DNA of 41,125 nucleotides from a bacterium. Its GTDB lineage: Bacteria; Muiribacteriota; UBA9980. Location of the stretch: the NCBI GenBank assembly GCA_029571125.1, contig JAKPTH010000705.1:1-41125 (forward strand), written 5' to 3'. Positions 1 through 41,125 of this stretch are shown here, piece after piece. The notes under the pieces are model-generated. The model did not search any database, was not told the origin of the DNA, and worked only from the letters and a program-made list of their open reading frames with translations. Position 1 is the first letter of the stretch. Every line of letters begins with the position of its first letter. The translations under genes and the position numbers were made by a program.

Positions 1-282
1 GACCTGGAGGAGGGCGCGGATATAGTAATGGTAAAGCCGGCGCTTTCTTACCTGGATATTATATACAGAGTGAAAGCCGAATCTAAGATGCCGGTATGCG
101 CCTATAATGTTTCGGGCGAATACGCCATGGTAAAAGCCGCTTCGCAAAACGGCTGGCTGGACGAGAAAAAAACGGCCGTCGAAATACTGACATCGATCAA
201 AAGGGCCGGCGCCGACCTTATAATTACATACCACGCCAACGAACTTGCGCGCTGGATAAAAGACGGGAGCGTGTCTATATGA
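1..282 (+). CDS. hemB: Porphobilinogen synthase (delta-aminolevulinate dehydratase), C-terminal part
   Basis: The 5' end lies outside the window. The frame is open from base 1 and ends in TGA, giving 93 residues. This enzyme condenses two 5-aminolevulinate molecules into porphobilinogen in the cytoplasm, an early step of heme and corrin synthesis. The visible part holds the family's signature MVKPxxxYLDI, whose Lys (bases 34-36) is the Schiff-base lysine, then the conserved YNVSGEYAM segment and a C-terminal ADLIITYHA strand, as in full-length HemB. The ORF track starts at an internal Met (base 28), which is not the true start. The stop overlaps the hemL start by four bases (ATGA), so the two genes are translationally coupled, which fits a hem biosynthesis operon continuing upstream. 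Confidence 0.95.
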
Positions 283-1571
283 AAACCCCTAAACTTTCCG
301 AGAGGTACCATCAGAAGGCAAAGCAAATAATCCCCGGCGGGGTGAATTCTCCGGCGCGGGCATTTTTATCCGTGGGCGGCGTTCCGCGCTATATAAAAAG
401 CGCGAAAGGCCCGTTTATAAAGGATATCGACGGCAACAAATATATAGATTATGTAATGTCGTGGGGGCCGATGATTTTAGGGCACACTCATAAAAATATA
501 AGGTTAGCGGTGCAGAAAGCGCTTAAATCGGGCGCATCTTTCGGGGCGCCGACGGTTGCCGAATACGATCTGGCCAGGCTGGTTAACGCTATTTACCCGG
601 CCATGCAGAAATTGAGGTTCGTCAATTCCGGCACGGAGGCCGTGATGAGCGCTTTAAGGCTGGCCAGGGGCCATACGGGGCGCGATATGATATTGAAATT
701 CGACGGCTGCTATCACGGCCATTGCGATTCGCTGCTGGTGGCGGCCGGTTCCGGCGCTCAAACGCTGGGCGTTCCGAATTCGAAGGGAGTTCCGGCGGAT
801 CTGGCCAAACTTACTCTTACGGCTCGTTTTAATGACGAAAAAGACGTCGAGCGGATATTCAAATGTCATCCCGATTCGATTGCGGCGGTCATTCTGGAGC
901 CCGTGATTGGAAATATGGGTTTGATAAAGCCGCGCGAAGGGTTTCTGGAATTTTTAAGGACCATCACCAGAAAGCATGGAACGCTTCTGATTTTCGATGA
1001 AGTAATGACCGGGTTCAGGCTCGCCCCGGGCGGCGCTTGCGAACTGTACGGCGTTTCGCCGGATATCGTCACGCTCGGAAAAATCATAGGCGGCGGGCTT
1101 CCGATAGGCTGTTATGGCGGATCGCTCGATATAATGAAAAACGTCGCCCCTGAGGGCGGGGTGTATCAGGCCGGAACTCTGTCGGGCAATCCTCTCGCGG
1201 TGGCGGCCGGTATCGCCATGCTGAGGACGCTGGTTAAAAATAAAGATAAAATCTATCCTGCGCTCGAGGAAAAGGGAAAATTTTTAGAAGAGTCCATGAA
1301 CGCCATAATTAAGCAACGCGGCGAAAAAATCTTTGTAAGCCGCAAGGGCTCTATGTTTACGCTCTTTTTTACCGATAAAGAACCGGTATGCGCCGATTGC
1401 GCCAAAAAATCGGATACCGTTAAATTTTCAAGGTTTTTTCACGAGATGTTAAACCGGGGGATTTACATGGCGCCTTCGCAGTTCGAAGCTAATTTCATAT
1501 CTTACGCCCACGACCGTCAGTGTCTCGATAAAACCGTAAAGGCTTTCGCGGAAGCGCTCGGCGCCATTTAG
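279..1571 (+). CDS. hemL: Glutamate-1-semialdehyde 2,1-aminomutase
   Basis: This PLP enzyme converts glutamate-1-semialdehyde to 5-aminolevulinate, the last C5-pathway step and the supplier of the HemB substrate. At 430 aa it has the family's usual length. It shows the N-terminal [12 protein letters not shown] signature, the [13 protein letters not shown] and [11 protein letters not shown]-site segments, FDEVMTGFR, and [13 protein letters not shown], whose Lys268 should carry PLP. The C-terminus has [13 protein letters not shown]. The start overlaps the hemB stop by four bases. One oddity is a CADC pair at about residue 366, just before the conserved AKKSD stretch, where related proteins usually lack a CxxC. 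No terminator is evident after the stop. The next gene has its own promoter. Confidence 0.97.
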
Positions 1572-1607
1572 AAATACTCTCGCCGCGCGTCGGTTCACAC
1601 TTTTTTA

Positions 1608-1636
1608 TTGAATTTTTAGCGATTTAGTGGTATAAT
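1608..1636 (+). promoter_or_regulatory. Sigma70-type promoter for the Bax-inhibitor-like gene
   Basis: A -35 hexamer TTGAAT (1608-1613) lies exactly 17 bp before a perfect -10 TATAAT (1631-1636), in the AT-rich gap after hemL. Transcription would begin near 1643, giving a leader of about 70 nt with a strong AAGGAGG ribosome binding site just before the ATG at 1716. Seen directly in the sequence; activity is inferred. Confidence 0.75.
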
Positions 1637-1715
1637 AATTAAATGAGAATGAATTTTAACTTAAGGTTTATTAAAAAAACAACCGATAATAAATAAAATT
1701 AATAAGGAGGCATCG

Positions 1716-2447
1716 ATGGACCATCAATTCGGTTATTTTCAACGCGATTCCCGGGGTTCTATGAGCGCGGCGGCGGTGGCGGCCGAGCAGCTCAGTTTCA
1801 TGAACAAGGTATATATGTGGATGGCGGCGGCTCTAACGGCTACGGCTCTCACTGCCATGTATGTTTCTTCGAGCGTACCGCTTTTAAAAATGATTTTCGG
1901 CAATCCGCCCATATTTTACGGACTTTTAATCGGCGAACTCGCTCTGGTGTGGTATCTTTCTGCGGCGGTCGATAAAATGTCGGCCATGACGGCCACGACG
2001 ATGTTTTTCGTTTATTCCATACTGAACGGCGTGACGCTTTCTTCGATATTTATCATATATACATCGGCGTCGATCGCTTCTACTTTTTTCCTGACGGCGG
2101 CCACCTTTGGCATAATGAGCGCTTACGGATATTTTACCAGGTCGGATCTTTCGACTATAGGTAATTTATGCGTCATGCTTCTGGTGGGGCTTATAATCGC
2201 TTCGATATTCAATATATTTATGGCGAGCAGCACCATTTACTGGATCACCACTTATCTCGGCATCTTCGTATTCGTCGGCCTTACGGCTTATGATACTCAG
2301 CGCATCAAAGAAATGAATATAATCGGCAACGAAGGCACCGAAGAAGACCAGAAAGAAGCTATTATGGGCGCTCTGGCTCTTTATCTGGATTTTATAAATT
2401 TATTTTTATATTTACTGAGACTTTTCGGAGACAGAAGAAGCAACTAG
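1716..2447 (+). CDS. Bax inhibitor-1 / YccA-family integral membrane protein
   Basis: A 243-aa protein with about seven hydrophobic membrane segments after a roughly 30-residue cytoplasmic N-terminus. It has the order of helices and the C-terminal pattern of the BI-1/YccA (UPF0005) family: a FVGLTAYDTQRIKEM segment at about residues 190-205, then ALALYLDFINLFLYLLRLFG at the end. The acidic DTQ and YLDF residues there are the conserved family positions. Relatives include calcium-leak channels and YccA, which modulates FtsH proteolysis in E. coli; which role applies here cannot be told from sequence. The start is fixed by AAGGAGG six bases upstream. It forms a one-gene transcription unit between its own promoter and the hairpin terminator at 2503-2544. 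Confidence 0.9.
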   Translation: MDHQFGYFQRDSRGSMSAAAVAAEQLSFMNKVYMWMAAALTATALTAMYVSSSVPLLKMIFGNPPIFYGLLIGELALVWYLSAAVDKMSAMTATTMFFVYSILNGVTLSSIFIIYTSASIASTFFLTAATFGIMSAYGYFTRSDLSTIGNLCVMLLVGLIIASIFNIFMASSTIYWITTYLGIFVFVGLTAYDTQRIKEMNIIGNEGTEEDQKEAIMGALALYLDFINLFLYLLRLFGDRRSN

Positions 2448-2502
2448 CCGTCCTCAATCGGCAAGAAATAATCAAATCACAATTGAATAATTCATTATAA
2501 AA

Positions 2503-2544
2503 GCAAATCCGGGCCGAAAAAATTTTCGTCCCGGATTTGTTTTT
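2503..2544. terminator. Rho-independent terminator, possibly bidirectional
   Basis: AAATCCGGG at 2505-2513 pairs perfectly with CCCGGATTT at 2530-2538, and the inside can extend the stem through CGAAAA/TTTTCG. A GTTTTTG tract follows on the plus strand. Read on the minus strand, the hairpin is followed by GCTTTTAT, so it could also stop transcription arriving from the small minus-strand ORF at 2656-2769. Confidence 0.85.
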
Positions 2545-2655
2545 GTGTTGATTGCTCAACAAGGGCGTTCGCCCACAGGAATGATTTATTGAATGATTTT
2601 TAAGCAAACGAGAATATGCGATTGCTTAAAAATTATTCACTATGATTAAATGTTA

Positions 2656-2769
2656 TTACAGGTCGACCGAATAGTAATATTCTTCTTTTTCGGTTTCAGT
2701 GTCGTGTACCGGCCAGTTTGTTATACCGTCAAAATCTGCGGTCATTACGGTTTTATCGTTGTTTTGCAT
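2656..2769 (-). CDS. Small acidic protein, 37 aa, unrecognised
   Basis: This ORF is too short for the ORF track. It reads from ATG at 2769 to TAA at 2656 and encodes a 37-residue peptide that starts MQNNDKTVMTADFDG and ends in an acidic, tyrosine-rich tail (TEKEEYYYSVDL). A clear GGAGG Shine-Dalgarno lies 10 bases before the ATG, and the bidirectional hairpin at 2503-2544 lies downstream. There is no signal peptide, membrane segment or cysteine, and I recognise no family. It lies 142 bp past the stop of the membrane protein gene at 2912-4075, on the same strand. It may be a small structural or regulatory protein or a modified-peptide precursor; none of these can be shown. Coding status is inferred from the SD plus the clean frame. 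Confidence 0.55.
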   Translation of the reverse strand: MQNNDKTVMTADFDGITNWPVHDTETEKEEYYYSVDL

Positions 2770-2846
2770 ACTGGTTGCACCTCCGTTGCCTGATAATTTT
2801 AGTACTTTAAACACACTTATTAATAAGCAATTAATGTGCCAAAACT

Positions 2847-2869
2847 ATCAAGCCCGCTTTGAGCTTGAT
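2847..2869 (-). terminator. Weak hairpin downstream of the 387-aa membrane protein gene
   Basis: ATCAAGC (2847-2853) pairs with GCTTGAT (2863-2869) across a nine-base loop, and AGTTTTGG follows on the minus strand. It is about 40 bases past the stop of the gene at 2912. The stem is short and the T run has only four bases, so it is a weak terminator at best, or an operator for the small ORF. A perfect 12-bp palindrome, CTTATTAATAAG, lies nearby at 2816-2827. Confidence 0.3.
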
Positions 2870-2911
2870 TTATAAGTCTGAATGAAATAAGCCGGAAAAA
2901 AGATAGTTAAA

Positions 2912-4075
2912 TTATTTTGACAGAAGGTTGAAAATGATTTTCCAGTTATATAAAATGCTGTCCGTATTGGCGAGAAGGCTTATTATGAAAATAATGAAAG
3001 GCGTAATAAAAACGGAGAAAAATTTAATGATATTGTTAATGTTAAAAGGCCATACGGGCATTTTTTCGACGATGGTGTAGAGGTTGTCGACCATTATTAT
3101 TTCGTCGGCGGAGTCGAGATCGTAAATTCCGAGCGCGCCTGCGCTTGTAACCAGCTTATAATAATAATGGTTTGAAGTATTTTCTAATTTTTCCAGCGCT
3201 TCGTCTTTCACCCGCCGCATTTTTTTATGCGCTTCGTAAAGCGAAGCGAAGAAAATGAAGAAAGTGAATACGTAAAAGATAAGGTAAATTAAAATGAAGC
3301 GTTGCGCGAAGGCGTCGAATATTAGCAGCAGCGAGAAATAGAACATGACTAAAATTAAAAAATAATTTACCGCCATTGAAAGGGAACCTATATGACGCAA
3401 TCCGCCGGCGTGATCCGGGTGCATCGGGCGTATGTTGATGTCGAAGGCGATTATTTTTTGAATTAGCCAGATCGTTATGCACGACTTGTATACGATGGTA
3501 ATGATCATGGCGAAATTCAGAAAAACGAAGATCGAATCGTATATTCCGGTTATGCCGCCTGCGATACCCAGCCATGAGGTTTTTCGGTGAAAATATATGA
3601 AACCGCTTATAAAAAGTGCCGATACGGCGCTCGCCGCGGTTATATAATAGTTGTTGAATTTTGCGTCGAACTTATTTAAAAGCGCTTGATACGAAGGAAG
3701 ATCGGCGTCCTTGATAATGCGTTTCGAGCCGATTATTTCTGTAGCCGCGGATATTTTTTTATAAAGGTTGGTGATGAGGCCGGCGCCTATGGGAGCGAGA
3801 ATTCCCATGCAAAGGTTGTCCAGTATATAAGTGTACATGGGATTTCTTCCGCCGCCGCCGTTGAGCTGTCCCGTTAAGATGCCGATTACGTAAGTCATTA
3901 CATATGAAACGAAAAAGTAAAATAAAACCGTATAAAACGGATTATGCTTTGTAAAAAAAGCCAATCCGTTATATATTATGTCGGTTTTATATGCCGTTAC
4001 CGGCATTATATCGGTTTGCGGCTGCCGTTCCGAGGATTGCTGAGAAACGGTTATGCCGCAATTATTTATTTTCAT
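2912..4075 (-). CDS. Multi-pass membrane protein of unknown function
   Basis: 387 aa. After a polar N-terminus of about 40 residues there are some seven hydrophobic stretches (about residues 46-70, 85-105, 148-168, 183-210, 228-255, 262-285 and 358-378). A loop in the middle carries RPMHPDHAGGL, an HPDxxGGL pattern I associate with uncharacterised bacterial membrane proteins, but I cannot name the family. Between the last two membrane segments is a polar region of about 70 residues. The start follows the stop of the 50-aa ORF by nine bases, so translation of the two is probably coupled. A 37-aa ORF follows on the same strand. The function is unknown; the context suggests a small locus of one membrane protein with two small partners. 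Confidence 0.75.
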   Translation of the reverse strand: MKINNCGITVSQQSSERQPQTDIMPVTAYKTDIIYNGLAFFTKHNPFYTVLFYFFVSYVMTYVIGILTGQLNGGGGRNPMYTYILDNLCMGILAPIGAGLITNLYKKISAATEIIGSKRIIKDADLPSYQALLNKFDAKFNNYYITAASAVSALFISGFIYFHRKTSWLGIAGGITGIYDSIFVFLNFAMIITIVYKSCITIWLIQKIIAFDINIRPMHPDHAGGLRHIGSLSMAVNYFLILVMFYFSLLLIFDAFAQRFILIYLIFYVFTFFIFFASLYEAHKKMRRVKDEALEKLENTSNHYYYKLVTSAGALGIYDLDSADEIIMVDNLYTIVEKMPVWPFNINNIIKFFSVFITPFIIFIISLLANTDSILYNWKIIFNLLSK

Positions 4076-4084
4076 TGAAAAATG

Positions 4085-4237
4085 CTAGCCTTTAAAAAAA
4101 GTGTTATGTTCGTTTAACACTTCCTGCATTAAGTTGTTGAATTCGCCTTTACTGACGACGCCGTCGGATTCGATTTTTTGCTGAAGTCTCTGCATGAATT
4201 TTGCTACGAGTGAGTTGGAAATATAGTGCTTCGACAT
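4085..4237 (-). CDS. Small protein, 50 aa, unrecognised; degenerate EF-hand-like stretch
   Basis: This ORF is absent from the ORF track. It starts at ATG 4237 behind a strong GAGGTGAT Shine-Dalgarno and ends with TAG nine bases before the start of the membrane protein gene. The peptide begins MSKHYISNSLVAKF and looks helical and charged. The middle, IESDGVVSKGEF, resembles the second half of an EF-hand loop (DG at loop positions 5-6, hydrophobic at 8, E at 12), but loop position 1 is Lys, so calcium binding is doubtful. It has no signal peptide and no cysteine. Spacing makes it the first gene of a two- or three-gene minus-strand operon. The function is unknown; coding status is well supported by the SD and coupling. 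Confidence 0.65.
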   Translation of the reverse strand: MSKHYISNSLVAKFMQRLQQKIESDGVVSKGEFNNLMQEVLNEHNTFFKG

Positions 4238-4353
4238 TTGATATCACCTCTTTAATTAATTCGGCTTGTCCTTTATAATTAATCGGCAGCATAATCGAAT
4301 TTTTTAGCCTCAGTTTTCCGTCAGTTTTTTAGTTACGATTTTATGGAAGTCAT

Positions 4354-6819
4354 TTAATTCTTAAAAATAAATTTTTCGGCGCTTTTATTTTTGATGACGT
4401 CTTTGATTTCGAACCTCATCGGCTTGAATCCCTTATAATCCTTGAACAGGTCAAGCTGGTCGCGGGTGTGTTTCGAAGCGGCCTTTTCGTTGGAGGCTTT
4501 ATAGCCCGACTGCCCCGGAGGATTTATGTTATAGGCGATGGTGTAGTCGGGACCGAGCTCCACGAAATGGTTTTCTGTTCCGCGGTTGACCATTGGAACT
4601 TCTATGATATCGGAAGCCTGGGCCTGCGGGACCTTGACGAAATTGCAGGTCTCGAACGCCATCATCTGGACGGGTTTGAGCCATTTTCGGGGATCGTTCG
4701 TCTTATATTCTGCGGCGAGTTTCTTGACGGCGCGTTCGCAGGCGGCCGTAAGCAAGGTTTTAAGCCCGGCGCCGTTGGTATAATCGTGGTTCAGCGAAGC
4801 CTGAGCGCCGTTGGCGCGGCTGAGAGTGTAGTAAAGCAATATCGACTGGGTCCAGAAGGTTTCCGATTCCACCGTCCAGAGCATGTCGCCGAGTTCGTCG
4901 GCGAAAAGCGAATCCATGGTTTCGCGCCATAGCGCGTCGAATAGGGCGACCGCGGGTGAATCGTAACGGCCGTCCGCGCCGCCGCTGCGCTCGAAATTCC
5001 ATGATTTAAGAAGTTTCAGGCAGGTGTTCACGGATTCGTCATAGGGGGTCGCGCAATCCGATTCTAAAAATTTAATCATCATAGGGGCGAAAATATAGGC
5101 GCGCAGGTCGGTATATCCGATTTTTTTATGGATTTCGTACAGGGCCGCGAGATCGAATTTTTCGCGCGAGCGCAGCTGATCCTGGATGAAAGCCGTGCGC
5201 TGGTCGGGGCCCCACTGCGTGGCCAGATCGCCGTTTCTGAAATCGCGTGTCGGTTTGGAATTCCAGTTCGCTATAAAACCTTCGGTTTCGTTTTTGGACG
5301 AGGGGTTTGTTTCGCCGGGGAAAAAACCCTGCCATTCGGCTTCACCGGTGCCCGGAAGAGGAAGGCGGTCGTCGAAACGCGGATTTCTGACGGGATATCT
5401 TCCGCTCAGAAAGTGGTATGCCTCGCCTTTTCTATTGATCGCGAGCATGTTAATGGAAATGGGGTTTTTAGAAAAATGATATTTGAGCTCTCCGAAATTT
5501 TTAGCGTTGACAGCCATCATCCATTCGAACATTGAATTGAGCTCGAGGCCTTCCCACGCGCGTTTTTTAGAATAAGCCACGCCGTTTTTACGGTCGATTT
5601 CAAACACCGGCCCGTGGACGCTTCTTAAAAATTCCACTTTTAAAGGGCGTTTGCGGCCTTTTACATTGATTTCAAACCGGCGTTTTTCGAATTTTTTATA
5701 TTCTTTATTGAATAAGTATTCATCGGGGTTTTCGGGATTCAATTTTTCGACGTAAACGTCGGTCAGATTCCCTACGCCAGCCGTAGCGGTGAAGGCCAGG
5801 TCACGGTTCATTCCGAACATTATATTCATGTAGCAGGGAGTGGTGGCGCCGACGATATCTATTTCAGGCGAGTGAAGGCCCACTTCGATAAGATATGCGG
5901 GAGTGAAAAAGCCCATCTGCGGGCCGGAAGCGAGTATAGCGTTTCCGGTGGCGGAGCGGCTGCCGGAAACGAGATATGTGTAAGAGCCGAGTTTGACCGG
6001 CATGCCGAGTCTGGCCAGCGCAGATTTGGCGCTTTTAAGCGCGGCGCGGTATGCTCCGCCGTTTGAATAAAGCTGACGCAGGCTATTTGAGCCGGCGTTT
6101 TCCGGCCCGCTCAGCGAAGCCTTGCCGTAAGATTGAGAGCAGCCGGTTTCGTTTATGGTGGTGGGCGAGTTGTCGTCGTTTATGGGCGTGACGTCTTCGA
6201 AAATTTCCATGGCTTTTTTATCGCCGAATTTCGCTTTAAGTTTGTTAAGAAGGTTCATATTGTCCATTTCGGAGGTGAAATCGGAATACCTGACGGCCAT
6301 GGTGCCTATGTAAACCGAAGCCACGGCCGCGGCGTCCCACTTTTGAGGGTTGAACCCGAATTTTTTGAATTCGTAAGGCATGGAGCCGGGAGTTTTTTCG
6401 AATTCGGCTATTTTTTTATTAACGCCCATGGCGAACATTTCAAGAAGTTTTGCGCAAACGGGTTCTATTTTTTTTATGCGCTCTTCGATTTCGGCTATCG
6501 AATAACCGTCGCGCAGAGCGGATTTGTCAAGTTCGATAAAATCTTTGCCGAGCGCTTCTGAAACGGTTCCGCAAACCGATCTGCGCAGCATTTCGATCTG
6601 GAAGAGGCGGTCTTCCGCGGTCACATAACCGTAGCCGAAGTAAAGGTCGAATATGTTTTTAGCGTAAACGTGAGGCACGCCGTATTCGTCGCGGATGATT
6701 CTAATGGAATTAAAAGAATCGTTCGGAACCGAAAAATCGGCGGCCGACGAAACCGCCTGAAAGCTGAAAACCGTCAATAGCAAGAAGAAAAAATACCATG
6801 TTTTTTTGAGTTTGTTCAT
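4354..6819 (-). CDS. Penicillin acylase (S45) family N-terminal-nucleophile hydrolase, secreted
   Basis: 821 aa with a Sec signal peptide (about residues 1-26, ending near SSAADF). The alpha-chain hallmark DEYGVPHVYAKN...AEDRLFQIEMLRR lies at residues 44-80. A linker of some 50 residues precedes LGSYTYLVSGSRSATGN, where Ser279 aligns with the autocatalytically exposed beta-chain nucleophile. GPQMG and GMNRDLAFTATAG follow. ANWNSKPTRD near residue 518 matches the conserved region of the oxyanion asparagine, and GPDQR and NPPGQSG are also present. The length is normal for the family. Such enzymes cleave amide bonds of acylated substrates (penicillins, N-acyl-homoserine lactones, acyl-peptides); the substrate cannot be told here. 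It is the last gene of the long minus-strand run, 37 bp after the PAP2 gene. The preprotein must be cut into alpha and beta chains in the periplasm. Confidence 0.9.
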   Translation of the reverse strand: MNKLKKTWYFFFLLLTVFSFQAVSSAADFSVPNDSFNSIRIIRDEYGVPHVYAKNIFDLYFGYGYVTAEDRLFQIEMLRRSVCGTVSEALGKDFIELDKSALRDGYSIAEIEERIKKIEPVCAKLLEMFAMGVNKKIAEFEKTPGSMPYEFKKFGFNPQKWDAAAVASVYIGTMAVRYSDFTSEMDNMNLLNKLKAKFGDKKAMEIFEDVTPINDDNSPTTINETGCSQSYGKASLSGPENAGSNSLRQLYSNGGAYRAALKSAKSALARLGMPVKLGSYTYLVSGSRSATGNAILASGPQMGFFTPAYLIEVGLHSPEIDIVGATTPCYMNIMFGMNRDLAFTATAGVGNLTDVYVEKLNPENPDEYLFNKEYKKFEKRRFEINVKGRKRPLKVEFLRSVHGPVFEIDRKNGVAYSKKRAWEGLELNSMFEWMMAVNAKNFGELKYHFSKNPISINMLAINRKGEAYHFLSGRYPVRNPRFDDRLPLPGTGEAEWQGFFPGETNPSSKNETEGFIANWNSKPTRDFRNGDLATQWGPDQRTAFIQDQLRSREKFDLAALYEIHKKIGYTDLRAYIFAPMMIKFLESDCATPYDESVNTCLKLLKSWNFERSGGADGRYDSPAVALFDALWRETMDSLFADELGDMLWTVESETFWTQSILLYYTLSRANGAQASLNHDYTNGAGLKTLLTAACERAVKKLAAEYKTNDPRKWLKPVQMMAFETCNFVKVPQAQASDIIEVPMVNRGTENHFVELGPDYTIAYNINPPGQSGYKASNEKAASKHTRDQLDLFKDYKGFKPMRFEIKDVIKNKSAEKFIFKN

Positions 6820-6856
6820 AAAAATACCCCTTTTATTTTTATTAGTTAATTTTTAA

Positions 6857-7375
6857 TTAAACGGCCGTTTTTAAATAAAAATAAGCCGTGGCCATTCCGA
6901 GCGCGCCGCCGGCGAGAATATCTGAAAAATAATGGAGCTTCAGGTACACTCGCGTGGAGGTAATAAAGGCAGCGAAAAAAAAGAGCGCGATGGAATGATA
7001 TATTCCGAAAAAATGATACGCAGTCACGCAGAATAAAAAATTTCTAAGGGCGTGTCCGGATGGAAACGAATAGTTTTCAATCATCGGAACTATAGCGAAT
7101 TCTTTGGGCATATCTCCGATAGGGCGGCGCCTTTTGAACGTGAGCCGCACCGCGTATAATATAAGCACGCCTATTATGGTGGAGAAAAAAGTGGCCGCGG
7201 CGAATTGCTTCAGCGTTTCGGAGCAGTAAAGATAGAAATAAAGGAAGAGCGGAGCGTGGACCACGGCGTCTCCGAGATGGGTGAGAGCGGCCGCTGCCTT
7301 TCTGGCGGAAGGATTTTGAAATCTGTCGACGAACGACGAAGTTATGTAATTATCCAGTTTTAATATTAAATTCAT
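6857..7375 (-). CDS. PAP2-family membrane phosphatase
   Basis: 172 aa with about five membrane helices. The three phosphatase motifs are visible: a KX6RP-like motif at residues 77-85 (RLTFKRRRP, with Arg replacing the first Lys), PSGH at 105-108, and S-T-R-X5-H-X3-D at 140-152 (R142, H148, D152). Family members dephosphorylate lipid phosphates such as undecaprenyl pyrophosphate, phosphatidate or phosphatidylglycerol phosphate at the outer face of the inner membrane. Which lipid applies cannot be decided. It lies 34 bp after the TPR gene and 37 bp before the acylase gene, so all three are probably co-transcribed, which suggests an envelope role. Confidence 0.9.
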   Translation of the reverse strand: MNLILKLDNYITSSFVDRFQNPSARKAAAALTHLGDAVVHAPLFLYFYLYCSETLKQFAAATFFSTIIGVLILYAVRLTFKRRRPIGDMPKEFAIVPMIENYSFPSGHALRNFLFCVTAYHFFGIYHSIALFFFAAFITSTRVYLKLHYFSDILAGGALGMATAYFYLKTAV

Positions 7376-7409
7376 AAGTATAAATCAAGTTCTATTTTTA
7401 TTATACGGT

Positions 7410-9248
7410 TCATGTCCGGCGGCAGAGCGTCCTGGCTATCGCTTTCATTTTTTCGAAATCGCCGGCCAGCGCAGATTCGAGGATATTGCGCGCGTCTATA
7501 TGTGAAATCGAAAATTGCGAGGCAATCTGTTTTGCGTATTTTTCACGGGCGCTCAGCTCGGCTTCGCCGGGCATATTATTGCTCAAATCGAGCTTGAGCT
7601 CTATTTTAGATAATTCCCTTTTTAATTCGTCTATTTGAAGCTGCGTCAGAAAATAAAATATTTCGGCGCTCATAGCGCGGTAAGCCGGAGCCAGGCAAAT
7701 ATTTATTACGCTCGTCATGACGAAGTTCACGAAGCCGAGCATTCCGAAAACCAGCCATGAAAAGACTATAATGGCTTCAAGCGAGGAAAAAATTATTAAG
7801 GCGGCCTTTGATTTTACTGCGTTTTCAGTTTCCGCGTTCCTTTTTAAGCCTGCGGGCTTGTCTTCGGCAGAAGCCGCGTCGGAGTTTTCGGAGGCCTGGG
7901 CGCGGACGAAGTATTTGCCGGTTAAAGTTTCGAGCCGCGAGTTTATTTCTTCGCGTTTTTTTAAGGCTTCGTTATAGGGTTTCATGCGGTCGCCGAAATC
8001 TTTGCCGTATTCTACTGTAATCGCCGAGCAGAATTGCTTGAATTGCATGAACTTTTGCTGGGCCTGGTTGTTGAGCATTACGGAATCTATGCTTTCACGG
8101 ACTTTTTCGAGCCGTTTTAAGATCTCTTCTATATCGGAGAAGGTCTTGTTTTTTTTGAAATATTCCTGTATCGACTTGAACTCTTTCTGGAGCTGAAATA
8201 CTCTGGCCGTATCGGCGTTGGTTTCGAGCTTATGAGGAATTCCGGCTATTTTCTGAGCGGTTTGCTCAATTTTTTGAACGCAGGTTTCCAGGGAGCGGTC
8301 GTATCTGGAACCGGCCATGGAAGCAAGCAACTCAAGTGCCGGATCGAAGGCGTGATCCAGAAGGGCCTGCAGAAGAAAATTGTATTCCGCGTCGAAAAGG
8401 TCTTTTGCGTTTTTATTGAAATCTTCTCCGCGGTTTTCGAAGGCGCAAAGCCCGGCGATAGACTGCAGGCGAGCGTATCGCGCCATAAGCAGGTCCGGAT
8501 CTGTTTTGAGGGCGTTTTCACAAATTAGAAGGGCGTCTCTGGCCATATCCGCATCTTGCCTGTGAAGCGCCTTGAGCCTGGTGATAAGCGCGGCAAAACA
8601 GCGGGCCATGCTTTCGACGCGAGCCGATATTCCCCGGGCGTGGTCCGCGCATCTGGCGAAACAATCGGCGGCTTTTATGTGGTCGGCTTTTTCAAAGAAA
8701 TAATACATGCCGAGCTGGAAAAGTATTGTAAAATCTCCGGGCGTCAATTCGAGCGCCTGTTTGAAGCCTTCGATGGCGGCTTCGAAGTGGCCTTTTTTAT
8801 AGGTCTCTTCGGCTTTTTTTCTGAGCACCGAAGCCGTAAGCGACTCGACGCTGTCCTGCGAACGGTATTTTAGTATTTCCTGATCGGTTTCGCAGCGGTG
8901 CCAGAAAATATATTCGGTCAAGGAGTAGTTGGAGACCAGAAAAAAGTAATCGTAATTTTTTTCAATTTTAGAGTTTATTTCCGCCGCTATGCTTTTAAAG
9001 AGGTTGGAGCGCGTCAGAGACCAGAATATCGAAAGCCTCCGGCTTATCTTATCCAGGTTTCCGAGATAATCGTTTGCGCAATAAGATTTGTAAAAATGCT
9101 CGCCGGCGGTTTCGTTGAAAATGTCGGCAATTATGCCGGTATACGGCCTTTCGAAGTAGTTCAGTCTCGAAATGATAGCGTATATTACGTTTCTTTTATA
9201 TACTATCTGTCTGTATTCGAGCATATTTTTCAGGCTAAATTCGCTCAT
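7410..9248 (-). CDS. TPR-containing membrane protein, unknown function
   Basis: 612 aa with no signal peptide. The first 140 residues are polar and of unknown fold. Residues about 143-205 form TPR-like helical hairpins (AEETYKKGHFEAAIEGFKQALELTP and the following pair). A long helical, probably coiled-coil region follows (about 310-450), then two adjacent hydrophobic helices near residues 482-525 and a charged cytoplasmic tail. It starts three bases after the stop of the upstream permease gene, and its Shine-Dalgarno GGAGG lies inside the last codons of that gene, so translation is coupled to the ABC transporter. This suggests a scaffold or regulator for the transporter on the cytoplasmic side. 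I do not recognise the family. Confidence 0.75.
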   Translation of the reverse strand: MSEFSLKNMLEYRQIVYKRNVIYAIISRLNYFERPYTGIIADIFNETAGEHFYKSYCANDYLGNLDKISRRLSIFWSLTRSNLFKSIAAEINSKIEKNYDYFFLVSNYSLTEYIFWHRCETDQEILKYRSQDSVESLTASVLRKKAEETYKKGHFEAAIEGFKQALELTPGDFTILFQLGMYYFFEKADHIKAADCFARCADHARGISARVESMARCFAALITRLKALHRQDADMARDALLICENALKTDPDLLMARYARLQSIAGLCAFENRGEDFNKNAKDLFDAEYNFLLQALLDHAFDPALELLASMAGSRYDRSLETCVQKIEQTAQKIAGIPHKLETNADTARVFQLQKEFKSIQEYFKKNKTFSDIEEILKRLEKVRESIDSVMLNNQAQQKFMQFKQFCSAITVEYGKDFGDRMKPYNEALKKREEINSRLETLTGKYFVRAQASENSDAASAEDKPAGLKRNAETENAVKSKAALIIFSSLEAIIVFSWLVFGMLGFVNFVMTSVINICLAPAYRAMSAEIFYFLTQLQIDELKRELSKIELKLDLSNNMPGEAELSAREKYAKQIASQFSISHIDARNILESALAGDFEKMKAIARTLCRRT

Positions 9249-9251
9249 AAG

Positions 9252-10091
9252 CTAATCCTCCCGCCATCTTAAATATTTTTCGAATATGTTCGCCGCGAAA
9301 AGCGTTAATATAATTGAAAACAAAATATACAAAAGGGTTATGACCGCGTAATCCGGAACGGCATTGCCGAAAATGCTCGACAATCCGTCGTTCCCATAGT
9401 AGGCGGAACCGTAAATATGAGACGAAGAGTAATTGACCCAAACGTCTATAGGCGAAAGATTGGTGAAAAATTTATAGGAGTTATAATCGTACAAAGGCCT
9501 GTAGAACCACTCATCAAGTAAAAAAATCAAAAAATGAAGCGCGAACATGGAAAAATAAAAAAACGAATTGGCCGAGGCGTTTTTTTTGAATAAAATTGAA
9601 ATAAGCACGCCTGAAGCGAGGTAAAAGAAAGTAAATCCGGCCCACATAAAAAAACCTCCGGCGAGCCTGAAAAAATTAAAATCGCCGAAGACGGTTATCA
9701 TAAGAGTTAAAACGATGTAAGGCAAAGAAAGAACGAGCATATAGATGAATCCGGATATTATCTTTCCGGTGATTATCTGCAGTCCTGAAATTCCTGACAT
9801 TCTTAAAAGCGTAAGGGTCTTTTTTTCTTTTTCGGATGTGATGGATGCCGCGCTGTAAGTTCCGCCTATGAGAGCCGAACATGCGCAGATTATAATGAAG
9901 AATGCGTTTACGATGCCTGCCCGCGACAGATCGCTATAAGAGAGCTGCATAAAAAAAACCGTTATTATAAGTCCGATCGATATTACGAAATATATTAACA
10001 TGCGCGTAGCATTTTTTCTAGATTCGAACATTAAATCTAGAAAAATTAACGGCGATATGGAGTCCGCGAAGTTTTTAAGTTTTTCGTTCAT
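9252..10091 (-). CDS. ABC-2 type transporter permease (third of three)
   Basis: 279 aa with six predicted membrane helices. The first cytoplasmic loop carries SITSEKEKKTLTLLRMSG, the ExEKxTLxxL coupling helix typical of ABC-2 exporters of the NatB/YhaP/GldF type. The protein is clearly paralogous to the permease at 10989-11843, sharing the SEKEKKTLTLLRMSG loop, a LASGVLISILFKK-like helix and a C-terminal [RK]WRE[DN] tail. It works in the inner membrane with the ATPase at 11846-12778. It starts 41 bp after the stop of the second permease gene, and its final codons provide the ribosome binding site of the TPR gene. The substrate is unknown. Confidence 0.85.
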   Translation of the reverse strand: MNEKLKNFADSISPLIFLDLMFESRKNATRMLIYFVISIGLIITVFFMQLSYSDLSRAGIVNAFFIIICACSALIGGTYSAASITSEKEKKTLTLLRMSGISGLQIITGKIISGFIYMLVLSLPYIVLTLMITVFGDFNFFRLAGGFFMWAGFTFFYLASGVLISILFKKNASANSFFYFSMFALHFLIFLLDEWFYRPLYDYNSYKFFTNLSPIDVWVNYSSSHIYGSAYYGNDGLSSIFGNAVPDYAVITLLYILFSIILTLFAANIFEKYLRWRED

Positions 10092-10132
10092 ATGCTTTAC
10101 CGTTTCAGCGCTTTTTAAAGCAGTGTTTCAAT

Positions 10133-10984
10133 TTACAGCCATTTATGTTGAAGCCTTCTGTAGGCCGATATTATAAGAAGCAGGAAAATGAGCGACAGCG
10201 CTCCGTAAAACGCTATGATTTTCAGCGTTTCAATATAAAAAAAACCGAATATCAGGTTCTGGCTCGAGTATTTTGAAAGGTTGAGATTGAAGCTCGAATA
10301 TCGGCCGCCGGCCGAGCCGAAAAAAATCGCTTCGATGGACATGAAAGGGTTTATATAAGCCGAACTGAAAATATAGCCGAGTCCGAGGTCGCGAAGAAAT
10401 GCCGAAAAAACGCCCATAAATATCAGCAGAAGAAAGAAAAAAAAGTATGAACGGCTTATCGCCTTGTAGGAAGTCGCTGAAATTACGGAAAAAAACATCG
10501 CCCACAGGCAGATCGCAAGGGACATAACGAGTATTATCATGTAACCCTGTATTATTTCGCTCATCGCGAAGCCGCCGAGCTTGTAAAGCGCCCCGAAAAG
10601 AGGCACGGTTATCATTATCAGATAAAGCGTATAAAAAACGCCGACCTGTATCTTTCCGGATATTATATCGAACATGGTCAGCTGCGTTACCGCGAGTGAC
10701 GCCAGCGTGTTTTCTTCTTTTTCACGAGTGAAAGTGGTGGCCATAAAAGACGGAAGAATGACGAAGATCAGCAGCATCATCACGCATAAAATTCCCACCG
10801 CGGCGTAACGGCTGGTGCGGATGAGATCGATCACTCCCTGGCCGTAGGAGGATGAATAGTGCCCCGGCCAGGACGTGAAAACGACAAGCGTGAGTATCGA
10901 CATATATACGGTTATCCAGAAGTAGGTCCTTGGCCTTCTGAAAAGGGTTATAACTTCCCGACCGAGTATGGGATTTATCATCAT
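10133..10984 (-). CDS. ABC-2 type transporter permease (second of three)
   Basis: 283 aa with six predicted helices. The coupling loop reads TFTREKEENTLASLAVTQL, matching those of the two neighbouring permeases (EKExxTLxxL) but more diverged, and the C-terminus (YRRLQHKWL) lacks their WRE tail. It is therefore probably the heterologous partner half, while the other two resemble each other. The ATG follows the upstream stop by four bases. GGAGGG within the last codons of the upstream gene lies 12 bases before the start, so MM at the N-terminus leaves one codon of uncertainty. It is part of the four-gene ATPase-permease block. Confidence 0.85.
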   Translation of the reverse strand: MMINPILGREVITLFRRPRTYFWITVYMSILTLVVFTSWPGHYSSSYGQGVIDLIRTSRYAAVGILCVMMLLIFVILPSFMATTFTREKEENTLASLAVTQLTMFDIISGKIQVGVFYTLYLIMITVPLFGALYKLGGFAMSEIIQGYMIILVMSLAICLWAMFFSVISATSYKAISRSYFFFFLLLIFMGVFSAFLRDLGLGYIFSSAYINPFMSIEAIFFGSAGGRYSSFNLNLSKYSSQNLIFGFFYIETLKIIAFYGALSLIFLLLIISAYRRLQHKWL

Positions 10985-10988
10985 GCTG

Positions 10989-11843
10989 CTAATTTTCCCT
11001 CCATTTCAGGTAATTTTCGAATATTTTCACGCCGGAATAAAATAATATGACGGCCGCGCCGAAATATATCGCCGCCGATTCTCCGCTGGTGAGGCTGAAG
11101 TAAGATTCAGGCGAAAAAGGCTTGTAGTTTGGCGTAACCGCCGCCTGGATAGAATCGAAAAAGCTTCTCCACATTTCCAGCGGAGAAAAAACCGATAAAT
11201 AACGGTAGTTATGCCGGCTGTAATATGATGCGCCTGAGGCGTAACTTATGGCGTCGTCGATTATGAAAAAACCGAAGTGTAATATCAGAAGAAAAGCCGT
11301 AGCGAATGCTATGCATGTATAACTTTTTTTGAACAGGATTGATATGAATATTCCTGCGCTTATGTAAAACAGCAGGGAAACGAATAAAATCAGAAGGCTT
11401 TTAAGTATCGCCTGGCCGGAGATTCCGCCAAGAAAAGGGCATATAGTAATCAACGGAGCCGCAGGCAGAAGAATGAATACCGTAAAGCATAAACTTACGG
11501 CGGCTTTTGAAAACACGATCTCGCCGGGGCCCAGGCCGCTCATGCGTAAAAGCGTGAGCGTTTTTTTCTCTTTTTCGCTCGATATTGAAAGCGCGGCGTG
11601 CCCGGTGGCTAAGACGGTAGCGACCGCAATAGTATAAACCATTATTACGGTAAAAAACCTGTCTCCGAAGGAGTTGTGGAGCGCTTCCTGCTCGTAGGGC
11701 CACTGGCCGAATAAAAAGCAGCCGCAAATGGCGAGCGCTGAAATGGCGTACGAAACCAGCGGCGCATGGTTTTGCCTGTAAATGAATTCAAAAATCATCG
11801 CCGGCTTTAACGTTTCGTATATTTTTATCAGCCGTTGTGGCAT
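10989..11843 (-). CDS. ABC-2 type transporter permease (first of three)
   Basis: 284 aa with six predicted helices. The loop SISSEKEKKTLTLLRMSG is nearly identical to that of the permease at 9252-10091. The region around FYISAGIFISILFKKSYTC and the C-terminal FENYLKWREN also match that paralog, so these two arose by duplication. It starts two bases after the stop of the ATPase gene, which indicates translational coupling. A transporter needs two permease halves; three genes mean either alternative pairings or two complexes served by one ATPase. Confidence 0.85.
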   Translation of the reverse strand: MPQRLIKIYETLKPAMIFEFIYRQNHAPLVSYAISALAICGCFLFGQWPYEQEALHNSFGDRFFTVIMVYTIAVATVLATGHAALSISSEKEKKTLTLLRMSGLGPGEIVFSKAAVSLCFTVFILLPAAPLITICPFLGGISGQAILKSLLILFVSLLFYISAGIFISILFKKSYTCIAFATAFLLILHFGFFIIDDAISYASGASYYSRHNYRYLSVFSPLEMWRSFFDSIQAAVTPNYKPFSPESYFSLTSGESAAIYFGAAVILFYSGVKIFENYLKWREN

Positions 11844-11845
11844 TT

Positions 11846-12778
11846 TCAGGATACCTGGCCTTTCGTCACTTTCATGAAAATATCCTCCAGATTGCCGCCT
11901 TTATCGTAAAACGAAACCACCTGTACGCCGTTATGTATAAGGTGCCTTAAAAGATCGGCGAGCGCCTGGTCGTCAGCGCGCATTTCGAAAGTGAAAACTT
12001 TTTCGAGGACGGCGGCTTCTATATTGCTTATTTCAGGCGTAGACTTGAGAATAGTTTCACATAGTTCGACGTTATCGATTATTTTTAACTTTATGTGGCG
12101 GTTTACGCCCTGGCTTTTTACGACGTCTTCAATGCGGCCGGAAACCACGAGGCGGCCGGCTTCTATTATACCAACCGACGTGCAGAAATCGGCGAGCTCG
12201 GTAAGTATATGCGAAGATACGAATATAGTTTTTCCCATCTTGCGCAGCTCGTTCAGAAGCATTCTCATTTCGACCCTTCCGCGGGGGTCGAGGCCGGAGG
12301 CAGGTTCGTCGAGCACCAGCACGAGCGGATCGTGTATGAGGGTTTTAGCGAGGCACAGCCTCTGTTTCATGCCGCGGGAGAGCCCGCCGACAGGCGAGTC
12401 TTTTTTGACGGTAAGATCGGTCAGCTCGAGTATATCGTTTATTATGGCGTTGCGGTCTTTGTAGGGTATTTTATGGCACGCGGCGAAGAAATCGAGATAT
12501 TCGAAGACTTTAAGTTCTTCGTAAAGGCCGAATAAATCAGGCATATAGCCGAGTATGCGCCTGACTTTGTAAGGCTCGTCGACGACGTTGATTCCGTTAA
12601 TTTTGCAAAGGCCGGCGCTCGGGTTTAAAAGCGTGGAAAGTATTTTTATGGTGGTGGACTTGCCGGCGCCGTTGGGGCCTATAAAACCGAATATTTCGCC
12701 CTTTTCGACGAACAGGTTGAGGTTGTTCACCGCCATTAAATTGCCGTAATATTTGTAGAGATTTTTAATTTCTATCAT
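11846..12778 (-). CDS. ABC transporter ATP-binding protein
   Basis: 310 aa. Walker A GPNGAGKST is at residues 34-42, the ABC signature is GGLSRGMKQRL, Walker B is LVLVLDEPASGLDP and the H-loop is SSHILTE. About 90 residues after the H-loop form the extra C-terminal domain common in the NatA/CcmA/GldA exporter class. All catalytic motifs look intact. The start has a GGAG Shine-Dalgarno. It is the first gene of the compact ATPase-permease-permease-permease block and is separated from the upstream 735-aa gene by an 87-bp gap with a GC-rich hairpin, so the block may be set at its own expression level. It powers export or envelope remodelling; the substrate is unknown. Confidence 0.95.
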   Translation of the reverse strand: MIEIKNLYKYYGNLMAVNNLNLFVEKGEIFGFIGPNGAGKSTTIKILSTLLNPSAGLCKINGINVVDEPYKVRRILGYMPDLFGLYEELKVFEYLDFFAACHKIPYKDRNAIINDILELTDLTVKKDSPVGGLSRGMKQRLCLAKTLIHDPLVLVLDEPASGLDPRGRVEMRMLLNELRKMGKTIFVSSHILTELADFCTSVGIIEAGRLVVSGRIEDVVKSQGVNRHIKLKIIDNVELCETILKSTPEISNIEAAVLEKVFTFEMRADDQALADLLRHLIHNGVQVVSFYDKGGNLEDIFMKVTKGQVS

Positions 12779-12802
12779 ATAATTTCTCCGATTAGATTAT
12801 TA

Positions 12803-12853
12803 GCGGCCGGGCCCGCGACACCTTAAAGCTTTAAGAATCGAGCGGCGGGCCGC
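12803..12853 (-). promoter_or_regulatory. GC-rich intercistronic hairpin between the 735-aa gene and the ABC ATPase gene
   Basis: On the plus strand GCGGCC (12803-) with the following CCCGC can pair with GCGGCGGGCCGC (12842-12853) as an imperfect GC-rich stem with a bulge. The loop contains a perfect 14-bp palindrome, CTTAAAGCTTTAAG (12822-12835). No T run follows on the minus strand, so it is not a classical terminator. A role in mRNA processing or partial termination is inferred. Confidence 0.35.
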
Positions 12854-12865
12854 CTCCGTGCGGCG

Positions 12866-15073
12866 TTATAATTTGATTATGGCTATCGAACCCAGCTCGT
12901 TTAGCGAGCATCCCGATGTTTTAACCGCCTCGCCCATGGTTCCGCCCGCCCTGACATAGCCAACCAGCACAGGCGATTTTGCTGAATTTTTGGCGATATA
13001 TACGGCGGCCGTTTTTAAAAATCCTTCGTCCGAGTAGGAGTATCCGGCGCCGGCTTTACGCAGGTTCTGGGGCATAGCGGCGATTATGCTGTCGGATATC
13101 GCGTAAAAATGATCGTTTATCGAATGCGCGTCGCACGAAACGTCTTTGACTGGTGAATTTTTCGCGCCGGGCGCAAGCCTGTCGAAAGAAAAAACGCGGC
13201 CGGCGTAATAAACCCGGCATTCGGAAATGTCGAGATCCGTATTGTTAACTATCGACTCCAGCATTCTGGCTTTTTTATTAAGCGCGGCGGCGTTTATATA
13301 AGACTGCAGCTCGCCGTCGATGCTTTTAAAAGCGTTCGCCGCCTTGTTTTTTTTCATGGCTCCGTCGTCGGAACGGATCGTTGAGGAGCCGTAATCGACT
13401 CTGAACCTGCCGTTAAGGCCGGTCTGCTTTACCACGGCATACTTTGAAAAACGATAGTCCATCTGAGGATGTATGAGCTTTATGCGATCCTCGTTTATTA
13501 TTATTTCGCTTTCACGGTTTCCGTAATAGTCTTTGGCCGTTCCCATCAGCGTGGCTTCGCTCATGTCTATGCTGTAATCGCCTCCGGACATTGGCGGCAT
13601 GAGAATGGCCACGCTGGAAATAAGGTGCGACTTCATGGTTTCGTTGTCGACGATCCGTAGAGCCAGTTCGGCCACGCTGGGGCTGTTTAGCATGAATTCT
13701 ATGTTGAAGCAGTTGAAAATTATGAAAAATACTACAGAAACGCCCGTCGGGACTATTATAAGCCTTGCCATAGTGACGCGGTTTCTGATATAAAAATAAA
13801 AGACGGGGCCGATCAGCAGAGTAAACGCTATAAGCAGCAACAGCACGATAAATGCCGAAGGCGGCTCGGTGACGAAGTGGCTGAATTTTTCTGAAAATTT
13901 AACGAAGCCGGAAGATATGACGGACAGCTTAAAGTCTTTATTGTCTTCGCCCTGCTTGAGAATGCCGCTTATATTGTCTTTGAGATAGTCGATGCGGCTT
14001 ATGTCTATTTGCGAAATATCGAATGCCGTGTAGTAAACTATTCCCGAGCCGAAACGGGAGTGCGCGATAAGCGGAACTACCCTGCCGTCGGGCGCCGTTA
14101 AATTAAGCGTTGCCGAGGCGCCTTCCTTTACCTCGGAGATGCTCAGAGGGATGTTTACGCCGTCGAATTTTTCGCTGAGAACGCCGTTTATATTCTGCGA
14201 AGCGGCGTATCTGTAAAAATCGGGGCCGTTGAATACCTCGCTTCCTTTTATGGTCACAGGTAGAATTGAAGCCAGCTCGCCCGCGGCCAATCTTGAAACG
14301 AATCCGCCGTAGCTTATGATTAGCGCGCCGCCCGCTCCGGCGTATTCTATGACGGCCTTCGTCTGCTCTTTGCTCATCACCGAAACGTCTATGCCGTTAA
14401 TTATGACGAGCGAGTATGGCTCGTAGCAGGCGAAGCTGGAAAACATTTCTGAGGCCGAGATATTATGCACGATAACTTTCGAATTTTCAGAAGAGCTATA
14501 TCCGGAAGAGCCGCCGTAGCCGTAAGTGTCATAATTATAGGTTTCCTTACGCTTTTCGGGGGGCGAAATGCTTCTTAGCGAACTTACGTAAGAAGGCGTT
14601 TCCGAAACGCTTAAAATGTAGTAATCTTTAAGCTGGTTGGACGTTACGCTGATTTTTTCGTCGTAGATTACGATGTTTTCCGAATTTATTATGCTTACTT
14701 TTATCGAATATGTGTAAGACGCGAATTTGGCGAACACGCTGTATTTTTTAGATGAGCGAGGGCCGACGAAAACGCCGGTGATCCTGTAAAAATTTCCGGC
14801 GGCCTCGACGAGTATTTCGCCTTCGAAATTCCCTGCGGTGCCGTTGTTGACGGTAACGTCGACCGGATTTAGATGATTGGGGAAGAAAGAGTTATCGATG
14901 CCGACTCCTGCCGACAGAGTGATTTCGTTCTGAAGGCTTTTCTGCAAATTTTTAGTTTTGCGTGTCTGCGCTGAAGCCGGAAGGGCGCAGGCGGCCGATA
15001 TTAAAAATATTAAAATTATAATGCAGGCGGCCGATAAAAAGACGCCGTTTTTTTTGCCGGATAATAATTTCAT
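12866..15073 (-). CDS. Secreted/membrane protein with glutamine-amidotransferase-like domain, ABC-transporter accessory type
   Basis: 735 aa. It has a signal peptide or signal anchor at residues about 10-36, then a beta-rich extracytoplasmic region. A Rossmann-like domain (about 200-370) contains YSLVIINGIDV, EYAGAGGALIISYGG and FGSGIVYYTAFD, the pattern of class-I glutamine-amidotransferase-like domains found in GldG-type and related envelope proteins. No catalytic Cys-His pair is evident, so the domain is probably for binding. Two membrane helices at about 404-428 and 440-460 follow, then another periplasmic region of some 270 residues. The layout (amidotransferase-like domain, two helices, extracytoplasmic tail) resembles the C-terminal half of the 1595-aa protein encoded upstream. 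It is probably an extracytoplasmic partner of the ABC complex; the function is unknown. Confidence 0.7.
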   Translation of the reverse strand: MKLLSGKKNGVFLSAACIIILIFLISAACALPASAQTRKTKNLQKSLQNEITLSAGVGIDNSFFPNHLNPVDVTVNNGTAGNFEGEILVEAAGNFYRITGVFVGPRSSKKYSVFAKFASYTYSIKVSIINSENIVIYDEKISVTSNQLKDYYILSVSETPSYVSSLRSISPPEKRKETYNYDTYGYGGSSGYSSSENSKVIVHNISASEMFSSFACYEPYSLVIINGIDVSVMSKEQTKAVIEYAGAGGALIISYGGFVSRLAAGELASILPVTIKGSEVFNGPDFYRYAASQNINGVLSEKFDGVNIPLSISEVKEGASATLNLTAPDGRVVPLIAHSRFGSGIVYYTAFDISQIDISRIDYLKDNISGILKQGEDNKDFKLSVISSGFVKFSEKFSHFVTEPPSAFIVLLLLIAFTLLIGPVFYFYIRNRVTMARLIIVPTGVSVVFFIIFNCFNIEFMLNSPSVAELALRIVDNETMKSHLISSVAILMPPMSGGDYSIDMSEATLMGTAKDYYGNRESEIIINEDRIKLIHPQMDYRFSKYAVVKQTGLNGRFRVDYGSSTIRSDDGAMKKNKAANAFKSIDGELQSYINAAALNKKARMLESIVNNTDLDISECRVYYAGRVFSFDRLAPGAKNSPVKDVSCDAHSINDHFYAISDSIIAAMPQNLRKAGAGYSYSDEGFLKTAAVYIAKNSAKSPVLVGYVRAGGTMGEAVKTSGCSLNELGSIAIIKL

Positions 15074-15129
15074 GATATTTTTTCCGTTTCCGCTTTGATT
15101 TGCGTCCGCATAAAAACCTCCGGGCGATT

Positions 15130-18100
15130 TTACTCGTATTTTAACGTAACGTTTATGCCGGAAAGCGTTTCGCCCGGCGCCAGAGCCTGACGTCTGATGT
15201 AAAAACGCATAAGGTCGTTATTATCGTAGAGGTTATAGTTCAAATAATGCTCGAAATTTTTAATCCTGAAAACGACATTTCCATTTTCTATATTATACTC
15301 GAAATTTTTCTTATTGTCATGCATTAAATTTATAAAAGTTGTCGCATAAACACCCTTGAAAGGAAATTTAATGCTCGAAGCGTTGTAAAATGAATCGTAA
15401 ATCTTTAAATTGTCAGAAAATAAGTCGCTGAAAGAGTCGCAGAATTTTTCGATACTCTTAGTAGGTCCTCCGTGAACGGGAGCGTTGAGCTTTATATATG
15501 CGGTCAGACCGATTTCGGCGGTGGATTCCGACTTTAATACGAGGTCTTTATATCCGCAAAGATTGAACGTGAAAGTTTTATATTCTTCGTTATTTAAAAA
15601 TACCGTTTCTTTTTTAAAAGAATAATCCGCGACTATGGAATTTTTTTCGTTTTCTATATCCAGCGCCACCGCCGCGACGTCTATTCTTTCACATGTCGTG
15701 CAGCCTGCCGCGCCGTCGGATTTGACGGCCGTTTCACCGGCGCTTAAAATAAACATTACGGCGGCGGAATGATCCAGGCTTTTTTCTTCATAAACGCTTA
15801 AAAGTTTTTTTAGCGAATTTAAACCTGCGTCGGTTGCGCGGAGATTTTTTTGGACGTCTTTCAGCGCCGCCGTAATGTTTTGAACGGAAGAGTTGTCGAA
15901 AGCGTAATCGCGGGTTGAATGAGAAAGTTCGCGGGTAAAGTATCCGCCGGGAGTTTTTACGAGGACGGCCGAGCGGTCCCGGACATCCAAAAATTCAAGC
16001 GCTCCATGGCCGAAGCTGACGGCAAGGCATGGCTTTCCGGCCGGCCTCGAGGCTCGAACCGAAAAGCGTTTACCGTCAACTCCGCCAGCTCTTATATTTC
16101 TTGAAGAAAAAATCACGGGGTAAAAAATCAGCGGGCTGTAAACTTCTATTTTATTTCCGCATGGCGTGTCGGTAAAGTTTATTTTATTGTAGTAGCTTCC
16201 GGCCGTTTCTCGCGAAAGATGAAGGCCATCGAATTCAAGCGAAAGCTTTTTCGCCCCGCCGCCCCATATTTTATAAAAATCGGTCCTGATGACCGGGCCG
16301 GCATAGCTCTGAGGAATTTCACAGTAGCTCACTATCTGCGGAGGGTATTTGAAATCGGTTATCAAAAACCCCGCGGCCGCCAGCAGAAAACAGTAAAATA
16401 AAGTAACGGCTACGCTGTATGCGATATATTTGCCGCCAGTTTTTGTTTTGAGCGCGTGAAGATATACAAGTGAAAACGAAAGAATATAAACGAACATGAA
16501 GATTATGAAATATTCGATCTTTAAAGGCCAGCTTTTTTCGGCCGGATCGTACATTACGAGTTCGGGGGCTTCGCCGTTTAGAAGTTGTTTTACCGATCTA
16601 TTCGAATCTCCGAATACGGTTTTAGATATATAAAAATTTTCGATGGAGTTTTTAATAACTTCGTCTGAAAAATCGTAAGGCAGGTAATAAAAAGCCCCGT
16701 TTCCCATTTTTTTACGTATCAGCTTGGAATCGAACATTGCCAGCGGCGGCCCCGCTGCGTCAATGCGCGTTTCTGCGCCGGCCGGGCCTTCGGCGAAGAA
16801 AAAACGAGGATTGTCGCCGCCGATTGAAGGCGCGAAAGAATCTCCGGCGGCTGACGAGAAATAATTGGCGGCGGATGGGTTGAGCACCATTTTCCAGTCG
16901 GGTGAGGTGAAAATATATGTTCCGTTCTTCGAGTAACGGCTTCTTACGCCAGGCTTTTGTATTTCAAACTCGTGAATTTTAGAGCTGTTTATATCAGCCC
17001 CGAAAATTTCTTTCATGAAGCTTGCCGTGCGAGCGGAGTAGATATCGCTAATGCACCCTCCGGATATTATTACGCGGCCTCCCGATCTGACATAGCTTTT
17101 AAGAGTTTCGTCGAAAGATTCCGGGGCGGAAGCCATGTCGAAACCGTCCAGCACTATGCCTTTAAATCCGGAGTAGGCAAGAGGGTTCGCAGGCGCGAAC
17201 GCAAGGTTGACTTTGACGGTCTGAGCGTATGAAGCGCTTTTTAAGTAATGAGAATAAATGAAATTTATCGCTGAAACTATAGAGTCGGCCCTGCCGTCTT
17301 TCGGAGCGCATACGGCATAGGAATCGGTCCGGGGCGCTAAGACGGTTCCGCTCAGAACGTTTTTTTCTAAAATAATCCCTCCTGCGCCGCGCAACTCGAA
17401 GTCGACGGAATTCCGGCTCAGGATCATCGGCCGAGATTCGTGGCGGCTGATTCGTTCCGGGGCGAGAAAGATACGCTCTTCGCGTATGCCGCTTCTTTCG
17501 TCACCGGTCGCGAGGACGGCTTCCACCGTCGAGCGGGACGCGTTGTAAATGTCGAATAAAAGAGTCGCCGGCGCTCCGGATATATAATTTTTGTCCAGGC
17601 CCGCGGAGGAATATAAAACTTTTACGGTTTGCGGAGCGGGCGAAAGGCTCCCGGATAAGCCGTAATTGAAGCTGTCGGCCTTTAATTTTTTTGAAAAAAT
17701 ATCGTAAAGGCAATAATCGTTAAACGATCTGTTAAGATGCGTGTAACCTCTTGAACCCGGCTGGTTTGAAAATAAAAGCAGATTGACGGAGCCGTTTTTT
17801 ACGAAAGGGTTTTTCATGTTGAATTCGGCGGAAACGCCGTTATCCAGGTTAAGAAATCTCTCGTTGAAGCAATTTTTCGTAACCGCATTACGGCTGTCGA
17901 AATCGACGTTAAAATTTTGGGTAATAAATTGTTTTAAAGGGCTTTCGCTGAAATCGCCTATTAAAATTATATTTGCGTATTTCAAAAAATCGCGGGGGTT
18001 GAATACGTTGTCGGATAGCGTTTTACAGGATATTCGGCCGGCCAGCTCGCGGCAGAAATCGCGGAATTTTTGCGGCAGGCCGGAGCTTTCGCTGAAGACG

Positions 18101-19917
18101 GCGACCGAATCCGTGGCGGCGGGAGGAGGCCCGAAACCGGCTATATCATAAGAAATTAGATGATCGTTATTTTCGTCGATTATGTACTTTATATTTTCTA
18201 GATTTGTCGGAAGATCGAACTCGAGATTATTAACGCCGCGGCGGGCGGTAAACGTTTTGCGGCCGATTAATTTATAATCGGCCCGGCCGGAAATCAATTC
18301 AATATTTCCGGAAAAATTTGACGGCCTTTTTGAAAAAGCGCTTTTAGAAGCTGCCGCGGAGTTTTTTAGCCCGGCGCTTTTTTCCGAGCCGTAAAACGCG
18401 ATATCCATTTCGAAATCGCCGTTCAGGCCGTCGGTTCGTTCAAGCTCCACAATAGCTTTGAAAGAGCCTTCGGAATTTTTTTGTAAAAAAGCTCCGTTTA
18501 CGTTCAATTCTATCGCCGCGGTGGAGCCGTAAAACGAGTCGAAAACGAAGCGGGCTTTTTCAAATGCTTTTTCGTTGACTATGCGCTTTTCGGAAAAAAA
18601 CTTGGAGTTCCTGTCGAATAAGTGGTTTTTAAAATCTTCCACAGTCAGGGTTTTTTCAGCGAAATCAGAAAGATAATCACGCACCAGCGAGGACTGGCTT
18701 TTGTCCAAAGCGAGGCCCATATAATAAAGAGCCGATTTTAAAACCATCATCCCTCTGTAATACATTAAAGCCTGATAAGAAAAGCCGGCCGTGGGATTTT
18801 TGGACGCATCCGCGATGGACGTTTCGCCTTTGCCCGCCCTGAAACGATACGATAGATAGCGGCGCCTGAGTTCGTCGTATTTTTTTTGATATATGGCGCC
18901 ATGCTTTTCCCTGACGTATTCGAGCGAAGCGTAGGTGGCGAAAGCTTCGTTTAAAAAATTAGATTCGGGAAATTCTCCCAGCACGAAATTTCCGAACCAT
19001 TGATGCGCGATTTCATGCGCCAGAAGCTCGATGTCGGCGCCTTCGTCGCCGAACGCGGCCGCGGTTATATAGACTACTTCCTCTGGACCGTAGCCGCCCG
19101 GAAATACTTTTTCCACTTCGACTATGTTAAGCGTTTTGATGCCGTTATCGCCGTATCCGGAACGGTAGAAATCGATTACGGACAAGGCCTCTTTTAAATA
19201 TGCCTCCGCCGCTTCGGAATCTTTTTCGTAGAAAAAGACATTGATTTTAAAGGGAGTTTCGCCTGAAGAAGACATTTTGGAGTAAGGTCCGGCCGCAAGA
19301 GTATGGCATCTGGACTTTTTGCCGTTGACGAAACGCGAAACCGTCCTGCCGTCAGCGGCGTCGTGCGACGAAACCAATTCGCCCTGCGATATAGGAGTCC
19401 AGCTTTTATCGTGAACGACGCTCAGCTCGAAAAAGGATTTCTGGTCGAAACCGGCTCTGGGAAAATAACTGCAAAGATCGTCGAAGTAGCATCCTTCTTT
19501 GCCTATATAAGTGAATGAATTTTTGGGGGTTATGTATCTTGACGGATCGCCGTAAAAAGACACGAAAATTTTTGAAACGCCATGCTCGACGTTTGTTTTT
19601 ATGAACTCGCCTTCGCGTTTGAAGGTTTTCTCGCCGCCGCCCGGAAAAACGGATAGCGAACGGACGTCCATGTCTTCGTGAAGGTTTAACGTCACTTCGC
19701 CGCTGAAATTAGCGCCGGGCGGCGCGATGATTTCGACTTCGCCGGAAACCATATGCTTTTGCGGAAGAAGATCGAGCGTAACGATATATTTTTCAACGGC
19801 GGCGTAATCGGGACGCGCTTGAAGAGAGACGCTTTTCGCTGCTGCGGCAGCGGCCGGTATGACATGAAGAAGGAAAAGAAACGATAACAGGAAAATACGG
19901 AAGGTGCTTTTAGTCAT
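15130..19917 (-). CDS. M1-family metallopeptidase fused to glutamine-amidotransferase-like and membrane domains
   Basis: 1595 aa. A signal peptide (about 1-26, ending in an Ala-rich stretch) leads into an aminopeptidase-N-type domain (about 35-470). The zinc site is H301-EIA-H305 with Glu324 eighteen residues later (NEAFATYASLEY), and SYQALMYYRGMM holds the likely catalytic Tyr. The GAMEN exopeptidase motif is replaced by GGYGPEE. Residues about 590-1050 hold Rossmann-like segments (IILIGDFS; GIVLDGFDM; VRSGGRVIISGG). Two membrane helices near 1130-1185 precede a beta-rich extracytoplasmic tail of some 400 residues. M1 peptidases are usually 600-900 aa; fusions of M1 domains to ABC-2 permeases are known in other phyla, and here the peptidase is fused instead to an accessory-type domain. 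The gene overlaps the BMP gene by eight bases (ATGACTAA). Confidence 0.85.
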   Translation of the reverse strand: MTKSTFRIFLLSFLFLLHVIPAAAAAAKSVSLQARPDYAAVEKYIVTLDLLPQKHMVSGEVEIIAPPGANFSGEVTLNLHEDMDVRSLSVFPGGGEKTFKREGEFIKTNVEHGVSKIFVSFYGDPSRYITPKNSFTYIGKEGCYFDDLCSYFPRAGFDQKSFFELSVVHDKSWTPISQGELVSSHDAADGRTVSRFVNGKKSRCHTLAAGPYSKMSSSGETPFKINVFFYEKDSEAAEAYLKEALSVIDFYRSGYGDNGIKTLNIVEVEKVFPGGYGPEEVVYITAAAFGDEGADIELLAHEIAHQWFGNFVLGEFPESNFLNEAFATYASLEYVREKHGAIYQKKYDELRRRYLSYRFRAGKGETSIADASKNPTAGFSYQALMYYRGMMVLKSALYYMGLALDKSQSSLVRDYLSDFAEKTLTVEDFKNHLFDRNSKFFSEKRIVNEKAFEKARFVFDSFYGSTAAIELNVNGAFLQKNSEGSFKAIVELERTDGLNGDFEMDIAFYGSEKSAGLKNSAAASKSAFSKRPSNFSGNIELISGRADYKLIGRKTFTARRGVNNLEFDLPTNLENIKYIIDENNDHLISYDIAGFGPPPAATDSVAVFSESSGLPQKFRDFCRELAGRISCKTLSDNVFNPRDFLKYANIILIGDFSESPLKQFITQNFNVDFDSRNAVTKNCFNERFLNLDNGVSAEFNMKNPFVKNGSVNLLLFSNQPGSRGYTHLNRSFNDYCLYDIFSKKLKADSFNYGLSGSLSPAPQTVKVLYSSAGLDKNYISGAPATLLFDIYNASRSTVEAVLATGDERSGIREERIFLAPERISRHESRPMILSRNSVDFELRGAGGIILEKNVLSGTVLAPRTDSYAVCAPKDGRADSIVSAINFIYSHYLKSASYAQTVKVNLAFAPANPLAYSGFKGIVLDGFDMASAPESFDETLKSYVRSGGRVIISGGCISDIYSARTASFMKEIFGADINSSKIHEFEIQKPGVRSRYSKNGTYIFTSPDWKMVLNPSAANYFSSAAGDSFAPSIGGDNPRFFFAEGPAGAETRIDAAGPPLAMFDSKLIRKKMGNGAFYYLPYDFSDEVIKNSIENFYISKTVFGDSNRSVKQLLNGEAPELVMYDPAEKSWPLKIEYFIIFMFVYILSFSLVYLHALKTKTGGKYIAYSVAVTLFYCFLLAAAGFLITDFKYPPQIVSYCEIPQSYAGPVIRTDFYKIWGGGAKKLSLEFDGLHLSRETAGSYYNKINFTDTPCGNKIEVYSPLIFYPVIFSSRNIRAGGVDGKRFSVRASRPAGKPCLAVSFGHGALEFLDVRDRSAVLVKTPGGYFTRELSHSTRDYAFDNSSVQNITAALKDVQKNLRATDAGLNSLKKLLSVYEEKSLDHSAAVMFILSAGETAVKSDGAAGCTTCERIDVAAVALDIENEKNSIVADYSFKKETVFLNNEEYKTFTFNLCGYKDLVLKSESTAEIGLTAYIKLNAPVHGGPTKSIEKFCDSFSDLFSDNLKIYDSFYNASSIKFPFKGVYATTFINLMHDNKKNFEYNIENGNVVFRIKNFEHYLNYNLYDNNDLMRFYIRRQALAPGETLSGINVTLKYE

Positions 19918-20959
19918 AAAGTTTTTTAATGCTTTTTAATACGCCGATTTTTTCTTCGATGATGTCTTTCTGTATTTTATCCAGCTTTGATTCGACTTCG
20001 GGCGTTATGACTTTGAATTTTGAATAATCCAGGCCGGAAAGGCGGATCGCGCCTTCTTTGACGCCGTAATTGCGCTTTCCGGATTTAAAGCCATCTTTGA
20101 TGGCGCTTTTTAAAAAATCATAAATTACTACGTCGAGCCTCTTTTCTACCGAAGTTATTACATTGCCCGGCGCGAGAGCGGATTGATCGGAATCGACTCC
20201 TATTACATAGCGCTTCGCTTCTACCGCCGCTTCTATGACTCCAAGGCCCGCTCCGCCGGCCGCGTGAAAAATAACGAAAACACCGTTTTTATAAAGCTGC
20301 AGAGCGAGTTTTTTGGCTTCGGCCTTGTTGGCGAAGGCCGAAGGGTCTTTGCCGACGTAGCGGATTTCGACTTTTATTTTGGGATTGATATGCTTTGCGC
20401 CTTCTACGAAGCCGTCGCTGAAACGTTCCACCGGCGGTATCATCATGCCGCCTATAAAGCCGACGGGTTTGCCTTTTGAAACAAGCGCCGCGAAAGCGCC
20501 CGCCAGAAAGCCGCCCTCGTGTTCGCGGAATATCAGAGAAGCCGTATTTTTTCCTGTTACGGCGGAATCTATAATAACGAAATGGGTGTTTTTAAACTGC
20601 CTTGAAAGTTTGGAGAAGAGCTCTTCATATTCGAAGCCGACGCCGATAAGCAGGTCGTATTTTTGCTTGGCGAAAAACGAAGCGTCCTGGATGTTTTTGT
20701 CGTCGCCCTGATAGGCGTTGAAGTTGAGCTCGACTTTCATATCTTTTTCGATTTTATGAAGCCCGTTGGTGACAAGATCGTTAAAACCCTTGTCGCCGCC
20801 GCCGCCGCGGGCGAGAAAAACGGCGCATTTGGAATAAGCGTTGCCCGCAAGGCCTAGATAGGCCCTGTAGGCGAACGTGAATATTATTATGGCTATAATG
20901 GCTATTACTATCGTTAAGATAATATTGCCATTTTTAAGGCTTTTTTTATAAAATATCAT
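19910..20959 (-). CDS. BMP (basic membrane protein)-family substrate-binding protein, membrane-anchored
   Basis: 349 aa. The fold follows the BMP/PnrA/Med family of periplasmic binding proteins: FLARGGGGDKGFNDLVTNGL at about 48-67, a YDLLIGVGFEYEE strand, FLAGAFAALVSKGKPVGFIGG, then VIFHAAGGAGLGVIEAA and YVIGVDSDQS. Family members bind nucleosides or act as ligand sensors. The N-terminus carries one hydrophobic helix (about 12-30) without a lipobox cysteine, so the domain is tethered by an uncleaved anchor rather than by lipid. No BMP-partner permeases of the usual branched-chain type are nearby; instead it sits in the ABC-2/M1 locus. There is no clear Shine-Dalgarno before the ATG. It starts 20 bp after the MBL stop and ends within the start of the M1 gene. 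Confidence 0.85.
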   Translation of the reverse strand: MIFYKKSLKNGNIILTIVIAIIAIIIFTFAYRAYLGLAGNAYSKCAVFLARGGGGDKGFNDLVTNGLHKIEKDMKVELNFNAYQGDDKNIQDASFFAKQKYDLLIGVGFEYEELFSKLSRQFKNTHFVIIDSAVTGKNTASLIFREHEGGFLAGAFAALVSKGKPVGFIGGMMIPPVERFSDGFVEGAKHINPKIKVEIRYVGKDPSAFANKAEAKKLALQLYKNGVFVIFHAAGGAGLGVIEAAVEAKRYVIGVDSDQSALAPGNVITSVEKRLDVVIYDFLKSAIKDGFKSGKRNYGVKEGAIRLSGLDYSKFKVITPEVESKLDKIQKDIIEEKIGVLKSIKKLYD

Positions 20960-20979
20960 GTTTTGTCAATGGCCTGTTT

Positions 20980-21972
20980 TTAAAATTCGAAAGTTCGGCC
21001 CTCTTCGGCTGCTTCGATTTTTATTGTTTTATTGTTAAAACGCGAAGCGGCGAGCTCGCGGGCGTAACTTATCATATCTTCTATTTCGCCGTCGGAGCGG
21101 GTGGGATCGTGATGAAAAAGGTAAAGAGTGCCGACGTTTGCGCGGCATGCTACCGAAACGGCGTCGTCGATTCTCGAATGACCCCAGTTGATCTTGGTTG
21201 GATATTCGCTTTTTTTATATTGAGAATCATAGATCAGCGCGCGCGCGTCTTTGCAGAAGTTTACCAGATTGAGGTTTTCCTGCATGGCAAGAGAAAGTTT
21301 TTCTATGCCGATAGGGTCTTTGAGTTTGGATTTCAGCGTTTCATAAAATATCGGATCGAATAAATCGTCAGGCATTTCGCCCGAATTGTTCAAAAAATAA
21401 TTTACGTAAGGTTCTGAATCGGTACAGTAAACCAGATCGTCCGCTCCGTTGAACGAAAAACGGTAACCGATGCATAAAACCGGATGATTCAATGTTTTCG
21501 TGCGTATTTTCAATCCGTCTATTTCGTAGCTGCCTTCCTTGATTTCGGTGAACTTCGATTCGGCTTTCATCTCGTCCAGTTTGACCGGAAAATATTGATA
21601 GCGCATCTGTTCTATGAAGAGGTCTTTAAGGCTGAGATAAGGCTTTTTGTTTCCGTCGTTGATAGAAGAGGTGACCGGTCCGTAAACGTTGAAAGAATTG
21701 CCGCCTATGAAAGCGGGAGCGAAAAAAGGAAAGCCCTGGACATGGTCCCAGTGGGTATGCGTTAAGAAAATATTGCAGGATAGCGTTCCGGGTTTATAGC
21801 GGGTGAGCAGGCTGTTGCCTAATTCGCGGATCCCGGTTCCGGCGTCGAGAATAACCACCTGGTTACGGCTTTTTATATAAATTTCAATACAGGAAGTGTT
21901 GCCGCCATATTTTACGGTAGATTTCCCGGGGGCTGGAATTGAGCCGCGGACTCCCCAAAAAGTGAACCTCAT
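20980..21972 (-). CDS. MBL-fold metal-dependent hydrolase
   Basis: 330 aa. The N-terminal MRFTFWGVRGSIPAPGKSTVKYGGNTSC start and the metal motif H72-T-H74-W-D76-H77 place it in the beta-lactamase-fold class near RNase Z and phosphoribosyl cyclic phosphodiesterase-like proteins. WGHSRIDDAV and LYLFHHDPTRSD near the C-terminus supply the remaining metal-ligand positions. It is probably cytoplasmic, with no signal peptide. Proteins with this start occur next to signalling genes in many genomes, but the substrate is unknown. It is the first gene after the promoter at 22069-22097. GGTGG before the ATG is a weak ribosome site. The BMP gene follows after 20 bp. Confidence 0.88.
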   Translation of the reverse strand: MRFTFWGVRGSIPAPGKSTVKYGGNTSCIEIYIKSRNQVVILDAGTGIRELGNSLLTRYKPGTLSCNIFLTHTHWDHVQGFPFFAPAFIGGNSFNVYGPVTSSINDGNKKPYLSLKDLFIEQMRYQYFPVKLDEMKAESKFTEIKEGSYEIDGLKIRTKTLNHPVLCIGYRFSFNGADDLVYCTDSEPYVNYFLNNSGEMPDDLFDPIFYETLKSKLKDPIGIEKLSLAMQENLNLVNFCKDARALIYDSQYKKSEYPTKINWGHSRIDDAVSVACRANVGTLYLFHHDPTRSDGEIEDMISYARELAASRFNNKTIKIEAAEEGRTFEF

Positions 21973-22037
21973 ATACCACCAACTTATAAATTTTACTGTG
22001 TTTTTACATACGATCGTTACATTTTAGTTAATAAATA

Positions 22038-22059
22038 CGCTATAGAATTACTTATAGCG
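22038..22059. repeat. Inverted repeat in the leader of the MBL operon
   Basis: CGCTATA (22038-22044) and TATAGCG (22053-22059) are perfect 7-bp inverted arms around an eight-base spacer. They sit at or just after the predicted transcription start (about 22062) of the minus-strand operon, the classic place for a repressor operator; in RNA they would form a short hairpin. No regulator can be named. Confidence 0.45.
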
Positions 22060-22068
22060 GTAATTATT

Positions 22069-22097
22069 ATTTTACGATTTTAAATTCTGTTTGTCAA
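22069..22097 (-). promoter_or_regulatory. Sigma70-type promoter of the MBL-BMP-M1-ABC gene run
   Basis: On the minus strand a perfect -35 TTGACA (22097-22092) lies 17 bp before -10 TAAAAT (22074-22069). The first start codon is at 21972, giving a leader of about 90 nt. It lies in the 164-bp gap after the hybrid kinase stop, so the transporter run can be expressed apart from the phosphorelay upstream. Confidence 0.75.
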
Positions 22098-22136
22098 TAA
22101 AAAGTTATTAATTATATTTAAGCGCCGATTCGGGTT

Positions 22137-24110
22137 TTAATGCAAATATTTTTTTATTTCATCCCAAAAGTCTTTTATGTCGAAAGGTTTAATTATGCAG
22201 CCGTCCGCTCCGGCGGCAATAAAATCTTCCTGCTGGTGTTTGAGAGCGAATGCCGTTACCGCGATTATGCAGGCGCGCGGCGCTCCGGCCGCCTCTTTTT
22301 CGCGGATCGTTTTTATTGCGCTCAAGCCGTCAAGCCTGGGCATTTGAACGTCCATCAAGATCAGGCCGTAAGTGTTTTTTTCGTATTTTTCGAGCGCTTC
22401 CCGCCCGTCGCAGGCTATGTCGGCTTCGCAGCCTTTTTCATGAAGGAGCTTTAACATGAGCTTACGATTAAAAAAATCGTCTTCCGCGATTAATATCCGT
22501 TTAACTGCGTTCGCCGCTGAGGATTTTTCGACGGCGGGGCGCGCCGCTTGCGGTTTGAAAAATTCTTCGCTGCTTTTTTCGCCGAGATCCCTTTCGAGCG
22601 GCAGAGTTAAGATAAATGAAGTTCCCCGGTTCAGTCGGCTTTCGACTTTTATTTCGCCGTCCAGCAGCGAAACGAGGTTTTTGACTATGGAAAGCCCGAG
22701 GCCTATTCCGGCGTATTTTTTGGTATAAGAGTTTTCGAGCTGGTGAAAAGGATCGAAAATTTCATCGATACGCTCGGGGCTTATGCCGATGCCGCTGTCT
22801 GAGACGGCGATTTTAACGATCGAAATGCTTTCGCCCCTGTTTTCTTCGGAAATGGCGAGCGCCACTTCGCCTTCGGGCGTGAATTTTATCGCGTTTGAGA
22901 GGAGATTTGAAAGAATTTGATTGATGCGCAGAGAATCTCCGATATATGAACTTTCTATTTTGCTGTCTATGAGATATTTTAATTTTAATTCTTTATTTTT
23001 ATTTATGGTGTCGAAGAAGCTGAATAGTTTCGTTATGTTATCTCTGATGCTGAATTTTTTCTTGGTCAGCTTTAATTTTCCGGTTTCTATCTTTGAAAAA
23101 TCGAGTATATCGTTAATAATTTCTAGAAGATGGCGTGAAGACAGCGATATAAGCTCTACGAACTCTTTTTGCTCTTCGCCGAGATCGGACATTTTTAACA
23201 ATTCCGTAAATCCCATGATGCCGTTCATGGGAGTCCTTAACTCGTGGCTCATATTGGCCAGAAAAAGGGTTTTGGCCGTATTGGCGGCTTCGGCTTCGTC
23301 ACGGGCTTTTTTTAGTTCGGCCTCGTATTTTTTGCGGGCGGTAATGTCCCGCATAACGCATACTACGGATATTATATTGCTTGAAATGTCGAACTCCGGA
23401 AAAAAACGGCATTCGAAAGCCTTTATTTCGGTTCCGACCGGAAGCACAAGGTCGGTTTCGGCTTTTTTTTGACTTTCGAAAACCGATTTTATGTTGTCTT
23501 CCAGAAATACCAGAAGCCTGGGGTCGAGCCCCGCATTGCGGATGCTCAGGCCGGCCGCGGCCGCGGCGTTAATTTTTAAATACTTTTCGAATGACGGGCT
23601 TATGTAAATGATTTTATATTCATTGTCGAAACGCGCCAGCAGATCGCCCGAGGTTTCGATTAGCGAAAGGTAATTGTCGGCGTTTTTTATAAGCGCCTCC
23701 CTGGCTTTTTTCCTGTCGTTGATATAGCCCCACTCGCGCAGCGCGCGATTTACCATGTGAGGCATTTCGGAAAACGTTTGAGGCGACTTGACGATGTAAT
23801 CGAGCGCGCCTGCTTTAAGCATTTCCACCGCCAGATGCTCGCTTCCGTAACTCGTCATTATTATAACCGGAAACGAGCCGGCCGCGGCGCTTATAATTTC
23901 CTGGCCGCTGCCGTCGGGCAGCTTGTAATCTGAAATGGCTATGTCTACGGCCTTGCTTTTAATAGTGCAGGCCGCTTCGCGCACTGTGCCGGCGATAACA
24001 ATTTCAGCGCGGCCGCCGTCGAAATTTTCGAAGGCGCAGGAAATGAGTTCTATATGCGCTTCGTCGTCTTCGACCAGCAAAATAGTTTTTTTTAATAATC
24101 CGTCAGCCAT
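22137..24110 (-). CDS. Hybrid sensor kinase, REC-PAS-HisKA-HATPase-REC
   Basis: 657 aa and soluble (no membrane segments). An N-terminal receiver domain (about 8-125) has phospho-acceptor Asp61 (ISDYKLPDG), Thr in IIMTSYG and Lys in YIVKSP. A PAS domain (about 143-265) and a short coiled coil follow. HisKA carries MSHELRTPMNG with His289. The HATPase domain has the N box NLLSNAIKF, DSGIGIS and GIGLGLSIV. A C-terminal receiver (about 535-655) has LILMDVQMPRLDG and a Lys in IIKPF. Every catalytic motif looks intact. The receiver in front should take input from an upstream kinase, and the C-terminal receiver passes phosphate on, so this is the middle of a phosphorelay. It starts 10 bp after the response regulator stop with an AAGGA ribosome site. 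Confidence 0.93.
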   Translation of the reverse strand: MADGLLKKTILLVEDDEAHIELISCAFENFDGGRAEIVIAGTVREAACTIKSKAVDIAISDYKLPDGSGQEIISAAAGSFPVIIMTSYGSEHLAVEMLKAGALDYIVKSPQTFSEMPHMVNRALREWGYINDRKKAREALIKNADNYLSLIETSGDLLARFDNEYKIIYISPSFEKYLKINAAAAAGLSIRNAGLDPRLLVFLEDNIKSVFESQKKAETDLVLPVGTEIKAFECRFFPEFDISSNIISVVCVMRDITARKKYEAELKKARDEAEAANTAKTLFLANMSHELRTPMNGIMGFTELLKMSDLGEEQKEFVELISLSSRHLLEIINDILDFSKIETGKLKLTKKKFSIRDNITKLFSFFDTINKNKELKLKYLIDSKIESSYIGDSLRINQILSNLLSNAIKFTPEGEVALAISEENRGESISIVKIAVSDSGIGISPERIDEIFDPFHQLENSYTKKYAGIGLGLSIVKNLVSLLDGEIKVESRLNRGTSFILTLPLERDLGEKSSEEFFKPQAARPAVEKSSAANAVKRILIAEDDFFNRKLMLKLLHEKGCEADIACDGREALEKYEKNTYGLILMDVQMPRLDGLSAIKTIREKEAAGAPRACIIAVTAFALKHQQEDFIAAGADGCIIKPFDIKDFWDEIKKYLH

Positions 24111-24120
24111 AAATTCCTTT

Positions 24121-24555
24121 TTATTTACGGTTCCAGCAGAGCCAGTAAAGGCCGAGGTCTTTCATCAGTTTGGTAAAACTGTTAAAATCCACGGGTTTGA
24201 CCACGTAACTGTTGACGTGATGGGTGTAAGCTTTTGCTATATCAGTCTCCGCGTCTGAAGTCGTAAGAACCACAACGGGTATGTTTCTCAGCGCTTCGTC
24301 CCGCTTGATCTCTTTAAGGACTTCGATGCCGTCTATTTTTGGAAGCCTTAAATCCAGAAGGATGAGCTGCGGCATCGGATAGGCCGAGTCGTCGGCGTAC
24401 TTGCCGCGTCTGAAAAGATAATCGAGCGCGGCGGCGCCGTCTTCCACCCACATGATTTTATTGGCCACGAGATGGTCTTCGAAATTCCGCATGACCAGCT
24501 CCGCGTGAGCCGAATTGTCTTCGATAAGCAATATGGTTAAAGGGCAGCCTTCCAT
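24121..24555 (-). CDS. Rcp1-like single-domain response regulator
   Basis: 144 aa, a receiver domain only. The acidic pair is in LLIEDNSAH, the phospho-acceptor is Asp68 (LILLDLRLPKIDG), Thr is in VVLTTSD and Lys in SYVVKPVDFNSF. The extra loop FRRGKYADDSAYPMPQ and the C-terminal KPVDF...F pattern are those of Rcp1-type regulators, which pair with PAS/GAF kinases such as cyanobacterial phytochromes. With no output domain, it probably shuttles phosphate between the PocR kinase encoded upstream and the hybrid kinase downstream. The start overlaps the kinase stop by one base (TAATG) behind a strong GGAGGAAA site inside the kinase gene. Confidence 0.93.
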   Translation of the reverse strand: MEGCPLTILLIEDNSAHAELVMRNFEDHLVANKIMWVEDGAAALDYLFRRGKYADDSAYPMPQLILLDLRLPKIDGIEVLKEIKRDEALRNIPVVVLTTSDAETDIAKAYTHHVNSYVVKPVDFNSFTKLMKDLGLYWLCWNRK

Positions 24556-26213
24556 TATATTTCCTCCGTTTTTATTTCGGGAAGCGAAAAGTAAAAAACG
24601 CTTCCATGGCCCGGGCCGTCTGATTCGACCCAGGCTTTTCCGCCGTGGACTTCGGCGATTCTTTTTACCAGGGCGAGGCCGATGCCAGTGCCCGAGCTGG
24701 CGGTGTTGAGCTTATTGAACAGGCCGAAAACGTTTTCGAAATATTTGCTTTCTATTCCGATTCCGTTGTCTTTAACGTATACGGTGGTTAAACCGTCCGA
24801 TGATCGCGCGCCGATTTCGATTACCGGGTCGGCGTCGTCGCGTTTGAATTTTATGGCGTTTTCGACCAGGTTTTGAACTATTTCGAATATCCGCTTGCGG
24901 TCGGCGAAAATAAAAGGCAGTTCGCCGGCGGTTTTTATAGCTGCGCGATTTGCGGCTATCGTCGAAGATAAAAGTTCGGCGACTTCCGAAATCAGCTCGC
25001 CCAGAGAAAAGCGTTTGGGAGGATTGATTATCCTGCCGATTCTTGACAGCTCGAGCAGGTCGTCGAGAAGAAAGGCCATTTTGTCGGCAGCGTCGGCTAT
25101 GCGTTTAATATCGCTTTTAATACGCTTTTCGTCGCCGCGCGCCATGTCGGAATCCAGCATCCCGAGGAATCCCTTGATGGTTATGAGCGGGCTTTTGAGA
25201 TCGTGTGAAACCGTGTATGTGAATCTCTCCAGCTCGGCGTTTTTGCTTTCGAGTTCCTTGATGAATTTTTCACGTTCGAGTTCCGCCAGCTTATTCGCGG
25301 TTATATCAAAAAATATAGTGGCGAAATGGTCCGGCTCGAAAGAAAAAACTGAAATCGAAAAATATTTGTTCATGGGCGCGAAATAAGTTTCGAACTGGAA
25401 AGTCGTATTATCGATGGCGACTGAGGAAAATTCTTTTAAATAAGGCGGCTTATCGACTTTGTAAACCTCGGTGGCGGTTTTGCCGGCCACGTCTTCTTTT
25501 TTGAGGCCTATTATTTTTTCGTATTGCTGGTTAATGTAGATTATTATATGATTTTCGGCTTCGCCGTCGGCGCCGAAAACGATTTTGTGAAGAGCGGCGC
25601 CTTCGTTCATGGCGTTGAAAAGAGAGAAAAAAGTGTTTTCGGTTTTTTTCAGCCTGATGTCGGCGAGAAGCCGGCGGCACTTAGAGTTTCCGGTTTCTAC
25701 AAGCGTTTTAAGCAGCAGCTTGTAATAATCCAGAATGGATTGGACTTTTTGCCGGCTGAAAACCGGCACTTTCGAGAGCGTATCGAGATATTCGGCTTCG
25801 TCGAATCCGAATGTTTTAGCCCTTTCTTTGAACGAATCGATATCTTTTTCGTCGTTTTCGCAGAAAAACTGTCCGAGAAAAAGGGTGGCCATGTTCACGC
25901 CGTCTATTATGATGGGTGAAGCCATGTCCCAGAGGCAGTTTAAACATTTGTATTCGATGAAGCGCGCTTCTTCGTTGAGATGCTCGCTTATGAAAGCGTC
26001 GCTTTTGAAGCACAGCTGACGGCATTGCGGATGTACGCGGTGAAATTTCGTGCAGATATCCTGCCAGCCCGCCGCGACGTAAATGGTATTATCGACGCCG
26101 ATTATGCCGATTGGAAAGCCCGCGGAAAAATATATAAGATCGGCCATTTGCTGCAGGCTTTTTACGTCGATGATGTCGGGGAGTTTAATGCTTTTGATGT
26201 CGATGCTATTCAT
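24555..26213 (-). CDS. PocR-PAS sensor histidine kinase
   Basis: 552 aa and soluble. Residues about 8-170 form a PocR sensory domain, with cysteines in HPQCRQLCFKSD and YKCLNCLWDMASPI at the family's conserved positions. PocR domains bind small ligands such as 1,3-propanediol, or may hold a metal through these cysteines. A PAS domain (about 190-310) follows, then a coiled coil and HisKA with TVSHDLKSPL (His337). The HATPase has NLVENAIKF, DNGIGIE and GTGIGLALV, all intact. The HisKA type matches kinases that pair with Rcp1-like regulators, and such a regulator is the next gene. It is the first gene of the minus-strand phosphorelay operon, read from the promoter at 26264-26293. Confidence 0.92.
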   Translation of the reverse strand: MNSIDIKSIKLPDIIDVKSLQQMADLIYFSAGFPIGIIGVDNTIYVAAGWQDICTKFHRVHPQCRQLCFKSDAFISEHLNEEARFIEYKCLNCLWDMASPIIIDGVNMATLFLGQFFCENDEKDIDSFKERAKTFGFDEAEYLDTLSKVPVFSRQKVQSILDYYKLLLKTLVETGNSKCRRLLADIRLKKTENTFFSLFNAMNEGAALHKIVFGADGEAENHIIIYINQQYEKIIGLKKEDVAGKTATEVYKVDKPPYLKEFSSVAIDNTTFQFETYFAPMNKYFSISVFSFEPDHFATIFFDITANKLAELEREKFIKELESKNAELERFTYTVSHDLKSPLITIKGFLGMLDSDMARGDEKRIKSDIKRIADAADKMAFLLDDLLELSRIGRIINPPKRFSLGELISEVAELLSSTIAANRAAIKTAGELPFIFADRKRIFEIVQNLVENAIKFKRDDADPVIEIGARSSDGLTTVYVKDNGIGIESKYFENVFGLFNKLNTASSGTGIGLALVKRIAEVHGGKAWVESDGPGHGSVFYFSLPEIKTEEI

Positions 26214-26263
26214 AATATCCGCTATGTTAAAAAACTCGTGAAGATGATTTTAATCTGGAATTG

Positions 26264-26293
26264 ATTCTATCAAAATAAATTAAGTAAAGTCAA
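26264..26293 (-). promoter_or_regulatory. Promoter of the phosphorelay operon (divergent)
   Basis: On the minus strand TTGACT (26293-26288) lies 18 bp before TAGAAT (26269-26264), five of six matches to the -10 consensus. Transcription would start near 26257, some 45 bases before the kinase ATG. The -35 lies inside the left arm of the inverted repeat at 26285-26312. Confidence 0.6.
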
Positions 26294-26312
26294 TATTATT
26301 GTATTGACTTTA
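26285..26312. repeat. Perfect 11-bp inverted repeat at the divergent promoter pair
   Basis: TAAAGTCAATA (26285-26295) and TATTGACTTTA (26302-26312) are exact inverted copies with a 6-bp spacer. Each arm contains one of the two outward-facing -35 hexamers (TTGACT). A dimeric regulator binding here would control both directions. Part of the symmetry follows from having two identical -35 boxes, but 11 matching bases per arm exceed that need. Confidence 0.6.
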
Positions 26313-26332
26313 TCGATTGTTTTTAATATAAT
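26304..26332 (+). promoter_or_regulatory. Promoter of the pseudopilin operon (divergent)
   Basis: TTGACT (26304-26309), 17 bp, then a perfect TATAAT (26327-26332). Transcription would start near 26339, giving a leader of about 80 nt before the lipoprotein ATG at 26420. This is one of the best promoter matches in the window. Confidence 0.8.
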
Positions 26333-26419
26333 TTTTATAGCGGGCTTTGTCGGCCGCGCTTAATTTTTATTTTTACCGGTTTTGAATCCGGAAAGGCGGA
26401 AGGCGTTTATCGCGGCGGA

Positions 26420-27055
26420 ATGAACTTTATTACAGGCGCAAAAAAAAATATCCTGTTCATCGTTTCTTATTTTATAGCATCGCTCGCTTTCTGCCTGACA
26501 CAGGGATGCTCTTGCGAATCTAAAAAACATGAAATAAAAATACTCGAACCGGCAGGCGTCAGGGTGGATGAATTAAGAAAAGGCAGAATGATAAACGCTT
26601 TTCATGCGTATCTGAAAGAAGTAGATAATAACGCGATAATGAAGAAAATTAAAAAGAATGTCGGTTCCGCGATAATAGGCATGGCCACTACGGAGGTAAC
26701 CGTGCTGGCGCCTTACGAAGAAGCGTGCATCGAAGGCATGAAATATTACTCGGTTTCAAAATTCGACGACGCGGCCCGCTGTTTTAAAAGGGCTCTGTCG
26801 TATCCCAACGTGCCGGCTTTTAAGACTCTTGAAATTAAATTTTTACTCATGGACTCTTTGAGGCAGAGCGGCAAAGAATCCGAATATATGTCCCAGCTCA
26901 ACGAATATAAGCAGAAATATCGTGAAATAGTCATCGGCGCCGAACCGGAATTTTTGCTAAATCAGCAAAAATCCGCTATTATTTTTACGTCGCTTGAAAA
27001 ATCGGGAGAAAAGTTAAATGCCAATATTGAAACTGGTAAAACTGAACAACAGTAA
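26420..27055 (+). CDS. Small TPR-like probable lipoprotein
   Basis: 211 aa. The N-terminal hydrophobic stretch (about 11-29) ends in LTQGCSCES, a lipobox-like site that deviates from consensus (Gln at -2), with a second Cys two residues on. The middle (about 95-165) looks like one or two TPR hairpins (YYSVSKFDDAARCFKRAL...LLMDSLRQSGKESEYMSQL). It is probably tethered at the periplasmic face or outer membrane. The second lipoprotein of the operon (29777-30487) has the same GCSC junction, suggesting related roles, perhaps pilotin-like or assembly helpers for the pseudopilins. The 3' end overlaps the next gene by 38 bases. I do not recognise a named family. Confidence 0.7.
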   Translation: MNFITGAKKNILFIVSYFIASLAFCLTQGCSCESKKHEIKILEPAGVRVDELRKGRMINAFHAYLKEVDNNAIMKKIKKNVGSAIIGMATTEVTVLAPYEEACIEGMKYYSVSKFDDAARCFKRALSYPNVPAFKTLEIKFLLMDSLRQSGKESEYMSQLNEYKQKYREIVIGAEPEFLLNQQKSAIIFTSLEKSGEKLNANIETGKTEQQ

Positions 27056-29717
27056 TACGTACGCAGCCGCAGTCGGGCTTAAATCCAGGCGCGGAATGGT
27101 TTTTTACTGGGTCGTAGGCCTGGTCGTCATTCTTTACGTCATGTCGCAGTCCATTTTATATCAGATCAGAAACGAAATATTTCTCGCCAATTACATAATG
27201 CGCGCCGAAATAGTAAATTCCGTTTGCGACGCCATGATAGAGGAAGCCTTTATGGAAGTCCGCCTGCAGATGAACGACCATAAGAAGGTCCATTCGGGCG
27301 GCGATCCTTACAGCCTTCTGCGCTGCGGATGGGCGAATACAAAGCCGGCGCCGGTCACCGTAGATATTCCTATAACGCGCGTCATGGCCCAAAAAGAATT
27401 CGGAATGGACGCTTCAAATATGAGCGTCAGCGTAACATACGAGCAGGTTTCGCCCTATAAGAAAGACCTCATGGGAAACGAGCGAAAGCCTTCGGCCATG
27501 CCTCAAAAAGAGTCGTTCGGCGTTTTGAAAGTGGTGGCTAAAGCTTCTCTCGGCGATTACACCAAAGCCGTTACGGCCTGCAAGGACGTCAAAGTGGTCA
27601 AGGTGGTTCCGCCATTCCCGGATTTTTCGCTTTTTGTAAGAAACGGCGGCACCAAGATGTCCAAATATAACCACTGGCCGGCGTATCACGGCGTGGAGTC
27701 GCTCGCGTTCAGGGTCCTCAGCGGCGCGAACGCCACTAAGGCCGGAAAGATAGTTTTCGGCGGCGGCTATACCAAATACGAAGGCGAGCAGCTGCTCGGC
27801 TTCAAGCCGATGCCTAAAAAAAGCCAGGTCCAGGAAGGCGAAATGCCTATAATCATAAACCTCACCAATGCCGGCGCGCTTAACTACGACGGCGGAACGC
27901 TTTTAGGGCAGCTTCGCAGCAAAAATTTCAACTTTCCGACCGAATTGAGCGCCAAATATGATTTTTCAAGGTGCTTTCCGAGCTTCGATTTCTGGGCGCG
28001 TTCCACATTCGGCCAGGATACCAGCAAAGAGTCGCTGGCGGCAAGGCTTATAGAGCCGTCTTTGAAGTCGGGCATACCACTTCCGCCGGTAACCAAATTG
28101 TCGGTTACGCCTCCGGCGGCGTCTTCATCCTCTTCGAGCGCGTCTAAAGAAATAGAAATAGACCACCGCTGGCAGATACTGGGCGCAGGAATTGAACTCG
28201 GGCTCGACGGAGAAGATCCGCATCTTAAGCCCTTCACTCCCGGTAAACTCGCCGCTCCTGGTTATTTAAGCTATTTCGAAAATTATATAAAATTCTGCGA
28301 TACGGAAGACCGCGAGTATTTAAATCCTAAATACGCCGGAATCGACCTTTTCGCTACCGATATCCGCCCGGGGCGGGACTATCTGCAGCCGCACATAACC
28401 CATGTGTACGGAAACGTGCTTACCTGCAATCTGGAATCTTACGCCATGAACGTTAAAGACGACGCTTACATATTGCCGTGGGTCAACTTCGAAGAAAAAG
28501 ATTTCAATGCGCAAAAGTCCGTAGTTCCCAAAAAGCTGGCCGAAGAAAATACCGACCGCAGCTTCATGGAATCGCTTAAAAGCATGGTGGGGCTTACCGA
28601 AGCGCAGCGCGCTAAATTCAAATTCATACCCCATTTCGGAAAAAACAAAAAAGGCCAGGGCAAACCCATAGACACGCCGCCCGAACTTCTCGAAGCCGCC
28701 ACTCGCAAAGACGCGCAGACCGATCAGGTTATCGAAACCGACACCAAAAATATCGCGTATAAGCATGTTATGTCGCGCCCTAAATTCGGTTCCTACGACG
28801 TGTCCGAAGGCCCCGAAGTCGCTACCATCATAGACAGCGTGCCCTATAATAACAACAACGTTTCTGTAAACGAGCTCGCGGCAAAGTTCCCGCTCGATCT
28901 TGCGCCCGAAATGGCATGCTACAGTTTCGCTAACGCGAAAGATTTCATATACAACCTTTATTATATGAAAAAGCTCATACCGCCCGAAGAGTCAGAAGAC
29001 AAGCAATGGCATATTTATCTCGACGGAATATGGTACGTCGAAGGCATGAAGGCCTTCGAAGAACGTTTCCAGCAGCTCAGGCTCCCGCCCGACGCGCCTA
29101 ACGGCGGGCCGCTTTATATCAACGGCAAGGGCGTCATAGCATCGATCTTCGGGACCGATATTATGCTCAACGGCGTCATGAAAGATGAAAAGAGCGACGA
29201 CGACCTTTCCCAGCTTTCGGTCATAAGCGCGCCCAACCCGCTTTATGAAAAAATATCCAAACTGCCGCCCGAAATCCGCGACACCATATTCTCTTCCCAG
29301 AACGGCGACATATGGGTAACCGACACCTACATACAGGCCTCCGTATGCGCGGGAATAGGAACCCTTCGCTACAAAGACAATCCTAAAGTCACCGCCGCTA
29401 CCGCCGGGGCGATATTTCCGTTCCACGGCCCCGATTCCAAAAAAGAAGACCGCCAGAACAGTTTTGACAGCTTTTTTATAAGGGGCAATCTGGTCGTCAA
29501 CTATCTTAACCTCGAAAAGCTCGAGGATAAGGACGAAGCCACTAAAAAAATGACCGGCGGCGGCACCGTGGCTTACGATGAAAAAATATTCCCCGACCGC
29601 ACCGGAACGGGAGACCACGACGGCAATTATGTAGTCAATTTGAGCCAGTGCTATACTTTTTACAAGATAGAAATCGTCAAGGGCAAGGAAGAAGACGATT
29701 CGAAGCTCCAGAATTAA
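27018..29717 (+). CDS. Large GspK/PilX-like membrane-anchored protein, 899 aa
   Basis: A single N-terminal hydrophobic helix (about residues 29-52) follows a basic SRRGMVFYW junction. A prepilin-type Gly before a hydrophobic helix with no Glu at +5 is the mark of GspK/PilX-type minor pseudopilins. The rest, about 845 residues, is extracytoplasmic and beta-rich with no family I recognise; it includes a Ser-rich linker near residue 375 (AASSSSSSAS) and patches such as YINGKGVIASIFGTDIMLNG. GspK is normally near 300 aa, so this is about three times larger. The start lies inside the preceding gene behind a GGAG site, so translation is coupled. With GspI- and GspJ-like genes just downstream it may form the tip of a pseudopilus or type IV pilus. 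The function is inferred from context. Confidence 0.7.
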   Translation: MPILKLVKLNNSNTYAAAVGLKSRRGMVFYWVVGLVVILYVMSQSILYQIRNEIFLANYIMRAEIVNSVCDAMIEEAFMEVRLQMNDHKKVHSGGDPYSLLRCGWANTKPAPVTVDIPITRVMAQKEFGMDASNMSVSVTYEQVSPYKKDLMGNERKPSAMPQKESFGVLKVVAKASLGDYTKAVTACKDVKVVKVVPPFPDFSLFVRNGGTKMSKYNHWPAYHGVESLAFRVLSGANATKAGKIVFGGGYTKYEGEQLLGFKPMPKKSQVQEGEMPIIINLTNAGALNYDGGTLLGQLRSKNFNFPTELSAKYDFSRCFPSFDFWARSTFGQDTSKESLAARLIEPSLKSGIPLPPVTKLSVTPPAASSSSSSASKEIEIDHRWQILGAGIELGLDGEDPHLKPFTPGKLAAPGYLSYFENYIKFCDTEDREYLNPKYAGIDLFATDIRPGRDYLQPHITHVYGNVLTCNLESYAMNVKDDAYILPWVNFEEKDFNAQKSVVPKKLAEENTDRSFMESLKSMVGLTEAQRAKFKFIPHFGKNKKGQGKPIDTPPELLEAATRKDAQTDQVIETDTKNIAYKHVMSRPKFGSYDVSEGPEVATIIDSVPYNNNNVSVNELAAKFPLDLAPEMACYSFANAKDFIYNLYYMKKLIPPEESEDKQWHIYLDGIWYVEGMKAFEERFQQLRLPPDAPNGGPLYINGKGVIASIFGTDIMLNGVMKDEKSDDDLSQLSVISAPNPLYEKISKLPPEIRDTIFSSQNGDIWVTDTYIQASVCAGIGTLRYKDNPKVTAATAGAIFPFHGPDSKKEDRQNSFDSFFIRGNLVVNYLNLEKLEDKDEATKKMTGGGTVAYDEKIFPDRTGTGDHDGNYVVNLSQCYTFYKIEIVKGKEEDDSKLQN

Positions 29718-29776
29718 TTTTTTTCAGCCGCCGCTTAAGGCTCGGCTCAGGCTTTTAAGTAAGTGCAGGAAGTTTT

Positions 29777-30487
29777 ATGAATGACGTTATCTTAAAAATG
29801 TCTATACTGTTTTTAATGTCCCTGGTTATGGCATCCGCTTCCGGTTGCTCGTGCGGCGGCGACGATTCTTTTAAAAAGATCGATCACCGCTCTTCGCGCA
29901 CTTACGATTCAGACGCCGAAGACGAAGGATTCCGCAAGCAAAGCCGCCTTTCGTCCGTTGACGGCTCCAAAAGATATTACGGAAGCGGCGTGGATATAAT
30001 GAAAAAGAAAGAAAAAAGCGCCATCATAGAAAAACTTCAGTTCGACGGGCGCAAAGCCTTGAAAAATAAAAATTTTGTCGAGGCTGAAAAGCTCTTTTCG
30101 GAAGGCAACTATCAGGAAGCTCTTAAGCTCTATAGCACCGCCGGCGCGGCCGGAAACAACTCATATATAGAAAGGCGCGCGCTTGCCTGCAAGGTATCTA
30201 TAGACAGGGTAAGCACGCTTCAGAACGAAGAAATAAAAAAAGCCACGGCGCTTTTGAGCGACGGGCGGCCGGGCGACGCGGTAGGCATGCTCGATCATCT
30301 CGAAAAACAGGGCGAATCGGCAAACGATAATATTTACTTAAAGCAAAGCGTCAGCGGCTTGAAAATAAACGCATATTCGCAGATGGGCGACAACAAAAAA
30401 CTGATCGAAGAATATATAAAACAGGAAAAAATATCTAAGCAATTAAGCGAAACGCTTTCTAAATCATGGACGGTCCCAATAGAATAG
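29777..30487 (+). CDS. Second small TPR-like probable lipoprotein
   Basis: 236 aa. A signal peptide (about 1-23) ends in ASASGCSCGG, close to a lipobox, with Cys24 as the likely lipidated residue. A polar, Ser/Asp-rich linker follows, then TPR-like helices (about 95-215: LFSEGNYQEALKLYSTAG, ALLSDGRPGDAVGMLDHLE, AYSQMGDNKKLIEEYIKQE). The GCSC junction matches the first gene of the operon. It starts 59 bp after the 899-aa gene with an AGGAAG ribosome site and ends nine bases before the first prepilin gene. It is probably an assembly or pilotin-like factor of the pilus system; this is inferred. Confidence 0.7.
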   Translation: MNDVILKMSILFLMSLVMASASGCSCGGDDSFKKIDHRSSRTYDSDAEDEGFRKQSRLSSVDGSKRYYGSGVDIMKKKEKSAIIEKLQFDGRKALKNKNFVEAEKLFSEGNYQEALKLYSTAGAAGNNSYIERRALACKVSIDRVSTLQNEEIKKATALLSDGRPGDAVGMLDHLEKQGESANDNIYLKQSVSGLKINAYSQMGDNKKLIEEYIKQEKISKQLSETLSKSWTVPIE

Positions 30488-30496
30488 AAAGGCGAA

Positions 30497-31033
30497 GTGA
30501 GGTTATGCGGCGTGTGTTTTAAAACTTTATTTTTAAAGACGGCAATCGGCGAAAAGAATTCCGCCGGCGTCACTTTTATAGAATTGATGATAGCCATGAT
30601 GCTATTTACTCTTCTGATGTGGCCGCTGTACCAGATATTCCAGTGGTCCGCCAACAGCACCATGAAAACCGGCGATCTTACGATAGCGGCTAACGTCGCT
30701 TCGGAACTTATCGAACTTCTTAAAAACAAGCCTTTCGACGTTTTGTCGCGCCTGGACCCTAAATCGGGGCTCAAGGCGAAGATGGACGAAAAAGACATAC
30801 AGGATTTTCTCGGAAAAACTTTCGACGACAAATTTTCCAATACCGCCGGCCGGTTTATACGCAGCGTCGAAATCACTCCCACGAAGCCTATAAAAACTTC
30901 GCGCGGCGATGATTTTGCATACGTGCAGATCGTGGTTTCCGTTTACTGGACCGAGCGCACAGGCACTCAGAAAGGGCCCAAAAAGCTTTTCGCGCTCGTC
31001 GCCAACGAAAACGCGCCCCTTATAACGCAGTAA
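30497..31033 (+). CDS. Prepilin-type minor pilin, GspI/PilV-like
   Basis: 178 aa. It has a class III signal: a 24-residue basic leader ending in SAG, then VTFIELMIAMMLFTLLMWPLY with Glu at +5 of the mature protein, the prepilin peptidase (PilD/GspO) recognition pattern. The globular part is small and has Trp and Tyr in a C-terminal VQIVVSVYWTER strand, typical of GspI/PilV-type minor pseudopilins. The leader is longer than usual, and a later start is possible, but GTGAGG stands properly before this ATG. It is inserted in the inner membrane and extracted into a pilus. No peptidase, ATPase or secretin gene lies within the window, so the rest of the machine is elsewhere. Confidence 0.85.
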   Translation: MRLCGVCFKTLFLKTAIGEKNSAGVTFIELMIAMMLFTLLMWPLYQIFQWSANSTMKTGDLTIAANVASELIELLKNKPFDVLSRLDPKSGLKAKMDEKDIQDFLGKTFDDKFSNTAGRFIRSVEITPTKPIKTSRGDDFAYVQIVVSVYWTERTGTQKGPKKLFALVANENAPLITQ

Positions 31034-31082
31034 ATAAAAACCGGCACGGCGCCGGATGCAATAATTATAAAGAGAGAAAAAA

Positions 31083-31835
31083 ATGAAAAATATCCTTTTA
31101 AATAAACGCGGCCTTATTGCGCCGCCAGAAAAATCCGCCGGCGGGCGAGGCTTCACGCTGATCGAGGTCATGGTGGTTATGATGCTTTCGATAATGCTGC
31201 TGATTTCAGTGTGGCAGCTGTTCCGCATGATCACCCGGACGCAGGTTTACACTCAGGAAGAAATTTCATGCCAGCGATCGGTGCGCGTCATAGTTGAAAG
31301 GATAAAAAACGACCTGCGCGCGGCCGTATTCCCGGACGGCCTTATCGGCGATAAATTCATAATACAGGACCCGGTGGATATCAACGGCAAGGAAGTCGGC
31401 GGGGCAAGAATACGCTTCGCCAGATTTCACGGTTTCGACGATAAAGGAAAGCCCATAGTAGAAAAAGTAGTCTATATATTCGACCGCGGCAACGGACGAG
31501 TCAAACGCGCCAACTGGAGCGGCCCGTGGGAGCAGAAGAACGACTCGATAGAAAACGAAAAAATAGTCGATTCGCTAAGTTCGCTTCCTAACGGCACCAA
31601 CGGAAGTTATTTATACTTCAATACTTTTTATACCGACACCGACCGCGAAGGCTTTAAAGGCCGCCTTTTCGTATTTATAGGCCTGAAGGCCGTCTACGGT
31701 AACGACGTTAAGGTCAAGCACGAAATCAAGCTCGACCTCGTCGTGGGGCCGCGCTTTATAACGTCAAAAGACAGAGAGCCGTTCTGGAATCTAAATCCGA
31801 TGTCGCGCCTCGACGTGGAAGCTTTTCAAAAGTAA
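31083..31835 (+). CDS. Prepilin-type minor pilin, GspJ/PilW-like
   Basis: 250 aa. A 23-residue leader ends in GGRG, followed by FTLIEVMVVMMLSIMLLISVWQLF, with Phe at +1 and Glu at +5, a textbook prepilin peptidase site. The QEEISCQRSVRVIVERIKNDLRAAV stretch after the helix and the beta-rich body resemble GspJ/PilW, which caps the pseudopilus with GspI and GspK. It starts 49 bp after the I-like gene behind AGAGAG and ends 12 bp before the convergent TPR gene, with no hairpin terminator between. It is the last gene of the plus-strand pilus operon. Confidence 0.88.
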   Translation: MKNILLNKRGLIAPPEKSAGGRGFTLIEVMVVMMLSIMLLISVWQLFRMITRTQVYTQEEISCQRSVRVIVERIKNDLRAAVFPDGLIGDKFIIQDPVDINGKEVGGARIRFARFHGFDDKGKPIVEKVVYIFDRGNGRVKRANWSGPWEQKNDSIENEKIVDSLSSLPNGTNGSYLYFNTFYTDTDREGFKGRLFVFIGLKAVYGNDVKVKHEIKLDLVVGPRFITSKDREPFWNLNPMSRLDVEAFQK

Positions 31836-31847
31836 TCTTTTTTCTTA

Positions 31848-33164
31848 TTACAGTTGTATATTGATGGGCTGCGGCGTTTGATAAAACGGCGAATTGAGGC
31901 CCGAGGGCGGTTGCTTGAGCAGGTTTTCCGGCCCGGAAGGCTGGCCGGCCGGCGCCGGCGCTTTTTTTCTTCCCGGTTTTTTATAGAACGGGGAATTAAC
32001 GTCGATATATCCCATTCTTTCAACGTCGCGGCGCGTGAGGCCGGTTTTAGCGAGCCACAAGGCGTAATCCCGTGAGTTGGGATCGATTTTAAGAAGTTCT
32101 TTCAAAACGACTCTGGCGCGTTCGTATGATTTTGACATCACCAGAGATTTGGCCAGCTTGAACCCGACTTCGTAATCGGCGGGCATGAATTCATATGCGA
32201 CGCTGTAGTGAAATCCGGATTCGCGGAACATTCCTTTTTTATAAAATATTTCTCCCAGGTTAAAATGAGCTCTGGGATTGGATTTAAAGTAAGAAAGCGA
32301 ATACAGCATGCTGGTGCGCGCCTGGTCGAGCTTTTCTTTGAGATATTGCTGGTAGCCGATTTCATAATAATAATCGGCGTAAGTGCGGTTATATCGGCGC
32401 ATATCGAGCCCGCCGCCTCCCGAGTAGCCAAATTCTTTTATTTCCGTAAGATTGAAGCCGTTATAGGCCAGAAGATAAACCATCGCGGTGTCGTCTGCTG
32501 CGAGTTTGAAAAAATCTCTGATTTCGGGCAGCGCGGTTTCTTTGCGGCCGTTTTTCAGGTAAAGACGTATTTTTGCGTATTTCGAACTCTTGAGGCTGCC
32601 GGCGAGATTGTCGGCGTATTCGTATTGCGCTTCGGCTTTTTCCGCCGCGCCGAAACGCTCGAAAGTATGGCCGAGACGTAATATCTTATTGAGACTGTCG
32701 GGGTTTTTGACCACGGCCGCGGCCGATTTTTGAATGTTGAGATTTTTGATTGTTTCGATAACCGCAGCGAGCCTTTTTTCGGCTTCTTTTTTCAGCCTGT
32801 CGTTAGGCGCGTGACGGATGACGTATTCTAGCGAATAGGCTTCGCTTTTCAAGTCTTTTGACGCGCGGTATATATCGGCGAAAAGAAGATAAGAATCGTA
32901 AGGGTCGAATCCGTTTGAAACGGCGTAAGTGGCGTTATAGAGCGCTTCAGGAATATTGCCCTTTTTTAAATATTTTCTCGCCTCGGAAACGAAGTCGATT
33001 TTCGACTTGTAGTCGATAGTGAGCCTGCCTCTGCGCCCTTCTTTTATGGCGGGCTCTTCGGCGCCGTGCGACGTTGACGCGGGTAAAAATAATATTATGG
33101 CCGCAGGGAAATATAGTAAAAAAAATTTTGCGGCAGCATTGACGTATTTTAAATTAAATTTCAT
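31848..33164 (-). CDS. Secreted TPR protein with repeated NSPFY tail motif
   Basis: 438 aa. A signal peptide (about 1-35, ending in STSHGAEE) is followed by several TPR-like helical repeats (about 55-370; for example RKYLKKGNIPEALYNATYAVSNG, ARTSMLYSLSYFKSNPRAHFNLGEI and SYERARVVLKELLKIDP). The C-terminal 70 residues are proline-rich and contain the motif NSPFY twice (VNSPFYKKP and LNSPFYQTP), which looks like a short linear binding motif. It is probably periplasmic or on the cell surface. The start overlaps the transporter stop by four bases, so it ends a four-gene operon. It converges with the pilus operon. The specific role is unknown. Confidence 0.8.
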   Translation of the reverse strand: MKFNLKYVNAAAKFFLLYFPAAIILFLPASTSHGAEEPAIKEGRRGRLTIDYKSKIDFVSEARKYLKKGNIPEALYNATYAVSNGFDPYDSYLLFADIYRASKDLKSEAYSLEYVIRHAPNDRLKKEAEKRLAAVIETIKNLNIQKSAAAVVKNPDSLNKILRLGHTFERFGAAEKAEAQYEYADNLAGSLKSSKYAKIRLYLKNGRKETALPEIRDFFKLAADDTAMVYLLAYNGFNLTEIKEFGYSGGGGLDMRRYNRTYADYYYEIGYQQYLKEKLDQARTSMLYSLSYFKSNPRAHFNLGEIFYKKGMFRESGFHYSVAYEFMPADYEVGFKLAKSLVMSKSYERARVVLKELLKIDPNSRDYALWLAKTGLTRRDVERMGYIDVNSPFYKKPGRKKAPAPAGQPSGPENLLKQPPSGLNSPFYQTPQPINIQL

Positions 33165-34099
33165 GCCGGTTCTATTACCGCCTTTTCTTCGATTTTGCCC
33201 GTGCCGAAGCTTGTTATATATACCCCGCCTATTATGAACGCGGCACCGATGAAAGTCGCTCCGCCTGCCGGCTCGCTTAAAAGAAAGTAGCCGAGGAGGA
33301 TTCCGACCAGAGGCTGCAGATTTAAAAAATTGCCCATATACGAAGCGTCAAGGCGTTCCAGAAGCAGGTACCATACGAAGTATGCGAAACTCGTGGCGAG
33401 GGCCGAAAGATAAAAAACGCAAAACCAGGATTTTAAAGAAGCCGTTGCTATGGCGCCGAGGCCGTTTTCGTACCAGGCCGCGAATGGGAACAGCAATATG
33501 GTGCCGGTAATCACCGCGTAAGCCGTGACGACGAAGCTAGGCAGGCGTTTTATCGCCTGGTTGCCTATTATAGTATAAAGCGCGCAGCAAAGGGCGGAAA
33601 GCAATACCAGAACGTCGCCCGCCGCCGAATATGCGCCGGCGGAAGCCTGATCCGGGCCGCCCGCCGAGCCGGGCAGGATAATTATGAGCACGCCGAGCGT
33701 GGAGAGGAATATGCCCGCGATAATTCTGGCGGTTATTTTTTCTTTAAGAAACATCGCGGCAAGTATAAGCATCATAACCGGTTCGGAAGAAATTTCAATG
33801 GCCGCGTTCATGGTTTTAGTCATTTTGACGCCGATGTTCTGGAAAATATAGGCGAAAGTGAACCCCAGCGCTCCAAGTATCGTACAGGTGAAAAAGTCGT
33901 TGCGCGTCAGCCGGATATGTCTGTATTTCGCGAGAAGAAAAGGAATCATTATGATAGAAGCCAGGGCGAAGCGGACAAAAGCCAGAGTTATAGGCATGAA
34001 ATCGGCCATGGCGATTTTGGATGCGACATATGTGCCGCCCCATATCACGTTAAGAAAAACAAGAGTCGTTATATAAAAAAAGTTGGATTCCCGGGGCAA
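33161..34099 (-). CDS. EamA-family (DMT superfamily) transporter
   Basis: 312 aa with about ten membrane helices arranged as two EamA repeats. The first begins FLNVIWGGTYVASKIAM, with the typical FxxAxxxWG-like start, and includes PFLLAK, AMFLKEKIT and GVLIIILPG. The second ends ASYMGNFLNLQPLVGILLGYFLLSEP, the classic xxPLxxxLLGxxxLxE signature. Family members export amino acids, nucleotides or other metabolites; the substrate cannot be predicted. It lies four bases after the DUF4416 gene and overlaps the TPR gene by four bases, so it is translationally coupled on both sides. Confidence 0.92.
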   Translation of the reverse strand: MPRESNFFYITTLVFLNVIWGGTYVASKIAMADFMPITLAFVRFALASIIMIPFLLAKYRHIRLTRNDFFTCTILGALGFTFAYIFQNIGVKMTKTMNAAIEISSEPVMMLILAAMFLKEKITARIIAGIFLSTLGVLIIILPGSAGGPDQASAGAYSAAGDVLVLLSALCCALYTIIGNQAIKRLPSFVVTAYAVITGTILLFPFAAWYENGLGAIATASLKSWFCVFYLSALATSFAYFVWYLLLERLDASYMGNFLNLQPLVGILLGYFLLSEPAGGATFIGAAFIIGGVYITSFGTGKIEEKAVIEPA

Positions 34100-34103
34100 A
34101 TTT

Positions 34104-34643
34104 TTACTTCCTTTCAGTCTTCAAAAGCTCTATCTGACGGACGTAAACCTTCCTCAGCTCGTTAAAGAAAGGTATGTAGCTCTGCTTGTAATCGGGGAAC
34201 GTCCAGTCGAAAGCGTTAAAAGTATTGTTTTTGTAGTAAAGCGTTATTTCCTCGTATATTCCGTTCATGATATATACTCTCTGGATGTTGTCTTTTGCCG
34301 AGGCCAGAATGACTTTGGCTGGAGTTATGTAGCCGGGGTCGAGGTTGACGGAGCGCTTTCCGCCGCAAAGATAGGTGAGCTCGATATCGTTGCTTTTTAA
34401 TTTTATATGCGAAAGCTCTTCTGGCTCAATGAGCTCGCTGAACGAATAAAATATCCTTTTGATGGAATCTCCCATCTCTTTCTGATAATAGCCCGTATAA
34501 TTAAAATCGAATATTTCGCTTTCGGAGTCTATGTCGCCGTGCTCCGCGACCAGGCGTTCTTTTACGCACGGAAGCGTTTCGATGTCGCTGAACAGGACGC
34601 CGTAAAAAAGTTTTACGGGTTGATGGAGTTTTGGAGTTCCCAT
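34104..34643 (-). CDS. DUF4416-family protein
   Basis: 179 aa from the preferred start at 34643. The ORF track extends to 34688, but AAGGGGG sits nine bases before the internal ATG that begins MGTPKLHQPVKLFYGVLF, and the added 15 residues are basic and unlike a family start. The sequence matches my memory of DUF4416: PVKLFYGVLFSD at the N-terminus, FNYTGYYQKEMG, KRSVNLDPGYITPAKVILAS and a C-terminal FDWTFPDYKQ...FF. The family is of unknown function and is found in many anaerobes and deep-branching bacteria. It is cytoplasmic. It lies between the QueG-like gene and the EamA gene, 14 and 4 bp away. Confidence 0.85.
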   Translation of the reverse strand: MGTPKLHQPVKLFYGVLFSDIETLPCVKERLVAEHGDIDSESEIFDFNYTGYYQKEMGDSIKRIFYSFSELIEPEELSHIKLKSNDIELTYLCGGKRSVNLDPGYITPAKVILASAKDNIQRVYIMNGIYEEITLYYKNNTFNAFDWTFPDYKQSYIPFFNELRKVYVRQIELLKTERK

Positions 34644-34657
34644 TTTTGCGGCCCCCT

Positions 34658-35374
34658 TTATTTTTTTTTCGCGCCGCGGCCTTCGCAAGCTTTAACGCAT
34701 ACGCCGCAAATGCCTTTGGCCACGAACATAAGCCTCTGGAATTTTGATATCTGTTCGACGCATTTAGCCAGCTCGAAATTTTCCGGGCTTTCTTTTATCG
34801 CCTGCGCGGGGCAGGACGCGAGACATGCGTAACATTCGCCGCAGCCGTCTTTCAGCGGTTCGCCGAACTCCAGAGGGGCGTCCGTCAAAACCGTTACCAG
34901 CCTTACCCTCGAACCGAACTCCGGCGTCACCAGAAGGTTGTTTCGTCCGATGAAACCGGCTCCTGCCGCGGCGGCGACTATTTTGTGATTTAAATATCCG
35001 CGCTGGGAGCTTTTATCTATTATCTGAGAAGCGGGGATCGGCATGGCGTTATAACCGTTATTCTGGATTATCGCCGTCACCCTGAGCGCGGCGTCGTCTA
35101 AAAAAGAGTTTACCCGGTTGTAATGCATCGCGTAATGCGGCGTGGGCCGGTCGAAAATGCCTTCGAGAACGGCGTCGCTAAGGTGGAAGGCCATTGAAAT
35201 GGCTGCAGTCATTCTGGCCGTGTATGAGTTTTCGCCTAGCGCGGGGTGAAAAGACCCGGCCACGGACTTGACCGAGCAGGCTTTGAAAATGCTGATGCCC
35301 GCGTCTTTGCAATAGCGGTCGAGAATTTTAAAATTATCGGCGCCGTCGGCGCTTAGCTGGATAGTGGATATCAT
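34658..35374 (-). CDS. QueG-like double [4Fe-4S] protein, short form
   Basis: 238 aa. The C-terminal third carries CGECYACLASCPAQAI, a CxxCxxCxxxCP motif, and a second set of cysteines (AKC...GICGVCVKAC), giving two [4Fe-4S] clusters. The middle part (FIGRNNLLVTPEFGSRVRLVTVLTDAPL) is the signature seen in epoxyqueuosine reductase QueG. QueG itself is about 340-390 aa with a cobalamin-binding N-terminal part and a longer tail; this protein is about 130 residues shorter and ends soon after the last cluster. It is therefore a QueG-related reductase of unknown substrate, not safely queG. The promoter is at 35428-35456. It heads the four-gene minus-strand operon. Confidence 0.82.
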   Translation of the reverse strand: MISTIQLSADGADNFKILDRYCKDAGISIFKACSVKSVAGSFHPALGENSYTARMTAAISMAFHLSDAVLEGIFDRPTPHYAMHYNRVNSFLDDAALRVTAIIQNNGYNAMPIPASQIIDKSSQRGYLNHKIVAAAAGAGFIGRNNLLVTPEFGSRVRLVTVLTDAPLEFGEPLKDGCGECYACLASCPAQAIKESPENFELAKCVEQISKFQRLMFVAKGICGVCVKACEGRGAKKK

Positions 35375-35427
35375 TGTATGAATTTTACGCCCTTTAATAA
35401 ATTTTAGCCGCGCATGGCGACTTCTAT

Positions 35428-35456
35428 AGTATAATTTTTTTGGCTTAAAAAGTCAA
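35428..35456 (-). promoter_or_regulatory. Promoter of the QueG-like/DUF4416/EamA/TPR operon
   Basis: On the minus strand TTGACT (35456-35451) lies exactly 17 bp before TATACT (35433-35428). The start codon is at 35374, about 50 bases after the predicted transcription start. The -35 context TATTGACTTT is identical to the arms of the inverted repeat at 26285-26312. Confidence 0.7.
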
Positions 35457-35560
35457 TAATAAAAGATAAATATATCCCGCCGCCCGAACCCGGCGTTGTC
35501 GGTAACCGGGCTCAAAAAAGGGCGTCGGTAAAAATTCAGCTTTATTTCTAGACAGATATA

Positions 35561-35569
35561 TGTTATAAT
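35561..35569 (+). promoter_or_regulatory. Extended -10 promoter of the tandem kinase operon
   Basis: TGTTATAAT is a perfect -10 hexamer (35564-35569) with the TGn extension. The -35 position 17 bp upstream reads TTTATT, a poor match, as is common for extended -10 promoters. Transcription would begin near 35576, giving a 70-nt leader that holds inverted repeats (ACGTAA at 35607-35612 with TTACGT at 35629-35634) and a T6 run at 35625-35630. Confidence 0.55.
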
Positions 35570-35648
35570 TGATTAAACGTATCCGTTACGGGTAAACGCC
35601 CGGTGAACGTAATATACGCGCCGCTTTTTTACGTGGAGAGTAATGGTT

Positions 35649-37808
35649 ATGAAAATAAGCGCTAGATTTTTTATAATGACGGCCTTCATAGAGCTTGTTT
35701 GCATTGCAGGCTTGCTGCTCGTCTTTCACTTTTTAATCATTCCCTGGCATGCGGAAACTGTAAAAATTAAAGCTGCGGAAACGGCCGCCGCCGTTCAGGC
35801 GGCGCTTGAAAAAAAAGGGACCTCTCCCGTCGAAGCCCGGCTCATTATCGAAAAAATATCCACAATACAAGACGATTCGTTCTTCAACGAGATAAAAAGC
35901 AAATACTATCTTGCCGTTTTTATCGTATTCATCGTCTCCACTTTTATAGTGATCCTGATTTCGTTAAACATATACCGCCGCATAATAGCTCCCATAAGCC
36001 TTATTGCTTCTGGATTTTATGACGCGGGCGCAAGGCCTTCCGGCAAGCGTATTTCGCTTCCATGTCAGAACGATGAAATAGGCCAGCTCGCCAGGGAATA
36101 TAACCTTATGAGCGAAAAAATCGAAAGCATGGCGCGCGAAATGGCCGAGAGGGAAAAAGGCAGGATACGCATGGAAGCGGAAGCGAAAAAAGCGCTCGTA
36201 GAAAAAATAGACGAGAGGACCCGCGAACTCGAAGAAATTAACCGCGAATTAAAGTCGCGTTCAGAAGAGCTGCAAAAATTGCGCGAAGTGTCTGTCGAAC
36301 GCGAGGCGCGCCATAGGGCTCTTGCCGAAAGCACTTTCGATGTTTCATGCGAGACCGATATCGGCGGAAATTATCTGTACATAAGCCCGAATAACGAAGA
36401 GCTTTTAGGTTTCAAGCCGGAGGAAATGCTGGGAAGAAATTTCAGCGAATTCGTCCATCCTCAGGATATTCACATAGCCTTCGGCGCTTTTCAAAAAGGT
36501 CTCCACGGGCTCAAAGCCGAAGCGACTCTGCGCTTTCTTCATAAAAACGGACATTACATCTGGATCGAAAGCACCGGAGGGTTTTATCAGACCGCGTCAG
36601 GCGAGATACGAGCCATAATTGTGTCGCGGGATATAAGCGCGCGGCGAAAACAGGACGAAGAACTTTTCGAATCCGAAAAAATGGCCGCGTTGAACAATAT
36701 GGCCAACGGTCTGGCTCACGATTTCAATAACATCATAACCTGCGTCGGCGGAAACGTCACTTTGTTGAAAAAATGTATGCCTCCGAGCGAAAAGGCCGGT
36801 GAAATTGTTTCACGCATAGAAAAAATTTTAACGAAAGCTTCATCGCTTACAAAAAAACTTGTAAGCGATTCTTTCGGCGACACTCTTAACCTTACAGCGC
36901 TAAACGTTAATTCTATTATCAAAAAGGTCTTCGAAAACGTCTTCGGCGGAGAAGAATATAAAACCCGGTATAATTTAGAACTCATGGAGGGATTGTGGTC
37001 CGCGGAAGCCGATGAAAGCCAGGCGCTTCAAATGATAGCTAGTATCGTAAAGAATTCCGCCGAAACCATGAACCGCGAGGGCGATATTGAGGTCAAAACC
37101 GAAAATTTAATAGTATTCGAAAACGATCCCTCGCTCGTGAAGGCCGGCCGTTACGTAAAAATAACCATCAGAGATTCCCGCGGCGAAATCGATATGCAGA
37201 CGGCTTCTAAAATGCTCGACCCTTATTTTTTGAAAGACCGCCAGAAAGACGGCCTGGAGCTTTATAACTCTTATTCCATAGTTAAAAAGCATAACGGTTA
37301 TCTGACCGTCAGTCCGCTTGGCGATAAAGGCGCGGTTTTTACGATACTAATGCCGGCTTTACAGGAGCTTTCGAAAACTACGGCCGAAACTTCAGCGCGT
37401 TTGAAGGCGAAGGCCGAGATGAAAAAAGCGAGAGTGCTTTTAATGGACGACGACGAGGAAATCCTTCAGTCGCTTAATGAAAATCTCGTCGAAGAAGGTT
37501 ATCTCGTTAATACGAGCCTTAACGGAGAAGACGCGTTCCGCCTTTATAAAGCGTGTCTCGAAAGCGGAACGCCTTTTGATGTGGTGGTGCTCGATCTTAT
37601 AGTTCCGGGCGGCCTCGGAGGCGCCGAAACTATCAAGAGAATTAGCGAAATAGATCCCGGCGTCCGCGCCATAGTCTCGAGCGGATACTCAAACGACCCC
37701 ATTATGTCCGAACATCAAAAATTCGGTTTTAGCGGCGTTATCGCAAAACCTTATGAAATAAAAACGCTATGCGAAATAATCGACGCCCTTTGCGGCGAAA
37801 AGGCTTAA
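35649..37808 (+). CDS. Membrane hybrid histidine kinase with degenerate ATPase domain (TM-HAMP-PAS-HisKA-HATPase-REC)
   Basis: 719 aa from ATG 35649. GGAGAG stands eight bases before this codon but only two before the ORF-track start at 35643. Two membrane helices (about 8-33 and 86-110) flank a short periplasmic loop. Then come HAMP, a coiled coil (about 165-220), PAS (about 222-345) and HisKA with LAHDFNNII (His357). The ATPase domain aligns with that of the next gene, but its glycine boxes are broken: DSRGEI replaces DNGVGI and KDGLEL replaces GTGLGL. ATP binding is thus doubtful. The C-terminal receiver is intact, with Asp649 (VVVLDLIVPGG), Ser in IVSSGYSNDP and Lys in IAKPYE. It may be phosphorylated by, or regulate, its paralog 10 bp downstream. 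Confidence 0.9.
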   Translation: MKISARFFIMTAFIELVCIAGLLLVFHFLIIPWHAETVKIKAAETAAAVQAALEKKGTSPVEARLIIEKISTIQDDSFFNEIKSKYYLAVFIVFIVSTFIVILISLNIYRRIIAPISLIASGFYDAGARPSGKRISLPCQNDEIGQLAREYNLMSEKIESMAREMAEREKGRIRMEAEAKKALVEKIDERTRELEEINRELKSRSEELQKLREVSVEREARHRALAESTFDVSCETDIGGNYLYISPNNEELLGFKPEEMLGRNFSEFVHPQDIHIAFGAFQKGLHGLKAEATLRFLHKNGHYIWIESTGGFYQTASGEIRAIIVSRDISARRKQDEELFESEKMAALNNMANGLAHDFNNIITCVGGNVTLLKKCMPPSEKAGEIVSRIEKILTKASSLTKKLVSDSFGDTLNLTALNVNSIIKKVFENVFGGEEYKTRYNLELMEGLWSAEADESQALQMIASIVKNSAETMNREGDIEVKTENLIVFENDPSLVKAGRYVKITIRDSRGEIDMQTASKMLDPYFLKDRQKDGLELYNSYSIVKKHNGYLTVSPLGDKGAVFTILMPALQELSKTTAETSARLKAKAEMKKARVLLMDDDEEILQSLNENLVEEGYLVNTSLNGEDAFRLYKACLESGTPFDVVVLDLIVPGGLGGAETIKRISEIDPGVRAIVSSGYSNDPIMSEHQKFGFSGVIAKPYEIKTLCEIIDALCGEKA

Positions 37809-37818
37809 GTGGTGATTT

Positions 37819-40719
37819 ATGAGTGAAAAAGCCATAGAATTATTGCTGATAGAAGACAATCCGGGCGATGCGCTGCTTTTGAAAACTTATCTCGAGAGCG
37901 CTTCTCAGGAAAGCGGTTTTTCTTTTACGCTGACTAACTCGGGCACTCTTGCCCAGACTTTAAAGATACTTTCGTCGAAAGAGTTCGACGTCATACTCCT
38001 CGATCTTACGCTTCCCGACAGCGAAGGCATAGACACGCTGTTTTCCGTGCGCATGGCGGTGCCGGAAGTGCCGATAGTCATTCTGACGGGCGTCTGCGAC
38101 GAAGGATTCGGGCTTCGGGCGGTGCAGGCCGGCGCGCAGGATTATCTTATAAAAGGGCAGTTCGACGGAAAGCTTCTGATCAAGAGTATCCGCTATTCCA
38201 CCGAACGCCACAGCCTTTTGATGGAGCTCGAAAAAACACGTAAAAAAGAAGCCGAAATAAGCGAGTCGCGCTATCAGGTAATTAAAAAGCTCGAAGCTGA
38301 AATAAACGATAGAAAAATCGCCGAAGAAAAACTTTCTTTGATCACGAAAGAATTGCAGACTATATTTACTGCGCTGCCTGACCTGTATTTTAAAACCGAT
38401 TCGTCCGGCGTTATTATCGATTATAAATCAGGCCGGGAACAGGATCTGTTTACGCAGCCTGAAATCTTCATCGGCAAAAGCTTTACATCCGTTCTTCCCG
38501 ACGACGTCGCGGAGCTTTTCAAGAAAGCCTATGCAAAAATAAAAGATATGTCGGCCATGGAAACTGTCGAATATAAACTTGAAATGAAAGACGGCCTGCA
38601 GTATTACGAAGCGAGGATACTGCCGCTCGTAGAAGGCCAGTGCGTAACGTTCGTGCGCAATATAACCGAAAGAAAAAAAGCGGTCGAGGCCATAATGGCG
38701 AGCGAAAAAAAATACCGCGACCTCGCCGATTCCCTTCCTCAGATAGTTTTTGAAGCCGACCTTAACGGAAACGTAAAATTCGTAAACAAGATAGCATTCG
38801 AATATTTTAAATACAGCGTACAGGACCTTGAAAACGGCTTAAATTCTTTCGACATGCTCGCGCCCGAATCTCGAAAAGTAGCTATCGAAGTGATTAAAAA
38901 CGCCGTGGAAAAGAAAAAGCCGAATTATGAAACCGGTTCCGAATATACGGCGCTCAGAAAAGACGGAACTACATTTCCGGTGGTAATACATTCCAACTTG
39001 ATTTTTGAAGATGGCGTCGCGACGGGCATACGGGGGATTTTAATAGATATCACCGAACAGAAGCGCGCAGAAGAAACTCAGCGCCTCAAAGAGCAGCGCG
39101 ACAAAGAGGTTCTGGAGAGCAAGGTAAGCGAACGCACGCTCGAACTCAGGCGTTCTAACGAAAAGCTCCAGCTTGAAATATACGAACGCCAGAAAATCCA
39201 GCAGACCCTTCACGAACGCGAGGAGCGCTACAGGGCGCTTGCGGAAAATACTTACGATCTCATAACCGAAGTGGATATCGAATCGCGCTTCTTATACCTG
39301 AGCCCCAATATAAAGGAAATGCTCGGCTATAATATTTTTGAACTCGTCGGAAGATATTATTACGAATTCGTCCACAAAGACGATATCGAAAAAGTAAAGC
39401 AGATATTCAAACGCGGTTTTAAAAATTATAAAGGCGAGGAAATATCATACCGGTTCAAGCATAAAAACGGCTCTTTCGTAATGGTGGAAAGCACCGGAAA
39501 GATTTACCAGACGGCAGCCAATCAGCTCAGGGCCGTCATCGTTTCCAGGGATATCACGCTTAGAAAACAGATGGAGTGGGAGATGCTCAAGGCCTCGAAG
39601 CTCGAGGCGCTCGGCACCCTCGCCGGCGGTATAGCTCACGATTTTAATAACATACTGATGGGCATCGCCGGAAACCTTAACCTGGCGAAAAAACGTCTGG
39701 AAAATCCTGAAAAAGCTATGGAAGTTCTTCTGCGCGCCGAAAAGGTCGCTTATAAAGCTAAAAATCTGACCGAGCAATTGATAACGTTTTCAAAGGGCGG
39801 CATGCCGATAAAAAAAATCCTGGCCCTTAAGGAACTTATAAAAGACTCGGTACAGTTTTCCATAACCGGATCTAACGTGCTCAGCCGCTTTAATTTTGAC
39901 GACGAGCTTTACTGCATACAGGCCGACGAAGGGCAGATAACGCAGGTAATGACTAATTTCGCCATCAACGCCAAGCAGGCCATGCCTGACGGAGGCGTTC
40001 TCGAAGTCGGCGCAGTCAACGTCACGCTGCCCGCCGACAACAAGCTTTCCGCTCCTGGCGGGCGCTACGTTAAAATTTCCATAAAAGACAACGGCGTCGG
40101 CATCGCCGAAGAAAATATGGCTAAGATTTTCGACCCTTATTTCACCACCAAACCTGACGGAACAGGTCTGGGCCTCGCCACATCGTATTCTATCGTCAAA
40201 AACCATAACGGCTTTATTACGGTCGATTCGAAACTTAACGAAGGCACGGTCTTTAATATATATTTCCCTTCGCATGAAGGCGCGGCGGAAGATATAAAGG
40301 TGGTGTTCGACAAAAATATCGAATACCGCGGAAAATCCGTCCTGCTTATGGACGACGACGAAACCGTATTGCTGCCCGTGTCTGAAATGCTCTCGGACCT
40401 CGGCTATAAAGTTAAAATAGCTCGTAACGGAGAAGAAGCGCTGAAACTTTATAAAAAATCTCTCGAAGAGCGCCAGAAGGTCGATATAGTCATTACTGAT
40501 TTGATCGTCCAGGGCGGAATGGGCGGAAAAGAAACCATAGAAGGGCTTTTAAAGATGGACCCGGACGTGTGCGCCATAGTGTCGAGCGGATATTCAAACG
40601 ATCCGGTTATGGCCCATTACGATAAATACGGTTTCCGCGGCGTGCTTGCGAAACCATACCAGATAGAAGAAATGAATGAAATCCTGCGCCGCATATTTAA
40701 AGATGCGGGCAATAAATAA
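37819..40719 (+). CDS. Soluble hybrid histidine kinase, REC-PAS-PAS-PAS-HisKA-HATPase-REC
   Basis: 966 aa with no membrane segment. The N-terminal receiver (about 5-125) has Asp62 (ILLDLTLPDSEG) and a Lys in YLIKGQ. Three PAS domains follow (about 175-285, 292-415 and 465-580), with coiled coils between. HisKA has IAHDFNNILMG (His607), and the HATPase has intact DNGVGIAE and DGTGLGLATSYSIV. The C-terminal receiver has Asp894 (IVITDLIVQGG), SSGYSNDP and a Lys in LAKPYQ. From the third PAS to the end it is a clear paralog of the preceding kinase, so the pair arose by tandem duplication. The front receiver suggests input from another kinase, perhaps the membrane paralog. It starts 10 bp after that gene; wecB follows after 26 bp. 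Confidence 0.93.
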   Translation: MSEKAIELLLIEDNPGDALLLKTYLESASQESGFSFTLTNSGTLAQTLKILSSKEFDVILLDLTLPDSEGIDTLFSVRMAVPEVPIVILTGVCDEGFGLRAVQAGAQDYLIKGQFDGKLLIKSIRYSTERHSLLMELEKTRKKEAEISESRYQVIKKLEAEINDRKIAEEKLSLITKELQTIFTALPDLYFKTDSSGVIIDYKSGREQDLFTQPEIFIGKSFTSVLPDDVAELFKKAYAKIKDMSAMETVEYKLEMKDGLQYYEARILPLVEGQCVTFVRNITERKKAVEAIMASEKKYRDLADSLPQIVFEADLNGNVKFVNKIAFEYFKYSVQDLENGLNSFDMLAPESRKVAIEVIKNAVEKKKPNYETGSEYTALRKDGTTFPVVIHSNLIFEDGVATGIRGILIDITEQKRAEETQRLKEQRDKEVLESKVSERTLELRRSNEKLQLEIYERQKIQQTLHEREERYRALAENTYDLITEVDIESRFLYLSPNIKEMLGYNIFELVGRYYYEFVHKDDIEKVKQIFKRGFKNYKGEEISYRFKHKNGSFVMVESTGKIYQTAANQLRAVIVSRDITLRKQMEWEMLKASKLEALGTLAGGIAHDFNNILMGIAGNLNLAKKRLENPEKAMEVLLRAEKVAYKAKNLTEQLITFSKGGMPIKKILALKELIKDSVQFSITGSNVLSRFNFDDELYCIQADEGQITQVMTNFAINAKQAMPDGGVLEVGAVNVTLPADNKLSAPGGRYVKISIKDNGVGIAEENMAKIFDPYFTTKPDGTGLGLATSYSIVKNHNGFITVDSKLNEGTVFNIYFPSHEGAAEDIKVVFDKNIEYRGKSVLLMDDDETVLLPVSEMLSDLGYKVKIARNGEEALKLYKKSLEERQKVDIVITDLIVQGGMGGKETIEGLLKMDPDVCAIVSSGYSNDPVMAHYDKYGFRGVLAKPYQIEEMNEILRRIFKDAGNK

Positions 40720-40745
40720 AAAACGGAGAAGAAACAGGCGTTATT

Positions 40746-41125
40746 ATGATAAAAATCGTTACAGTGGCGGGCAACCGCCCTCAATTTATAAAACTTGCCC
40801 CCGTATCGGCGGAAATCCAGAAAAAATTCAGACAGGTAATAGTTCACAGCGGGCAGCACTACGATTACAATATGAGCGACATATTTTTCAGCCAGCTCGA
40901 TATCCGCCGTCCGGACTACAACCTGAATGTAAGCGAAAAATCACATGCAGTCCAGACCGCCAAAATACTCGTTGAAATCGAAAAAATTCTTCTGGCCGAA
41001 AAACCCGAACTGATTATAGTTTTCGGCGACACAAACACCACGCTCGCTGCGGCTCTGGCGGCCGTTAAACTGCATATTCCGATCGCCCATATAGAAGCGG
41101 GTCCACGCATGCGCGACTGCTGCGA
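40746..41125 (+). CDS. wecB: UDP-N-acetylglucosamine 2-epimerase, N-terminal part
   Basis: The ORF runs off the window end with no stop; 126 complete codons are visible. It begins MIKIVTVAGNRPQFIKLAPV, followed by HSGQHYDYNMSDIFF, VFGDTNTTLAAALAAVKLHIPIAHIEAG, the standard order of motifs in non-hydrolysing UDP-GlcNAc 2-epimerases, which make UDP-ManNAc for surface polysaccharides. The first motif reads AGNRPQ where the family usually has GTRPE, and the last visible motif EAGPR where EAGLR is usual; these are small departures. The only ribosome site, GGAG, is 17 bases upstream, which is far, so a slightly different start is possible. It may be co-transcribed with the kinases. Confidence 0.88.
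   Translation, partial: MIKIVTVAGNRPQFIKLAPVSAEIQKKFRQVIVHSGQHYDYNMSDIFFSQLDIRRPDYNLNVSEKSHAVQTAKILVEIEKILLAEKPELIIVFGDTNTTLAAALAAVKLHIPIAHIEAGPRMRDCC

Follow-up and report, generated by a model that had tools for sequence, protein, structure and literature searches.

The minus-strand gene run described here is best read, from its sequence, as a conserved ABC-2/GldG-like envelope machine that appears to have been elaborated within a single genus, a peptidase being carried by one of its accessory subunits; a substrate and a mechanism for it are what we infer below. The core is a gene set of a known kind. The peptidase-bearing subunit, a fusion of an M1 metallopeptidase with a GldG-like membrane protein, is without prior description in the open-access literature searched and is confined to one genus in the data searched.

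The window, the whole 41,125-nucleotide stretch analysed, is contig 116 of a fragmented draft genome (4.87 Mb, 725 contigs). All eleven minus-strand ORFs described in the initial annotation were found, with their positions, order and spacing as given there. In the direction of transcription, the first gene encodes an MBL-fold hydrolase resembling RNase Z and cyclic-nucleotide phosphodiesterases (20980–21972; Pfam Lactamase_B_2), followed by a BMP/PnrA-like binding protein with an N-terminal membrane segment (19910–20959; Pfam Bmp, 3.2e-72; hydrophobic residues 13–31), a 1595-aa chain combining an M1 peptidase with a diverged GldG-like membrane subunit (15130–19917; Pfam Peptidase_M1, 2.6e-14) and a 735-aa GldG-like membrane subunit (12866–15073). 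These precede a DrrA/GldA-like ABC-2-type ATPase (11846–12778; Pfam ABC_tran), ABC-2 permeases A (10989–11843), B (10133–10984) and C (9252–10091), a 612-aa TPR and coiled-coil protein with a membrane hairpin (7410–9248), an undecaprenyl-diphosphatase-like PAP2 phosphatase (6857–7375; Pfam PAP2) and a penicillin-acylase-type Ntn hydrolase with a signal segment (4354–6819; Pfam Penicil_amidase, 2.3e-118). Pfam thus confirmed the MBL, BMP, M1, ATPase, PAP2 and penicillin acylase assignments. Spacing between the eleven genes, in transcription order, was 20, −8, 56, 87, 2, 4, 41, 3, 34 and 37 bp.

The promoter proposed ahead of the run was recovered as a sigma-70-type TTGACA-17-TAAAAT on the minus strand (22069–22097; 11/12 matches), and all four genomes of the genus carry it unchanged or almost unchanged. 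The DNA and the gene upstream of it vary across the genus, with histidine-kinase genes missing in two of the genomes (G002 and G003). At 87 bp, the gap ahead of the ATPase gene is the longest among the eleven genes; it shrinks to 27 bp in G003, and this lack of conservation speaks against a conserved promoter at that internal position. Promoter and terminator scanners returned counts only somewhat above those in shuffled sequence (34 sites versus 24.5 and 45 versus 31.2, respectively), so that internal predictions of either kind carry little weight. Nor does the run end at 4354. The acylase gene is followed after 116 bp by a 50-aa ORF (4085–4237, minus strand) and, 9 bp further on, by a gene for a 387-aa multi-TM protein to which no family could be assigned (2912–4075, minus strand), beyond which stands a convergent gene. 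This order of 50-aa ORF and 387-aa gene is common to all four genus genomes, and because the two extend the run, the transcription unit probably comprises 13 genes (2912–21972); its co-transcription is read from spacing and promoter conservation. The 50-aa ORF shares 80–96% identity with its counterparts in the other three species of the genus and had no relative among the other 36 genomes of the phylum. Its central loop (ESDGVVSKGEF here, DSDGTLNKGDF in G002) resembles an EF-hand, for which Pfam gives no support.

Within the genus, G002 and G003 each show the complete gene order on one contig; in the fourth genome, G001, it was consistent but split over three contigs (C29, C213 and C135). Conservation differed markedly among the encoded proteins. 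Across the genus, the ATPase and the MBL-fold hydrolase retained 90–99% and 90–97% identity, respectively. Relative to G002 and G003, identity was 90–93% for the ATPase, 90% for the MBL-fold hydrolase, 84–86% for the BMP protein, 79–80% for permease B (the most conserved permease), 56–58% for permeases A and C, 57–58% for the 735-aa protein and 43–45% for the 1595-aa protein. Genes neighbouring the run were also syntenic, so that synteny in the genus alone is weak evidence of joint function. A comparison of the run with viral contigs found no relative.

The 735-aa protein, described in the initial annotation as an amidotransferase-like membrane protein, had no Pfam match. It was nevertheless a full-length homologue of the GldG-like family found in MoxR clusters (hhalign probability 99.2%, E 1.2e-19, 529 columns), which bears that description out. 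It is laid out as a signal segment, an Ig-like and a GATase-like region, two TM segments at about 407–456 and a C-terminal domain; a single-sequence AlphaFold model reached a pLDDT of 34. The 1595-aa protein carries a signal segment, an M1 domain at about 31–460, an Ig/GATase-like region at about 740–1090, two TM segments at 1138–1187 and a C-terminal domain. Its residues 740–1090, approximately, align to the 735-aa protein across its Ig and GATase-like part (E 1.7e-5), and residues 740–1200 matched a GldG-like family profile built without sequences from the genus (90.9%, E 1.2e-6). As controls, the chain's catalytic, middle and C-terminal segments, like an unrelated TPR alignment, scored 0.3% or less against that profile. 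The chain has only two internal hydrophobic segments, placed as are the two in the 735-aa protein. Given this profile match and the correspondence of the hydrophobic segments, the sequence identifies the 1595-aa protein as a second, diverged GldG-like copy to which an M1 peptidase has been fused.

The peptidase domain itself scored 53.8 bits against PF01433 (cut-off 27.7). Its zinc site, HEXXH-x18-E, is intact (HEIAHQ...NE; H301, E302, H305 and E324) and, together with adjacent residues and Y386-Y387, invariant in three species. The GAMEN exopeptidase motif is missing from the domain, its place being taken by GGYGPEE, likewise invariant in three species. Conservation along the chain is highest in the M1 region (59–60%, versus 35–43% for the GldG-like remainder), and the GldG-like part is, on these identities, fast evolving.

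The initial annotation had called this chain an M1 fusion and had read the locus as a derivative of known systems, naming M1 peptidases fused to ABC-2 permeases alongside GldA/F/G-type sets. The 1595-aa protein does not join an M1 domain to a multi-span ABC-2 permease: its only hydrophobic segments are the signal and the two noted above, and outside the M1 domain it is a homologue of the 735-aa protein. We therefore rule out an ABC-2-permease/M1 fusion, the M1 chain being without a permease domain. The related view that the locus is a split form of the known ABC-2-permease/M1-aminopeptidase fusion can draw on M1 and ABC-2 proteins being encoded by the same operon, and is very improbable in the face of that missing permease domain, of the GldG-like nature of the non-M1 half and of the stand-alone state of the nearest M1 domains, in named genomes and other phyla, with no ABC core beside them. 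Among the best 80 named M1 loci, ORFs spanned 239–991 aa, a rough count gave none of them more than one hydrophobic segment, and an ABC ATPase was rarely found close by. The strongest M1 matches in other genomes (E to 3e-49) were 470–810 aa long with no ABC core beside them, and a 1256-aa M1 ORF in G063 had no ABC neighbour on the stretch examined. One apparent M1 gene beside an ABC gene, a 1255-aa HEXXH ORF on contig 688 of G020, was without a Pfam match and was taken as a spurious antisense frame.

Three permeases had been claimed. Permeases A and C carry Pfam ABC-2 membrane domains; B stays under the Pfam cut-off but is picked up by profiles of the other two. Paralogy is clear between A and C (profile comparisons, E 1e-38 to 1e-49; hhalign 100%, E 2e-39), and B is the more distant of the three. 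In G020, a member of a third family, the GldG-like and ATPase genes are followed by one 535-aa permease, the N-terminal half of which resembles B and the second half of which is another ABC-2 domain; the ATPase there is 57% identical over its first 159 residues. The A/C paralogy and this fused two-domain permease suggest heteromers in which the permease pairs share B. The description of the locus as a 'split and expanded' version of a known system holds in two respects, with three single-domain permeases here against one two-domain permease in G020 and two GldG-like proteins where relatives have one.

Beyond the genus, only the core of GldG-like membrane protein, DrrA/GldA-like ATPase and ABC-2 permease travels together. 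In 18 genomes of another family it is embedded in a MoxR-DUF58-BatA-vWA cluster, usually in the order MoxR, GldG-like, ATPase, permease, DUF58, BatA, vWA. The GldG-like gene adjoins the ATPase gene in 17 of these 18 loci (the contig of the eighteenth ends there), and wherever a genome of this family gave an ATPase match at E ≤ 1e-70 (14/14), the match was the copy beside the GldG-like gene. In G043, from another phylum, the order is GldG-like, permease, ATPase (48%) and a 550-aa permease, giving a core of three permease domains flanked by two MoxR genes; its GldG-like homologue matched PF09822 weakly (E 0.0056). No MoxR, DUF58 or vWA gene occurs in the window. This genome has its DUF58 genes on contigs 225, 571 and 599, where nothing adjacent matches the ABC core, and the MoxR and DUF58 genes of the genus are likewise on other contigs without such a match.

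The remaining genes behave differently. Acylase homologues (31–35% identity in one family, more distant elsewhere) occupied loci without an ABC core, as did BMP and M1 homologues in other families of the phylum, at unrelated positions. Outside the genus, the neighbourhoods of the BMP and acylase homologues contained no homologue of MBL or PAP2, and no core found outside the genus included the M1 gene. The initial annotation had held that homologues scattered over unrelated loci would speak against a joint system: those of M1, BMP and acylase are scattered, whereas the GldG-like, ATPase and permease core is contiguous. The ABC-2 system with its GldG-like partner therefore stands as a conserved unit, and the eleven-gene set as a system conserved beyond the genus is ruled out, as is the M1-permease fusion. 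Within the searchable data, the extra genes are confined to this genus. Since homologues elsewhere are unlinked, the functional tie of the BMP protein and the acylase to the core amounts to co-transcription in one genus, and the proposal that the BMP protein acts as a ligand sensor for the exporter found no support beyond it. The MBL, BMP, PAP2 and acylase proteins are probably co-regulated partners and not conserved subunits.

Adjoining the run, at 26420–31835, are genes for two proteins with N-methylation motifs (pseudopilins), a large TM protein and TPR-type lipoproteins. A similar pseudopilin set lies in the flank of the core in six genomes from two genera of another family, loci that are not independent of one another. 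As a lead only, the pseudopilin set may be a cargo or client of the machine.

Our preferred reading, to which we assign a probability of about 0.45, is a single inner-membrane ABC-2 machine with co-regulated envelope enzymes, in which the M1 head would trim a peptide-bearing substrate. The machine would consist of the ATPase, permeases A, B and C and the two GldG-like membrane proteins, one with an external M1 metallopeptidase. An ATPase dimer would drive permease pairs sharing B (A-B and/or B-C), the GldG-like subunits would form the extracytoplasmic part, and the M1 head would act on cargo exported or lifted from the membrane by the machine, trimming either a peptide or an envelope compound at its peptide end. 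The TPR, PAP2, acylase, BMP and MBL proteins would serve as accessories for scaffolding, lipid carrier recycling or product processing, not as subunits. Assembly in one complex, transport and trimming at the outer face are what we infer from sequence. As the M1 gene is missing from all cores beyond the genus, peptide trimming would lie outside the ancestral function. A peptidase on a GldG-like subunit suggests that the extracytoplasmic domain sits where a peptide-bearing substrate passes. A more tentative version of a peptidase-coupled ABC machine links the two duplications: the GldG-like subunit would have been duplicated, with one copy fused to M1, alongside a matching permease duplication, and two alternative complexes, one processing and one not, would share the ATPase and permease B.

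A machine without transport, like GldAFG or FtsEX, is possible, though we consider it less probable. ATP cycling would here move the GldG-like arms and so regulate an envelope process such as pseudopilin assembly, with the M1 head as a regulated enzyme. GldA is reported to depend on GldF and GldG for its localisation to the membrane, and other gliding proteins to depend on GldA and GldF for their stability (PMC9127263); the need of GldA for GldF and GldG makes a regulatory, non-transport role a serious rival. The minor-pseudopilin genes beside the core, in this genus and in the six genomes of the other family, also fit such a role. This link is weak, however: it was read in 6/18 loci, of only two genera, and recovered by an automatic pairing rule in 4, versus 1/19 control loci. 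In addition, the permease domains are of the ABC-2 and not the FtsX type.

Less probable again is a general envelope operon, in which the ABC core and separately functioning genes would share a promoter and the M1/GldG-like fusion would be an accidental chimera. The unlinked peripheral genes outside the genus and the extension of genus synteny to neighbouring genes are both in line with it. Against it, the 1595-aa protein preserves its M1 active site as the remainder diverges, the M1 domain has been joined specifically to a homologue of the ABC partner subunit encoded beside it, and spacing is tight all through the run. A defence system was also rejected, as a PADLOC scan (acylase left out) gave only generic ATPase matches.

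Among known systems, GldA/GldF/GldG of Flavobacterium, a likely ABC transporter (PMC5682007), shares with this run the combination of an ATPase, an ABC-2 permease and a GATase-like extracytoplasmic membrane protein. The run differs in its three permeases and its M1 graft, and all three components fall far below the equivalog models. The ATPase scored 234 bits against the GldA model TIGR03522 (cut-off 402.6 bits) and permeases A and C scored 22.6 and 17.5 bits against the GldF model TIGR03518 (cut-off 288.5 bits), and the 735-aa protein had no match to the GldG or ABC_transp_aux (PF09822) models. These cut-offs rule out a canonical GldAFG system.

Fusions of ABC-2 permeases with M1 aminopeptidases exist and also tie an M1 peptidase to an ABC-2 system; here, in contrast, the M1 domain is joined to a GldG-like accessory and not to a permease. 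In peptidase-containing ABC exporters, a C39 peptidase is fused to the transporter, which offers a possible analogy for a peptidase as a physical part of an ABC machine, although the peptidase here is unrelated, outside the membrane and on a different subunit. We found no description of an M1-ABC-2 fusion, an M1/GldG-like fusion or this gene set in the open-access literature searched; the papers retrieved deal with MoxR/vWA clusters and with GldAFG separately, and none names a substrate.

The closest likeness is to the MoxR-DUF58-BatA-vWA clusters with an embedded ABC set, which have a homologous GldG-like protein, ATPase and ABC-2 permease. In both, the GldG-like gene stands directly before the ATPase gene and a permease gene comes next (permease A here). 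Unlike those clusters, this run is without MoxR, DUF58 and vWA, its permease is split and duplicated, and a second GldG-like subunit bears the M1 domain. GldG-like proteins with ABC-2 sets are widespread in MoxR clusters, with no substrate named in the literature searched, and the M1/GldG-like variant offers a testable handle on what such machines act on.

At 4085-4237 on the minus strand lies a 50-aa ORF, one loop of which resembles an EF-hand. It was present in all four genus genomes (80-100% identity), where its ~20 initial codons were almost invariant, third positions included, and no relative was found in the 36 other genomes of the phylum searched. Between the operon and the pseudopilin-type cluster, the window carries genes for a hybrid histidine kinase, a response regulator and a second kinase (22137-26213, minus strand). 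Their distribution suggests an insertion or loss specific to one lineage: they occur in the window and at the same place, partly broken, in the genus genome G001 and are missing in G002 and G003. A pair of hybrid PAS histidine kinases, each carrying a receiver domain at its C-terminus, is encoded side by side at 35643-40719 (plus strand); the two are apparently paralogues.

Three more BMP proteins were encoded in the window's own genome (contigs 450, 480 and 146; loci L303-L305), with no recognisable ABC importer ATPase found within the 9-10.5 kb surrounding each gene.

In one other family of the phylum (loci L213-L229 and L013), the gene order MoxR, GldG-like protein, ATPase, permease, DUF58, BatA, vWA was strongly conserved, and no Pfam or NCBIfam model reached cut-off for the GldG-like member. 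The window's divergent pseudopilin-type cluster (26420-31835, plus strand) encodes an 899-aa TM protein, two N-methylation proteins and two TPR-type lipoproteins; a set resembling it occurred near this family's ABC/MoxR core in six genomes (L013, L213, L217, L218, L219 and L225).
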